In this document: positions 1 to 64,000 of the stretch, piece by piece
Layout of the letters: every line of letters begins with the position of its first letter
How positions within the stretch are numbered: the first letter of the stretch is position 1
From: Macrotis lagotis
Lineage: Eukaryota; Chordata; Mammalia; Peramelemorphia; Peramelidae
DNA: 64,000 nt
Assembly (NCBI RefSeq): GCF_037893015.1
Contig: NC_133666.1
Location: 623,793,352 to 623,857,351 of the forward strand
Direction: 5' to 3'
Notes under the pieces: model-generated
Databases searched by the model: none
What the model saw: the letters and a program-made list of their open reading frames with translations, nothing else
What the model was told of the DNA's origin: nothing
Translations under genes and position numbers: made by a program

Positions 1-955
1 AAAACTACCTAATCTAATTTCTCGCTTTAATTTGGAGAATTAAGCAAACTATGAGCAAAAGTCATTTGAAGAAAGAAAATGGTAAGAATCTCAAGGGAAA
101 TCATGAAATAAAAATAAGAATTAGGGGGCCATAACAGGATCAGATTTCAACCCATATTCAAAGGCAATAATCATTTTAAAAAAACACTTTTTGGTTATGA
201 TTAACAAGTAGAAAAGTCAATCAATGGAACTGATTAGGAAAGTATGGCCCATAATGAAACATGCTACCCACCTGATAGAAAAGTGATGACCTCAGGCACA
301 GAAGAGGTCATATTTTTTGGATGTGACCCATGTGGGAACTTGCTTTAACTATGCATATTAGTTACAAGATTGTTGGGAGGTTTTTTCCCCTTATTGTCTG
401 GGAAGAGAGAAGGGTGACAAGAGGAGGATTAAATAAATGTCTGTTCTTTGAAAACTGTCTCCCTTTTTTTGTTGGTGGAAACTGACCCTCTTTCAATACA
501 ACTTTGATGGGTGATCACTCTATTGAACCCTATTGAGCTTTGGTCTTCTAAAAACCACTAGACTTTTTTGGTTTAAGTTGTTCTCTGACCACATCTATCT
601 CTTCCATCTCATATTTGAACAATTTATCATTTTTAATCCTTTTGTCTAGGACTTTTGTATGTCCTATTAAAATGTATTTTACATTTTTCATTTAATCTAT
701 TGAGATCTTTTGGGGATCCTATCATCAGGATGTTAATTATCCCTCCTAATTTTCTGTGTGATATGCATATTTCCTAAGAATGATACTCATGTTTTCCAAA
801 TTATCCTTTAAAATTGACCCAGAGTCAAACAAATTAATTCCATGGTAATCACTCTTGGTTGGGGCATTCAACTAGGTTGAATTCCAGGTTATTGCATCTC
901 TTCCTCTTGAACACAAGGTTAGTATGAAGGACTTGGACAGATGTATTTAACTGCT
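1..955. other. No gene recognised; AT-rich intergenic DNA
   Basis: No reading frame over 60 codons and no repeat family that I can name. It lies 3' of the TCR-mu transmembrane exon in the sense of that gene. Confidence 0.5.
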
Positions 956-959
956 TTGT

Positions 960-1125
960 GTGTGTTTTTTCTACATTGATAAATATGCATGCTTTCTCCC
1001 TCATTTAATTATAAACTCTCTAAAGACTCAGATTGTTTCTCTTTTGACTCCATATCCTCAATGCTTAACACAATATCTGGGACAGAGTAGCTTAATAAAT
1101 GTTTGTTGATTGACTGATATATGGA
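960..1125 (+). repeat. L2 LINE 3' end
   Basis: The text has the usual L2 end: a stretch like TATAAACTC..., then a pattern like CTTAACACAATATCTGGGAC, then AATAAATGTTTGTTGATTGA. Only the 3' tail is present and it is old and diverged. Confidence 0.65.
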
Positions 1126-1129
1126 ACCC

Positions 1130-3080
1130 TGTTCTATTTATAGTAAGGGATTATTGGCCACCTAATCTCATTAGCTTCATCATCACAAATTCTCAGATAA
1201 TCCAGGGGTATGGTTGGGTATTTCTTCATTAATCACTGAGTTGTACCATATCTCTCATTAATTAATTATTATATACTTAATTATATAGCTGTTCTCCTAG
1301 GATTAAATAAATATACTGGCTATTCCATTTATTAACATTGTAATCAATGTTGACATAAAGAAATAAATGACTACATTTTTTTAGCTCCAAAAATGGTCAC
1401 AGAGTCACCTTTGACCATCACTATAACTGCAAATGACTTCTTCATACTTCTGGAAACACAATTCCATCATTCAGTTTACTCTAGATACCAAAGCAACATC
1501 TCTTATCAAGAATTTTCTTCATCTTCTTAACAAGATAAAGGTTTAAATCACTCCATCAGAAAATGTTTCTTCATCTTCTTTTTCTCTCTCTTCTCCAGCA
1601 TCTTTCCAGACATAAAAGGAAAGCAGCATCTTCAGGTCTTTCAATCCATCATGCTTAACAATCTTAACTCCTCATTAAATTTTATTTCTAATATTTTTCA
1701 TATAACATTTAAGACAATTCCTTCAAGAAAAATATTTTTTCTCATGCTCTCTCCCTCTGTCCTCTGAGGAGTTTTCCCCAAAGCAACTCCATTAATTCTC
1801 TTTTCTCAATTTCTCAAATACTGCCACCCTCAAGTGTTAAGTTCTAAATATTCCATTCTAACAAAACTATAGTAACTAACAGTAACTATAGCTTCTGTGG
1901 GAAAGACTTATGAAATGAAATTCATATTTTAACTATCACCCTTTATATTAGATCTGTACTTCTCAGGCTTCTAACTACTTGCAATCCTGGTAACCTATAT
2001 CTCAATCCTTCTCTTTCCACAGAAGATACAGCATCAGAGACCACTTTCTCCAATAGTAAAAGCACCTTCACCAAGACAAAGAGAAGGGACAGAGAGGGAG
2101 AAGGAATGCTTCTTTCATCTCAGTGACATTTTTAGACTCTCCAGCTTATACCATCACTCAAAAGCTTCTCCTTTGAGATTCACTTCAACCAGATATATCA
2201 CCCTATACAAATCCTGGTGGCTATTCTCAACCCATGTCCAGATCTCCCTTTTTCAAGAAATTCAGTATAACTCACAGTCTTACTCTCTATTTCAATCCTG
2301 ACCTTTATTCTTGGGGACTTAAATTTATATGATATCAAAAAATTTACTTGACCTTAGCAAAATAAAAATATTCAGTAAGGATTTTCATTGAGAACATTCT
2401 TTACTGATTCTGGTGAAGGAAACTCCTCTGATTAAGTAACCTACTATAGTCAAACAACAAGGAATCATTCCTAGAACTCTATGTGGGTGACTGTTTTGTT
2501 CTCAGATAATCAGGAAGTGATTTCAATAGCTTGATCATTTAGTCCCTTTAGCCAATTAAGTTTCAAGAATGATTTCAATACCTTTTAAGGAAAAACCCAC
2601 ATGGCAACAGGGGTGAAACAATTGTTCCTACACACCCATTCCACAGATTAGTTCTTGTTAGTTCATGGACTTTATCTGTACCCATGATCAGGCTCCCATG
2701 AATATGAGGTTGCTATCTGATGCATGCCCCCTAAATAAGCCTCAGTTAGGAAGGGAGAAGGATGAGTTGCTGTCACAACTATCCAAACTATAGGGACCCA
2801 GGTAGTGCTGGCTGTTATTGGCCAGTCCTCAACCTCCACCTCCCCCACCCCCAAACAAATCCAAAGGAGAGCAGATGAGGCTCTTCCATCTTTATTTCAG
2901 AACAGGGATCTGGGGAACAGATCATAGAGAGCATAGACCCAGAATTAGTTATTCTATAGCTGGGGAAATAAATGCAACTGAAGTCATTGAGATCATTCTG
3001 GAATTTCCAAGGGTATTATCAAGGACAAAGTGTTGACTCCCAAGACTTTATTCCAAGGATTTTTCTGGAAAAACAGAAGT
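1130..3080. other. No gene recognised; single-copy-looking DNA
   Basis: The small open frames at 2672-2854 (minus) and 2818-3036 (plus) overlap each other, have no domain I know and no splice context worth naming. I see no repeat family here. Confidence 0.45.
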
Positions 3081-3101
3081 TGGAAGATAATGGTCAGGAA
3101 A

Positions 3102-3252
3102 CGGTTAGGGGGCACAGTGGATAGAGCACCAGCCCTGGTTTCAGGAGTACCTGAGTTCAAATCCGGCCTCAGACATTTAATAATTACCTAGTTGTGTGGC
3201 CTTGGGCAAGCCACTTAACCCCATTGCCTTGCAAAAAGAAAAAAGAAAAAAA
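3102..3252 (+). mobile_element. tRNA-derived marsupial SINE (WSINE-like)
   Basis: Full-length head to A-rich tail. It is flanked by a 17-bp target-site duplication, AGATAATGGTCAGGAAA, at 3085-3101 and 3253-3269, which marks it as a clean retroposition event. Confidence 0.9.
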
Positions 3253-3269
3253 AGATAATGGTCAGGAAA

Positions 3270-5337
3270 TCAGAAGTCAAAATTATCTACTTGCCTTTTG
3301 GGTCAGTCAGTCTGTTCAACATAAGTCCCCTAAAAGACCTTGAGAACAGAAGGAAACCAAAGGGATAAAAAATACAAGAGCAAAATAAAGGATGAGAGAT
3401 GATAGAGAATGGCAGGTGGGGGTAGGAAAATTTTAACAAAACAAAGTTTGAGAGGTCAGAAAAAAAAGCAAAGGAGACTAGTAGAAATCCCAGGGTATGG
3501 AAGATGTTATTGGAACATAAAGGGAAGCAGGTCAGGGGAAGCAAAGAAGAGTCCAAGACAGTGTTGATTTTTTTTTATTCTGAACTTAAGAAATAAAATA
3601 AGCATTTTATAACAAGGTGAAAGGGGGGAGAGGAAAGAAACTACATACAACTACAGATTTATTATGTACAACTTGCTACAAGGGTTCTTAACATTTTTGT
3701 ATCATAAACCCAATTGACAGTTTGGTAAAACCTAGGATCCATTGTCAGAACAATATTTTAAATACATAACATAAAATAATTAGGATTACAGAGGAAATCA
3801 CTTATAGTGGACTGTAATTAGCAAAATATTTTTTAAAATAAATACATATACCTCCTGAAATTTATCCACAGATCTACAAAGGATAAGAACAGAAGAGAAG
3901 ACTTAATGGGATAAAAAAGAGAAGTCCAACTGTAGGAGAGGAAAGAGTGAGGTTAAACAATCACCTCAGAAGATCAAAGCTATCACTGTGAACAGAACAT
4001 TAATGGCTACAGTCTTCATAAATAGCAGTCTCAGACTCAGCACACCAAGAAGTAGTTTATTCCTCCGCTTGAATTCTACTTTAAAAGACAAAAGTAAGGA
4101 TCAAAGACAAGACAATAGGTCAAAATACATCAGGTCAAAATACACCACCATATGGGCCACCACTTCCACTTCAATCCTGATGAAAATCATCCCAGTACCC
4201 TAATCCCCAAAACCCTGGGAATAGTGTGTCACCCCTAATCTTGCTTTCAACCCTGCCCCTAATACCATCATTTAAGGGACTAATCCCTGTGCAGATGGAG
4301 ATTGCCACCTTTCACACCACCAGGTGTGAAACCAGGTGCCAACAATAACAGATAAGACCAAAGACTCTAGGAATGGTAGGACCTTTCATATCACTGGTCT
4401 TGTTTCTAGCCTAGCCACTGGAGCCTTCAGTTAGGAAAACAAGACTTTTGGAGAAGAGGCCAGCTATCACATCTAAAATGCAGATAAGTTAGCCCAGCTG
4501 AAGCAGTAGGGCATCCTGAGGGAGAGAAGGCAGATGTGACAGGTAATTTGAATCACTGTCACCACCTCAACCACCACCGCTAACTACTGACCAACTGGGC
4601 AAGTGCTGCAGCCCTTAGTTCCTTAAGCAGTTACAGCTATAGAAGATCCAGAAGAGAAAGTTCTTGACACCAGAGTCCCTATTACTGTCAAATAGTACAG
4701 CACCAGAACATTAAAGATGCATTGCCATTTGTTTTGCCACAGCTCCTTGAGTATCAGGTATCTAGTCAACTGATTTTCAGCTGAAACCTCCCATCTCTAT
4801 CTATTAGAATGTGAATTCCTTGAGAACACAAACTCTCTCCATTTTTCTACTTTTATTCCCAGTGTTTTGATCATAGAAAGACAAATGCTTTTTTAATTAA
4901 TCCACGTATTCTCTGGGCCTACAAAAGCAACAGAAATATTATTCCTATTTGCTTCATCATTAATCATCTTGGCTAATGAAGAGTTGATGATAGGACCAAG
5001 CAAAGCAAATCTTCATTGTTGGTTGCCTTTAGAGAATGGAAAATTACACATTGGGATCCCAGACACATTTTTCCCTAATATGTTACATGCTCTGAGAACT
5101 GTATTCTTATATACCTTTACTTCTAAGCTATCAACACACTGATCTCTGAATTTTTGTCAAATCTGAACTATGGTAAATCATGCTCTAATCACATTATTCC
5201 CCCATTCAGTCTTGGACATAACCTACTCTTTTGCTCTAGAAAATTTGAAACAATAAACCATGTACCTTGAGCTCTAGACTGTCTTAACAATCTAAAATTT
5301 GGGTTGTTATATTTCTCAATCCTTAAATTATCAGAGG
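3270..5337. other. No gene recognised; intergenic DNA
   Basis: The open frames at 3287-3556 and 3988-4203 look like chance. A weak L2-like tail may lie near 4795-4880 (GTGAATTCCTTGAGAACACA followed by TTTTATTCCCAGTG). Nothing else is supported. Confidence 0.4.
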
Positions 5338-5350
5338 CCCTCAGATTCTT

Positions 5351-5500
5351 TTTTTTAGGTTTTTGCAAGGCAAATAGGGTTAAGTGGCTTGCCCAAGGCC
5401 CCACAGCTAGGTAATTATTAAGTGTCTGACCGGATTTGAACCCAGGTACTCCTGACTCCAGGGCTGGTGCTTTATCCACTGTACCACCTAGCCACCCCTG
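5351..5500 (-). mobile_element. Marsupial SINE, antisense
   Basis: Reads from a T-rich tail to CCACCTAGCCACCCC. The 13-bp duplication CCCTCAGATTCTT flanks it at 5338-5350 and 5501-5513. Confidence 0.9.
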
Positions 5501-5570
5501 CCCTCAGATTCTTCATTGACTCATTAAACTAAAAAAATTTCCTAAACTTTAACTCAAGAATTACATTAAG

Positions 5571-5730
5571 GGGGGCAGCTAGGTGGCACAGTGTATAGAG
5601 CACTAGTCCTGAAGTCAAATCCAACCTCAGACACTTAATGATTGCCTAGCTGTGTGACTTTGAGTAAGTGACTCTTAACCTCATTGCCTTAAAATAAATA
5701 AAAATTTTTAAAAACTATTTTTTAAAAGAG
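5571..5730 (+). mobile_element. Marsupial SINE
   Basis: Head GGGGGCAGCTAGGTGGCACAG to an A/T-rich tail. A short imperfect duplication around TACATTAAG flanks it. It is more diverged than the copy at 3102. Confidence 0.85.
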
Positions 5731-5974
5731 CTACATTAAGCAATAGGGGAGAAAAAATATTTCTCTAAGAGATCCTTTAGAGAACTTTTAATCTTGAAGG
5801 GTATCTAAGTCACTAAAAGAGATAACTATAATTTATTTTTTAACTTGACCAGTACATTAGAAAGGTACTGTGTGAGTTCATAGGGAGAAATTCATTACCA
5901 CACAAGGAAATCAAGCAAGGGTTATGCTGAAGTAGCATTTGAATAGAATTTTTTTTAACAAAAAGTTAAGTAAA

Positions 5975-6110
5975 GGGAGCAACTAGGTGGTGCAGTGGAT
6001 AAAGCACCAGCCCTGGAGTCAGGAGTTCAAATCCAACCTCAGACACTTAATAATTGCCTAGCTATGTGACTTTGGGTAAGTCACATTAACCCCATTGCCT
6101 TAAAAAAAAT
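5975..6110 (+). mobile_element. Marsupial SINE
   Basis: Head GGGAGCAACTAGGTGGTGCAG, then the usual body, ending in CCCCATTGCCTTAAAAAAAA. The motif AAGTTAAG occurs on both sides and may be the target duplication. Confidence 0.85.
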
Positions 6111-6119
6111 TTAAGTTAA

Positions 6120-6800
6120 GAATTCAGCAAGAAAAAGGGAAGATGCTGAGCAGTTATTGGTCCTATAGGCAACAACTTGAGAAAATGCAAAGAAGTGGAT
6201 AGATATATGGTGTGATCAGTGGAGCATTTGGGACTAATTTGGCTAGAGCATAGTGCACATAGAAATTAGAATTAGTAAAGGTAGTATCAGATGGTGGATA
6301 ACCATGAACACTGGACCAAACAAAAAATGATTTTGAACATTATCTTGGAGAAAACAACCACTGAAGATTTTGGGGTGAAGAAGTAATAGACTAAGAAGAA
6401 AAATTATTTGGATGATTGAGTTAAAGTAGAAGAGAGAGTAGAGATGGGAAGACCAATGAAAATATCACAATGGTCATGAAGGGTGGTAATAAGGACCTGA
6501 GTTATCATGATAATTAGTGGAAGAATGAATGAATAAGGACAAATGTTAGAAAGGAGGAACAGAATGATAGGACAGTAGAGGAGAGGGCATTCAATTAAAG
6601 GTAATAAACTGTATCAAAGCTTCACAAAAGTCAAGGAGAATGAAGACTGAAAAGGGCTACTGGATTTGGTGGGTAAGGAAGTTACTTAGAACAGGCCTGG
6701 AGTAGAGGGATCAGAACTGGAAGCCAGAAGTCCAAGTTGGAGGAGATAATGAGTGGTGAGTTAGTGAAGGCACTCCAGATTACTTCTGATAAAATTTGTT
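6120..6800. repeat. Old interspersed repeat, family not named
   Basis: Phrases such as 'GACCAATGAAAATATCACAATGGTCATGAAG' style text with 'GGACCTGAG' recur in similar order near 12700-13080 and 40370-40660, so this looks like one ancient dispersed family. I cannot name it. Confidence 0.35.
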
Positions 6801-6816
6801 AAGAAAAGAGGAGAAG

Positions 6817-6976
6817 GGAGTGGCTAGGTGGCGTAGTGGATAAAGCACCGGCCTTGGAGTCAGGAGTACCTGGGTTCAATCCGGTCTCAGACACTTAATA
6901 ATTACCTAGCTGTGTGGCCTTGGGCAAGCCACTTAACCCCATTGCATTGCAAAAAAAAAAAAAAAAAAACTAAAAA
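6817..6976 (+). mobile_element. Marsupial SINE in the likely TCR-mu 3' UTR
   Basis: Full-length copy flanked by AAAAGAGGAGAAG (about 6805-6817 and 6976-6989). It lies about 30 bp beyond the putative TCR-mu stop codon and is antisense to that gene, so the transcript would run through its T-rich end first. Confidence 0.88.
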
Positions 6977-7005
6977 AAAAGAGGAGAAGAGAGATGGGAT
7001 GGAAG

Positions 7006-7137
7006 CTAGATGGACAATAAAGGAAAAGAGCATGAGGAAGACTTGTGTTTGCTTATAACCAGAAGAAATGAGGCAATACTGAAGGAGACCTTGAAGATAA
7101 GTGAGAAAAAGGGGAGGATAACCCATAAAGCATGGTC
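7006..7137 (-). CDS. Probable TCR-mu transmembrane / cytoplasmic exon
   Basis: Seen: a strong acceptor (TTCTTCCTACCTTCTCCAG) followed by an open frame DHALWVILPFFSLIFKVSFS... of 43 codons and a TAG stop at 7006. A hydrophobic stretch with one lysine in its middle is followed by a basic SKHK tail. Known: TCR chains have a membrane segment with a central basic residue that pairs with CD3, then a very short tail. Problem: the connecting-peptide exon ends in phase 1, but this acceptor is phase 0. A weaker acceptor at 7194 (exon from 7193) would be in phase 1 and add a stretch with two cysteines (QQMCTC) that could serve an interchain bond. A small extra exon in between is also possible. The membrane-exon identity is likely; its exact 5' edge is not settled. 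Confidence 0.5.
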   Translation of the reverse strand, partial: DHALWVILPFFSLIFKVSFSIASFLLVISKHKSSSCSFPLLSI

Positions 7138-7685
7138 CTGGAGAAGGTAGGAAGAAATAATACTAATGGCACAGGTACACATTTGCTGATTTTCTTCATT
7201 GAAATTTAGCATCCCAGGACTAGGAAAGAGAAGGGAAAAGGTAGGGATCACATATGCTGAAGACCTATAGTTCAAGAATGGGGGAGGATCAAAGAACCAA
7301 TATGGCAGGGAAACATCAAGGGGTCATTTGGTGCAGGGTAGATATAGGGTTACCAGAGTAGCTAAAAAGACCAGTGAGGCTAGGAATCAGCTTTTCTCCA
7401 CTCTGAGCTTTGGGCTGGCATGTTCCTTGAATTTTGGATCTTCACACAGTCTGAAGGTCTGGGTCATCACTCCCTACAGTCTCTAAGCCATTACTCAAAC
7501 TGTGCCCTACAATTTGTACCATGTTCTCTGTGCTGGGCTAGGGTCATGAGGAACCCTGTGATATCACATTATCACATTGGGTGACACAGAGATTGTCAGA
7601 CTGGGTTGGATAGTCTCACTTCTGATCAAATTGTTCAGGATTAATTTCATTATTTCTGCCTTTTCACCTTTTGCCTTTAACTCAC

Positions 7686-7730
7686 CTGAGAACTCCTCAT
7701 CAGGATTGGATATTTCCAGCTTCATAGAAT
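7686..7730 (-). CDS. TCR-mu connecting-peptide exon
   Basis: Seen: acceptor ACTTTCATTCTGCCTTCAG, a 45-nt exon reading (D)SMKLEISNPDEEFS(G), and a near-perfect donor CAG/GTGAGT. It is phase 1 at both ends, so it joins in frame to the C exon at 8036-8299. Known: TCR constant regions have a short phase 1-1 exon here (45 nt in the alpha chain). It is acidic and, unlike many connecting peptides, has no cysteine. The frame also stays open past the donor, down to 7564, but with no recognisable content. The call rests on splice sites, phase, length and position. Confidence 0.75.
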
Positions 7731-8035
7731 CTGAAGGCAGAATGAAAGTATCAGACACAGTCTTGAAGTCCAGTGAGCCCAGGTCTCCTCATTAGCCAGG
7801 TTCCCCCCATTATCTAATCTAGAATCCCCATCTCTAAGTTATGGATTCCCCTCTCTCAATAAGGAAACACTCGTCTGTAATGAAATTTTCTACCCGAGAA
7901 CTCCTTGTCCAGTCCAGGACTAATAGGGACCCCTCCTCACTCTACAGTACTCCTCCCTTCTCCCTGCTTCTATCCCTCAGTAATCCAGAAGTCACCAGAT
8001 ATCTCTTCTTGTACCATCCCTTTTCCCAGGCATAC

Positions 8036-8299
8036 CTGGCTGGTGGGATACAGAGGTATTCCTAAGGTGCTGCTGCACTGAACAGGTTACTGGGTTATTC
8101 TCACCAACCCTGCCAATATGGACAGCACTATAGGTGCCATGGACTGTGGGAACCACAACAAGGGACTGGTCTGAGACTGAGGTCCAAGGGGAGGCCAGGT
8201 ACACTTGGAGCTCCTTGGGATAGAAATCATTGACCAGGCAGGCCACAACATCCTGACTCCTCACCAGGAATACACTGGGTGACAGGAGGGTCTGAAGAC
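8036..8299 (-). CDS. TRMC: TCR-mu constant (C) domain exon
   Basis: Seen: acceptor TATGGTTTGATTTTAG, 264 nt open, donor CCAG/GTATGC, phase 1 at both ends. The protein has the C1-set pattern: SPSVFLV near the start, first cysteine in VVACLVNDFYPKEL, second cysteine in NPVTCSVQQH, about 57 residues apart. Known: the text resembles the TCR delta C domain most (its ACLV..FYPK and SVTCSVQ blocks), and marsupial C-mu is described as delta-related. This exon would be the membrane-proximal Ig domain and the contact for CD3. Context: it sits 592 bp 3' of the joined Vmu-j exon (8892-9245) and 305 bp 5' of the connecting-peptide exon. It has no stop codon or frameshift. C-delta itself is the main alternative, but a germline-joined V exon directly upstream is specific to TCR-mu. 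Confidence 0.92.
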
Positions 8300-8891
8300 C
8301 TAAAATCAAACCATAGCTTTGTGTCATTCAGCTGGCCCATAAAAGGTATCATACAAGCCTGCACCACAGACTCGGTTGTGAGATGGCACGTATGTGACCA
8401 AATAACTGTGAAAAACAACCCTCAGCCACTTCCTGGCCCCTTATCAGCCCTGGTCTGTCCCCTTGTGTAGAGTAAAAACTTATGAGATCAAATAATTGTG
8501 ACAACCAGACCCAAGCCCTTGCCTCAGCTTGGCTTTGATGTCCCAGTTTACATGCTGTGCTGATCCCAGACCACAAATCCTTTTTATCTTCTGTCACTGG
8601 GACTGACAGGGGTCTTAAGATTTCACATGTGGCTATTTTGAGTCCATGGACCTTATTGGGATGTGACTCAAATTCCTTCAGTGACTTACTACAATCCACC
8701 TCCAGAATAACTATTCAGAGTTGGTTTACTAGTTCTATACGGTTACACAACCCACTGCAGTGGAAAGAGAAGTCCGAGAAAAGGGGGAACCTGTTTCTGA
8801 CCTGGGCACCAGCATGGACTTAGCATAGCCCATTGGGTACCCAGACTTAACATAGCCTATTCCTTAGGGTTAAGACACATGAGGCACTCAC
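8300..8891 (-). other. Intron between Vmu-j and C-mu
   Basis: This 592-bp span runs from donor G/GTGAGT at 8891 to the acceptor at 8300. No SINE or L1 has inserted. The open frames at 8349-8699 and 8557-8823 look like chance frames in intron. Confidence 0.8.
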
Positions 8892-9245
8892 CCAATTCTA
8901 CTGTCACAGCTGTCCCAGGACCAAAGACCAGTTTGTCCGTGTCACTTCTGTCACCCACTCTCTTTGCACAGTGATAATTGCCAGAGTCCCCAAGGCCCAG
9001 ATGCTTAATCTGAAGGGAAATCTGACTTTCATTGTCTTCCCTGGAGGAGATGATGCGACTTTCATTGGTTTCTGCAGAGGTATTGTCAAGACTGGACAGC
9101 CACTGAGGAGCATGTCCAGAATCCCAAAGGTACCAACCTAATATACTTGTCTTGAATTGGAAGCCAGAGGTTTGGCACTTGAGGTTTAGAGTCCGGTTGT
9201 GTGAATAGAGTCCTCCTCCTAACTCTTTCAACCCAATGTTTTCCG
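8892..9245 (-). CDS. TCR-mu germline-joined V-J exon (Vmu-j)
   Basis: Seen: acceptor TATAATTTCTTCTCTGTGCAG, a 354-nt open exon and donor TTGG/GTGAGT, phase 1 at both ends. It encodes a whole V domain: first cysteine in NLKCQTSGF, core tryptophan in LGWYLW, DSGNYHC with the second cysteine, a CDR3-like stretch AKRVGDRSDTDKLV, then the J motif FGPGTAVTVEL. V and J are already fused, with no heptamer or nonamer in or at the end of the exon. It has four N-glycosylation sequons (NRT, NTS, NES, NES). Known: opossum TCR-mu has such a pre-joined second V domain, thought to come from germline V(D)J joining. Role inferred: a fixed domain between the assembled V-D-J domain and C-mu. It has no leader of its own that I could find. 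It is intact. Confidence 0.94.
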
Positions 9246-9859
9246 CTGCACAGAGAAGAAATTATAGGAGTAACTAGGGGCAATTTAACCATTCTGCTCC
9301 CTAGAAATGGATCTTGATTCCTTAAACCTCTTGAACCTCACTCTTCCCTGGACAAATCCTCCCATTCAACTTTAGATATCTAGTTTAGGATCCATTTCTC
9401 TTTAGTCATTTACATGGCTCCCAGCTCTTCAAAAAAAGGTCACACTTGAAAAGTGGCAAGATTTAGGAAATCCCAGAGGGTCAAAGATCCTGGATTTGAG
9501 GGGTAGGAGTAGGGATGTTCTTTTGGTCTCCCAGAGTCTCAGAGATCCTCAGGATTGGAAGAGTATCATGAGGGTAATAAATTCCAGGACCTTTGTGTTT
9601 GTAGAACTGGACAATTCTCAGAGAAAGGGGGTATTAGGGGAAAAGGCTGAAGATGGGAACTGGTCCACTTAATGAGTTGAGCACAAAATGACTGGAACTA
9701 TCAGCCTAGTTTCAGGTTTCCCCCACAACCCTGCCACCAAGGGGATCATCCCAAAAGTAACAGCCTAGTTAATTGCCCTCTGAAGTTTCAATGAGTGAGA
9801 TTCCCTTGAGCAGTTCCCCCCACCCCTCTACACATATGACTGGGAATATGGAAACTTAC
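9246..9859 (-). other. Intron between J-mu and Vmu-j
   Basis: It runs from the J donor GTAAGT (9859-9854) to the Vmu-j acceptor at 9246. I read the minus strand looking for a leader exon that could start a short Vmu-j-only transcript and found no convincing one. Confidence 0.75.
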
Positions 9860-9909
9860 ATGAAAGCACCTTCACTGCTGTTCCTGGCCCAAAGTCATCC
9901 CACGTATCT
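9860..9909 (-). CDS. TRMJ: TCR-mu J segment
   Basis: Seen: a 50-nt segment next to an RSS, reading DTWDDFGPGTAVKVLS, with the F-G-x-G J motif, then a strong donor T/GTAAGT. It ends in phase 1, which matches the phase-1 acceptor of the Vmu-j exon 614 bp downstream. Role: it completes the somatically joined first V domain and is then spliced to Vmu-j rather than directly to C. The final TAVKV resembles TAVTV in the joined exon, as expected if they share ancestry. I saw no second J. The context leaves little doubt. Confidence 0.92.
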
Positions 9910-9937
9910 CACTGTGACACAAGAAGGAACCTAAACT
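9910..9937 (-). promoter_or_regulatory. 12-RSS of the J segment
   Basis: Read outward from J (plus strand): heptamer CACTGTG (9910-9916, 6 of 7 consensus), 12-bp spacer, nonamer ACCTAAACT (9929-9937, 6 of 9). RAG would cut at the 9909/9910 border. It can pair only with 23-RSSs, here those 3' of the D segments or of V. Confidence 0.88.
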
Positions 9938-10191
9938 CTTCAGTCTTGGGTGGTAGGGAGGGAACCAGGAGATGGCAGGAAGTGGGCTAGAGTAGGGGGA
10001 GGGGAAGAATAAAGGAAATTAGTGACAAGGACATATAGGGTCAGATTTATGGGTACTCAAGAAGCTCATCAGACCCTTAAAAAATGGGGAATTCCATAGG
10101 GGATTCTGACCAAAGCCAGATCTAACTAAGTCTCAAAAGCTTTTCTAAGATCATCCTCTTGAAAAGACTTATTATAAGCAAGTCAGACTTA

Positions 10192-10330
10192 AGTTTTTTG
10201 CAAGGCAACAGGGTTAAGTGATTTGCCCAAGGTCATACAGTCAGGCAATTATTAAGTGTCTGAGGTCAGACTCCAGCATCTGACTCCAATAGAGCCAGTA
10301 CTCTATGCACTGTGCCACCTAGATGCCCCA
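10192..10330 (-). mobile_element. Marsupial SINE, antisense, old
   Basis: From TTTTTTGCAAGGCAACAGGG to GTGCCACCTAGATGCCCC, diverged and with several small gaps. AAGTCAGAC lies on both sides (about 10180 and 10332) and is probably the duplication. Confidence 0.8.
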
Positions 10331-10492
10331 ACAAGTCAGACATTGTGAAAGAATGAGTCTTTGCTATAAATTAGAACAGCTCTCCACTTGATTCTAGGAA
10401 TGTCTACCTGAATTCCTGTTCTTTGCACCTTACCAATTCAACAGTGAGAGAGAGAATGTTCTATCTCTGGGATATGATAAAGTAATAATAAT

Positions 10493-10727
10493 CAATTAAT
10501 GACTAATTATTAATATAAAGTGCTTGCAGAGCACTTTACAAATATTTCATTTCATTCTCAGGACAATCTTAGCAAGAAGTTTATTATTAATCCCATTTTA
10601 CAGTTGAGGTAACTGAGTCCAAAAAGGTTAAATTGCACAGTTAGTAAGAGCTTAAAGCAGGATTTGGACTCAGGTCTTCTTGACTCCATAACCTGCACTC
10701 TATTCATTGTACCATCTAACTGCCTAC
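10493..10727 (-). repeat. MIR/Ther SINE, antisense
   Basis: Carries the MIR-type series AAAGTGCTTGCAGAGCACTT, CCCATTTTACAGTTGAGGTAAC and GTCTTCTTGACTCC in antisense order. Old and diverged. Confidence 0.75.
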
Positions 10728-11910
10728 CTATATGGAATCATCAATGAAGGATGCATAAAGGGAAGGGAAATACAGAAGGATACATCCTAGTATCTTGTGG
10801 CAAACCAAGTAATAGTCAGGAGTAGGATTTGGGGTCCCTGAAATCCAACTGTAGTGCCCCCAAAGAGCACCCAGCTATGTCTTTGAACCTCAGCTGGTAG
10901 AGCAATCTTTCTAGATCCTTGAGGAATATTTATATTAGTGATCCTATTGGTGTTATTTGAGGTTACCAATTCTCCCAGGAAGTTTGGGAATTTTTGAGCT
11001 GATAAATTCTCCTGAAATGTTTCATGAGACTTGAGCTGATCAATTATAAAAAGTTGTAGAAGTTCTTCTCTGACATATCTGATAGTGCTATTTCTCAAAG
11101 AGATTTGGTTGTAGTGGGACCTCAGTAACAATGATATTCCTTGTCATAAGCTATGTTCTTTACGTGTTCAGTGAAACATGGTTTAAGGGGGAAAGTAAAT
11201 ATTGACAGAGCCAAGAGAATTGATCAAATGGGATTTCTCAATACAGTTTTTTAAATTAATCTATTTTCTTTCCCTCCTACCTTGCCTTCCTTATATATAA
11301 CATATTATATATGCAATATAATATATAATATAATAAATAATATATTTAAATATTATAATATGTAATAAAATAAAAACAAAACCTGTAACAAAAAGGCACA
11401 GTCAAATAAAACAAATCCCTACATTGGCCATTTACCAAAAAGAAAAAGTCTCATTCTGCCCTCTGAGTCCATCAACTCTCTGCCAAGAGATAGGTGACAT
11501 TCCTTATCATCAGTCTTCTTTCATTGTAATTCTTAAGTCTTTCAAAGTTGGCTGTCTTTACAATGTCACTGTTATTGCTTAAATCATTCTCTTCTTTGTC
11601 CTCTTTACACTGGAAGCTCACTTTACCCACGACCTTCTCACCCTTCTCACCTTCTCACCTGTGTCCTTGGAGACCCTTTCTCTGATTGAGCAGTTCCTCC
11701 CCCAATCTCAGTGTCCAGACCATCTCTATCTTCATTTCTTTCTCAGTTTTACTCTTGACCCTCTTAAGTATTTTCCATTATCTTCCTGTTCTTCTTCACC
11801 TTGGGAATTCATTCCATCCCTTCCCTGTACATATACACACAGATACACACAGAGACAGAGAGACACACATTCACATACATACCTTTTAGTTTTCTTTTAT
11901 AGTTGCCTAC
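10728..11910. other. No gene recognised; includes AT-rich tract
   Basis: A highly AT-rich tract with repeated ATATAATAT spans about 11288-11370, and CACACAGAGACAG-type simple sequence spans 11826-11878. The open frames at 10787-11131 and 11661-11927 have no recognisable domain. Confidence 0.45.
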
Positions 11911-11914
11911 CTCA

Positions 11915-12030
11915 TCTTCTCCCATAAGTTCCCTGAGGGGAAAGAATGTCTTTTTTGCTTGAATTTATATTCTTAATACCTTGCACAGCTTCTGGTACAT
12001 AGTAAAGTATTTAATAAATGTTTGTTGACT
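11915..12030 (+). repeat. L2 LINE 3' end
   Basis: TTCCCTGAGGGGAAAGAATG, then CTTGCACAGCTTCTGGTACA and AATAAATGTTTGTTGAC: the usual L2 tail order. Confidence 0.65.
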
Positions 12031-12039
12031 TTTGGTTCC

Positions 12040-12645
12040 ACTCATTTCATTCTACACAACTCATATGTCTTCCTGATATCCTCTGAAACTGTTCCTTTCT
12101 CATTTCTAGTAGCACAATAGTATTCCATTATATTTATACACCATTATTTTTTTTCAGTCATTCTCTAATTCATGGGCACTCCCTAAGTTTCCAATTCTGT
12201 GTCCCTATTTTTTTTAAAAAAAGAGCTGCTATGGTTTTGTATGTATATATTCTTTTCTTCTTTCTTTAAGATTTTTAAGATATAGACTTAGAAGTGTTAT
12301 TGTGAATCAAAGAATATAAACGACTTAGTAAGCTTTTGGAAATAGTTGTAACTTGTAATCTCTGGACTAATTAATTCATAGCTCCACCAACAGTGCATTT
12401 AGCATGCCTGTTTTTCCAAAGCCTCTCTAATAAGGTCTAATTTGTCATTTTCATTTTTTTGATCATCTTTACTGATCTGATTTGTGTGTGGTATAAATTC
12501 AGAATTCTTTAATTTACATTTCTCTAATTATTAACTTCTTTAATTAGTGAGCTGAAGCAATTTTTTTAATATGGCTATTGATAGCTTGAATTTTGTCCTT
12601 TGAAAACTGTCCCTTGATGATTTTTCATTTGGGTAATTACTTTTT
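12040..12645 (-). mobile_element. Old L1 ORF2 3' fragment, antisense
   Basis: In order it shows the antisense blocks CAATAGTATTCCATTA, AATTCATAGCTCCACCAACA, TTTACATTTCTCTAATTATT and ATATGGCTATTGATAGCTT, which match the young L1 copies in this window (for example 38.2-39.2 kb) but are much diverged. Confidence 0.7.
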
Positions 12646-12689
12646 ACTTATGCATTTGAATCAATTCCTTACATGGAAGATATTTTTGA

Positions 12690-13090
12690 GTGTATTTTAG
12701 GAGAGAGGGATAGCAATGACAGCATCTGATCTATGTTTTAAGAATATCAACTTGATAGTTGAATGATGGATGGACCATAAAATAGAAAGAGGAGGGATAG
12801 AGACCAATTACAAGACTTTTCCAATAGTCTAAAGGTGATAAGGCCTGATTTTAGATGGAGGTTGTCAATGGAAGAAAGAGAATGGAAATGAGAGATGGAC
12901 ATAGAATAAGCAACTTGATAACTGATTAGATATAAGGGTTGAGGAAAAGAGAAAAGTCAAGGATGAGAATCTTGTGATTAGAAAGTATGCTGATGTCCTA
13001 AACAAAAATTAGAAAATCTGGAGAAGGGATGTTTGGAGGGAAATAAGAGTCTGGATATGCTGAGTTTGGGGTGCCTATGATAGGAAAAAA
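12690..13090. repeat. Old interspersed repeat, family not named
   Basis: Shares phrase order with 6450-6760 and 40370-40660 (spaced 'AATTACAAGACTTTTCCAATAGTC', 'GTCAAGGATGAGAATC' style text). I cannot assign a family. Confidence 0.35.
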
Positions 13091-13336
13091 AAAAGATAAG
13101 TTTGTTACACTTAGGTAGAGGTTTGGTTTCTGATTCAGATAATCTAAGCAGCAATCTTATCTTACCTTGACAAGTAGTGTGTGACCATGAGCAAGTAACT
13201 AAACCTCTTAGTTTAAAAACAAGTAACTAAATCAACTAAAGTAGTTAACTAAACTCAACTAAACAACAAGTGTAGTATTGTTAGCCTTCATTAGCGGAAG
13301 AAGTTTGCATCCTGGGATGACCTCACACTATTGAAA

Positions 13337-13570
13337 TCACAGTTCAATATTAAAACCAAAGAAGAGTGAAAAATCTGATTTCATAATAAATAACTTGAAA
13401 TGCCAACTTTGATATTCTGATGAGTATAAAGTGAAACCTCTCAGTTGCTTTAATTTGCAACTAATTAGTAGTGATCTGAAGCATTTTTTTATATAATTAT
13501 TAGATATCTTCCTTTGAAAACTGCTTATCCTTTTACCATTTATGAATTGGACAATGGTTCTTATTCTCAA
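13337..13570 (-). mobile_element. Old L1 ORF2 fragment, antisense
   Basis: The blocks TTGCAACTAATTAGTAGTGA and CCATTTATGAATTGGACAAT match the antisense of L1 ORF2 near its end. Degenerate. Confidence 0.55.
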
Positions 13571-13869
13571 AAGAATTCTCACTGGTCTCATCACATCTCT
13601 TTTTGCTTTGCTCTTCCAAAGGTTTGTTACCAAACACCTTGTGGTAGCTGTTGAACCTGTCATTTCTTCTCAGTTTTGCTCCCTGCTACCAACTTTTGAG
13701 CTCATCTCTTAAGAGACACTCTTTCAGCTCCAGTATGCTGTTATATTGATTACAACCTCTCCATGATAAAGTCATGCTGACAGATCTTTAATTATAGCCA
13801 ACATTTTCAGCTAATAAAAGCCTAGCAAACTGCTTTGGGAAAACATCAGACTTCATCAACTAATCAATC

Positions 13870-14005
13870 GATAAACATTTATTAAATGACTACTACATGC
13901 CAGACATTTTGTTAAACCAATATTAAAAAAAAAAACAGTCCCTGCCCTCAAGGAGCTAACACTCTAATGGGGGAAGAAAACATACAAAAGAAAACTGAAA
14001 AGAGG
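13870..14005 (+). repeat. Ancient mammalian repeat fragment
   Basis: Reads AAACATTTATTAAATGACTA ... AGTCCCTGCCCTCAAGGAGC ... CACTCTAATGGGGG, a phrase common in mammalian genomes. A similar copy is at 54930-55045. Family not named. Confidence 0.5.
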
Positions 14006-15513
14006 AGGAAAAGAAAGGGATGGCCATCAGGAAGAAATACCTGACACAGGCACATGAAGAACAAGTCTCTCAGAGAAGTCCCAAAATAGTGATGATGAGG
14101 AGATATCTGAGTTGAATTTTTTCTTTAAATGGAAACTTGGAGTATATGGCCCTACCTTATAATCAGAGGGGGCAGAAGGTAGTGATGCAATGATGAGATA
14201 TTACATGATAAGATTATCACAATAATGAGCTTCCTAGTGTGAGGAATGTAGGATGTTTGGCTTCCACAGAATGTAAGAGGAGATTGTTAGTCTAGATATA
14301 AGGTCTATAATACTATACAGTTTCCTGTGTTCATTAGTATAATGACCAGGGTGAGGAAAACATTATTAGAGAATGGTATGGGGTGAGGGTATCATTTAGA
14401 TTATAACCCTGACCATGATAGGGAAGACCAAGCCTTTCAAACTACATATAAGACTAGACATTGTTGCAATTCATGGCCTTTTTCCAGTAGGGAAATTGGT
14501 CCTTCTTTACAGAAAGTTAATTAATAAATAGTTATTTTAATTATTCTGGACTAAATATTTATAATTAGGAGCCATTTATAACACTAAGATATGGTTGACA
14601 AATCAGTACAAGTCCCAAAATAGAACAGTAAGTGAAAAATTACATCTCTATGAATTTAAATGTAAGTTTATATATGAAATGGGTAACCGACCCCTTTCAT
14701 TCAGAGCTGGCCTGAAACCAGAGAAAGATGCAGGAAGAAGAGAAAATAAATTTTGAAAAAGGTAAAACAGGGGGCGGAGCCAAGATGGTGACAAGAAGGG
14801 ATCCAGTCTTAGGAGCTCTCTAATAAAACTCATAAGTTAAAGACTCTAACTAAACTTGCGAGAGACAGAACCCACAAAGGGACCCAGAGAGGCAGTTCTC
14901 CTACTCAAGGTAACCTAGAAAAGAACAGAAAGGCTCTGCTCCCTGGGGTCGGAGGGGCAGCCCGCCAGAGGGGTGGCCCGCCAGAGCCAAAGAACTTCAG
15001 CCTCCCGGAGGCAGCCCCAGGGCACTGGGAGCTGCTCCCAGCAGTGGGGGAGTCTCCTGAGCTGCACCACAGGGAGCACCCAGCACAAAGTGGGGGAACA
15101 GCGGGGGACCTCTGCCAGAGGGAGCACGTGGAGCCCAGCCCTCAGGACACACAGCCAGCAGCTTGGTCTTTCTGCAGCCCAGACCCGGAAACCAAAGTGG
15201 GCAGAGCTGGTAAGCAGGAGCCCCCAGGGCATAAGCCTATTGAGCTGAGGGAGTGGAGTGAAGAGAGAGACTGCCCAGCTCTGTCCTCTGCCTCTGGAAC
15301 AGGACTCTGGGGCTCTGACCACATTCAGATCCTGATCGCAGTCTAGGCCCCCCATAGAACAACAGGGCACCCCCACCTCAGCCCCGTGGCAGAGGGGGGC
15401 TCTTATGATCATTCACAGACCAGGAGGGAGGACAGAGCCTCACATACTGAGACCCTTGTGGGAGTGTCTCAAAAGCTCAGGAAGCACCCCAAAACCAGGA
15501 CCAGGCTGGGAAA

Positions 15514-16588
15514 ATGAGCAAGCAGAGAAATAAGAGGAAGACTATTGAGAAATATTTTGCAAATGAGCCCAAGAAGGATCAAAATACTCAGTTTGAAGAT
15601 GAGGAAGCACAAGGTCCTGCATCTAAAGACTCCAAGAAAAACAGAAATTGGGTTCAGTCTATGACGGAGCTCAAAAAAGACTTTGAAAATCAAATGAGGG
15701 AGTTGGAAGAAAAACTGGAAAAAGAAAGGAGAGAGATGCAGGAAAAACATGAAAATGAAGTCAGCAGCTTAGTCAAGGAAATCCAAAAAAATGCTGAAGA
15801 AAATAGCATGCTAAAAAACAGCTTAGGTCAAATGGATAAAACAGTTCAAAAAGGTATTGAGGAGAAGAATGCCTTAAAAAGCAAAATTGGCCAGATGGAA
15901 AAAGAGATAAGAAACCTCTCTGAGGAGAACAAATCCTTCAGACAAAGAATAGGATTCAGGGAGATTGATGAATTTACCAGAAATCAGGAATCAATACTTC
16001 AAAACCAAAAAAATGAAAAATTAGAAGGAAAATGTGAAATATCTCATTGAAAAAACAACTGATATGGAAAACAGACTTAGGAAAGATAATTTGAAAATTA
16101 TTGAAATACCTGAAAGTCATGATCAGGAAAAGAGTCTTGACATCATTTTCAAAGAATTACTACAGGAAAATTGCCCTGATATTCTAGAAGCAGAGGGCAA
16201 AATAGAAATGGAGAGAATCCACCGATCCCCCAGAGAAAGAGATCCCAAAAAACCAACCCCCAGGAATATTATAGCCAAGTTCCAGAACTCCCAAGTCAAA
16301 GAGAAAATATTACAAGCAGCCAGAAGGACACAGTTCAAATATCATGGAGGTGCAGTCAGGATCACACAGGACTTAGCAGCAACTACATTGGAAGCTCCTA
16401 GGGCTTGGAATGCAATATACCAGAAGGCAAAAGAGCTTAGAATGCAGCCAAAAATGAACTACCCAGCAAGGCTGAATGTCCTCTTCCAGGGAAAAAGATG
16501 GACTTTCAATGAACCAGGGGAATTTCAAATGTTCCTTTTGGAATGGCCAGAGCTGAACAGAAGGTTTGATCTTCAGATACAGGACTAA
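15514..16588 (+). pseudogene. ORF1 of the HAL1-like LINE, one frameshift
   Basis: Encodes an L1 ORF1-type RNA-binding protein of about 357 codons. It has a basic N terminus, a long charged coiled coil (roughly residues 40-150, rich in E, K, L), then an RRM-like region (IERIHRSPRERDPKKPT-type block, NIIAKFQ) and a C-terminal domain (QDLAATTLEA, NYPARLNVLFQGKRWTF). The reading frame shifts at about 16027: one extra G relative to the second copy in this window splits it into 15514-16050 and 16034-16588. Known role of the family: trimeric RNA chaperone that packages the element's RNA. The copy is nearly intact and so fairly recent, but cannot make a full protein as it stands. Confidence 0.85.
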
Positions 16589-17089
16589 GGTGAAGCATGG
16601 AGATTGGAGGAGAGGGGGAAAATATGAGGGACTTAATGAGGCTGAACTGCATGTATAGAAAAATGATACTGATAATATTCATATGAACCTTCTCAGTTAA
16701 TAGGGCAGGTAGAGGGAGCTTTTATAATTGAAGCACAGGAGAAAGCTGAATTTGAAGATAAAATATGGTGTAAAAATGGAGTCAATAGAAAAAAAGGGAA
16801 ATGGAATGGGAGAAAGAAAAAGGAGAGGGGGAATAGTCCAAGATATTTCACATAATAAGATTTTTTTTATTACAATGAGCTATTGCAATGATATGGAAGG
16901 GGGGAGGCAAGGGGCTCTCATCAGAGATGGCTAGGAGAGGAAACAGCATATATACTCAATGGGGTATAGACATCTGGAGTAAGAAGGAGGGGGGAGCAGG
17001 GGGAAGGGGTGGGGATGTGAATAAAGGAGGAGAGGATGGACCATGGTAGGAGAGTGGTCAGATATAACACATTTTCTTTTTTACTTCTT

Positions 17090-17225
17090 GCAAGGGGCTG
17101 GGATTGGATGGCCTGCCCAGGACCATAGGGCCAGGTGGATTCTGGGCCTAAGGGGTGGTATGGAGGCTCAGGCTTCTTGACCCCAGTACCAGGGATCTGT
17201 CTGCTGTGCCACTCAGTGACCCTAC
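17090..17225 (-). repeat. SINE-derived unit 1 inside the HAL1-like element
   Basis: On the minus strand it starts near TAGGGTCACTGAGTGGCACA and ends near CAGCCCCTTGCAAG, like the marsupial SINE, but GC-rich and well diverged. Its counterpart in the second element is at 59630-59770. Confidence 0.75.
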
Positions 17226-17439
17226 AGCAGAGTCAGAGTGAAAGGAGAGAGAAAATATAGAACATGGTAGTGGAGAAATAAGAAAGGAGAGAGTTGAGAT
17301 CAGCAATGGCAACGTTGGAAAAATATGGAAGTAACTTTTGTGATGGATTTATCATAAAGAATGAGATCCACCGGGGACAGAGTTGTTGGTTTTGGAACAA
17401 AGACTGAAGCACATTTTTTGTTATTATTATTTGGGGGAG

Positions 17440-17575
17440 GGTGCAGGGCAAGTGGGGCTGGGTGGCCTGCCTGGGACCACATAGCAGGGTGATCTTTGGG
17501 TGTCTGGGGCCAGATTTGGACCCGGGTGCTCCTAGCTCAAGGGCCAATGCTCTGTCCACCACCCAGCCATCCCTA
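17440..17575 (-). repeat. SINE-derived unit 2 inside the HAL1-like element
   Basis: On the minus strand it carries GGATGGCTGGGTGG, then a GGTCCAAATC box-B-like block and ends CACTTGCCCTGCA. Counterpart at 59280-59415. Confidence 0.75.
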
Positions 17576-17619
17576 CTATTATTACTATTTTATTTTATTT
17601 TGGGTCTTTTTTTTTCCTT

Positions 17620-17765
17620 CTTTTTGGTTTTTGCAGGGAAGTGGGGATCGGGTGGCTTGCATATCACATGGCTGGGTGATTGTTGGGTTTCCGAGGCTGG
17701 ATATGAAATCGGGCTCTCATGGCTCCAGGGCTGGTGCTTCGTCCATTGCGCCACCTGGCCATACC
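17620..17765 (-). repeat. SINE-derived unit 3 inside the HAL1-like element
   Basis: The clearest of the three: minus strand GGCCAGGTGGCGCAATGGAC, AAGCACCAGCCCTGGAGCC, ending TTCCCTGCAAAAACC. Counterpart at 59092-59235. Confidence 0.82.
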
Positions 17766-17998
17766 TACAATTATTACTATTATTTTTTTTAATTTAAATT
17801 TTTTTTCTCTCCCCTTTACTTTTTTCGCCCAAGCAAGTCTATCTATATTCATGGGGGAGGGGTATTTTGTTTACTTGTAAACAAGAATATTTTATTAATA
17901 TAAAAAACATTTGTACAAAATGAGAATAAAAATAAATTTAAAAAAATTAAAAAAAGAAAAGAAAAAGGTAAAACAAATTAAAAAAAAGAATGAACCTG

Positions 17999-18158
17999 GG
18001 GCAGCTAGGTGGCGTAGTGGATAAAGCACCGGCCTTGGAGTCAGGAATACCTGGGTTCAAATCCAGTCTCAGACATTTAATAATTACCTAGCTGGGTGGC
18101 CTTGGGCAAGCCACTTAACTCCATTTGCCTTGCAAAAATCTAAAAAAAAACAAAAAAC
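17999..18158 (+). mobile_element. Marsupial SINE, young
   Basis: Near-consensus copy. Target duplication AAAAAGAATGAACCTG before (ending 17998) and after (from about 18159). It landed just 3' of the HAL1-like element. Confidence 0.92.
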
Positions 18159-18219
18159 AAAAAAGAATGAACCTGCTCTCTCAGAGATAGAGAAAAGTAG
18201 TCTTTTGTTTTCCTCCATA

Positions 18220-18505
18220 AAAATATCAGGCCACCTTGAAAGTCTCAAGAACTTTAGAATTAATTGTTCATCATGGGAGACACTGGCACAAGGACTGCCC
18301 AGTATGGCATGTCCTCATCAGTGAGGGTGCTGTACTCTATGAGGAAATAACTCAAGGAAATATAAATGGAAGAACTCAAAGGAAACATAACATACATAAA
18401 TTTAGAGTAAGCAACCTACATGTTCACATAAACTATTTGTGCCCAACCTGTGGTAGAGCATTCCAAGCTTGTATTGGTCTGATCAGCCACAGTTGCTTAC
18501 ACTAT
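18220..18505 (+). mobile_element. RTE-like LINE 3' fragment with a zinc-finger motif
   Basis: It resembles the 3' end of the LINE at 28840-30630: both have 'CATCATGG..GACACTGG', 'CCTCATCAG.GA.G.TGCTGT', then TATTTGTGCCCAACCTGTGG. One frame reads YLCPTCGRAFQACIGLISH, a C2H2 zinc-finger pattern near the end of the coding part. Confidence 0.65.
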
Positions 18506-18509
18506 AATT

Positions 18510-18800
18510 TGGTGGTGCAGTGGATAGAGCACTGGCTTTGGAGTTTGAGTCCAGCCTCAGGCACTTGCCACTTACTAGCTGTGTGATCTTGGGCAAGTCA
18601 CTTAACCCTGATTGCCTTGTATCCAGGGCCATTTCCAGTCATCCTGATTCATACCTGGTCATTGGACCCAGATGATTCTGGAGGAGAAAGTAAGGCTGGT
18701 GACTTGGCACAGCACCCCCTCATTCAAATCCAATTCATGTGCTTGTCACAGTATCACCTCTCTGATGTATGGTCTTCTTTGAAAATAAAGGACAAAAACT
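18510..18800 (+). mobile_element. MAR-type SINE with RTE-like tail
   Basis: tRNA-related head (GGTGGTGCAGTGGATAGAGC), a second body (CATTTCCAGTCATCCTGATT ... GGACCCAGATGATTCTGGAG) and an RTE-like end (GTATGGTCTTCTTTGAAAAT AAAGGAC). Known: marsupial MAR SINEs borrow the tail of an RTE LINE. Confidence 0.75.
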
Positions 18801-19085
18801 ATAAGAACCTTAAAAAAAAGAGTTAAAATAAACATAACAATAGCAATATAAAAATGGATTAGACATGAAGTTTTATTCTCTGGGATTTACCACTACTGTT
18901 AAATAATGACCACCCCAAATTAAAAAAGATCAGAAAATTTGTACAGTAACAAGGGGAGGGGAACAGAATATATATATAATAAAATTGACAAACCCTTAGA
19001 CTTGCCTAGAGACCATTCTATTATTTGATATCAAAGAGAACCATCCTTCAATGCTATTCTGCCTGAGGGAGATAACATTTCTTTT

Positions 19086-19105
19086 GTGTGTGTGTGTGTG
19101 TGTGT
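19086..19105. repeat. (TG)n microsatellite
   Basis: Ten TG units. Confidence 0.95.
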
Positions 19106-19286
19106 CTAAGTACAAGGAGGGCTGGGCAAATACTCTTTTCAAACTATAAAGGATGCAATTCTTTTCTGGATTAAGTAGGGCAGGACAAGTATTCCTTTCA
19201 AAGTCTGAGGAGGTCACATTCCATTCCTCACCATAGGTAAGAAACATCCACCTTTGATCAGGAATAGTTGTAAAAAACTTACTTTA

Positions 19287-19430
19287 GGGCAGCTAGATGG
19301 TACAGTGGATAGAGCACTGGAGTCAGGAGGACCTGAGTTCAAATCTGACCTCAGACACTCATTAATTACCTAGCTGTGTGACCTTGGGCAAGTCACTTAA
19401 CCCCATTGCCTTAAATAAATAAAAAAATTT
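19287..19430 (+). mobile_element. Marsupial SINE
   Basis: From GGGCAGCTAGATGGTACAG to CCCCATTGCCTTAAATAAAT. AAAACTTA lies on both sides (about 19275 and 19433). Confidence 0.88.
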
Positions 19431-19439
19431 TTAAAACTT

Positions 19440-21391
19440 ATAGTAATTAACATACTTTGACATTTTCCCCCACATTGATTAAAGATGATGTCATTACATC
19501 AGTTGTAGATCAACTAAAGAAAAATATGAAGAGTCTACTGGAGCAGAAACTAGTAGGAGATCTAGGGCTGCTAGAAAAATGATCAAGCAACATACATAAG
19601 GTCCATCCATAAGTGGGGAACATAAGGATGGAGGATGCATTTACAGAGTCAAGGGCAAGTTACAAAGACCAGTCCCCTTTGACTGAATAACCCACACAAT
19701 CAAGAAGCCCAAGTAGGAGAAAGTAAATAATATAAATTTTTGGTCCATTTCTTCTTTCTTCTGGATACATCTGATGTCTTTTGTATCTCCAGAGTCTTTC
19801 AATGACCAGACTTTTTCCAAGTACAGTCAGGTTACTTGTATTCCTTTCTGATAAAAGAAATGTCTCAATTCCAAATTTTAGATTAAAACCTATGATTTTA
19901 GAACCTCTTTGATTTACCATTTGTCACACAGAGACATTGGTCTACAAATAAAAAAATTTTTAAACTAAATTAACTTCGCAGTCCAGTCTCAAAAGACTCA
20001 TTTTAAAGTACTTGGCACTATTTTATTTCTCCCATTTGGAAGATGCTGTTCCACTATCAAAATAAGTTCCATAAGAACAATCATTTTTGGAACAATGTGT
20101 ATCTGGTAGTTGATTTATAAATCAGTTTTAACCTTTTGCCCATGTTTAAAAGAATCAAAAAAAGAAAGAAATGAAAAATGAAAAAAATTTTAGACTACAG
20201 GTCATCCTTCTTTGTATATATTTTAATTGACTTGCTCAAATCTCCCCTTAGCATTTTGAAAAGCTAAAGGATCTTAATTCTCAGAGGAGCGTGTAGCTGA
20301 CAACAAATACCAAGTTTAGCCTATCTTGCTATTAGAATTAGATAGTTGCAAGCACATTTACAGGAATATACCACAAGTACCAAAGACATTAAGAAAGAAC
20401 AGTTATCCTTTTTCATTTAAATATCAGTTTCCAGGAAAGGTGGATGACCAAATTCCTTGAGCCAGATTTTAAATCTGTCAGGTGAGACATTTCCAAAGGT
20501 CATATTTAAGAAATGAGTTAGAAAAGTCTAATCTCAGAACTTGTTGAACAATTGCTTCCCCAACCTTTCTCAATGAACCTATCACCCACAAATATCCATG
20601 AACCCATAGGGTTGCTGGTTTCATAGTCACTGTTCCAACCCAAATTTTCTTTAAGCCTGGATTTCAGACTCAGGAAGCCAATTTTCAGTCTCATGATATC
20701 TTCAATAGCAATTTCCTATAGTCTAAAGAATCAGAATATACTACATGGAGATTATAATCTTTCAATGGCAAAAATAATATAACAGAAGAACCTCACAATT
20801 CAATTTTAAAAAATCAGTAATCCCCAGTTGCCTCTTGAAACATGTTTTACAAAAACAGTTTTTATAATAGACTGTTTAGTTATTACCCATGTTTAAAAAT
20901 AGACATAAATATAGGTCATAGCTTTTAGAATCCCTTTAAACAATTAGAAACTAATTTCAAACAAAATAGCCATAACAACAATCAGATTTCCAAGTAGGGC
21001 ATAAATTATTGTATTTCACTAAACACGTTTTCATCCTCAAAGCTTATTTCTTAGAAAAGTCAAAACAGCATCAAAGTTTTCTTAATTTTAGCCTTATGAC
21101 TTTATATATGTTACTTTATAAATTTACTTCTACTCAAATATGATCATCATTCTCAAAAGAGAATTCTTTTGGAATTTAATCTTATACATTATAATTTCAA
21201 AATTATTACTCCAACTTTTACTTAGGCCATGGAATGGCAGCAAATTTAGATCAAAGCAGCAACACAAAGAAAGCATACAAGGATCCTTGTCCCTGATTTC
21301 ATTTATCAAAGTTAGACACAACTGTTATCAATATCAGATTAATATTACAATGAATTAACTTACAGATGAAAATTTTTTTCACAGAAAGGGA
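19440..21391. other. No gene recognised
   Basis: Repeat-poor 2-kb stretch between the J and D2 segments of the TCR-mu cluster. I looked for paired RSSs and saw none. The heptamer-like CACAGAG at 19925 has a 12-bp spacer and a poor nonamer, but no partner heptamer. Confidence 0.45.
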
Positions 21392-21408
21392 CTTTTACAC
21401 ATTTTTAT

Positions 21409-21574
21409 TTTTTTTTGTTTCTTTTTTTTTAAGGCTTTTGCAAGACAAACAGGATTAAGTGGCTTGCCCAAGGCCACACAGCTAGGTAATTATTAAGTGT
21501 CTGAGACCAGATTTGAACCCAGGTACTCCTGACTCCAGGGCTGGTGCTTTATCCACTAGCCACCTAGCCGCCCC
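21409..21574 (-). mobile_element. Marsupial SINE, antisense
   Basis: Flanked by the 17-bp duplication CTTTTACACATTTTTAT at 21392-21408 and 21575-21591. Confidence 0.93.
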
Positions 21575-21591
21575 CTTTTACACATTTTTAT

Positions 21592-23140
21592 CACAATGTT
21601 AAATAATCCTACATAGATAGTTCATTTGAATGGCCCTGACTAATTTGTATACCTTAACCTTAATTTATAAATAGTTGAAGCAAGCTTGACAATTATATTT
21701 ACAGAATCACACCCCCATTTACTGCAAGGATTTTGCCAGAACTCTACAACACAGATACTCTTGCAACAGGTTTATATTTTCTATTACATTCCCCATGTAA
21801 AACAAAGTAACCCCAAAATCTCAGTTCAGGGATAATGTTATTAAAGACTTGTAGATGAGGGGCAATAGTTCAAGACTAATTTGAAAAGAGAGACCAGAGA
21901 GGAAAGTTGGTCAATAAGAACAGAGACATAAGACTATTTAATTTCCAAATAAACAATTGAGTTGAAAAAGTTATAGCCTCATCTTATTCCAAAGCCAGTT
22001 TTAAAATCAAGATTGTCCTTCCCATGTAAAAGTAAAAAGACATAGACTACTTGGATGAACAGGAATGGAAAAACAGACACTGCATACATCAATCACAGTA
22101 TATAAGGTGGCAGAAGGAGGAATGAAAGATAACAGGGTGTGGGGGTTGGGTACCACACAGGAGCCAGGCAGGACATTAGATGAAAATGATTCTTTCCAAG
22201 AGCAACAGAAAGAGTGGTTTTAAAAACTCATAAAGGTTGTGGGGAAGGACTTTTTAATTTCTTTTTTGTTGTTGTTGCTCTTCAAAATTTTGCATTGTTT
22301 CTTCCAATGGTCTGGTTCCTTGCAATAAGACAAATCCTTGTTACTTGATTCTCAAACTGGCTTCTGGTAATAGCTGAATTTTGGATAGGAGCTGCTAACT
22401 GCTTGAGCTTTAAAAGTCAAACAGAGGATTATATCTTAAGCTTGGGCAACAGATAGTCCCTAGAGTTGATTGAATGGAAGAGAAGAAGGTTGGTCAGATC
22501 TGTATTTGAAGGTCAATTTGACTATTGAGTGGTGGATGAAATGTAAGGCTCTCATGAAGTAAGCTGGAGATAGGGACATGATGGAGACTACAAACTCCTC
22601 TCATTTCTGCTTCTTCCCACAGTTTTTTTCCCCCCTCTAATAAACCATCTTGTTGCATGGAGCTAGAAGCCAGAAGTGCTTCAAGTAACTTCAAAACCTG
22701 AAGAATCTAAAGAGATAGAAGAGATTTAAAGAAGAAATTCTGGTACAAAAAAGAAAGTTAATCTCTTTTCTCTCCTGCTCTCACCAACTCCCTAATTCTA
22801 CCTTGTCCTTTTCACAAGTGTGGGGCATTGATCCCCACTAGAGAAAGGAGAGTTACCTGTCAATGGGCATTAGGGCTTAGCTTATGCACACAAATACATA
22901 TTTGTGAACATATATGTTTGTATGTGTGTGTGTGTATATAGACACATATGCACACTTATGAAAAATATATCTGTATATATTTTCTCACAATACACAATTC
23001 CAGATCCCATTCTTAGGCACTTTCTTTTAACCATCTGTTCACTTCACAAATCCTCTTTATCTTCTAAAGAACCCTGCCTTCTATCAACTGAAGTAATGAA
23101 AGCACCCACATCAAAAATATTCACTTTACATTATTTAGTA
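21592..23140. other. No gene recognised
   Basis: Repeat-poor stretch. The open frames at 22494-22694 and 22904-23146 look like chance. A short GT/TA-rich tract is at 22915-22940. Confidence 0.45.
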
Positions 23141-23142
23141 GC

Positions 23143-23400
23143 TTAGGTGGTACTGTGGATAGAGTAATAACCCAGGAGTCAGGAAGGCCTGAGCAAAAAA
23201 TTTGACCTCAGACATTTATTAGCTGTGTGACTCAAGGCAAGTCATTCAACCTCTATTTGCCTCAATTTCCTCAATTGTAAAATAGAGATAATAATAATAG
23301 CACTTGCCTTCCAGGTTATTATGAGGATTAAGATCATATTTGTTAAATGTTTAGCATAAAAGTTGAAACATAGTAGACACTATATAAATGCTAGCTATTA
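23143..23400 (+). repeat. MIR/Ther1 SINE, nearly full length
   Basis: GTGGTACTGTGGATAGAG head, MIR core (TTAGCTGTGTGACTCAAGGC, TCAATTTCCTCAATTGTAAA) and the 3' part through ACTATATAAATGCTAGC. Confidence 0.85.
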
Positions 23401-23407
23401 TTATTAT

Positions 23408-23559
23408 TTTTTTTAAGTTTTTGCAAAGCAAACAGAGTTAAGTGGCTTGCCCAAGGCCACACAGCTAGGTAATTATTAAGTGTCTGAGACCAGATTTGAA
23501 CCCAGGTACTCCTGACTCCAGGGCTGGTGCTTTATCCACTATGCCACCTAGCCACCCCA
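23408..23559 (-). mobile_element. Marsupial SINE, antisense, inserted in a MIR tail
   Basis: CTAGCTAT(T/C)ATTATTA occurs on both sides (23391 and 23561), showing insertion into the end of the MIR copy. Confidence 0.9.
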
Positions 23560-23983
23560 ACTAGCTATCATTATTAGCAATACATTCTAGGTATCTCTCA
23601 TTTCTATCAGTTGTCCCCACAAATGTCTCCAAGAATGTAGATTAGTTGTTGGTTTCACAAGTCTTAGAAGATTCCATATCAGAGCCTCAATACATGCCCT
23701 TGGAGAATATAGCAAGCCACTCTATTGTTTTTATCAATTCAACAAATGGAAGGATCAAAATTTTCAGCCAGGAGTCATCAATCTCAAGGTAGCTAGTGTG
23801 TCCACCAATTTGGCTTTCTCAAAGAGTACTTGATGGGAATACTTTACCAGTATTTTTATTACTTTACTTTGGAAGGAACGGATTCTAATTCCCTCTTACA
23901 ACCCACCTTTCCAGTGGTCAACCATCCTTGAGTGAGTGGGTATCCAATTAGCCTCACACTCCCCAGCTTCACCTCTTCATCAG

Positions 23984-24022
23984 GGTTTTTGTAGCATGAT
24001 CTCCCTCAGATACAACATTGTG
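23984..24022 (-). promoter_or_regulatory. 23-RSS on the 3' side of D2
   Basis: On the plus strand: nonamer GGTTTTTGT (23984-23992, a perfect match to the consensus complement), exactly 23 bp, heptamer CATTGTG (24016-24022; reads CACAATG outward from D). It can pair with the 12-RSS of J. Confidence 0.9.
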
Positions 24023-24033
24023 TATCCCAGTTA
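24023..24033 (-). other. TRMD: TCR-mu D segment (D2, J-proximal)
   Basis: An 11-nt segment reading TAACTGGGATA on the coding (minus) strand, flanked by a 23-RSS on its 3' side and a 12-RSS on its 5' side. Both spacers have exactly the required length, and the nonamers match at 9/9 and 8/9. Its G-rich core resembles mammalian delta D segments. It lies between V and J in the right order and orientation. Role inferred: part of CDR3 of the somatically joined domain. The region around it has no nearby L1 or SINE within 400 bp. Confidence 0.9.
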
Positions 24034-24061
24034 CACCATGATTGATGTTCTAACTAAAACC
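24034..24061 (-). promoter_or_regulatory. 12-RSS on the 5' side of D2
   Basis: Plus strand: heptamer CACCATG (24034-24040), 12-bp spacer, nonamer ACTAAAACC (24053-24061, 8 of 9). The CACC start of the heptamer is also seen in the V RSS at 45277-45283. It can pair with the 23-RSS of V or of D1. Confidence 0.88.
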
Positions 24062-25250
24062 CTGTCCTCCTCAACTCTGTTCTTTCTTTACTCTCCTCTC
24101 AGTGCTAATCAGTGTTTTGTAGTCCATTGATGTGGGATCCTTAGGTAGAGGAGGGAAGAGTTTAGAAGGGACACCTGTGTTTCACCTTTAGAACATATAA
24201 ACCACTTCACTTGTAGAGAAAGCCCTTCTACTATTCTTCCACTGAAGTGTCTCTGATAAAAAATCATTTGTTTCTTGTTAGTCAATGTAAGTCAAACACC
24301 AATCCTGTTCATGACACTACTTGTGAATCAAATCCAATCAAATCAATCATGCATGGTACAAGTCCAAAAGGTTTTAGCCTCAGACAAATCCTGCCAGGTA
24401 TATTAATTTTAAGGTAGAAACTGGAGGTTTTTCTCTTTCTGTTACCTGGTATCTGCTTTGCTAGGTCCTTTATTCATAAAGACCAAAGGAATGCTGAGAA
24501 AGCTGGAAGAGATTTATATCTTTTTAATGTACAGACTTGTCAGTGGAAGGCTGCAAGGTCAAGTTCACACATATTCCAATTTGCATAGCCCAGGTTTCCT
24601 TATCAGTTTCCCAAGTTCCTACTCTGACTCTCCCTCTGGTCTGGTATGCTCCATGTCTACCTGTCCACTGGCCTCCCTTGTCCTGCAAGCAAGTTCTAAC
24701 CACAAGCTCCTATCCTGTCTATCTCATATCCACAAACAATACAATGTCTGACTGTCTCACTACATGGTTTGCCCCCTAATCTGAATAGTTATAGTAGCAG
24801 AGAACAAAGCCAGTATCATGACAAGTCTGGGACTTAAGTAAGTATCATCAGGTATAAATAAGATGTAACTGGCTGTGCCCAGATTCTATGCCCAAATAAG
24901 GACTGAAATACAGCCTAATTATATAACCATAATCTCCTACTATGGACCTTTTCCAGTCAAGTTGGACCATTGTGATTAAGGGAAATTCAGAAGTTTTATA
25001 ATAAAAAAGTCCTGGGTATCTTAAATCCCCAAATTTCACTCTTACCCTCCCTTCTGCCTTCCAAATCTTCAGACTTTCTCCCCTTTCTCCTGTTCTCTGC
25101 CCCTACAAAGAAGTGTAGGTTTCCACAATACTGGGTTGGGGTGGGGGAAGCTTTTCACTTTTCCCTTCCACCCAATTCAATTGCTATTCCACATCTCCCA
25201 CCTTCCCAACCAAATTAAATCTCTTGAATACTATCATCATTAGAGATAGC
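24062..25250. other. No gene recognised
   Basis: Single-copy-looking DNA 5' of D2. An octamer ATTTGCAT is present at about 24580, but the same 8-mer also occurs in L1 copies here, so I give it little weight. The frame 24458-24751 has no recognised content. Confidence 0.4.
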
Positions 25251-25259
25251 ATAGTTTAG

Positions 25260-25780
25260 TGGAATGTTGCCAAGTCTTGTCAATTCAAACTCCTTAATCA
25301 TTTACATCTATCCTCTTCTCTCTCTGCTCATAATTCCAAAACCCCATTTCAGGTCCTCATCACATCTCACCTGAAGTGTTTTAAATAGACTCCTTATTGG
25401 CCTTCCTGTGTCTAGTTTCTCTTCTTTCCAAATCATCTCCCATATCATCCTATCATCCTTCTTTCATACAGTTGCCAAGGCTTTAGCCTTTAAATACAGT
25501 TCTAATCATATCACTCCTCTACTCAAGAAGAAAATTCAATAGTTTTCTTTTGCTTATAGGATAAACACAAATTCCTCTGGCATATGAAACACTTCATGAT
25601 CTGATTCCAGTCCACCATTCCATGTCTATTTCATATAATCTCCTTCCTATACAATCAAATTGACCTTCTTGCATTGAACGTACACAACATTCAATTAACC
25701 ATCTCTGTGCCGCTAGTTTGTCTGCTATGCTTGCAATGCTCCCTCATAGAATCTCTAGCTTCCTTCAAAGTTCAGTTCAA
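25260..25780 (+). repeat. L2 LINE, 5' part, split by an L1
   Basis: Shows the L2 order ATCACTCCTCTACTCAAGAA, TTTTGCTTATAGGATAAACA, CACTTCATGATCTGATTCCA, TTCCTTCAAAGTTCAGTTCA. It continues at 27484-27610 on the far side of the inserted L1. Confidence 0.75.
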
Positions 25781-27483
25781 TCCAAAAAATTACTTTAACA
25801 AGTTAGAAAAAAATTGTAAGTAAATTCATATGGAGAAATAAAAAGTCAAGAATTGCCAGGAGCTTAATGAAAAAAAGTGAAAAAGAAGGTGGCTTAGCCC
25901 TACCAGATCTAAAATTATATTATAAAGCATCAGTCATCAAAACTGTTTGGTATTGGCTAATAGAGTGGTGGACCAATGGAATAGACGAGGTGTAAAAGCA
26001 GGAGAGGATTATAGTAATCTGCTGTTTGATAAACCCAAAGAGTCTGGCCATTGGGATAAAAACTCCCTCTTTGATAAAAATTGCTGGGAAAATTGGAGGT
26101 TAGTATGGAAGAAACTTAGATTAGACCAACACCTCACACCCTTTACCATGATAAGATCCAAATGGTTACAGGACATAGACATAAAAAACAATACTATAAG
26201 CAAATTAGAAGATCAAGGACTAGTCTACCTGTCAGATCTATGGAAAGGGGAACAGTTTATGACTAAGGAAGAGTTGGAGAACATCACCAAAAACCAATTA
26301 GATGATTTCAATTACATTAAATTAAAAAGCTTTTGCACAGATAAAACCAATGTAACCAAGATCAAAAGAAATGTAGTAAATTGGGAAATGATCTTTACAA
26401 CTAATGATTCTGACAAAGGACTCATTTCTAAAATATACAGAGAACTGAGTCATATTTTTAAAACAAAAAGCCATTCCCCAGTTGACAAATGGTCAAAGGA
26501 TATGCAAAGGCAATTTACAGATGAGGAGATCAAAGTAATCCATAGCCATATGAAAAAATGCTCTAAATCATTAATTATTAGAGAAATGCAAATTAAAGCT
26601 TCCCTGAGGTACCACCTCACACCTCTCAGATTGGCCAGTATGACCAGGAAGGATTAATGATCATTGTTGGAAGGGATGTGGGAAATCTGGGACACTATTA
26701 CACTGTTGGTGGATCTGTGAACTCATCCAACCCTTCTGGAGAGCTATTTGGAACAATGCCCAAAGGGCAACAAAAATGTACATACCCTTTGACCCAGCAA
26801 TACCACTACTGGATCTATACCCTGAAGAGATGAGAAAAAGGGTAAAAACATTACTTGTACAAAAATGTTTATAGCAGCCCTGTTTGTGGTGGCAAAGAAT
26901 TGGAAATCTAGTAAATGTCCTTCAATTGGGGAATGGCTTAGCCAACTCTGGTATATGTATGTCATGGAACACTATTGTTCTATTAGAAACCAGGAGGGAT
27001 GGGATTTCAGGGAAACCTGGACGGATTTGCATGAACTGATGCTGAGTGAGATGAGCAGAACCAGAAAAATACTGTATACCCTAACAGCAACATGGGAGTG
27101 ATGTTCAACCTTGAAGGACTTGCTCATTCCATCAGTGCAACAATTGGGAACAATTTGGGGCTGTCTGCAAAGGAGAGTGCCATCTGCATCCAGATAAGGA
27201 GCTGTGGAGTTTGAACAAAGTACAAGGACTATTCCCTTTAATTTGGAAAAAAAAAAAAAAGATACCTTATTGTCTGATCTTGTTACCTCTGAGAATTCTG
27301 TTCTCTTTAAGGATATGATTTCTCTCTCAACACACCCAATTTGGATCAAGGTACAACATGGAAACAAAGTAAAGACTGACGGAGTGTATTCTGTGGGGGG
27401 GGGGGGGGGGAGGGAAGCAAGATTGGGGGAAAAATGTACAACTCAAATAATATCTTTAATAAAAAATAAATTTAAATTAAAAA
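25781..27483 (+). mobile_element. 5'-truncated L1 (ORF2 3' part) inserted in an L2
   Basis: Contains the C-terminal third of ORF2 in broken frames (25947-26657 open; a stop and frameshifts follow, with 26865-27101 open), a G-run and an A-rich end. The 14-bp duplication AAAGTTCAGTTCAA flanks it at 25767-25780 and 27484-27497. Confidence 0.9.
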
Positions 27484-27610
27484 AAAGTTCAGTTCAAGTA
27501 TCACTTCCTCCAGGAAGTTTATTCTGATTCTCCCTAACTCAACCACCAGCTGTTATTGTCCTTCAGGATATTACTTTGTGCAACAGAATTGATGAATGAG
27601 GGGCTGGAAA
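27484..27610 (+). repeat. L2 LINE, 3' part of the split copy
   Basis: Continues the L2 text: TATCACTTCCTCCAGGAAGT TTATTCTGATTC. Confidence 0.65.
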
Positions 27611-27929
27611 TTATCTCCCACTAGTCCCAGTCCTGCATTCAGGAGGATAAGGTTCAGTCCTGGGGAAGCTTAGTCAATGGAGAATAAAGTCAGGCATTTT
27701 CTCGTTTCCAACATATTACATCTCAACCAGTGGCAGAATTCTGGGGACAATCATTACATAAATCTTAGATTTGGCCCATATCTTCTCAAAAGATATTAAC
27801 AGGTTCCCTTCTAGAAAAGTATTCAATGTATGAGATAAATCAGGTAGGAATTATATTTATTTCCTCCATCACAAAAAAATGCTTAAAAGATTAAAAAAAA
27901 GATTCATATTAAAAAAAAAGATTCATGAA

Positions 27930-28410
27930 GCAGGCAGATTTCAAAAAACCATGGAAAGATTTACATGAGCTGATGCTGAGTGACATCAGGAGAACCAGGA
28001 GATCATTGAACACCTTAACAGCAACATTATGTGATAACCAATTATGATAGACTTAGCTCTTCTCATCAGTACAGTGATCAAAGATAACTTAAAGACTTGT
28101 GATGGAAAATGTCATCTATATTCAGAAAAAGAACTATGGTATCTAATCACATACCAAAGAATAATATTTTCACTTTTCAAAAATTTGTTGTATACTTTTT
28201 CCTGCTCACTTTTTCCCTTTTGTTTGATTCTTCTTTCATATGCTTAACACGATTGTACATATATAACCTATATAAGATTACTTACCCTGCCATGGCAGGG
28301 AGGGGAGGGAGGAGAGGGAGGGAGAAAAATGCTGAACTCAAAATCTTGTAGAAATTGAATGTAGAAAACTATATAATTGGGAAAATTAAAATTAAAAGAA
28401 AAAAGAAAAT
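27930..28410 (+). mobile_element. Older L1 3' end
   Basis: Last codons of ORF2 (ATGGAAAGATTTACATGAGC, GAGAACCAGGAGATCATTGA) then a 3' UTR with a G-rich tract (GGGAGGGGAGGGAGGAGAGG) and an A-rich end. A different, older subfamily than the copy at 25.8 kb. Confidence 0.75.
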
Positions 28411-28839
28411 ATCCCCCCTCAAAAAAAAGACCTATGGATATTCATTGGTAAAGACATGAAACCGTTAACTATGAATCCTATGATACTCTCCTGGATGTTT
28501 GAACTCACTGATACATGTAATTCCTTGTTAAACTGATGAACAGACAATTCTTTTAGACTTCAGCTCTACACTATTCAAACAATTCTCTGAAGTCCCTATC
28601 TTCTGGAAAATCAAAACATGGTTTATGTTCATCCATTTATCTGTGGTCATCTCCTCTGAGAAGCACTGTAAGAGCTTCAATGAGCACCTACTGCAGGACA
28701 GCTGACCCTGACTGTGAAACCAAGAACTCCTGAACTCCAAGGGCACCACCCCTGAAAAGTCCATATTTTAGGATTGCTAACCTTTGTGCTTGAAAAATAA
28801 ATAACTAAGAAGAAAAGCCAGCTTAGGCTTTGAGATCCA

Positions 28840-30630
28840 ATCTCAAGCTCACTAAGACAAGGAGTGAGGAAAGGAATTAAAAAATCCCTTCTATCCCTTA
28901 TGGGAAGACAAAGGAAGAACTGTCAAAGAACCAAATATCACAATCAAATAAGAGCTCCAATTGAAGAAGAGGTTTTGAATGCCATTAAATCCCTTTCATG
29001 TGGCAAAGCTTCTGGTGCTGATCCTATTTCTGCTAAGATTTACAAAGCAGGGGGGCCATTGCTCATACAAAAGATGACTAATTTTTCAGGTTATGTGGCA
29101 TGAGGAGATTATCCCCCAGGAGTTAAAGGATAACTCCATTGTTCATCTTTGTAAAGGAAAAGAGATAGATTGCCCTGTGACAATTGTCTCTTAGTCATCA
29201 CTGGAAAGATTCTTACCAGAGTCCTCCTTAATAGACTAATCTTTTACCTGAAAAATGGTCATCTCCTTGAAACCAGTATGACTTTAGAAAAGATCAAGCA
29301 ATGGTCAATATGGCATTTGCTATTCAATAACTGCAGGAAAAATGCCAAAAATGGAACAAAGTCTGTATACCACATTTGTAGAGCTGACCAAGGCTTTTGA
29401 TACCATCAGTCTTGAGGATTTATGGAAAATTAAGTCAAAGTTTGGTTGCCCAGAAAAGTTAAACAGCTTTAAATGTAAATTTCATGATGGCATGTTGCCT
29501 AGGACCTGGGTAATAGATGATGCTCTAATGCTTTTCCCATCACCAATGGAGTGAAACAAGGTTGTACGCTTGCTCCTGTGTTTTTTAGCATGATATTTTC
29601 ACCCCTCTTGACAAAATCCTTCAGTAATCACAAACATAGCATCAAAGTCAGCTCCTGCCTTGATGGTAAATTCTTCTTCTTGAAAAGGTTACAAGACAAG
29701 ACCAAAGTGTTGGTACATGATCTTCTGTTTACAGATAGTTGTGCACTCAGTGCAGCCTCTGAAGTGGAGATGCAACAAAAAAGTGAATCAATTCTCTCCT
29801 GCTTGTGCTAAATTTGGCCTAACAATGAGCATCAAGAAAACTCAGGTGCTCCTTCAGCCAGCACCATAACATCCAGATATGGAAATTACAGCAAATGAAT
29901 TTTTTAATGTAGATCAGTTCATTTACCTTGGCAGTAGACTTTCCAGGAATATACACATTGATAATGAGGTTGATTTATACATTGCCAGAACTAGTTCAAT
30001 ATCTGGGAGTCTCTGAAGGAAAGTGTGGGAGAAAGACTGATGACCAAACAAAAGCGCTAGAGCTATTGTGCTGACCTCATTGTATGCTTGTGAAATTGGA
30101 AACTGAATCACTTGTTTTATGAAGAGTCTGCTGTTCAGGTGGCAGGATGAAATGCAAGACACTGAGGCCTTTTCTTGAAACAAACTGCCAAGCATTCAAA
30201 CTCTATGGTAGTGTTCAACTCCAATGGACTGGGTACATTACATGCTTGCCAAAAAGACTATTTTATGGAGATCTCACATAGGGCAAATGCTCATATAGTG
30301 GTCAGAAAAAGCAATATAAAGCTACTCTCAAGATCTCTCTTAAGAATTTGGGAATTGATGGCATATGTGGCATAGGAGATACTGGTATAGGACTGTCCAT
30401 CATGGCAGACCTCATCAGAGAAGATGCTGTGTTCTATGAGCAAAGCAGAATTAAAGTAACTCAAAAGAAATGAAAGACATGCAAATTCAGAGAAACCACC
30501 TCAAATGATTACATGACCTATTTGTGTCCAATCTGTGGTAGAATATTCAGCCAAAGTCAAGCCCAGTAACTTGACTCTAACATAATGATGTCATTTTACT
30601 CCTCTTCAAGAATGAAAGACAACAACCAAC
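28840..30630 (+). mobile_element. RTE-like non-LTR retrotransposon, degenerate
   Basis: Reverse-transcriptase text in broken frames: 28864-29103 (SCGKASGADPISAKIYKAGG), 29342-29554 (VELTKAFDTISLEDLWKI), 29551-29811 (MKQGCTLAPVFFSMIFSPLL), then C-terminal text and a 3' end TACTCCTCTTCAAGAATGAA AGACAACAACC, like the RTE tail used by MAR SINEs. The end near 30520 has TATTTGTGTCCAATCTGTGG, part of a zinc-finger-like motif also seen at 18.4 kb. No endonuclease region, so it is 5'-truncated. RTE is my best guess for the clade. Confidence 0.75.
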
Positions 30631-30669
30631 CAATATCTTTTGTTCACTTATCTACCAAGAAACAATGTT

Positions 30670-30819
30670 TAGCTATCTATGTCTGATCAGGCCACCACCA
30701 CCCTTCAACTCAGTAAACTCAGTGACTTTCTATTACATCCAGGATCAAATATAAAATTCATTCAAAGCCCTGTACAACCTACCCCTTTCTACCTTTTCAG
30801 TCTTCTTATACCTTACTTT
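30670..30819 (+). repeat. L2 LINE, part 1, split by a SINE
   Basis: TCTGATCAGGCCACCACCAC ... CATCCAGGATCAAATATAAA ... AGCCCTGTACAACCTACC. It continues after the SINE at 30838-30996. Confidence 0.65.
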
Positions 30820-30837
30820 CCAACATTTATTCTTTTT

Positions 30838-30996
30838 TATTTTTAGGTTTGGTTTTTTTTGCAAGGCAAATGGGGTTAAGTGGATTGCCCAAAGCCACGT
30901 GTCTAGGTAATTATTAAGTGTCTGAGACTGGATTTGAACCCAGGTACTCCTGACTCCAGGGCCGGTGCTTTATCTACTGTGCCACCTAGCCTCCCC
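30838..30996 (-). mobile_element. Marsupial SINE, antisense
   Basis: Duplication CCAACATTTATTCTTT at about 30820-30837 and 30998-31013. Confidence 0.92.
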
Positions 30997-30997
30997 T

Positions 30998-31390
30998 ACC
31001 AACATTTATTCTTTCCAGTGTCATTGACTTTTGACTGTTCCACAAAATACTCCATCTCACATCTCTAGGCATTTTCTCTGGTTGTCCTTTATGCCTGAAT
31101 CAATCTCCCAACTCCACTCCAACCATTGGACTCCCTGGATCCCTTTAAGTCCAATTAAAATATCACTTTTTATAGAAAACTTTCCTTAACCCCTCTAAAT
31201 TCCATTGCTTTGCCTTGCTTAAAAATTTCCTTTTCATCCTGCATAGAATCTGACTTGTACATATTTGTATATGGTATATAGTAGATTATAAACTCCTTGA
31301 GAGCAGAGATTATCTATCCATCCCTTTTTGTGTCCCCAAATGCTTATTTCATGGCCTTGAACATGGAAAGTGATTAATAATTGTTTATTG
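30998..31390 (+). repeat. L2 LINE, part 2
   Basis: Runs through AATCAATCTCCCAACTCCAC, AACTCCTTGAGAGCAGAGAT and ends AATAATTGTTTATTG. Confidence 0.65.
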
Positions 31391-31724
31391 TTTGAAATCA
31401 TTTATTGGTTGATATTCAATATCTTGATTATTTATCTTGGATACCAAACCCTTATCAAAAAATCTGATAAAAAGATTTTTTCCCCATTTGACCACTTCCT
31501 TCTTGAATTAGGTGTATTAATTTTCTTTATAAAGAAGGCTTTCATTTTCATGTAATCATATTTGTTTTGTCCTTTGTAATTGCCTCTCCTTTGCTTGATC
31601 AATATTGTTTCCTCTTGCCAGAGATGTGAGATATATATATATATCCCCTGCCATCTCATCTAAATTTTCAATATTTTGATCTTTAATGTTAAAATTAATT
31701 ATTATTTATGCTTATTTCTTTTCA

Positions 31725-31912
31725 TCACCTTTTTGGGGGTTTTCTTGGCAAGGATACTGATATGTTTTGCCGTGAAGAAACTGAGGCAAACAGGGTTAAA
31801 TGATTTCCCTAGGGTCACAGAAGTAGTAAATGTCTGAGACTGGATTTTAACTCAGGTACTCCTGACTCCAGGGCCAGTGCTCTATCCACTGTGTCACCTA
31901 GCTGTCCCTCTA
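31725..31912 (-). repeat. MAR/Ther-type SINE, antisense
   Basis: GGGGTTTTCTTGGCAAGGAT, AAACTGAGGCAAACAGGGTT, ACTCCAGGGCCAGTGCTCTA in antisense order. Confidence 0.8.
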
Positions 31913-31914
31913 GT

Positions 31915-32760
31915 TATTCTCCTATGCCTAGAATGTTCTCCCTTCTCTACTCTAATTACTGACTTCTCTGACTTAAAGTAAAAATCCCATCTTTTACTGA
32001 AAGTTTTCCCTGCCCCTCCCCTTAATTCTAGTGCCTTCCCTTTGCTAATTGTTTCCTACTTATAGGTATATTAGCATTATTTCTTGTTATAAATGAATGA
32101 AAAGAAAAAACCTGTTAGAGTGAGAGAAAATTGTACATTTTATTCATGAACCTTGCAAGATACACCTTACAAGGTACAAGTACCTCACCTAGGCATGAGG
32201 CACAAATTAGTCTTGGAACTTCAGGTAATTTATGGTCTTCAGAAACTGTTTCCCCTCCCTCTTGGATGTTTATAGGCTCTCAGAGTTTGAGTTACAATCT
32301 AAGAGGTCTACCCATTCCATGACATGCTCCTAATATGTTCCCCCCACATCATACAATTCATGATATGCTAATGAACCCCAATTGTCACAGGGGATGTGTG
32401 GGTTAATATTCAGTTACCTAATTGGGCAAACTCAGTTGCATTAGGTCAAGATCTCTAGAAGAACAGTTTTGGGGTTTGCTATCTCTGGAATGGGATTAGG
32501 AAAACTCTCCCAGTCTTGTGACTGGCTGGGCCATTCCCCCTTTGTAATGGATTCCCTAAGGGCTCCCCTCCACACCCAGTGAAGACTGACACCCTACAAT
32601 CCTTACATTTCTATATATTTGTTTGTATATTGTCTCCTTGATTAGATTGTAAACTTCTTGAGATCTGGGAGTGTTTTTTGTCTCTTTATGTATCTATCTT
32701 TTAGCACAGTATCAGGCATGCTTAATAGCTTGTTGATTGAGTGATTTGTTGATTCTTCTG
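31915..32760 (+). repeat. L2 LINE with an inner non-L2 segment
   Basis: L2 text at 31915-32065 and L2 3' tail at 32610-32760 (GATTGTAAACTTCTTGAGAT ... GATTGAGTGATTTGTTGA). The roughly 540 bp between them (about 32066-32607) is not L2 and could be an inserted solo LTR, but I saw no clear target duplication. Confidence 0.5.
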
Positions 32761-33399
32761 AATGCCAATTGCCACCAGGATATCTTATTTCCCTCTCTTA
32801 ATATAGGATATGAGATCTCTCAGCATCAAATCTCTGTAGATCATAACCATTGTAAGGTCTCCATCTCCCTTCATAAACTATCTCTCTTTTCCCATAGGAA
32901 CTTTCATCAGTAGTACACTCTTCCACCATTGAAACAAGATTTTCAACATTACTTCCCTTATTTTCAGTTCCTCCATTTACCTCCTCCTCCCATTCACCTG
33001 TAGGCTTCTTTTCTTCTTGAGAGTGGAGGAGTTATATTCCCTTCATTATTAGCCTTTAACTTGATTAGGATACAGTGCATAGTTTCCTCTATTTTTCCTC
33101 CTCCCTCCTCCCTCCATCCCCATTCTGTAATCTAGTCCCACAAAAACCACTGATTAATCTATAAATAGGATGGAGGTTTAGTTTTAGGCCTATTTCTTTA
33201 CGATCACTTCTATTTGATTTATGTTTTAACATTTGTTTCCCTATATACATTTTTTTAAAAATTCAATAATTTCTCTGTTCTTATTTGTTGTTTTTGGCTG
33301 TTGTTTATTTATTCTTCTTCTATTTCTATTATTTGGGGTCCTTGAAAAGCAAAAAAAAAAAAAAATTCAGGTCTAGTTTTCTTTCTAAAAAGACCTTTC

Positions 33400-33556
33400 G
33401 GGGCAGCTAGGTGGCGCAGTGGACAAAGCACCGGCCCCGGAGTCAGGAGTACCTGGGTTCAAATCTGGTCTCAGACACTTAATAATTACCTAGCTGTGTG
33501 GCCTTGGGCAAGCCACTTAACCCCATTTGCCTTGCCAAAAAAAGCCTTAAAAAAAA
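33400..33556 (+). mobile_element. Marsupial SINE next to an L1
   Basis: Near-consensus copy. AGACCTTTC flanks it at 33391-33399 and 33557-33565, and a third copy of this 9-mer lies at 34711-34719 after the neighbouring L1. Confidence 0.92.
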
Positions 33557-33565
33557 AGACCTTTC

Positions 33566-34710
33566 TTTTTGCACAGGTAAAACCAATGTAATCAAAATCA
33601 AAAGAAAAGTAGTAAATTGGCAAACAATCTTTACAACTAATGATTCTGACAAAGGACTCATTTCTAAAATATACAGAGAACTGAGTCATATTTTTAAAAC
33701 AAAAAGCCATTCCCCAATTGACAAATGGTCAAAGGATATGCAAAGGCAATTTACAGATGAGGAGATCAAAGCTATCCATAGCCATATGAAAAAATGCTCT
33801 AAATCATTAATTATTAGAGAAATGCAAATTAAAGCTTCTCTGAGGTACCACCTCACACCTCTCAGATTGGCCAGTATGACCAGGAAGGATAATGATCATT
33901 GTTGGAAGGGATGTGGGAAATCTGGGACACTATTACACTGTTGGTGGAGCTGTGAACTCATCCAACCCTTCTGGAGAGCTATTTGGAACTATGCCCAAAG
34001 GGCAACAAAAATGTGCATACCCTTTGACCCAGCAATACCACTACTGGGTCTATACCCTGAAGAGATGAGGAAAAAGGGTAAAAACATTACTTGTACAAAA
34101 ATATTTCTAGCAGCCCTGTTTGTGGTGGCAAAGAATTGGAAATCCAGTAAATGCCCTTCAATTGGGGAATGGTTTAGCAAACTGTGGTATATGTATGTCA
34201 TGGAATACTATTGTTCTATTAGAAATCAGGAGGGACAGGATTTCAGGGAAACCTGGAGGGATTTGCATGAACTGATGCTGAGTGAGATGAGCAGAACCAG
34301 AAAAACACTGTACATCCTAACAGCAACATGGGAGTGATGTTCAACCTTGAAGGACTCGCTCATTCCATCAGCTCAACAATTGGGAACAATTTTTGGCTGT
34401 CTGCAAAGGAGAGTACCATCTGTATCCAGATAAGGAGCTGTGGAGTTTGAACAAAGTACAAGGACTATTCCCTTTAATTCGGAAAAAAAACCCAGATGTC
34501 TTATGGTTTGATCTGGTTACCTCTGAGAATTCTGTTCTCTTTAAGGATATGATTTCTCTCTCAACACACCCAATTTGGATCAAGGTACAACATGGAAACA
34601 AAGTAAAGACTGAGGAGTGCTATCTGTGGGGTGGGGGTGGGGGAGGGAAGCAAGATTGGGGGAAAACTGTAAAACTCAAATAATATCTTTAATAAAAATT
34701 TTTTAAAAAA
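33566..34710 (+). mobile_element. 5'-truncated L1 (ORF2 3' end)
   Basis: Starts inside ORF2 (TTTTTGCACAGGTAAAACCA), carries the last 250 or so codons open to 34337, then the 3' UTR with a G-rich tract and A-rich end. It shares its target duplication (A5)GACCTTTC with the SINE directly upstream. The frame reads on from the SINE, which creates a 279-codon chimeric frame (33498-34337) that is not a gene. Confidence 0.9.
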
Positions 34711-35095
34711 AGACCTTTCAAAGGCCTTTTTGGTGAATACTAATCTCTTTTTTTCCACTTTCATAGTTAAACTTAGATTTGAAAAGTAGGTTATCTTGGG
34801 CTGCTTTCTGAGCTCGATTGCTCTTCAGAACACATTATTCTATTCCCTCTTGCAGTTTCTAAAGGGTGAGGAATAGATATGTTATTTGAATTTCCTTTCT
34901 TTTATATTTGAAGGTATTTTTTCCTGATCTTTGAACAATTAACAAACAACAGTTTGTCAGTTGAATTGCAAAATTTATATGTCATACAATTTGAACTATA
35001 AGGGTGTGGTTTGGTTGTTTTGTTTTTGTTTTTGTTTTGTTTTTTACTGGAGGCAATATGTAGATTCTTTCATTTGACACTTTCTTTTCCATGGA

Positions 35096-35290
35096 ACCTA
35101 GGTGGTACAGTGGAATAGAGTTCTGGGCCTGGAATTTAAGAAATATGATTTGTTCATTTATTAGCTGTGTAACCCAGAGAAAGCTCCAACACCTCTTTTT
35201 GTCTCAATTTCCTCAACTATAAAATGGAGATAATAAAAACACCTATCTCTCAGCATTGTTGTAAAGATCAAATATCATATTTCAAAGGAT
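35096..35290 (+). repeat. MIR/Ther SINE
   Basis: ACCTAGGTGGTACAGTGGAA head, MIR core TATTAGCTGTGTAACCCAGA and TCAATTTCCTCAACTATAAA, end near TTGTTGTAAAGATCAAAT. Confidence 0.75.
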
Positions 35291-35299
35291 TTAACATTC

Positions 35300-35960
35300 T
35301 TTACAGAGAAGATTTTGATCAATTTTCTTTTATTATTTCTTGCATTATTATATTTAAATTTTTTGTCATATTCTTTTGGCAGTTCAATATCCTTAATCCT
35401 TAAATTGTCTCTGTACATCCAGTCTTTCAGAGGAATGTGCTTTGCTTATATGGAAATATGCTCCCTCTTCATGTTATTACTTTTTGCTTCTCTTCTTCTG
35501 GTTTATCCTTCACTTCCTTGTATTTGTGTTTCCATTCATTTATTCTCTCTTTTTTCCATTGGTTAGATTTGCCACTATGAATTCAAGTTTTTCTATTCTG
35601 CTAATTACTTTTTCTGTGCAGATCATAAATTCTTTGTTCACAATTCTTATTTCTGTTTTCAACCATTGAGGAATGTCTCACTGTTGTTCTATGCTCTTTG
35701 GGGATTTCATAAGGTTCTTTGCCTCTTCAGATTTTGCTTGGCTTTTCTTTGCCTTTCCATATTTATTAATAGATGACTAAACTCTTTTACTTGATCCAGA
35801 GTCCAGTTCCCTTTTGGTATTAATATCTTCTCTGATGCTTTATCTATTTACTTAATTGAATTTTCTTGCTAGTGAGATCTTTGATAATTTTAGTTTTTTT
35901 TCTCCTTTTATTCCTCTATTGCTCACTTTCTGACTTCATCTCCTTTAATTGCAGTGTCCC
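35300..35960 (-). mobile_element. Probable old L1 ORF1 fragment, antisense
   Basis: T-rich text whose complement is lysine/glutamate-rich, as in the L1 ORF1 coiled coil, with matching phrase order (CAGTTCAATATCCTTAATCC, GTTTTCAACCATTGAGGAAT). Assigned by composition and loose similarity only. Confidence 0.4.
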
Positions 35961-35964
35961 TGGG

Positions 35965-37365
35965 TTCTGGATCTCAAAGTGTCTTAGAATTCTCCCATGT
36001 TTGGCAATTCATAGTTCACTAGCTGTGGTCTGTGCCCCAAATAACTTCAAGGGGAACTGGCTCCAGCTGGATATTGTGCTCTTTCCCTAAGACTTAGTAG
36101 AATGCCACATAGCTGCATACATGTGGCCTGCCTTATTGTCATTATTCCTCCATTCTCTGATCTAGTTCAGTTGCAACACAAAAATGTTGCCACATTGCTA
36201 TAGAATTCCAAGAAAATTTCTGTGGTTTGGATTTCCATAGAACTGGAAAGAAGGGGAGAGGGGAATTAGTACATACAACTGAGTTCTGCCATGAGAGTGT
36301 GAATTGTCTTGTGCAGCCCTCTTTCCAAAATTATGATGAACAGTGAAAAAAGGGATAATAGAGAGCCCAATATGGGGCAGATTAGAGAGGTCAGAAAACC
36401 TTTGACAAATCACTTCTATAGTTTGGGATCCAATCTCTAATAATTTACTTTTAGTCCCTCTTATTCTTTCCCATACAATTCTGGGCATCTCAGATGAAGG
36501 ATCAGGGAACCTTCCTTACAATTTGTAGAATGTCTCCCTCCCCTAAGATAATGAGGATTCAATTCCCTGAGGTCTACTCCTCTTCTTCACTGGCCTTTAT
36601 CCGTAGCAGCTGACCTTTATAGTCCCTTCAGAAGGTAAGACTCTGGAACAATTTGTTTATTGATTTCTTTCTGTCCCCATTGTCAAATATAATGAAACAT
36701 ACTACCCCTACCCCAATAGCTAACAAATATAGCATTTAAATGTTGGGAAAGCACTTTACAAATATTGTCTGTCTAATCTAATATCCTTTAATAGTTTATT
36801 AACATTTCTTGATCTCTATGGTTCCAATTCAAAAAAATTATAATGTTCTGTTTCCTTTAACTGAGGACTGTAGGGCTCAAGATGTTTATCTCTGCCCCTC
36901 CCCCTTACACACACACAAACACACAGGGTCTGTCCTTTTGATAGATCTAATGGAAAATGTTTTCTATGTGCAGACCTTTTCAAATGTTCATCTCAAAGAA
37001 TGGCTTTCAAGTTGTGTAATAGATGGAGAGTCACCCTGGGAAGACAGGAGAACTACTCAGGTTGACTCTTTGGTTAGAAGAAACAGTAGTCCTGGAGAAA
37101 AATCAGATCTTACCAGTTTGACAAGAAACAGACCTCTGAATGAGTTTAGATAATCATCAAAGTAATTAATGACAAATATATAACCCGATTGGTTAGCCAC
37201 CAAAAGTTGTATGATTCTGTGTTCATTCTGTATAAATTGTCCCAAAAATTTTCTGTTGTTGTTGGCGTTTGTAAGGATACCCATGGGTTTTGGTAAGAAC
37301 CTAAAGAATTAAACTGCATTTATAAAACTAATTTTGTTGTTTCATTTTTGTCAAAGGGAAATTGT
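35965..37365. other. No gene recognised
   Basis: Single-copy-looking DNA. The 114-codon frame at 36809-37153 has no motif I know and no splice context. A MIR-like scrap (AAAGCACTTTACAAATATTG) is at about 36745-36770. Confidence 0.4.
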
Positions 37366-37371
37366 GGTTAA

Positions 37372-37575
37372 CATGTCTCATTTGAGCCTCACAACAGAAC
37401 TGGGAAGTAGGCGCTATTATATCATTTTTACATATAAGAAAATTGAAGTAAATAGAGGTCAAATGACTAACTCAAGGTAACACAGCTAGTTTGTATCTGA
37501 GGCAAAATTTTAACTCAGGTCTTCCTCACTCTAAATCAAGTACTCTCTCCATTATAGCACCTAACTGTATCAAAG
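37372..37575 (-). repeat. MIR/Ther SINE, antisense
   Basis: TGTCTCATTTGAGCCTCACA, ACTAACTCAAGGTAACACAG, GTACTCTCTCCATTATAGCA in antisense order. Confidence 0.7.
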
Positions 37576-38093
37576 CATATATCACAGAGAGCTCAGTTCA
37601 CATTTAGTTGCAGACTTCTTCCAGTATCCCTTCTTTGTACAAATCACGGCCCATTACTGAAACTCTGGGATCAGGTCCCTTCTGGAAAGGAAGGGCATCT
37701 ATGGAAATCTCAATTTATTGATGGGGGGGATCCTACTGAAGATTAATTCCATGAGAGAAGAAATATATTCTTCAATCAATAATTCTATGAGGGAAGAGAT
37801 ATATTCTGTAATTGGAGATAGAGATCTTTCAAGGGATAAAATTTACAGGGATTTGATGTCTTAGAAGATCATTACCTCTGAGAAAATATGCCTCTTTGTT
37901 AAAGATAATGATTCCCCTAGTTGCTAGTGTCCTCCTTGTACTCCCTGGGAAATTATTTTGAATTTACATAACATGGGAGCAAGATCTGAGGTGTGACTCC
38001 TATAATAATCCAAGTGAGTGGTAATACCAAGGTATGAAGCTCTAAGAGCAAGGACTTTTTTTAAAGCCTTTCTTTGCCTAGGGTTTCCTTGTG

Positions 38094-38209
38094 CCTTTCT
38101 TATTTCATTCTGAAACTAATAGACAATTTCTAGAACTCACTAAGCAAAGGAAAGGAAAAACCTAGAAAGACTTTTATGAACTGCTGCAAAGTGAAGTGAG
38201 CAGAACCAG
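38094..38209 (+). repeat. Fused copy of two segments found at 40.3 and 40.7 kb
   Basis: Left part (38096-38147) matches 40312-40363 with about two mismatches; right part (38149-38209) is identical over 61 bp to 40670-40730. The right part is the 3' end of an older L1. Confidence 0.7.
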
Positions 38210-38246
38210 TAAGTTTTTAATATATGACTCACTCACAAGGAAGTTT

Positions 38247-39217
38247 TTTTATAAAGATTTTATTTATTTTGAGTTTTAAAATTTTCCCCCTAATCTTACC
38301 TCCCTCCCCCCACCCCACAAGGAAGGCAATTTGTCAGTCTTTTACATTGTTTCTATAGTATACATTGATCCAAATTGAGTTTGAAGAGAGAGAAATCACA
38401 TCCTTAAGGAAGAAACATAAAGTATAAGAGATAGCAGGATCAGATAATAAGATGACAGGTTTTTTTCCTAAATTTAAGGTAATACTCCTTGGTCTTTGTT
38501 CAAACTCCACAGTTGTTTCTCTGTATATAGATGGTATTCTCCATTGCAGACAGCCCAAAATTGTCCCTAATTGTTGCACTGATGGAGGTTGGTCATCACC
38601 CCATGTTGCTGTTAGGGTGTACAGTGTTTTTCTGGTTCTGTTCATCTCACTCATCATCAGTTCATGCAAATTCTTCCAGGCTTCCCTGAATTCCCATCCC
38701 TCCTGGTTTCTAATAGAACAATAGTGTTCCATGACATACATATACCACAGTTTGCTAAGCCATTCCCCAATTGAAGGACATTTACTTAATTTCCAATTCT
38801 TTGCCACCACAAACAGGGCTGCTACAAATATTTTTGTACAAGTTTTTGTACAAGTTTTGTACATGTTTTTACCCTTTTTCATCATCTCTTCAGGGTATAG
38901 ACCCAGTAGTGGCATTGCTGGATCAAAGGGTATGCATATTTTGTTAACCTTTGGGCATAGTTCCAAATTTCTCTCCAGAAAGGTTGGATGAGTTCACAGC
39001 TCCACCAACAATGTAATAGTGTCCCAGATTTCCCACAACCCTGCCAACAATGATCATTATCCTTTCTGGTCATATTGGCCAGTCTGAGAGGTGTGAGATG
39101 GTACCTCAGAGAAGCTTTAATTTGCATTTCTCTAATAAGTAATGATTTAGAGCAATTTTTCATATGACTATAGATTGCTTTGATCTCCTCATCTGTAATT
39201 TGCCTTTGCATATCCTT
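38247..39217 (-). mobile_element. 5'-truncated L1, antisense
   Basis: ORF2 C-terminal part (frames 38882-39211 and 38334-38966) and a short 3' end. The 14-bp duplication TCACAAGGAAGTTT flanks it at 38233-38246 and 39218-39231. It cut off the older L1 fragment at 38.2 kb. Confidence 0.92.
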
Positions 39218-39231
39218 TCACAAGGAAGTTT

Positions 39232-39941
39232 AATCTAGCATTGGAGTAAAGGCAAAATGTGACTGAAGAGGAAATGCAGCAGGATCTAGTAGAAGGAGAT
39301 TATTAGAATGATCAAGGCAGATTCTAATTAACTGTGAGAGTAGGGTGGAGGAAGTAGAAAGAAAGAAGAAGGAATGAGGAAGAAACATGGAAAATGTCAC
39401 TAAATAGGAATCTCCTTAAACATCTCCAGTCTGCTTTAAAACTTCTAGGGGTAAGGGATTCTTCATTCCCTCTCAAGCCATTCCATTCCACTTTGAGACA
39501 ATTCTAATAATTTAAAAAGTTCTTCCCCACATGAAACCCAAACCTTCCTGCCTAAAACTATCCCTCATCACTCCCAGTTCTGCCTTCTAGGTCAAGGTTT
39601 AAAACAAAGTCTAATTTCTCCCCTGCTTGCCATTCTAGCAAACATGAAAGAACTAGGATCCCTCTGATTAGCTACCCTCAATTGTACCTAACAATAGCCA
39701 TTTAAGTTTAGTAAGAGAACCACCATAGCCAGGCCTCAAGGTCATTTCTAGGCAACATTACTGTTTGGATCAAATGATCTCAGGCCAGGGATAATGAACC
39801 CATAGTCAAGAAAGTTCCATCAACTCTACGACCTGATTCAATAGGAGAAGAAAGTACCTAGGGTGTGTCTAAGTAGAAGTGAAATATAGGTGTGCTTCCT
39901 ATACATATTCTCCTCACCCCACTCCAACCGAGTGACTGACT
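39232..39941. other. No gene recognised
   Basis: Single-copy-looking DNA just 3' of D1 in the sense of the TCR-mu gene. No further RSS pair seen. Confidence 0.45.
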
Positions 39942-39980
39942 GGTTTCTGCCCCAGGTGTTCCTGAGGTTTCATCATTGTG
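39942..39980 (-). promoter_or_regulatory. 23-RSS on the 3' side of D1
   Basis: Plus strand: nonamer GGTTTCTGC (39942-39950, 7 of 9), exactly 23 bp, heptamer CATTGTG (39974-39980). The heptamer is the same as that of D2. It can pair with the 12-RSS of D2 or of J. Confidence 0.82.
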
Positions 39981-39997
39981 AGCTTGAACTTAGTCTA
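39981..39997 (-). other. TRMD: TCR-mu D segment (D1, V-proximal)
   Basis: A 17-nt segment, TAGACTAAGTTCAAGCT on the coding strand, between a 12-RSS on the 5' side and a 23-RSS on the 3' side with exact spacer lengths. It lies 5.2 kb 3' of the V exon and 16 kb 5' of D2, same orientation. It contains an in-frame stop in two frames (TAG at the start, TAA inside), which is common in D segments and removed or avoided by trimming and frame choice. Its RSS nonamers are weaker than those of D2. Confidence 0.8.
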
Positions 39998-40025
39998 CAC
40001 AGTGATACATGCCTTACCTTAAACC
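39998..40025 (-). promoter_or_regulatory. 12-RSS on the 5' side of D1
   Basis: Plus strand: perfect heptamer CACAGTG (39998-40004), 12-bp spacer, nonamer CCTTAAACC (40017-40025, 6 of 9). It is the expected partner of the V 23-RSS. Confidence 0.82.
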
Positions 40026-40665
40026 CTAGGTGTGGTAGGGTCTGTGGAAGTTGTTCTCAGATGATTGACAGGACCCTGAAGTGTATTAGTAGAGTGAACT
40101 TCAAAAAGGAGAACTCGCTGATTGATGGTAGTAGAGGGACAGATTGAAAGTGGCAATGTCCCTCACCTCAACTAGGGGATCTATGGAATAAGTAAAAGTG
40201 AAGGCAATGCTGGGGACAGGAAAACTGTGTCATCAGGAGGGGACTAGATCTCAGTGAATGCAAGATAGGGAGAGTTCAAGCTGGGAAGGACTTTACATGT
40301 CAAGCAAACAATTTCTTATTTCATTCTAAAACTAATAGAGAATTTCTAGAACTCACTAAGCAAAAAAGCAACATAGAACTTTGTGAATTTTGGCAGCCAA
40401 GTGAAAGATGAACTGGAATTTGAGGAGAGACAAGACAAGAACATGAACCAGAAGGTTATAACATAAGTCCAGGCTTGAGGGCCTGTATCAGGGCAGTTAC
40501 AGTGTTAATAGAGAGAAGGAGGTAAATGCAAGATATGTTGTGAATGTAAAAATAAGATTTGGATGAGATTGGATGGGGGGGTGATTATGAGTGAAGGACA
40601 CTAAGATTGTCAAATTGAGTGGTTAAGATATGGATGGTGCCTTCAACAGTATTAGGGAAGTTAAA
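40026..40665. repeat. Mixed; old interspersed repeat from about 40370
   Basis: 40366-40669 resembles the unnamed old family at 6.5 and 12.8 kb (GGCTTGAGGGCCTGTATCAG, AAGATATGTTGTGAATG). This is the part missing from the fused copy at 38.1 kb. Confidence 0.4.
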
Positions 40666-40669
40666 AAGA

Positions 40670-41130
40670 GGAAAGGAAAAACCTAGAAAGACTTTTATGA
40701 ACTGCTGCAAAGTGAAGTGAGCAGAACCAGGAGAATAATGTACACAGTAACAGCACATATTGTATAATGGATCAACTATGAATAGACTTGGCTGTTTTCA
40801 GTAATATAATGATTCAAAAAAATTCCAAAAGATATACAAAGAAAAATGCTATTCATCTCCAAAGAAAGAACTGGTGGAGTCCAAATGTAGTTTAAAGCAT
40901 ACTTTTCAAAAAGTCCTATTTTTCTTGGGGTTTTTTGGTCTCTGTTCTTTTACAGTATGACTAATATGGAAATATTTTGCATTTTTGCATATGTAGAACT
41001 TATATCAAATTGCTTGTCTTCTCAATGAGGAGGATATAAGGAGAGTATTTGGGACTCAAATTTTTTAAAAAGGATGTTTAAAATTGTTTTTTATATTTAA
41101 TTGGGAAAAATAAAATACTAAATAAAGAAA
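40670..41130 (+). mobile_element. Older L1 3' end
   Basis: TTTTATGAACTGCTGCAAAG, GAGCAGAACCAGGAGAATAA, then a 3' UTR ending in ATTGGGAAAAATAAAATAC. Same class as the piece at 27930-28410. Confidence 0.7.
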
Positions 41131-41535
41131 GAAGGAAGGTTTTAGGGGAAAGGATAATGAATTCTGCCTTGAATATATCGAGTTTGAGATTCCTTATAAG
41201 ACTTCCAGGTTGAGACATGCAAAAGGCAGTTGGTGATATGGGACTAGAGCCCAGGAGAGGTCAAAACTGCATATACAGCTCTGGGAGTCATTCTCATAGA
41301 TATAATAATTGAATCTATGAGATAAGATCACCAAATAAGATGACAACAGGAAGAAGAGAGACCAGAACAGACTCACAGTTAGAGGGTACAACCTGGATGA
41401 AGATTCAGCAAAGTAGACTGAAAAAAGAGTGATGAGACAAGTAGGGGAAGACTCAGAAAAGAGTAAAAATATAGAGGGGAAGAAATATGAAGAGAGGTAT
41501 CAAAGACTGCCAGCAGGTCAAGAAGGATGAAGCCA

Positions 41536-41680
41536 GGGGCAGCTAGGTGGCACAGTGCATAGAGCACCAGCCCTGGAGTCAGGAGTACCTGGGAGACACT
41601 TGATAATTACTTAGCTGTGTGGCCTTGGGCAAGCTACTTAACCCCATTGCCTTGCAAAAAATAAAAAATAAATAAATAAA
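41536..41680 (+). mobile_element. Marsupial SINE with an internal deletion
   Basis: Lacks the box-B block between ACCTGGG and AGACACTT. Target duplication (G/A)GATGAAGCC at 41526-41535 and 41681-41690. Confidence 0.88.
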
Positions 41681-42032
41681 AGATGAAGCCTAAGAAAGAA
41701 TGACTAAATTTGGCAATTAAGAGATCACTGCTAATTTTAGAAAGAGCAGTTTTAGCTGGATGATATCAGAAGCCTGATTATAGAGGATTTGCAAGCATAT
41801 GAAAGGAGAAAAAGTGAAGCTACTTTATATATATGGCTTTCTCAAGAATTTTGGGCAAGAAAGATATTAGCTTTTACCAAAGGTGAATAGTAAGATGATA
41901 TAGTATGAACAGTTCTCACATAGTTTTCCCTATATAGATCCCAGGCACACTCTCTACAATATACAAAGCCCATGAGACAAAGGGGCTGAAATGTAGAGCA
42001 TGATGATAGTGAGATACATAACAACAACTGAA

Positions 42033-42150
42033 AAGGCAGCAGATAGTACAGTGGAGAAAGTACTGAACCTGGAGCCAGGAAGAACTAAGTTCAACTCCGA
42101 CCTCAGATACTTAATAATTACCTAGTTGTGCGTCCTTGCCTTGCAAAAAA
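42033..42150 (+). mobile_element. Marsupial SINE, 3' truncated or gapped
   Basis: GGCAGCAGATAGTACAGTGG to CCTTGCCTTGCAAAAAAAG with the GGGCAAGCCACTTAACCCC block lost. Confidence 0.75.
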
Positions 42151-42639
42151 AGAACAATCCATTCCATTTTTGAATGGATGTTCTTTTTTGGTTGCCAAAA
42201 AGAGTGCTACTAGGAATATTTTGCTTTGTACAGGATCTTTCTTTTTGTCATAGACCCCTTTGGGGGTATGTGGCTATTAGTGAGACACTGCCAAAGCATA
42301 TGAACAGTTCAATGGCTTCTTTCATGTTCTTCTACATTGTTTTCCACAGCATAGCCCTATAAGCTAATAAGCAATTAAAATTCGCACTGGCCTTCTATCA
42401 CCCATTCAAAAAGTATAACTTAAAACTTCATCCACATCATTAAAGAGGATTCAAAGATTGCTTGAAAATGATACCAGAGATCCATGCAGCTGGTGTACAG
42501 GTTCTATACATTATGGGTACCTAGAGAGAATATTTAGCCTACTGCAACTGCACAAACTCTTTAGAGAGGATGCAAAAGTTCATGAACACAATACTCAGGT
42601 TCTAAAAGAGATGCACAGGAATGATGCTCTTCAATCCAC

Positions 42640-43010
42640 TGGCCTCCTTGGTTCTCTTTGAGTAAGAGACTCCCTCTTTTGGCTTCAAGTATTTTCTCTG
42701 ACTGTTCCCCTGTGCCTAGAAGGATGTCCTTCATCATTTCCAGCTGCTGGCTCCCCTGACTTCTTTTAAGTCCCAACCTAAATCCCCTCTTTTACAGAAA
42801 GCCTCTTCCAATGCCTCTTAATTCTAATGCATTCCTTCTTTTATTTCCTATTTATCCTGCATATAGCTAGTTTATGTATATTGTTTTCATCCTCTTTAGA
42901 CTATGAACTACTTGAAGGAAGGGTTTTGTCTGTTTTTATATCTCTAGTACTCGGCACTGTACCTGGAACATAGTAGATGTTGAATAAGCTGACTGATTGA
43001 TAATCTTCTT
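42640..43010 (+). repeat. L2 LINE 3' end
   Basis: TTTTAAGTCCCAACCTAAAT, AGAAAGCCTCTTCCAATGCC, GAACATAGTAGATGTTGAAT in L2 order. Confidence 0.75.
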
Positions 43011-43812
43011 CCCTGGATGAATATTATAAACATAATTCTAGTAAAACTTTAGCATGCTGCCCCAATATTTTTAATGTCTCCATGAATACATATATATTCA
43101 TACATACACACAGAGCCAATCTTTTGGTCTCTTAGTTGCTTTTCATTGAGCACCAAATCTTCCCTTACTCTTCCTTCCCCCAGTCTATGCCTATTACACT
43201 TTCACATCTCTGATTCATCAAGGCTTATAAGGTCAATGAAGTTACCTGATTATTGGTAACCACCTTGTGCTCTGAATTGGAACTCTGAGATATTTCCTCC
43301 CTAGGAACTTTTAGGTAACCAATACTCTTCCTAGAAGAATGTGACCAATCTTAATTCCCTACATTCTTTGTTATAGTTGAAATACTGAAGGACAGAGGCA
43401 TCCTTCTTGAAAGCTAGTGAAAACTGAAGGTCAGGTCCCTAACTGTACTCATTCAGGTAGGTCTGGTCCCTGACTTATTCTTATTAAAATTTCAGAAACT
43501 AGTAAGCTAACTAGAAGCATGTTTGATTTCTATACTGTATTTACATTAAGCACATGAGCTTTCTCATGGCTCCTAGAAAAGGGATCTCTAATGTTCTCTG
43601 AGGCCCCCTATAATTAACATTGAGAGGGTTAAGCAAATGCTTAACACCCCAGGCCAAGAGAATTTAAGACTACCTTAAATATCTAGAAGTTTTGCATATT
43701 CTCTTTGCAAATTCTCTTTAAAATTGATACTTGAAAATGATTGTGCTAGAATTCACAACTAGCTCATGTTACAAATCCAATGAGATGAATGTATTGCAAA
43801 TTTGCCTTCCTG

Positions 43813-44535
43813 ACTACATCCAAAGGGCAACAAAATGTGCATACCCTTTGATCCTGCAATACCACTACTGGGTCTATACCCTGAAGAGATGATGAAAATA
43901 GTAAAAACATTACTTGTACAAAAATATTCATAGCAGCCCTGTTTGTGGTGGCAAAGAATTGGAAATCAAATAAATGTCCTTCATTTGGGGAATGGCTTAG
44001 CAAACTGTGGTCTATCTGTATCATGGAACACTATTGTTCTATTAGGAAACCAGGAGGGACAGGAAGTCAGGGAAGCCTGGAGGCATTTGCATGAACTGAT
44101 GCTGAGCAAGATGAGCAGAACCAGAAAAACACTGTACACCCTAACAGCAACATGGGGCAATGATCAACCTTGATGGACTTGCTCATTCCATCAGTACAAC
44201 AATCAGGGACAATTTTGGGCTGTCTGCAATGGAGAATACCATCTGTATCCAGATAAAGAACTGTGGAGTTTGAACAAAGTTCAAGGACTATTTCCTTTAA
44301 TTTAGAAAAAAAAAACCCAGATAATCTTATTATCTGATCTTGTTATGTCTTATACTTTTTGTTTCTTCCTTAAGGATATGATTTCTCTCTCATCACACTC
44401 AGTTCAGATCAATGTACAACATGGAAACAAAGTAAAGACTGAAAAATTGATTTCTGTGGGGGGATGGGGGAGGGAAGTAAGATTGGGGGGGGGAAATGTA
44501 AAACTCAAAATAAACAAAATCTTTAATAAAACAAA
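43813..44535 (+). mobile_element. 5'-truncated L1 (last part of ORF2 and 3' UTR)
   Basis: Flanked by TTGCCTTCCTG at 43802-43812 and 44536-44546. ORF2 frame is broken (43943-44173 open). Confidence 0.9.
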
Positions 44536-44559
44536 TTGCCTTCCTGGTTCACTGGCTTC

Positions 44560-44752
44560 CTATTTGTTTTTGACTCTGAGACCCAATTTGGGTCATTTTA
44601 CAAACAAGGAACTGAGGCAAACAGGATTAAGTGACTTCCCCAGAGTCACACAGGTAGTAAGTATCTGAGCCCTCCAGATTTGAATTCAGGAATAGTAGTC
44701 TTCCTGACTTCAGGCCTGACATTCTATCCACTATGCTACCTTCCAAGCTCCT
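44560..44752 (-). repeat. MAR/Ther-type SINE, antisense
   Basis: AACTGAGGCAAACAGGATTA, AGTCTTCCTGACTTCAGGCC, ATTCTATCCACTATGCTACC in antisense order. Confidence 0.75.
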
Positions 44753-45050
44753 CATAGAGTCTAACTATGGTAGATTCTTCAGAAACAAGGAACCTGTCAC
44801 TAATTCAGCACATTATGAAATGAATTTGTAAACCCTTGGAAAAGGCAAAGGAACTTCCTCTGTAGAAGTCATTTTGGTCAAGACTAATCAACCTGGCATT
44901 CACCCTGAGATTGATAGATGAGAGGGCATCAAATGAGAACAAAGCCACTAGGGATATGGAAAGGTGGTAAAGAAGAAAGTGGTGGAGAGAAGTTTTTTTC
45001 CTACTTGAAAGACAAATGACCACAGTTGGTCTCTGCCCCAATCTATAAAC

Positions 45051-45085
45051 ACAGACACACACACACACAGACACACAGACACACA

Positions 45086-45135
<50 letters not shown>
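45051..45135. repeat. (CA)n microsatellite beside the V RSS
   Basis: About 85 bp of CA with some ACAG variants, ending 110 bp from the V nonamer. The antisense frames through it are artefacts. Confidence 0.95.
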
Positions 45136-45137
<2 letters not shown>

Positions 45138-45244
45138 GTAGGTTTGTTTCTAAGAGGTTTCCCATGCCTGGGTTCATAGGTTAGGCAATAGTTGCCTGGT
45201 CAGATCAGCAGATTCACAGCTGTTGGGCAAGACTGGTTCTGTCT

Positions 45245-45283
45245 CAGTTTTGTGTCAGGGTCAGCCTGGGCTTCCATATGGTG
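45245..45283 (-). promoter_or_regulatory. 23-RSS of the V segment
   Basis: On the coding strand: heptamer CACCATA (45283-45277; only CAC and one other base match the consensus), 23-bp spacer, nonamer ACAAAACTG (45253-45245, 6 of 9). Position directly after GCAAGACT and the exact spacer length support it. The heptamer is weak, so V use may be low. Confidence 0.8.
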
Positions 45284-45593
45284 AGTCTTGCACAATAGTA
45301 AATGCCTGAGTCCTCCTTCTGCAGATTGTGCAGAGTCAGTGAGACAGTGCTGGCCTCATTGTTTCTGAAAATGAAGGCTCTATTCCGAATGCCTTTCCCA
45401 TAGACCTGCTTTTCACCTGCCGCAGCAGTGATACTGGCCACAAACTCTCTGGAGCGTCCAGCTGGTCTCCAGTGCCACGAAAAGGAAAAATCCTTAAAGC
45501 GGAGTCCTGAGGCTTTACAGGTCAGGGTCAAGTTCTGACCCTCATAAATCATTTTGCCTCCTGTCTCCACCAGCTGCACCTGGGTCCAGGACC
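45284..45593 (-). CDS. TRMV: TCR-mu V segment (IGHV-like), V exon
   Basis: Seen: acceptor TCCTTCTGTGTGTCCTCTGCAG, then a 310-nt open exon (phase-1 start) that ends at an RSS. It encodes QVQLVETGG at the start, first cysteine in LTLTCKASG, core tryptophan in SFSWHW, VSLTLHNL and EDSGIYYCAR with the second cysteine: a complete V domain of immunoglobulin heavy-chain type. Known: opossum V-mu genes are IGHV-related, whereas C-mu is delta-like. Odd: the framework-2 WVRQ motif is replaced by WHWR, and the next residues are PAGRSREF. One N-glycosylation sequon (NLT) is present. Role: after joining to D and J it is the outer, variable domain of the chain. It could be an IGHV orphon, but D and J segments with matching RSS in line on the same strand argue for TCR-mu. 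Confidence 0.93.
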
Positions 45594-45834
45594 CTGCAGA
45601 GGACACACAGAAGGAGAAGGTCAACCCCACACTGAACCCTTTGGAAAGGAAAGATGAAGGACTAGGACAAAGATACCAGAAAGCTAATGAAAGACTGGGT
45701 CTCATATCCAGGCTGCTCAATCCATTAGATAAGGAAAAATGGGAACAGAGAGGAACAGAAATATCTGGAAACTAATTGAAGGTCATACACACAAATCCAG
45801 GAAGAGGGAAGGAAAGGAATGAGGACAGAGATAC
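45594..45834 (-). other. Leader intron of the V segment
   Basis: 241-bp intron between donor TCAG/GTATCT and the V acceptor. The frame 45244-45720 runs through its 3' end by chance. Confidence 0.78.
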
Positions 45835-45904
45835 CTGAGAAATTACAGACCAGTAGTCCAAAAAGGTAGGCCCTGGAAAGAGTATTAAGGCTCCTGGTAA
45901 ACAT
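45835..45904 (-). CDS. TRMV: Leader exon of the TCR-mu V segment
   Basis: Seen: ATG at 45904, 23 codons with a basic start and a hydrophobic run (AYLFGLLVC), donor TCAG/GTATCT, phase 1, which fits the phase-1 V exon. An upstream in-frame ATG at 45916 would add MACK, and one at 45958 would add more. I chose 45904 because it gives a signal peptide of normal length. Role: ER targeting. Confidence 0.75.
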
Positions 45905-46280
45905 TTTGCAGGCCATAGCAGGTGTGGAATAAGTTTCAAGAGGTATAGTTAGATCCAAGTAGCTCTGATTCAGGGCTGATTATGTCTGCATGGACATGAA
46001 TTCCACCCAGACAGGGCAGTCTTTTAAAAAGTAGCCCATCCCCCCACCTTGGGGAGGAGCATGAGAGGAAGACAAGTGAGTTTGGAGAGAAGGAACTTGC
46101 CCCAACATAACATAACTTGTGATTGTGTGGCTGATTCTCAGTTCCAGTGGTATTTGAATAACTTCCTTCACTTACCATCATAGAATCTGGAGCATCCTTT
46201 CTATAGTTGGGGGATGTTCAAGGCACAAATCAACATCTACAAGTCTTAGCGGGTAAGTCTGGAGAGTCTACCTATACCTA
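45905..46280. other. V segment upstream region
   Basis: No repeat named. It should hold the 5' UTR and promoter of the V segment; I cannot point to a TATA box. Confidence 0.4.
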
Positions 46281-46288
46281 ATTTGCAT
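46281..46288 (-). promoter_or_regulatory. Candidate octamer of the V promoter
   Basis: A perfect ATGCAAAT on the coding strand, about 380 bp 5' of the leader ATG. IGHV promoters carry this Oct-binding site, but usually nearer the start. The same 8-mer also occurs by chance in L1 copies here. Confidence 0.35.
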
Positions 46289-46620
46289 CTTCAGTATTGA
46301 ATCAATTAAACTGTGAAAGTATCATTTTAAAGTGACAAAATAAAAATGAGATTCATCTGGAGGAACAAAAAGTCAAAAATCTCAAGTAGAAATCATGAAA
46401 CAAAACAGGAACAAAGAAGTTCTATTGGGATCATTTAAAAAAAGACACTTATCTATTTAATGAGTCTTTTTTAATATAGTCAACTACACTGATCTTGAAA
46501 CAACATTAATTTCTTTTTTCTAGTGGCAAAAAAACCCAAAAAACTGTCAAACAGAACAAAGAAATATTGATATCATTTCCAAACTGGTAAGCACAGAACT
46601 AAGAGACACTATTTTATGAT

Positions 46621-46804
46621 ATTTTTTACATGCCCTTCTCTCTTTCTCTGTCTCTCTGTCAGTCTCTGTGTGTATCTCAGTCTCTCTGAATGTATGTCTC
46701 TATGTGTTTCTCTCTGTCTATCTGTCTGTATCTATATGTCTCTGTTTCTGTCTCTGTCTCTCTCTCTCTGTCTCTGTCTCTCTGTCTCTGTCTCTGTCTC
46801 TCTG

Positions 46805-46849
<45 letters not shown>

Positions 46850-46866
46850 CTCGCTCTCGCTCTCTT
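46621..46866. repeat. Long (TCTCTG/TC)n polypyrimidine tract
   Basis: About 245 bp of TCTCTGTC and TC repeats, ending in CTCGCT units. It lies about 0.7 kb 5' of the V leader. The three overlapping frames are artefacts. Confidence 0.95.
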
Positions 46867-46869
46867 CCC

Positions 46870-47770
46870 CTTTATATACTCAGGACTGATAACTGTGACT
46901 CCTGCAATATGCTGAATACTAAAGCAGATTCAAAGACTGGTGTCTACAGCATAACACAGGAAGACTGGTCTGTTCTACTTCAGGATATATGTGACTGTCC
47001 TCTTTGAAGATACCTTCAGCTCCATCATCAATTATGTCCTATAAAACATCTCATCACAACATTTCCATGAGGTGTTTGGTCAAGTTCTATGCAGCTACCC
47101 AACTCTCCAGAATGACAACAGAGAAAAGCTGCTGCAGAGTATGAATTCCACAGCCAGCAAATACTGCTGCTCATGTTCATTGAGTTTCATTTTACCCATG
47201 ACACAATTCCTCTGTAAGGAGAACTTATCAATTTTGCTTAAGAACTTTTCAGAGCAAGGCCACGTATTCAGAGCAAAGCATTGGTAATTGGATTACTGGA
47301 GTCCAGCTGAGAAAATAAACCAATGGAAATTGCTCCAGAGCCTGATCCAAGTATAGAGACCTACCCAAGGGAAAATGAAATATAAATTCTAAATAAAGGA
47401 GTTATTATTATGTGATTCTCTTCCCACTCCCTTGCAACCCCTCAAAACCAACAAACCAAAAAACACAATGAAAAGAAAAGGGATATTAATAAGTACTCAT
47501 TTTGACAAAGTAGATCTGATTTTCAGTTTCACAAAAGAAAATATGATCTCCAATCCCTACTCCTATCTTCCTATCCCTTTGAATGAGAAATTTGTCTCAT
47601 TCTTCACTCTTTGAGTCATTTATCTCTCCAGCAGGAGGTGGATAGCTTACTTTATTATTAATCCTTTGGAATTCTTATTCATCATTAAGCTAATTCCCTC
47701 AAAATTGTTTTTACCATAATGTCATTATATAAATTATTCTCCTGGTTATGTACACTTTATTCTGCATCAG
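46870..47770. other. No gene recognised
   Basis: Single-copy-looking DNA. Frames 46690-47007 and 47072-47287 have no known content. Confidence 0.4.
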
Positions 47771-47773
47771 TTT

Positions 47774-47775
<2 letters not shown>

Positions 47776-47820
<45 letters not shown>
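47776..47820. repeat. (AT)n microsatellite
   Basis: About 45 bp of alternating AT, followed by GGAGATAGATAT repeats to 47850. Confidence 0.95.
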
Positions 47821-47822
<2 letters not shown>

Positions 47823-47917
47823 AGATAGATATATGGAGATAGATATACATGTAGATGCATAAATATAGATAGATATGACACATGTAATGCAGAAAACTTC
47901 TTAATAAATAACACTTA

Positions 47918-48067
47918 TGGGGCAGCTAGGTGGCACAGTGGATAGAGCACTGGCCCTGGATTCAGGAGGACCTGGGTTCAAATCTGGTTTCAGACACTCA
48001 ATAATTACCTAGCCATGTAATGTTAGGTAAGTCACTTAACCCCAGTGCATTACAAAAAACAAAAAAA
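47918..48067 (+). mobile_element. Marsupial SINE
   Basis: From GGGGCAGCTAGGTGGCACAG to a T/A-rich end; 'ACACTT' type duplication on both sides (47911 and 48071). Confidence 0.88.
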
Positions 48068-48119
48068 AATGACACTTCAACCAGAAGTTTCTAATTAGGG
48101 TTTATGTGACACCTTTCTT

Positions 48120-48560
48120 CCTCCTTACTCTGACTTCATAATATCTCTTGTTTATGTGCTCTTCTCTCCTCTTATGTTGCCACTTCCTTGATATAGGTCC
48201 TCATCACCTCATGCCTGAACTACTGAAGAAGCCTGCTGGTGTGTCTCCCTGCCACAAGACCTTTCCACTCCAGTCTATCCTTCATTCAGTTGTCAAAGTG
48301 ATCTTCTTAAAACACAGATCTGATCAGTCATCTTCCCTAATCAATAGACTTCAGTGGCATCCTGTCACCTCCAAAATCAAATATTGACTCTTCTGTTTGA
48401 TATTCAAAGCCTTTCATAACTTAAGATAAACCCTACTTTTCTAATCCTTACACTTTACATGCCCCCACCCATGTATTTTATGATCTAGTGATATTCCATC
48501 TTCACACTCCAGGAATTTTCTTTGGTTATCACTGGAATTCTCTCCTTCCTCTTCTCTACC
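48120..48560 (+). repeat. L2 LINE
   Basis: GGTCCTCATCACCTCATGCC, AACACAGATCTGATCAGTCA, TTCAAAGCCTTTCATAACTT in L2 order. Confidence 0.75.
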
Positions 48561-48569
48561 TCTTTACCC

Positions 48570-51040
48570 TCCAATTTCCGTAAGTTATGGGGGCTTTGAA
48601 TATATGTTGACCATTTTAGTCTGGGTCTTTTACCTCTGGCTTCTTCTTCTGTTTTTATCTTTCTCCTAACATAGGCAATCAAACATTGATTATCTGATTG
48701 ATATTTCCAGCCTTAGAGGCAACCTTATCAGTTTGCAAGAGTAGGAGCACTTGATCCTTTCCTTCAGTTGGAGTTGACTAGAAGTTGTAGGAGGTACCTG
48801 CAACTACATTCTTCTTGGAGATGATCTCCAACAGAGGGATATGCCTATCTTCTAGACTGCTTCACTGTAAGAGATGAACCTTGCAAGACTGGTTTGTACT
48901 CTAAAGAGCTGAGGAAAAATGTTTCATGACTTACTGTTTTACATTTCATCCCCTTGGAAGCATATAGTAGGAGTTATAAGTTCCTGCTTCATATTTAAGA
49001 CTTTTAAGACTTTTCAGTATATGTATGGCTGCATAATGCTCACAAGAGAACTTTAGAAATAAAAACTGGTAAACCATGAACCTCAAAACTATCTTGAGAT
49101 TGAGTAAATGTCCACTGGCGTTGGTTTAAGTAGAAGCAATGAAGATAATGCAAATGTAATGGATGATAAACTTCTGTTCAATAGGGCTGCTTGAATGAAG
49201 ACAGGTTGCCTATCTCCCCTCTATATTTATTACACACACACACACACATACACACACTTCAATTTCATACCAGACCAAATGATGAACAAGGAACTCAATG
49301 AGAAACTACAGTAAGTGACTTCTTCCACTCAAAAGTACACAAAAAGCCAATAGCTCCTGGGCAATAGGAAAGGGGGCCCCTCTTATATCCAACCCTGGTG
49401 CAAGCAAACAAGACTACAGTTTCACAATAGTACTTATCAGAGAAGAGCCAGAGACACTTGTAGTCTATTTTAATTTTCCAGTGAAGTCAACAATAATTGA
49501 CAGAAATGCTGCCCAATGGGTCTGCCACATGCACTATGTGCAGTATACAGAGGTACCTGGGCTACACAACTAGCATACAGAATTGTAGGGAGAAAGAAAG
49601 GGAGGAGGGAAGGCATAGATTAGTATGTAAAATAACATTTTAAAACTTTAAGAAAAAAATTATTGGTGATAGCTTTCTATTCAGAGGCATCAAAAATAAA
49701 GGTTCACATAAGAAATCCCCAGGGGAGTTGTAAATCCACCAAAAAAAAAAAAAAAACCTCTTTGTAGCCCTAAAAAGTAGCTGAGACTAGTGAAAGTGCA
49801 ACCCAGACCCAGACATACCAGAATTCTGAGCACCTTGTTCTAAGATGAGTATCTAGCTCTCTGAACCTCAAAGATTGCTGGCAAGTCATGCCTAGCCATT
49901 GGAGGAGGTTAGTGCAGAAACCCAGTTGAACAAAGGTGAGGCCAAGCAGAACTAACAACCCCACCCAAAAGTGCAGAAGAGAAGTTGAGGGCAGAAGAAA
50001 GGAAGTAGAGTTGGCCTTGGCTTTTTACCAGATCAGGTACTAAATCTAGAGATAACTTAAGCAAAGACATAAACCACTATTGAAAATTTTTGTGAAACTA
50101 GAGATCTCCTAAAAGAAAAAGGGGGTGGCTGGGGGTAATTAGTTTCATTAAGCTAACCATTTGGTGGAGGAGCATGCTTATTACCTACATAACTGGATAG
50201 AGTGAACTTAGAAGGTATTGTTTGACCATAATCTGTCTCTTCTCTCAGTTTGACTTCTTCCTTTCTAATGGCCTTCCAAAGAGAAAAGAGATATAATAGT
50301 GTAAAGTAGATGCTTCAGTCCTTTCCTATCTGAGACCTATGTATGACCCATGCATATGGACCTCAGTTCTTTACCTTACCATTTATATTTTCATTGTAAA
50401 TAAAAGAGACCAGAGACAGAAGTCTAAAAGTAAAGCCCAAATCCAGTTTTGTAGCCCATTCAGCATCAATGCCTTAGTGTGAGAAGCAGCCTTTGGAACC
50501 CAGTATCTCAGATCAGAGGTAGTTCCTGTCCAACAGCAATGCTACATTCAGTTATGAACTTAAGACTATTTTAAAACAGTATAAAATATGAAACCTCTCT
50601 CAGCAGAGACTAAAAGAATAGAAAAGAGGAGTATATGAAGGTATGAGGAATATCAAGATACCTTCCCATACCCCCAGTCTCCTCTTCCCTCTGATTGGAG
50701 GGCTGAAGTATGGAACTTCCAAAGCTTTCCTTTAGAGAGAACAGGATCTAAACTCTCCATCTAACTTTCTTTTTTGCAGCCCCAAGGAACATGATGTAAA
50801 GGGTACTCTGGTCACACTTTCTGTTTTTCAGGCCCCTTTTGTGTGTTGTGGCCCTTCTTATTTGTATTCAAAGATTTAATGTTCTCTGCCATAATTCACA
50901 TATAATGGATAAGGCATCAGAAAAACTAGATATTAATCCTGCTTCTGACCACTCACCACCTAAAGTCATGATTCTGTAGCCCTCCTTTCCAGGGTTGATA
51001 TAGTTTAGTGTGCCTATTCAAAGACCACAGGTTGATAGGA
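48570..51040. other. No gene recognised
   Basis: Mostly unassigned DNA with a (CA)n tract at 49233-49256 and an A-run at 49741-49756. The short frames here have no known content. Confidence 0.4.
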
Positions 51041-51044
51041 TCAT

Positions 51045-51235
51045 AGATTTAGACTGAAAGAGACCATAGGGGTCTTCTTATTCAACTCTCTCATTTTAAA
51101 AATGAGGAAACTAGGTTCAAAAAATATTACATAGATTGCCCAGAGTTCCATATACTATACACCTAATAGAAGGTAAACTCCTTTAGGGCAGGTAGGAACT
51201 ATCTTACTCTTTAATATTTGCATTTTCTGCACCTA
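51045..51235. repeat. MIR-related fragment
   Basis: GATCATAGATTTAGACTGAA, CTCATTTTAAAAATGAGGAA, ATTGCCCAGAGTTCC resemble a MIR-like mammalian repeat. Confidence 0.45.
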
Positions 51236-51239
51236 GAGT

Positions 51240-51485
51240 TCCTAATGCATTTTGTTGTTGAGTTGTTTCAGTTGTGTCTGACTCTCAGTGACTCCATTTG
51301 AGTTTCAGGGTTCTGGGGTGGAGGAGAGAAGATATGGGAATGGTTTGCCATTTCTTTCTCCAGTTCATGTTATAGATGAAGAAATGAGGCATTCAGGGTT
51401 AAGTGCTTTGTCCAGGGTCACATAGCTAAGAAGATGAGTCTTCTTGGCTCTAGGCCCCACATTTATCTACTATGCCACCTAGTTA
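51240..51485 (-). repeat. MAR/Ther-type SINE, antisense, long
   Basis: GTTGTGTCTGACTCTCAGTG, GAATGGTTTGCCATTTCTTT, AGTGCTTTGTCCAGGGTCAC, CTATGCCACCTAGTT in antisense order. Confidence 0.8.
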
Positions 51486-51867
51486 GAATGTAGAATAGGA
51501 GCTTAATACAGACAGTTCCCACTTTATGTAAATTTATCAATGTAAAGGGATTTTTATGTAATGTGAAAGCAAGAGAAGAAACATGAGGACAGGGTTAGCC
51601 ACATGTGGGGTTGGCCAGAACCAAAAGGAAGATTACTTAGGACTAGATAGACATAGACAGGAAAGGATAGGCCACACTCTGGGGTTGGCAACAGAAACAG
51701 AGTACCTGAGCATGGATGGAGAGAAGATCGACAAGAGGGAACTGGAAAGTTGTTGGGTGGGCAGAGCAGGACACTTCTCTCTCATCACTGAATGTCTCAC
51801 ACCAAGTCTCCAATGCCTGCACAATGTCTAGGCCTCCAGGAGTCCATTATTCTGCTTTCACTTGAAT

Positions 51868-51870
<3 letters not shown>

Positions 51871-51899
<29 letters not shown>
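51871..51899. repeat. (AG)n microsatellite
   Basis: About 14 AG units. Confidence 0.95.
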
Positions 51900-51902
<3 letters not shown>

Positions 51903-51930
51903 GTATTATACAGTAAAGTTAAGATAGGTG

Positions 51931-52074
51931 GGGCAGCTAGGTACTGCAGAGGATAGATCACTGACCCTGGAGTCAGAAGGACCTGAGTTCAAATCCAACA
52001 TCAGATACTAATTATGTGATCTTGGGCAAGTCACTTAACCCCATTGCCTTGCCAAAAAAAAAAAAAAAAAAGAA
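51931..52074 (+). mobile_element. Marsupial SINE
   Basis: GGGGCAGCTAGGTACTGCAG to CCCCATTGCCTTGCCAAAAA, with a small internal deletion before TAATTATGTGAT. Confidence 0.87.
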
Positions 52075-52410
52075 ATTCATGCAGTCATCCTCCACACCTT
52101 TTTTGACTAGAGACTAATATTACTACTGTTGACACAACTTCCTGGTAGCCTAATTACAAAAGTAAGCCCACTGAGAAGCAGGAATTGTTCTTCCTCAGGA
52201 TTTAACAACATAATCAACCTAGAGTCAGGGAAGCTATATTGAAGTGAATTAATTTTGTAGACTTGTTGAGAAACTTTCCATGCTGTGGCTAAATAAACTT
52301 CCTTTTGCTGAGAAAGTTGGAAAGCTATCTGGCAAAACTGTCTTTATATTATATTAATTATATCAATTGTTCATACAAGTCTCTGATTTCTCTGAAACCC
52401 TCTCCATTTT

Positions 52411-52545
52411 ATTTTTTTTTAGGATTTTGCAAGGCAAATGGGGTTAAGTGGCTTGCCCAAGGCCACACAGCTAGGTAATTATTAAGTGTCTGAGGTCAGA
52501 TTTGAACTCAGGTACTTCTGACTCCAGGGCCAGTGTCTCCATTAC
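52411..52545 (-). mobile_element. Marsupial SINE, antisense, head missing
   Basis: Starts at the T-rich tail and stops at GGGCCAGTGTCTCC, without the GCCACCTAGC block. Confidence 0.85.
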
Positions 52546-52786
52546 TTATAGCACAAAAATATCTTATTATATTTATATATTAAAACTTGTCTAGTCTTTC
52601 TCCAGTTTATGGTCAGCACCTCCTCAGATTCTCAATCTTTGATATGTCAAAAAAAAGGCACAAAATTTTTTGTGCTTCCTTAGTTAGACTATTTTTTGCT
52701 TAATACTAACCTTTCTTCTAATCTACCTTTCCTCTTTTCTTTCTTCCTTCCTACTTCCATTTTGAGCAAAATATATCTTTGTACGC

Positions 52787-52790
<4 letters not shown>

Positions 52791-52832
<42 letters not shown>
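52791..52832. repeat. (GT)n microsatellite
   Basis: About 21 GT units. Confidence 0.95.
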
Positions 52833-52834
<2 letters not shown>

Positions 52835-52870
52835 TCTTCTTCCTTTGTCCAGTTCAGATGAAAGTGGGAT

Positions 52871-53051
52871 TGGGGCGGCTAGGTGATGCAGTGAATGGGG
52901 CAGCTGGGTGGTGCAGTGAATAGAGCACCAGCCTTGGAGTCAGGAGTACCTGGGTTCAAATCCGACCTCAGACACTTAATAATTACCTATCCGTGTGGCC
53001 TTGGGCAAGCCACTTAACCCCACTGCCTTGAAAAATCTAAAATAAATAAAT
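52871..53051 (+). mobile_element. Marsupial SINE with a doubled 5' head
   Basis: The head (GGGGCGGCTAGGTGATGCAG TGAAT) is followed at once by a second, complete head (GGGGCAGCTGGGTGGTGCAG TGAAT) and the usual body. One target duplication, AGATGAAAGTGG, lies outside both (52858 and 53054). Confidence 0.9.
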
Positions 53052-53428
53052 AAGATGAAAGTGGAATTTAAGCGCCAGCTTCCCTTTTCTCTCTCTTTTC
53101 TCTCCTTATCCTTGTTTGTATAGATCTTAATTTATAAATCCTGATTATATGACCTAATTTTCTCTTCCTTCTCTACCCCTATAGCATATTCCTCTTCCGC
53201 CTCTACTTCTATTCTTCTCTTAAAATCATCAACTCGTAACAAAATCATTCCCAGGCCTTGTTTAATTAAACTTTCTCTATAACTCCAGATGATGAAAGGC
53301 TTCATAGAGCAGTTTAATCCTTTTCTAGTCCTCTTCATTATTCATTCATTGTTATCTTTTTATGTTTCCTGTTAATGCTTTATGTTTTATTTTGAATTTC
53401 AAGGTTTTTTCATCAAAGAATTCTTGGA

Positions 53429-53590
53429 AGGGGCAGCTAGGTGGCGTAGTAGATAAAGCACCGGCCCTGGTGTCAGGAGTACCTGGGTTCAAATCTGGTC
53501 TCAGATACTTAATAATTACCTAGCCGTGTGGCCTTGGGCAAGCCACTTAACCCCATTGCCTTGCAAAAAAAAAATTTAATTAAAAAAAAA
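53429..53590 (+). mobile_element. Marsupial SINE
   Basis: Near-consensus; AAAGAATTCTTG on both sides (about 53415 and 53590). Confidence 0.92.
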
Positions 53591-53619
53591 AAGAATTCTT
53601 GAAATACTTCTATTTCATT

Positions 53620-54300
53620 AGTGGTCTTCCTCCCCTCTCCCTGCAGCATTATACCAAGTTTTGCTGGTAAGTTTAATTTTTTTAAAATTTAATTTAAATT
53701 TAAATTTAATTTCATTTTAATTCTTTTTTTTTTGCAAGGTAATGGGATTAAGTGCCTCACTCAAGGCCACACGGCTAGGTAATTATTAAGTGTCTGAGGC
53801 CAGATTTGGTACTCCTGCCTGACTGCAGGGCCAGTCCTCTATCCACTGCACTACCTAGCCAGCCCTGGTAAATTATTCTTGGTTAAAAGCCGATAATGTT
53901 TGCCTTTGTTCTCTATTCCTTTACATTTGTGGTTAAATTATGTATGAGTTTAACTGTGACTCCTTGAAACTTGAATTCTTTCTGGATACTTGCAAAATTT
54001 TCTTTGACCTGGAAATCAAATTTTGGCTATGATTTTCTTGGGAATTTTTATTTGGGGATTTCTTACAAGAAGTGAACAATGATTCTATTTCATTTTATCC
54101 TCTGATTGAAAGAAATTTGAATTTATTTTGATTTAAGATTTCTTGGATCTAGGCTCTTTTTTTTAATCAGGGCATTTAGATACTTTCTTCTCAATCTGTT
54201 TTCCAGATCAGTTGTTTTTGCTGAGTTATCTTATATTTTCCTTCTTTTTTCAGTCTTTTGACTTTCCTTGAAATCAGTTATTTTTGGGGTTTTTTTTTTC
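53620..54300 (-). mobile_element. Old L1 ORF1 region, antisense
   Basis: TTTTGGCTATGATTTTCTTG GGAATTT is the complement of the L1 ORF1 NIIAKF-type block (compare 60601-60620), and CTCAATCTGTTTTCCAGATC AG matches the downstream part. A SINE interrupts it at 53716-53873. Confidence 0.6.
53716..53873 (-). mobile_element. Marsupial SINE, antisense
   Basis: From TTTTTTTTTGCAAGGTAATG to CTACCTAGCCAGCCC; lies inside the old L1 region. Confidence 0.85.
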
Positions 54301-54514
54301 TTTTTTCCCCAAAAGCTTAGTATAATGTCTGGCACCATAGCAGCCAGTTTGTAATTGTAGATTAATTTGTAAACAGATACAACAAGCTTTGACTGCCACT
54401 TGGTGGTTTTCACAGATATAGCAGCCCATGCAACCAAGACCAAAAACTTTGGCTACAGACCTGGGGGACAGGGCCCATCCCAGTATAAGACCTTTAATGC
54501 TGTCCCTCACACTC

Positions 54515-54600
54515 CAAGTAGAATTCAAGCTCCTTGAGGGCAAAGATCATTTATTTTTTGTTATTTTCTTTATCCTCAGTACCTAGAACAGCTCATTTTC
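54515..54600 (+). repeat. L2 LINE tail
   Basis: CAAGCTCCTTGAGGGCAAAG, TCCTCAGTACCTAGAACAGC. Confidence 0.6.
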
Positions 54601-54929
54601 ACCCCAAAAGGCAGAAATTAAACATAGTATATTTTCAGATCATGACATAAAATTAGAATTAAACAACAATAATATTAGAAAAATTAATAAACTACATATA
54701 AATTTTTAAATTCCACTTATTAACCAATGATTAAATTGAAGAAGAAAAATAATGGGTAATTTTAAATTATATTCATACCTTTTCTTTTTGTATTCTATCT
54801 CAACACCATCAATGAACTCTCTTCTTTATAACAAAGAATAACAATTCATCAAAAAAACTAAATTTGATACCTATTTCATCCTTCCCTCTATGCTATTCCA
54901 AGAATCCCTTCTTTCAGTAGATGATCTGT

Positions 54930-55045
54930 CAGTCATGAAGCATTTATTAAGTGCTTACAATATATCAGGCATTATACTAATCATTAGGGATACAAAGAAA
55001 GGCAAAAAAATGCCCCTGTCCTCCTGGAGCTTACATTATATTCAC
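54930..55045 (+). repeat. Ancient mammalian repeat fragment
   Basis: AAGCATTTATTAAGTGCTTA, TGCCCCTGTCCTCCTGGAGC; same family as 13870-14005. Confidence 0.5.
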
Positions 55046-55187
55046 TTTACTTCTTCCTAAGAAAGTTGTGGACTTTTCTCTCATCTCCCCTACTTTATAC
55101 TTCAATCCATTTCTATATCTTCATTCTTTCTCACCCCTTACATCAAATTAGTTACCAAATCTTGATTCTATCTAAACAATAATATCA

Positions 55188-55348
55188 GGGGCGGCTAGGT
55201 GGCATAGTGAATAAAGCACCAGCCTTGGAGTCAGGAGTACCTGGGTTCAAATCTGGTCTCAGACACTTAATAATTACCTAGCTGTGTGGCCTCAGGCAAG
55301 CCACTTAACTCCATTTGCCTTGCAAAAAAAAAAAAAAACTAAAGAAGC
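55188..55348 (+). mobile_element. Marsupial SINE
   Basis: GGGGCGGCTAGGTGGCATAG to CATTTGCCTTGCAAAAAAA; CTAAACAA(T/C)AATAT on both sides. Confidence 0.92.
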
Positions 55349-55349
55349 C

Positions 55350-55830
55350 CCCTAAACAACAATATTTTTCAAATCTGTCCTTTTCTCTTCATTTTCCTAG
55401 CTGCAACCTTGGTTTAGGCCCTCATTACCCTTCACCTGGACCATTATAAGTTTCACTGGTCTTGCTACCTCCAGGTTCTCCCCTGTCCAATTATACCTCC
55501 AACAGCTGACAAAATAATCACTGGATTAGGATTTACCAATTGATTCCTTTGCTCAAGAAGCTTCTTGAGCTCCTTACTGTCTATAGAATACAAATTCTAC
55601 ATCATAGAATTTAGATCCCTCCAATCTGTCTACCTTTCTAAACATAAAGTTTATGCAGTTTCATGTTTAAATGAAATTTTTCCTCAAGTGTAATAATCTT
55701 CTTTCTGAGAACCTTTGCACAAGATCAGAATGTGCTTTCTTCCCTCCCCTCTTAAATTCCCTTCATCCCTTTAATTTCATCTCAAGTGCCATTGCCTATT
55801 TGAGGCCTTTTCTATTATCCCCAACTTGCT
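55350..55830 (+). repeat. L2 LINE
   Basis: CTAGCTGCAACCTTGGTTTA, TTGCTCAAGAAGCTTCTTGA, GAGAACCTTTGCACAAGATC. Interrupts nothing else. Confidence 0.7.
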
Positions 55831-55863
55831 ACTGTTTCCCTCAAAATTATTTTGTGTGTGTGC

Positions 55864-55865
<2 letters not shown>

Positions 55866-55927
<62 letters not shown>

Positions 55928-55928
55928 T
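55866..55928. repeat. (TA)n microsatellite
   Basis: About 60 bp of TA with one GCA break. Confidence 0.95.
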
Positions 55929-56019
55929 TCTATGGAATTTTGTATAAAATAGCAAAATTTTGTGTAATTCAGCAAAAACATTTCAAGCAGCTGGCATACT
56001 AAAGGAAAAAGTAGTCTAG

Positions 56020-56415
56020 CCAAGCCTCAGAGAGGACTCTGTTCAGGGAGTCTTCTTCTATCTGTCTTCTTCCTAACTCTCTTGACTACAGGACAACTTT
56101 GTGAACTTTAGAGTGTTAGATTTGTCATTGAAGTCCTAGCAGTGTCCCATGGACAGCAGCAGTTATCATCTATATTTGCACCCAGGGCCAAGGATAAACT
56201 AGACACATCAATGAAAGGCAATTTCAATCCTATGAGGAACCCAAATGAAATCTTCAAGTTGCCACCCAGATGAACTACACATTCAGGTACTGAAAGAACT
56301 GGAAGATGTGGTTACTGAGCTATTGTCATTGATATTTGAAAAAACCATGGAGACTGGAAGAAGTATAATAGAACCAAAGAAGGGCAAAGATTATCCTGAT
56401 GTTTTTTATACAGTC
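56020..56415 (+). mobile_element. CR1/L3-type LINE remnant
   Basis: The frame at 56245-56427 reads PDELHIQVLKELEDVVTELL SLIFEKTMETG, close to the PDxLHPRVLKEL...IFEKSW block of CR1-type reverse transcriptases. Degenerate. Confidence 0.6.
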
Positions 56416-56424
56416 TTCAAAGTA

Positions 56425-56580
56425 TAGATTAGGTTAATAGCTTGAATTTATATATCATTTTAAGGTTTGTAAACCACTTTACAAAAATTATCTCATTTTA
56501 TTCTCACTATCTTGGGAGGTAGGTGCTACTATTATTATTGTATTACAGATAATGAAACTGAGGCACAGAAATAACTCCTT
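56425..56580 (-). repeat. MIR/Ther fragment, antisense
   Basis: AGGTTTGTAAACCACTTTAC, TATTACAGATAATGAAACTG AGGCACAG. Confidence 0.65.
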
Positions 56581-56639
56581 AATAATTGGAGTTGGGCAAG
56601 AGAAAGTTAATGAAGAGTTCACAAAATGTAAACTCACAG

Positions 56640-57890
56640 GAAGATTATAGCTAACTTTCAAAGCTCCCAGATCAAGGAAAAAATATTACAAGCAATTAGA
56701 AAGAAACAATTCAAATATTGTGGAAATTCAGTCAGGATAGCACAATATTTAGTAGCTTCTATATTAAAAGATCACTGGGCTTGGAAAATTATATTCCAAA
56801 GAGCAAAGGAGCTGAGTTTGCAATCAAGAATAACCTGCCTAGCAAAGCTGAGTGTAATCCTGCAAGGGAAAAAAATGGAAATATAGTTAATTAAAGGACT
56901 TTCAGGCATTTTGAAGGAAAAGACCAGAAATGAAGAGAAATCTGGATGTTCTTATAAGTATAGGAGAAATATAAGAAGATAAATATGAAAGAGTAAACAT
57001 AAAATCCTTAATAAGATTAAACTGTTCATTAACTTACATGGGAAAAATATCTAAAGAATGTTACCATTCCTAGGGTAGTTAGAAATAATATACACAGAGG
57101 GCTTAGGTTGGAGTTTACTATATTGGAATGATCCCCCAAATTAAAATTGAATAGAGAAAGAAACTGGACCAAATTATCTCATGCCAAAGACATATGAATG
57201 GAAGAATTTCTATAGTGAAGAGGAGGATGGAGTACAGTGTAGGCAGTATGGGAAACTAATTTTCATCAGAACTGAATTAAGAAGAAACAACAAATACATA
57301 TTATAAAAAATCTTAACTTGCAAAGAAATAGAAGAGTAAGGGGCAATGATAAGGGAGGATTATTAAAAGAGTGGGAGTATTAGAAAGTGTCAGTGGTCAA
57401 AAGGAAATGAGACTTTTGAGGAGGAATAGGGTAAAAAGACAGAAGGAAAAACCATGAAGAAAAATAGGATGGAGGGAAATTTTTTAAATTTATTTAAGGC
57501 AATGAAGTTTAAGAGTAACTTGCCCAATATTATAGAGCTAGGTAATTATTAACTGTCTGAGGCTGGAGCTGAACTCCAGGATGGTGCTCTATCCACTGCA
57601 CCACCTAGCCGCCCCAGATGGAGGGAAATATAAAACTAGAAATAGTAATGTTGAATGGGAGATGAACTTACACATGTAATGGAAATGGATAGCAGAATGG
57701 GTAAAAATCAGAATCTGACAATATGTTGTGTACAAGAAACATTTTTAAAATGTAAGACATATAGAGGAAAAATAAAGGAGTGTAGAGGAATTGATTATGC
57801 TTTATATAATGAAAAACAAAACAAAACACCAGGACCCCTTATGTGCCTCCACATAGCCACAGGAATGAGCAGACTCCAGCTCTGAGAATC
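56640..57890 (+). mobile_element. Old L1: ORF1 end, spacer and ORF2 start
   Basis: TCCCAGATCAAGGAAAAAAT ATTACAAGC and following text match the ORF1 C-terminal region at 16.3 kb. The frame at 57655-57885 (NLTICCVQETFLKCK) is the start of an L1 endonuclease domain. A SINE splits it at 57483-57616. Confidence 0.7.
57483..57616 (-). mobile_element. Marsupial SINE, antisense
   Basis: Duplication ATGGAGGGAAAT at about 57470-57481 and 57619-57630. Confidence 0.9.
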
Positions 57891-58299
57891 AATACATACT
57901 TCAGTATGTATTGGCAAAGAGGCAATCTTAAAGTGACCAAACTCCATGTGCTTAAGTATAGTTCCCAGGAAACAGGTAAATACCAACAATAGTTTGCCAA
58001 TCCAATGAGTGCCTAAGAAAGCAGGTAGCTAGCAGAGCTGGGTCCTTACCATGAGCTTCAGGATAGCCCCAGGCAATTAAGCAACCTTCAGCAACTAAAC
58101 TTCCCTGTGCTTCTGTGTCTCCCTGAGGAAATGAAGAAATAATCCATTGTTCTTAGTCTATTCCAAATACCACCACTAGGACCTCAGTTTAGAACCAATA
58201 AACTCCAGACCCCATTACTTCCAGCAGTACCAGCCATCCCTAATCCCAACCATTCAGCACAGCACTAGACACAAGTGTCTCATGGGGAGACATTAGGAA

Positions 58300-58907
58300 A
58301 GCACTCAACATAATTAAACATATCAATAGTAAAACCAACAGAAATCATATGATTATCTCAATAGATGCTGAAAAAGCCTTTCATAAAATATATCCATTCC
58401 TATTAAAAACACTAGAAAGTTTAGGGGTAAATGAAGTCTTCCTTAAAATAATAACTACTATCTAAAACATCAGCAAATATTATATTTAATGGTAATAAAC
58501 TTTATTTCCAATAAATTCAGGGGTGAAACAAGGATGCCCATTATCACTATTACTATTCAATATAGTATTGGAAATGCTAGCAGCAGCAATAAAAGAAGAA
58601 GAAAAAATTGAAGGAATCAGAATTGCCAATGAGGAAGCAAAACTTTCACTCTTTGAAGATGATATGATGGTATACCTAGAGCACCCGAGAAAATCATCTA
58701 AAAAACTCCTTGAAACAATTAACAAATTCAGCAAAGTTAGCAGGATATAAAATAAGCGCACATAAATCATCATCATTTCTATAAATGAACGACAAAGCCC
58801 AAGAGCAAGAACTAGAAAGAGAAATTCAACTTAAAATAACTGTAGATAATATTAAATAATTGGGAATCTACCTCCCAAGACAAACCCAGAAACTGTATGA
58901 ACACAAT
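58300..58907 (+). mobile_element. L1 ORF2 reverse-transcriptase fragment
   Basis: 58523-58750 reads [19 protein letters not shown] and [14 protein letters not shown]; the FADD catalytic motif is changed to FEDD. It is cut at 58907 by the insertion of the HAL1-like element. Confidence 0.8.
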
Positions 58908-61024
58908 TAAATTTAAATTTATTTTTATTCTCATTTTGTACAAAGGTTTTTTTACATTAATAAAATATTCTTGTTTACAAGTAAACAAAATACCCCTCCT
59001 CCCCCATGAATATAGATAGACTTGCTTGGGAGAAAAAAGTAAAGGGGAGAGAAAAAATTTAAATTAAAAAAAATAATACTAATAATTGTAGGTATGGCCA
59101 GGTGGCACAATGGATGAAGCACCAGCCCTGGAGCCACGAGCACCCAAGCCCATATCCAGCCTCGTAAACCCAACCATCACCCAGCCATGTGACATGCAAG
59201 CCACCCAATCCCCACTGCCCTGCAAAAACCAAAAAGAAGAAAAAAAGACCCAAAATAAAATAAAATAGTAATGATAGTAGGGATGGCTGGGTGGCAGACA
59301 GAGCATTGGCCCTTGAGCTAGGAGCACCTGGGTCCAAATCCAGCCCCAGACACCCAAAGATCACCCTGCTATGTGGCCCCAGGCAGGCCATCCAGCCCCA
59401 CTTGTTCTGCATCCTCCCCCAAATAATAATAACAAAAACTGTGCTTGAGTCTTTCTTCCAACACCAACAACTCTGTCCTGGGTGGATCTCATTCTTTATA
59501 ATAAGTCCATCACAAAAGTTACTTCCATATTTTTCCACTGTTGCCATTGCTGATCACAACTCCCTCCTTTCTTATTTCTCCACTACCATGTATTATATTT
59601 TCTCTCTCCTTTCACTCTGACTCTGCTGTAGGGTCACTGAGTGGCACAGCAGACAGTTCCCTGGTCCTGGGGCCAAGAAGCCCTGAGACCCCATACCACC
59701 CCTTAGGCCCAGAATCCACCTGGCCCTATGGTCCTGGGCAGGCCTTCTAATCCCAGCCCCTTGCAAGAAGTAAGAAAGAAAATGTGTTATATCTGACCAC
59801 TCTCCTACCATGGTCCATCCTCTCCTCCTTTATTCACATCCCCACCCCTTCCCCCTGCTCCCCCCTCCTTCTTACTCCAGATGTCTATACCCCATTGAGT
59901 ATATATTCTGTTTCCTCTCCTAGCCCTCTCTGATGAGAGCAAAGGTTCCCTCATTCCCCCTTCCCTCCACCTTCCATATCATTGCAATAGCTCATTGTAA
60001 TAAAAAAAAATCTTATTATGTGAAATATCTTGGACTATTCCCCCTCTCCTTTTTCTTTCTCCCATTCCATTTCCCTTTTTTTCTATTGACTCCATTTTTA
60101 CACCATATTTTATCTTCGAATTCAGCTTTCTCCTGTGCTTCAACTATAAAAGCTCTCTCTACCTGCTCTATTAACTGAGAAGGTGCATATGAGTATTATC
60201 AGTGCCATTTTTCTATGCAGGAATACATGCAGTTCATCATCATTAAGTCCCTCATATTTCTCCCCTCCCCTCCAATCTCCATGCTTCACCTCAGTCCTGT
60301 ATCTGAAGATCAAACCTTCTGTTCAGCTCTGGCCATTCCAAAAGGAACATTTGAAATTCCCCTGGTTCATTGAAAGTCCATCTTTTTCCCTGGAAGAGGA
60401 CATTCAGCCTTGCTGGGTAGTTCATTCTTGGCTGCATTCTAAGCACTTTTGCCTTCCAGTATATTGTATTCCAAGCCCTACGAGCTTCCAATGTAGCTGC
60501 TGCTAAGTCCTGTGTGATCCTGATTGTAGCTCCATGATATTTGAACTGTGTCCTGGCTGCTTGTAATATTTTCTCTTTGACTTGGGAGTTCTGGAACTTG
60601 GCTATAATATTCTTAGGGGTTGGTTTTTTGGGATCTTGTTCTCTGGGGGATCGGTGGATTCTCTCCATTTCTATTTTGTCCTCTGCTTCTAGAATATTAG
60701 GGCAATTTTCCTGTAGTAATTCTTTGAAAATGATGTCAAGGCTCTTTTCCTGATCATGACTTTCAGGTATTCCAATAATTTTTAAATTATCTTTCCTAAG
60801 TCTGTTTTCCATATCAGTTGTTTTTTCAATGAGATATTTCACATTTTCTTCTAATTTTTCATTTTTTTTCTTTTGAAGTATTGATTCCTAATTTCTGGTA
60901 AATTCATCAACCTCCCTGAATTCTATTCTTTGTCTGAAGGATTTGTTCTCCTCAGAGAGTTTTCTTATCTCTTTTTCCATCTGGCCAATTTTGCTTTTTA
61001 AAGCATTCTTCTCCTCAATAACTT
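58908..61024 (-). mobile_element. HAL1-like element, second copy, interrupted in ORF1
   Basis: Same order as the copy at 14770-17960, reversed: A-rich end at 58908, SINE-derived units at 59092-59235, 59280-59415 and 59630-59770, spacer, then ORF1 from 60291. A minus-strand L1 is inserted at about 61025 in a run of T, and the element's 5' part would lie beyond the window. No ORF2 here either. Confidence 0.85.
60291..61020 (-). pseudogene. ORF1 of the second HAL1-like copy, partial
   Basis: Open from 60842 to 60291 (RNA-binding and C-terminal domains). It does not have the extra base seen in the other copy, but a TAG (CAG in the other copy) lies just upstream near 60890, so it too cannot make a full protein. 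The 5' end is cut by the L1 insertion. Confidence 0.82.
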
Positions 61025-64000
61025 TTTTTTATTTTTCTTTCTTTTTTTATTAAAGATATTATTTGAGTTTTACAATTTTCTCCCAATCTTGCTTACCTCT
61101 CCCCACCCCCACCCCACAGATAGCACTCTGTCAGTCTTTACTTTGTTTCCATGTTGTACCTTGATCCAAATTGGGTGTGATGAGAGAGAAATTATATCCT
61201 TAAAGAGAACAGAATTCTCAGAGGTAACCAGATCAGAAAATAAGATACCTGGTTTTTTTTCCAAATTAAAGGGAATAGTCCTTGTACTTTGTTCAAACTC
61301 CACAGCTCCTTATCTGGATACAGATGGCACTCTCCTTTGTAGACAGCCCAAAACTGTTCTCAATTGTTGCACTGATGGAATGAGCAAGTCCTTCAAGGTT
61401 GAACATCACTCCCATGTTGCTGTTAGGGTGTACAGTGTTTTTCTGGTTCTGCTCATCTCACTCAGCATCAGTTCATGCAAATCCCTCCAGGTTTCCCTGA
61501 AATCCCATCCCTTCTGTTTTCTAATAGAACAATAGTGTTCCATGACATACATATACCACAGTTTGCTAAGCCATTCCCCAATTGAAGGACATTTATTGGA
61601 TTTCCAATTCTTTGCCACCACAAACAGGGTTGCTAGAAACATTTTTGTACAAGTAATGTTTTTACCCTTTTTCCTCATCTCTTCAGGGCATAGACCCAGT
61701 AGTGGTATTGCTGGGTCAAAGGGTATGCACATTTTTGTTGCCCTTTGGGCATAGTTCCAAATAGCTCTCCAGAAGGGTTGGATGAGTTCACAGCTCCACC
61801 AACAGTGTAATAGTGTCCCAGATTTCCCACATCCCTTCCAACAATGATCATAATCCTTCCTGGTCATACTGGCCAATCTGAGAGATGTAAGGTGGTACCT
61901 CAGAGAAGCTTTAATTTGCATTTCTCTAATAATTAATGATTTAGAGCATTTTTTTCATATGACTATGGATTGCTTTGATCTCCTCATCTGTAAATTGCCT
62001 TTGCATATCCTTTGACCATTTGTCAATTGGGGAATGGCTTTTTGTTTTAAAAATATGACTCAGTTCTCTGTATATTTTGGAAATCAGTCCTTTGTCAGAA
62101 TCATTAATTGTAAAGATTGTTTCCCAATTTACTACATTTCTTTTGATCTTGATTACATTGGTTTTATCTGTGCAAAAGCTTTTTAATTTAATGTAATCAA
62201 AATCATCTAATTGGTTTTTAGTGATGTTCTCCAACCCTTCCTTAGTCATAAACTGTTCCCCTTTCCATAGATCTGACAGGTAGACTAGTCCTTGATCTTC
62301 TAATTTGCTTATAGTATTGTTTTTTATGTCTATGTCCTGTAACCATTTGGATCTTATCATGGTAAAGGGTGTGAGGTGTTGGTCTAATCTAAGTTTCTTC
62401 CATACTAACTTCCAATTATCCAAGCAGTTTTTATCAAAGAGGGAGTTTTTATCCCAATGGCTGGACTCTTTGGATTTATCAAACAGCAGATTACTATACT
62501 CCTCTCCTGCTTTTACACCTAGTCTATTACACTGGTCCACCCCTCTATTTCTTAGCCAATATCAAACAGTTTTGATGACTGATGCTTTATAATATAATTT
62601 TAGATCAGGTAGTGCTAAGCCACCTTCGTTTGCATTTTTTTCATTAAGGTCCTGGCAATTCTTGACTTTTTATTTCTCCATATGAATTTACTTACAATTT
62701 TTTCTAACTCATTAAAGTAATTTTTTGGAATTTTGATTGGTAGGGCACTAAACAGATAGTTTAGTTTTGGGAGAATTATCATTTTTATTATATTATCTCT
62801 CCCTATCCATGAGCAGTTGATATTTCCCCAGTTATTTAAATCTGATTTAATTTGTGTGAGAAGTGTTTTATCATTGTTTTCAAAAAGATTCTGAGTCTGT
62901 CTTGGCAAATAGACTCCCAAAAATTTTACACTGTCTGAGGTTACTTTGAATGGGATTTCTCTTTCTAGCTCTTCCTGCTGTTTCTTGCTAAACATATATA
63001 GAAAAGTTGAGGATTTATGGGGGTTCATTTTATAACCTGCAACTTTGCTAAAATTGATAATTGTTTCCAGTAGTTTTTTAGATGATTTCTTGGGATTCTC
63101 TAGGTAGACCATCATGTCATCTGCAAAGAGTGAGAGTTTTGTCTCTTCCTTCCCAATTCTAATTCCTTCAATTTCTTTTTCTTCTCTAATTGCTGATGCT
63201 AACATTTCTAATACAATATTGAATAGTAGTGGTGATAATGGGCACCCTTGTTTGACCCCTGCTCTTATTGGGAATGCCTCTAGCCTCTCCCCATTGAATA
63301 TAATGCTTGTTGATGGTTTCAGATAGATACTGCTAATTATTTTAATGAACAGTCCATTTATTCCTACACTCTCTAGTGTTTTTAATAGGAATGGCTGCTG
63401 TATTTTGTCAAAAGCTTATTCAGCATCTATTGATATGATCATATGATTTCTGATAGGTTTGTTGTTGATATAATTGAGTATACTAACAGTTTTCCTAATA
63501 TTGAACCAACCCTGCATTCCTGGAATAAATCCTACTTGATCATAATGTATTATCCTAGTGAAGACTTGTTGTAGTCATTTTGCTAAGATTTTATTTAGGA
63601 TTTTTGCATCTATATTCATCAGGGAAATAGGTCTATAATTTTCTTTCTCTGTTTTAACTCTTCCTGGTTTAGGTAACAGTACCATGTTGGTCTCATAGAA
63701 ATAGTTAGGCAGAGTTCCATCTTTCTCTCTTTTTCCAAAGATTTTATATAGGATTGGAACCAATTGTTTCTTAAATGTTTGGTAGAATTCACTTGTGAAT
63801 CCATAAGGCCCTGGAGATTTTTTTTAGGGAGTTCAATAATGGCTTGTTGAATTTCTTTTTCTGAAATAGGCTTGTTTAGGTCTTTAATCTCTTCTTCATT
63901 TAACCTAGGCAACTTATATTTTTGTAAATACTCATCCATTTCACTTAGATTATCAAATTTATTGGCATAGAGTTGGGCAAAATAATTTTGAATTATTACT
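61025..64000 (-). mobile_element. L1, 3' end to ORF2 reverse transcriptase, runs off the window
   Basis: Longest L1 in the window. From its A-rich 3' end at about 61027 through ORF2 in frames 61406-61921, 61941-62540, 62615-63205 (with [15 protein letters not shown], the RT FADD motif) and 63575-63939 ([20 protein letters not shown]). Breaks between the frames make it inactive. It is inserted in the HAL1-like element. Confidence 0.9.

Follow-up and report, generated by a model that had tools for sequence, protein, structure and literature searches.

In the opossum Monodelphis domestica, TCR-mu is encoded by Vmu, D segments, J, a germline-joined second V (Vj), C, a connecting peptide (CP) and TM (PMC2275272, PMC7615758). 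The opossum clusters are arranged in tandem, with a 5' cluster apart, followed by two alternating groups, and with partial copies that lack V; eight clusters are known there, six of them complete. The presence of two D segments is a feature of opossum class II (PMC2275272). The Tasmanian devil locus likewise holds tandem clusters of three classes, but it contains nine clusters, three of them partial, in which tandem and single duplications are mixed without strict alternation (PMC7615758). A double-V TCR chain also occurs in sharks as NAR-TCR, which is of independent origin (PMC2275272, PMC7615758). For bandicoots, an earlier paper described what appeared to be no more than two clusters (PMC2275272).

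The window, a 64-kb stretch of DNA from the bilby Macrotis lagotis, almost certainly carries one TRM (TCR-mu) cluster of the Vmu-D-D-J-Vj-C-CP-TM design on its minus strand. Genes of this type are well known from earlier work, and the bilby copy is a further example that looks intact.

Results

The cluster extends from 45904 to 3966 on the minus strand, to which all feature coordinates below refer. The leader exon (MFTRSLNTLSRAYLFGLLVCNFS) occupies 45904-45835 and ends at the donor GTATCT; an octamer-like ATGCAAAT is found ~380 bp upstream of it. The Vmu segment (45593-45284) retains its Cys-Trp-YYC framework and is 57% identical to the Vmu of the seventh bilby cluster. It is followed by a 23-RSS (45283-45245, CACCATA - 23 - ACAAAACTG) that is weak, with 3+3 mismatches counted by eye. 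Two D segments follow, D1 (17 bp, 39997-39981) between a 12-RSS at 40025-39998 and a 23-RSS at 39980-39942, and D2 (11 bp, 24033-24023) between a 12-RSS at 24061-24034 and a 23-RSS at 24022-23984. The J segment (DTWDDFGPGTAVKVLS, 9909-9860) is preceded by a 12-RSS (9937-9910, AGTTTAGGT-12-CACAGTG) and followed by the donor GTAAGT.

D1 and D2 were the only minus-strand candidates in a scan of both strands of the window that tolerated up to 6 mismatches per side, with 4 and 6 mismatches out of 32; the plus strand of the window gave none. First-order Markov resamples yielded any candidate in 25 of 100 cases, the best having 9 mismatches. The signals obey the 12/23 rule, with V 23, D1 12-23, D2 12-23 and J 12, in line with the compatible signal types of the preliminary description; the V signal is weak.

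The second V is one germline-joined exon (Vmu-j, 9245-8892) that encodes a V domain with a built-in FGPGT J motif and is bounded by AG before and GT after. The preliminary description had treated such pre-joining as a property of TCR-mu in general; this applies to marsupials, but in the platypus the second V is assembled from V and J (PMC7615758). The Cmu exon (8299-8036) encodes a C1-set Ig domain, and the CP exon (DSMKLEISNPDEEFS, 7730-7686) has no cysteine. The gene ends with a transmembrane/cytoplasmic exon (VEFKRRNKLLLGVLSLRLLFMKTVAINVLFTVIALIF, stop) at 4078-3966, which is in phase, carries the TCR Arg and Lys and is absent from the NCBI model. Candidate AATAAA polyadenylation signals lie within 3663-3574, with first bases at 3663 and 3579.

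The location of the TM exon differs from that given previously. Nine ordered minus-strand pieces had been listed, and those from leader, Vmu, D1, D2 and J to Vmu-j, C and CP are all present; the TM piece ending at 7006, however, is out of phase with CP when read from the acceptor at 7138, and it has no homologue. A TM end is present in 10 of 14 aligned proteins, and four such marsupial ends were used as queries against the window. All four match 4070-3969, and none exceeds 22 bits at 7006-7137. On this evidence, the piece at 7137-7006 lies in the CP-TM intron and is not an exon of the gene. An in-phase acceptor does exist at about 7202, but it appears to be of low quality, and the sequence that follows it has no homologue. 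The other listed window match of the TM queries, at 41764-41696, is weak (39%) and contains a stop. With its TM exon placed at 4078-3966, the cluster ends at 3966, outside the earlier limit of 7006. Splice sites are GT/AG throughout, every junction is phase 1, and the frame (leader, V, and J through TM) is open to the stop; the phase agreement claimed earlier up to CP thus continues through the true TM exon.

Homology identifies the encoded chain. A V-J-Vj-C query of 326 residues aligns over residues 1-324 with the solved opossum TCR-mu chains 7k0z, 7k0x and 7l15, and 7k0z_C scores 425 bits (E 1.2e-126). Over Vj-C, the bilby sequence is 61-62% identical to opossum 7k0x/7k0z and 67% identical to opossum K7DYV5. 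Its nearest relative found is koala P0002 (named 'Ig heavy chain Mem5-like' by NCBI), with 76% identity, which is also its sister in the Vj+C tree (93/81), the bilby branch being the longer. In the C-exon phylogeny, which had been suggested as a check, the C exon clusters with the marsupial TCR-mu C sequences, apart from the single TCR-delta C sequence (TRDC) in the tree. Together with the tandem array, these results bear out the original assignment to TCR-mu.

No other host gene was seen in the 64-kb window. The remaining long ORFs look like LINE-1, an assignment confirmed by Pfam at cut-off for 3 of the 10 long ORFs tested, and an Rfam search of the window returned no match. The earlier remark that this is the only host gene in view holds for the window, but the gene is not a lone one. 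Genome searches showed that a single strand carries seven TCR-mu C exons together with five Vmu within ~0.53 Mb (C9:623.31-623.84 Mb), that is, seven clusters, five with V and two broken, as compared with the eight of the opossum. The window cluster is the 5'-most of those found (cluster 1). A Pfam C1-set genome search showed only two of the seven TRM C exons and missed the window's own. In marsupials, TRM is characteristically flanked by zinc-finger genes on its 5' side and by MOG on its 3' side, and the bilby locus would be expected to share these flanks. By position, clusters 7 and 5 have four D candidates each, whose weakest members show 7 and 8 mismatches.

Clusters 2, 4 and 6 group together, as do clusters 3, 5 and 7, and cluster 1 stands apart. 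In its pattern, this is the arrangement published for the opossum. Cluster 1 may be of class I, as its 5'-most place suggests, or of class II, with which its two Ds, shared with the opossum clusters of that class, would agree. Assignment to a published TRM class requires >75% nucleotide identity with an opossum member of the class.

Outside the locus, 23 of the 32 Vmu relatives, the best among them, lie at C1:438.2-439.7 Mb, in a group that adjoins Ig-type C domains. We infer that this region is IGH with its IGHV group; if so, IGHV would be the V genes closest to Vmu.

Discussion

One reading to be weighed is a sub-case of a TRM cluster: cluster 1 may have been crippled recently, its exons still open but its Vmu RSS too weak to recombine efficiently, so that it contributes little or gives only sterile J-Vj-C transcripts. 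Several observations point this way. Among the four bilby Vmu inspected (all but that of cluster 3), its RSS is the weakest: 6 of 16 positions mismatch, compared with 2, 3 and 3 for the others. The CP cysteine, kept in clusters 2, 3, 5 and 7, is missing, the C exon sits on a long branch (0.44), and the NCBI model has its first exon at 11925 and links J, Vj, C and CP. Conversely, reading frames are open and splice sites are GT/AG in the leader, in V and from J through TM, and heptamers are imperfect in the three other bilby Vmu as well. The cysteine, which would form the interchain disulphide, is not taken here as a defining feature of TRM: the residue is Asn in bilby cluster 1 and Cys in koala P0002, and opossum K7DYV5, with Tyr, also lacks it.

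The dN/dS values also speak against decay. Between cluster 1 and other bilby clusters, pairwise dN/dS, which averages both branches, is below 1 in all four parts: 0.26-0.30 for V (3 pairs), 0.20-0.33 for Vj (4 pairs), 0.58-0.62 for C (4 pairs), the highest of the four, and 0.20-0.35 for TM (2 pairs). Clusters 5 and 7 give 1.04 for their C exons, and therefore C is not strongly constrained across the bilby TRM locus. Taken together, we consider a crippled cluster unlikely.

There is a negligible chance that this is instead a TCR-delta locus with V genes of antibody type (VH-delta). The C exon does show a low-level resemblance to TCR-delta (1ypz_E, 96 bits), but the opossum TCR-mu score of 425 bits and the placement of C apart from the single TRDC sequence lead us to reject this reading, and the Vmu-j exon and the repeated V-D-J-Vj-C clusters speak against it as well. 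The NCBI name 'immunoglobulin alpha-2 heavy chain-like' and the probable IGHV affinity of Vmu would imply an immunoglobulin alpha heavy chain gene, a reading that can be dismissed with similar firmness by the opossum homology and the C-exon tree. Such a gene would have more than one C-H exon and a TM of the Ig type; cluster 1 has a single C domain nearest to TCR-mu, a germline-joined Vj and a TCR-type TM with Arg and Lys, and the same chain has been solved as TCR-mu in opossum.

On the TCR-mu reading, the anatomy, frame, homology and tandem setting of cluster 1 are those observed here, and we draw on published opossum work for its likely rearrangement, expression and pairing. We propose that, in a developing T cell, RAG would assemble a single V exon from Vmu, D1, D2 and J (23 / 12-23 / 12-23 / 12), and splicing would then connect this exon to the germline-joined Vmu-j and on to C, CP and TM. 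The result would be a membrane-bound chain of one C domain and two V domains, the outer one diverse and the inner one invariant. The Arg and Lys in its membrane segment would dock CD3, and the mu chain would be expected to pair with a TCR-gamma chain.

A more far-reaching proposal has two parts and is, as a whole, rather doubtful. In it, cluster 1 would encode a functionally distinct receptor whose pairing with TCR-gamma dispenses with the interchain disulphide of the CP and which exists only in the double-V form, the latter because the old leader before the bilby Vj exon is closed by stops. In addition, the order in which a separate first cluster precedes a repeated pair (2-3-2-3-2-3) would be ancestral to opossums and bandicoots, and the devil order would be derived.

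The analysis provides an exact exon map of a TCR-mu cluster in a marsupial of the bandicoot order, with the position of the TM exon corrected. It also shows that the NCBI model, identical to our 207-residue Vj-C query, carries a TCR-mu gene under an immunoglobulin alpha name, with V and TM missing. The bilby count of seven C-bearing copies, five of them with V, can now be set beside the earlier statement of two clusters in bandicoots (PMC2275272), and the order of the cluster groups in the bilby bears on the duplication history of the locus.

Exon Organization of the TCR-mu Cluster

Judging from its sequence, the cluster carried by the window (cluster 1) is apparently an ordinary, complete TCR-mu cluster; its anatomy and its homology to known marsupial TCR-mu were observed directly. 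The minus strand carries all the exons. The leader (45904-45835), the rearranging Vmu (from 45593), J (9909-9860), the germline-joined second V, Vj (9245-8892), C (8299-8036) and the connecting peptide, CP (7730-7686), have GT/AG splice sites and are in phase 1 at every junction, at the positions assigned to them in the preliminary description. Pfam detects two V-set domains followed by a C1-set domain, each above the cut-off.

The transmembrane (TM) exon had to be relocated. It had been placed so as to end at 7006, but the true exon lies at 4078-3966. Read from its own acceptor, the stretch 7137-7009 is out of phase, and it drew no match above 22 bits from any of four TM queries. Of 14 marsupial proteins aligned, 10 have TM ends such as ...NKLLLSVLSLRLLFLKIVLINVLFTMIALIF, and four such ends match the window at 4070-3969 (best 84% identity over 31 residues). 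A single further match in the window is listed for these queries (41764-41696); it is weak and contains a stop. The exon starts at 4078, immediately after TTTTAAAG, in a frame that agrees with CP, and has both Arg and Lys in its membrane segment. With this exon, J-Vj-C-CP-TM splices to 275 codons, the last of which is the stop, and AATAAA follows at 3663 and 3579 on the same strand. The same TM exon is found in phase downstream of bilby clusters 5 and 7. Tandem acceptors AAG/TAG/ precede it (4079-4075), 3 bases apart and both in phase.

The NCBI protein of this bilby gene (P0001) is named "immunoglobulin alpha-2 heavy chain-like". It matches the 207-residue Vj-C query from the window at 100% identity; its model lacks the leader, V and TM, with its first exon matching at 11925 and its last at 3064. 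Immunoglobulin names are also attached to TCR-mu relatives in eight other marsupials.

LINE-1 pieces (14813-16588, 25926-26657, 33486-34337, 38334-38993 and 60291-63415) occur on both strands, in the intervals between the segments and upstream of them. Of 10 ORFs tested, Pfam confirmed 3 as LINE-1 (an ORF1 in two cases and a reverse transcriptase in one); we take the remainder to be L1-like.

Homology and Phylogeny

A V-J-Vj-C query from the window matches opossum TCR-mu structures at 425 (7k0z), 420 (7k0x) and 279 bits (7l15). Among the 60 best matches listed, antibody V domains reach up to 188 bits and the top TCR-delta chain 96. The C-exon phylogeny proposed in the preliminary description (22 sequences) places the window among marsupial sequences, with koala, devil and one further sequence and separate from the single TRDC sequence; its exact place is unsure because the TRDC branch and the window branch (0.44) are both long. 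The Vj+C tree (20 sequences) joins the window to koala P0002 (93/81), to devil P0016 (95/91; Vj only) and to opossum K7DYV5 (99/94); bilby cluster 2 adjoins this group (100/99).

The Bilby TRM Locus

The genome searched comprises 3,655,600,598 bases in 607 contigs, of which C9, the contig carrying the window, accounts for 704,739,007; the window lies at C9:623793352-623857351. The C exon returned nine matches: seven TCR-mu C exons, all on C9 and on the strand of cluster 1, and two weak matches elsewhere. Vmu returned 41: five Vmu and four Vj of the TRM locus, 23 at C1:438.2-439.7 Mb, six on C4 and three on C9 outside the locus, near 700 Mb. The C1 group adjoins multi-domain Ig-type constant exons, and we infer that it is IGH. 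The C4 matches are distant and V-like (C4:183344204-183514371), with one weak C-like match at C4:183287617; this is perhaps a conventional TCR locus.

V and C were paired by position. Downstream of cluster 1, the 5'-most of the seven, the C and Vmu searches on C9 place cluster 2 (V 623792397, C 623760906), cluster 3 (V 623743992, C 623700818), cluster 5 (V 623537434, C 623465195) and cluster 7 (V 623386114, C 623315341). Clusters 4 (C 623557789; copy C9:623557789-623559082) and 6 (C 623406422; copy C9:623406422-623407678) are broken: C contains a stop in each, and the Vmu search yielded no Vmu for either. These two are alike (90% in Vj, 94% in C) and group with cluster 2. From the leader of cluster 1 to the TM of cluster 7 the locus spans about 526 kb.

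A DNA tree of Vj+C from all seven clusters separates {2,4,6} from {3,5,7}, with support of 100 and 99, and leaves cluster 1 apart. In the opossum, class I comprises cluster 1, class II clusters 2, 4, 6 and 8, and class III clusters 3, 5 and 7; both partial clusters are class II, and the devil has a cluster order unlike the opossum's (PMC7615758). The bilby locus thus shows the same overall arrangement as that of the opossum, with cluster 1 apart and then two alternating groups. By its place in the locus, cluster 1 is a candidate for class I, and cluster 2 likewise for class II, but the pair of Ds in cluster 1 matches the number given for opossum class II (PMC2275272). That paper states that bandicoots, of the same order as the bilby, appear to have only two TRM clusters, in contrast to the seven found here. 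TCR-mu has already been reported in the greater bilby: the main text of the paper on its 3.66 Gb, 609-scaffold assembly identifies it and counts nine TCR constant genes (PMC11239497). No bilby TRM map was found among the leading matches of a literature search.

Recombination Signals

The window was scanned for 12-RSS - D - 23-RSS, with D of 5-40 bases and at most 6 mismatches per side. Two candidates were found, both on the minus strand, one having 4 and the other 6 mismatches of 32; the plus strand gave none. When the window was resampled 100 times under a first-order Markov model, any candidate appeared in 25 of the resamples, the best having 9 mismatches. With a 23-RSS on V and a 12-RSS on J, V-D-J, V-D-D-J and V-J joins are all permitted. 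Counted from the letters, the Vmu signal of cluster 1, CACCATA-23-ACAAAACTG, has 6 mismatches, compared with two, three and three in clusters 7, 5 and 2 (the three further Vmu signals counted). At the sequence level, this signal is the main evidence against full function of cluster 1. Four minus-strand D candidates flanked by RSSs lie at C9:623329650-623356736 in cluster 7 and another four at C9:623490120-623525032 in cluster 5, pairwise alike; three Ds are given for opossum class III (PMC2275272).

Features Particular to Cluster 1

The CP of cluster 1, DSMKLEISNPDEEFS, contains no cysteine, and clusters 2, 3, 5 and 7 have one each. The aligned site is Cys in koala but Tyr in opossum K7DYV5.

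A leader-like stretch (e.g. MDGLPLLTL...) runs directly into Vj in 8 of 17 predicted proteins related to the window Vj-C. A leader remnant (9292-9246) directly upstream of the Vj exon is out of frame in the window, whereas a similar stretch is in frame with Vj in several other marsupials' NCBI models. Stops close the Vj frame of cluster 1 just upstream, whereas that of clusters 5 and 7 is open back to an ATG. The opossum makes a single-V isoform; if this holds, cluster 1, with its closed frame, could make the double-V form only.

Compared pairwise with other clusters of the bilby, the window copy has a dN/dS under 1 in each of V, Vj, C and TM, with the highest values in C (0.58-0.62); this measure averages both branches and is no proof of present use of cluster 1. 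For the C exon, clusters 5 and 7 compared with each other yield 1.04.

We propose that cluster 1 would work by the known marsupial TCR-mu mechanism, with expression and pairing presumed to follow it. What is new for the bilby is the corrected exon map, the number and order of the seven clusters, the NCBI name under which the gene is found and the missing CP cysteine.
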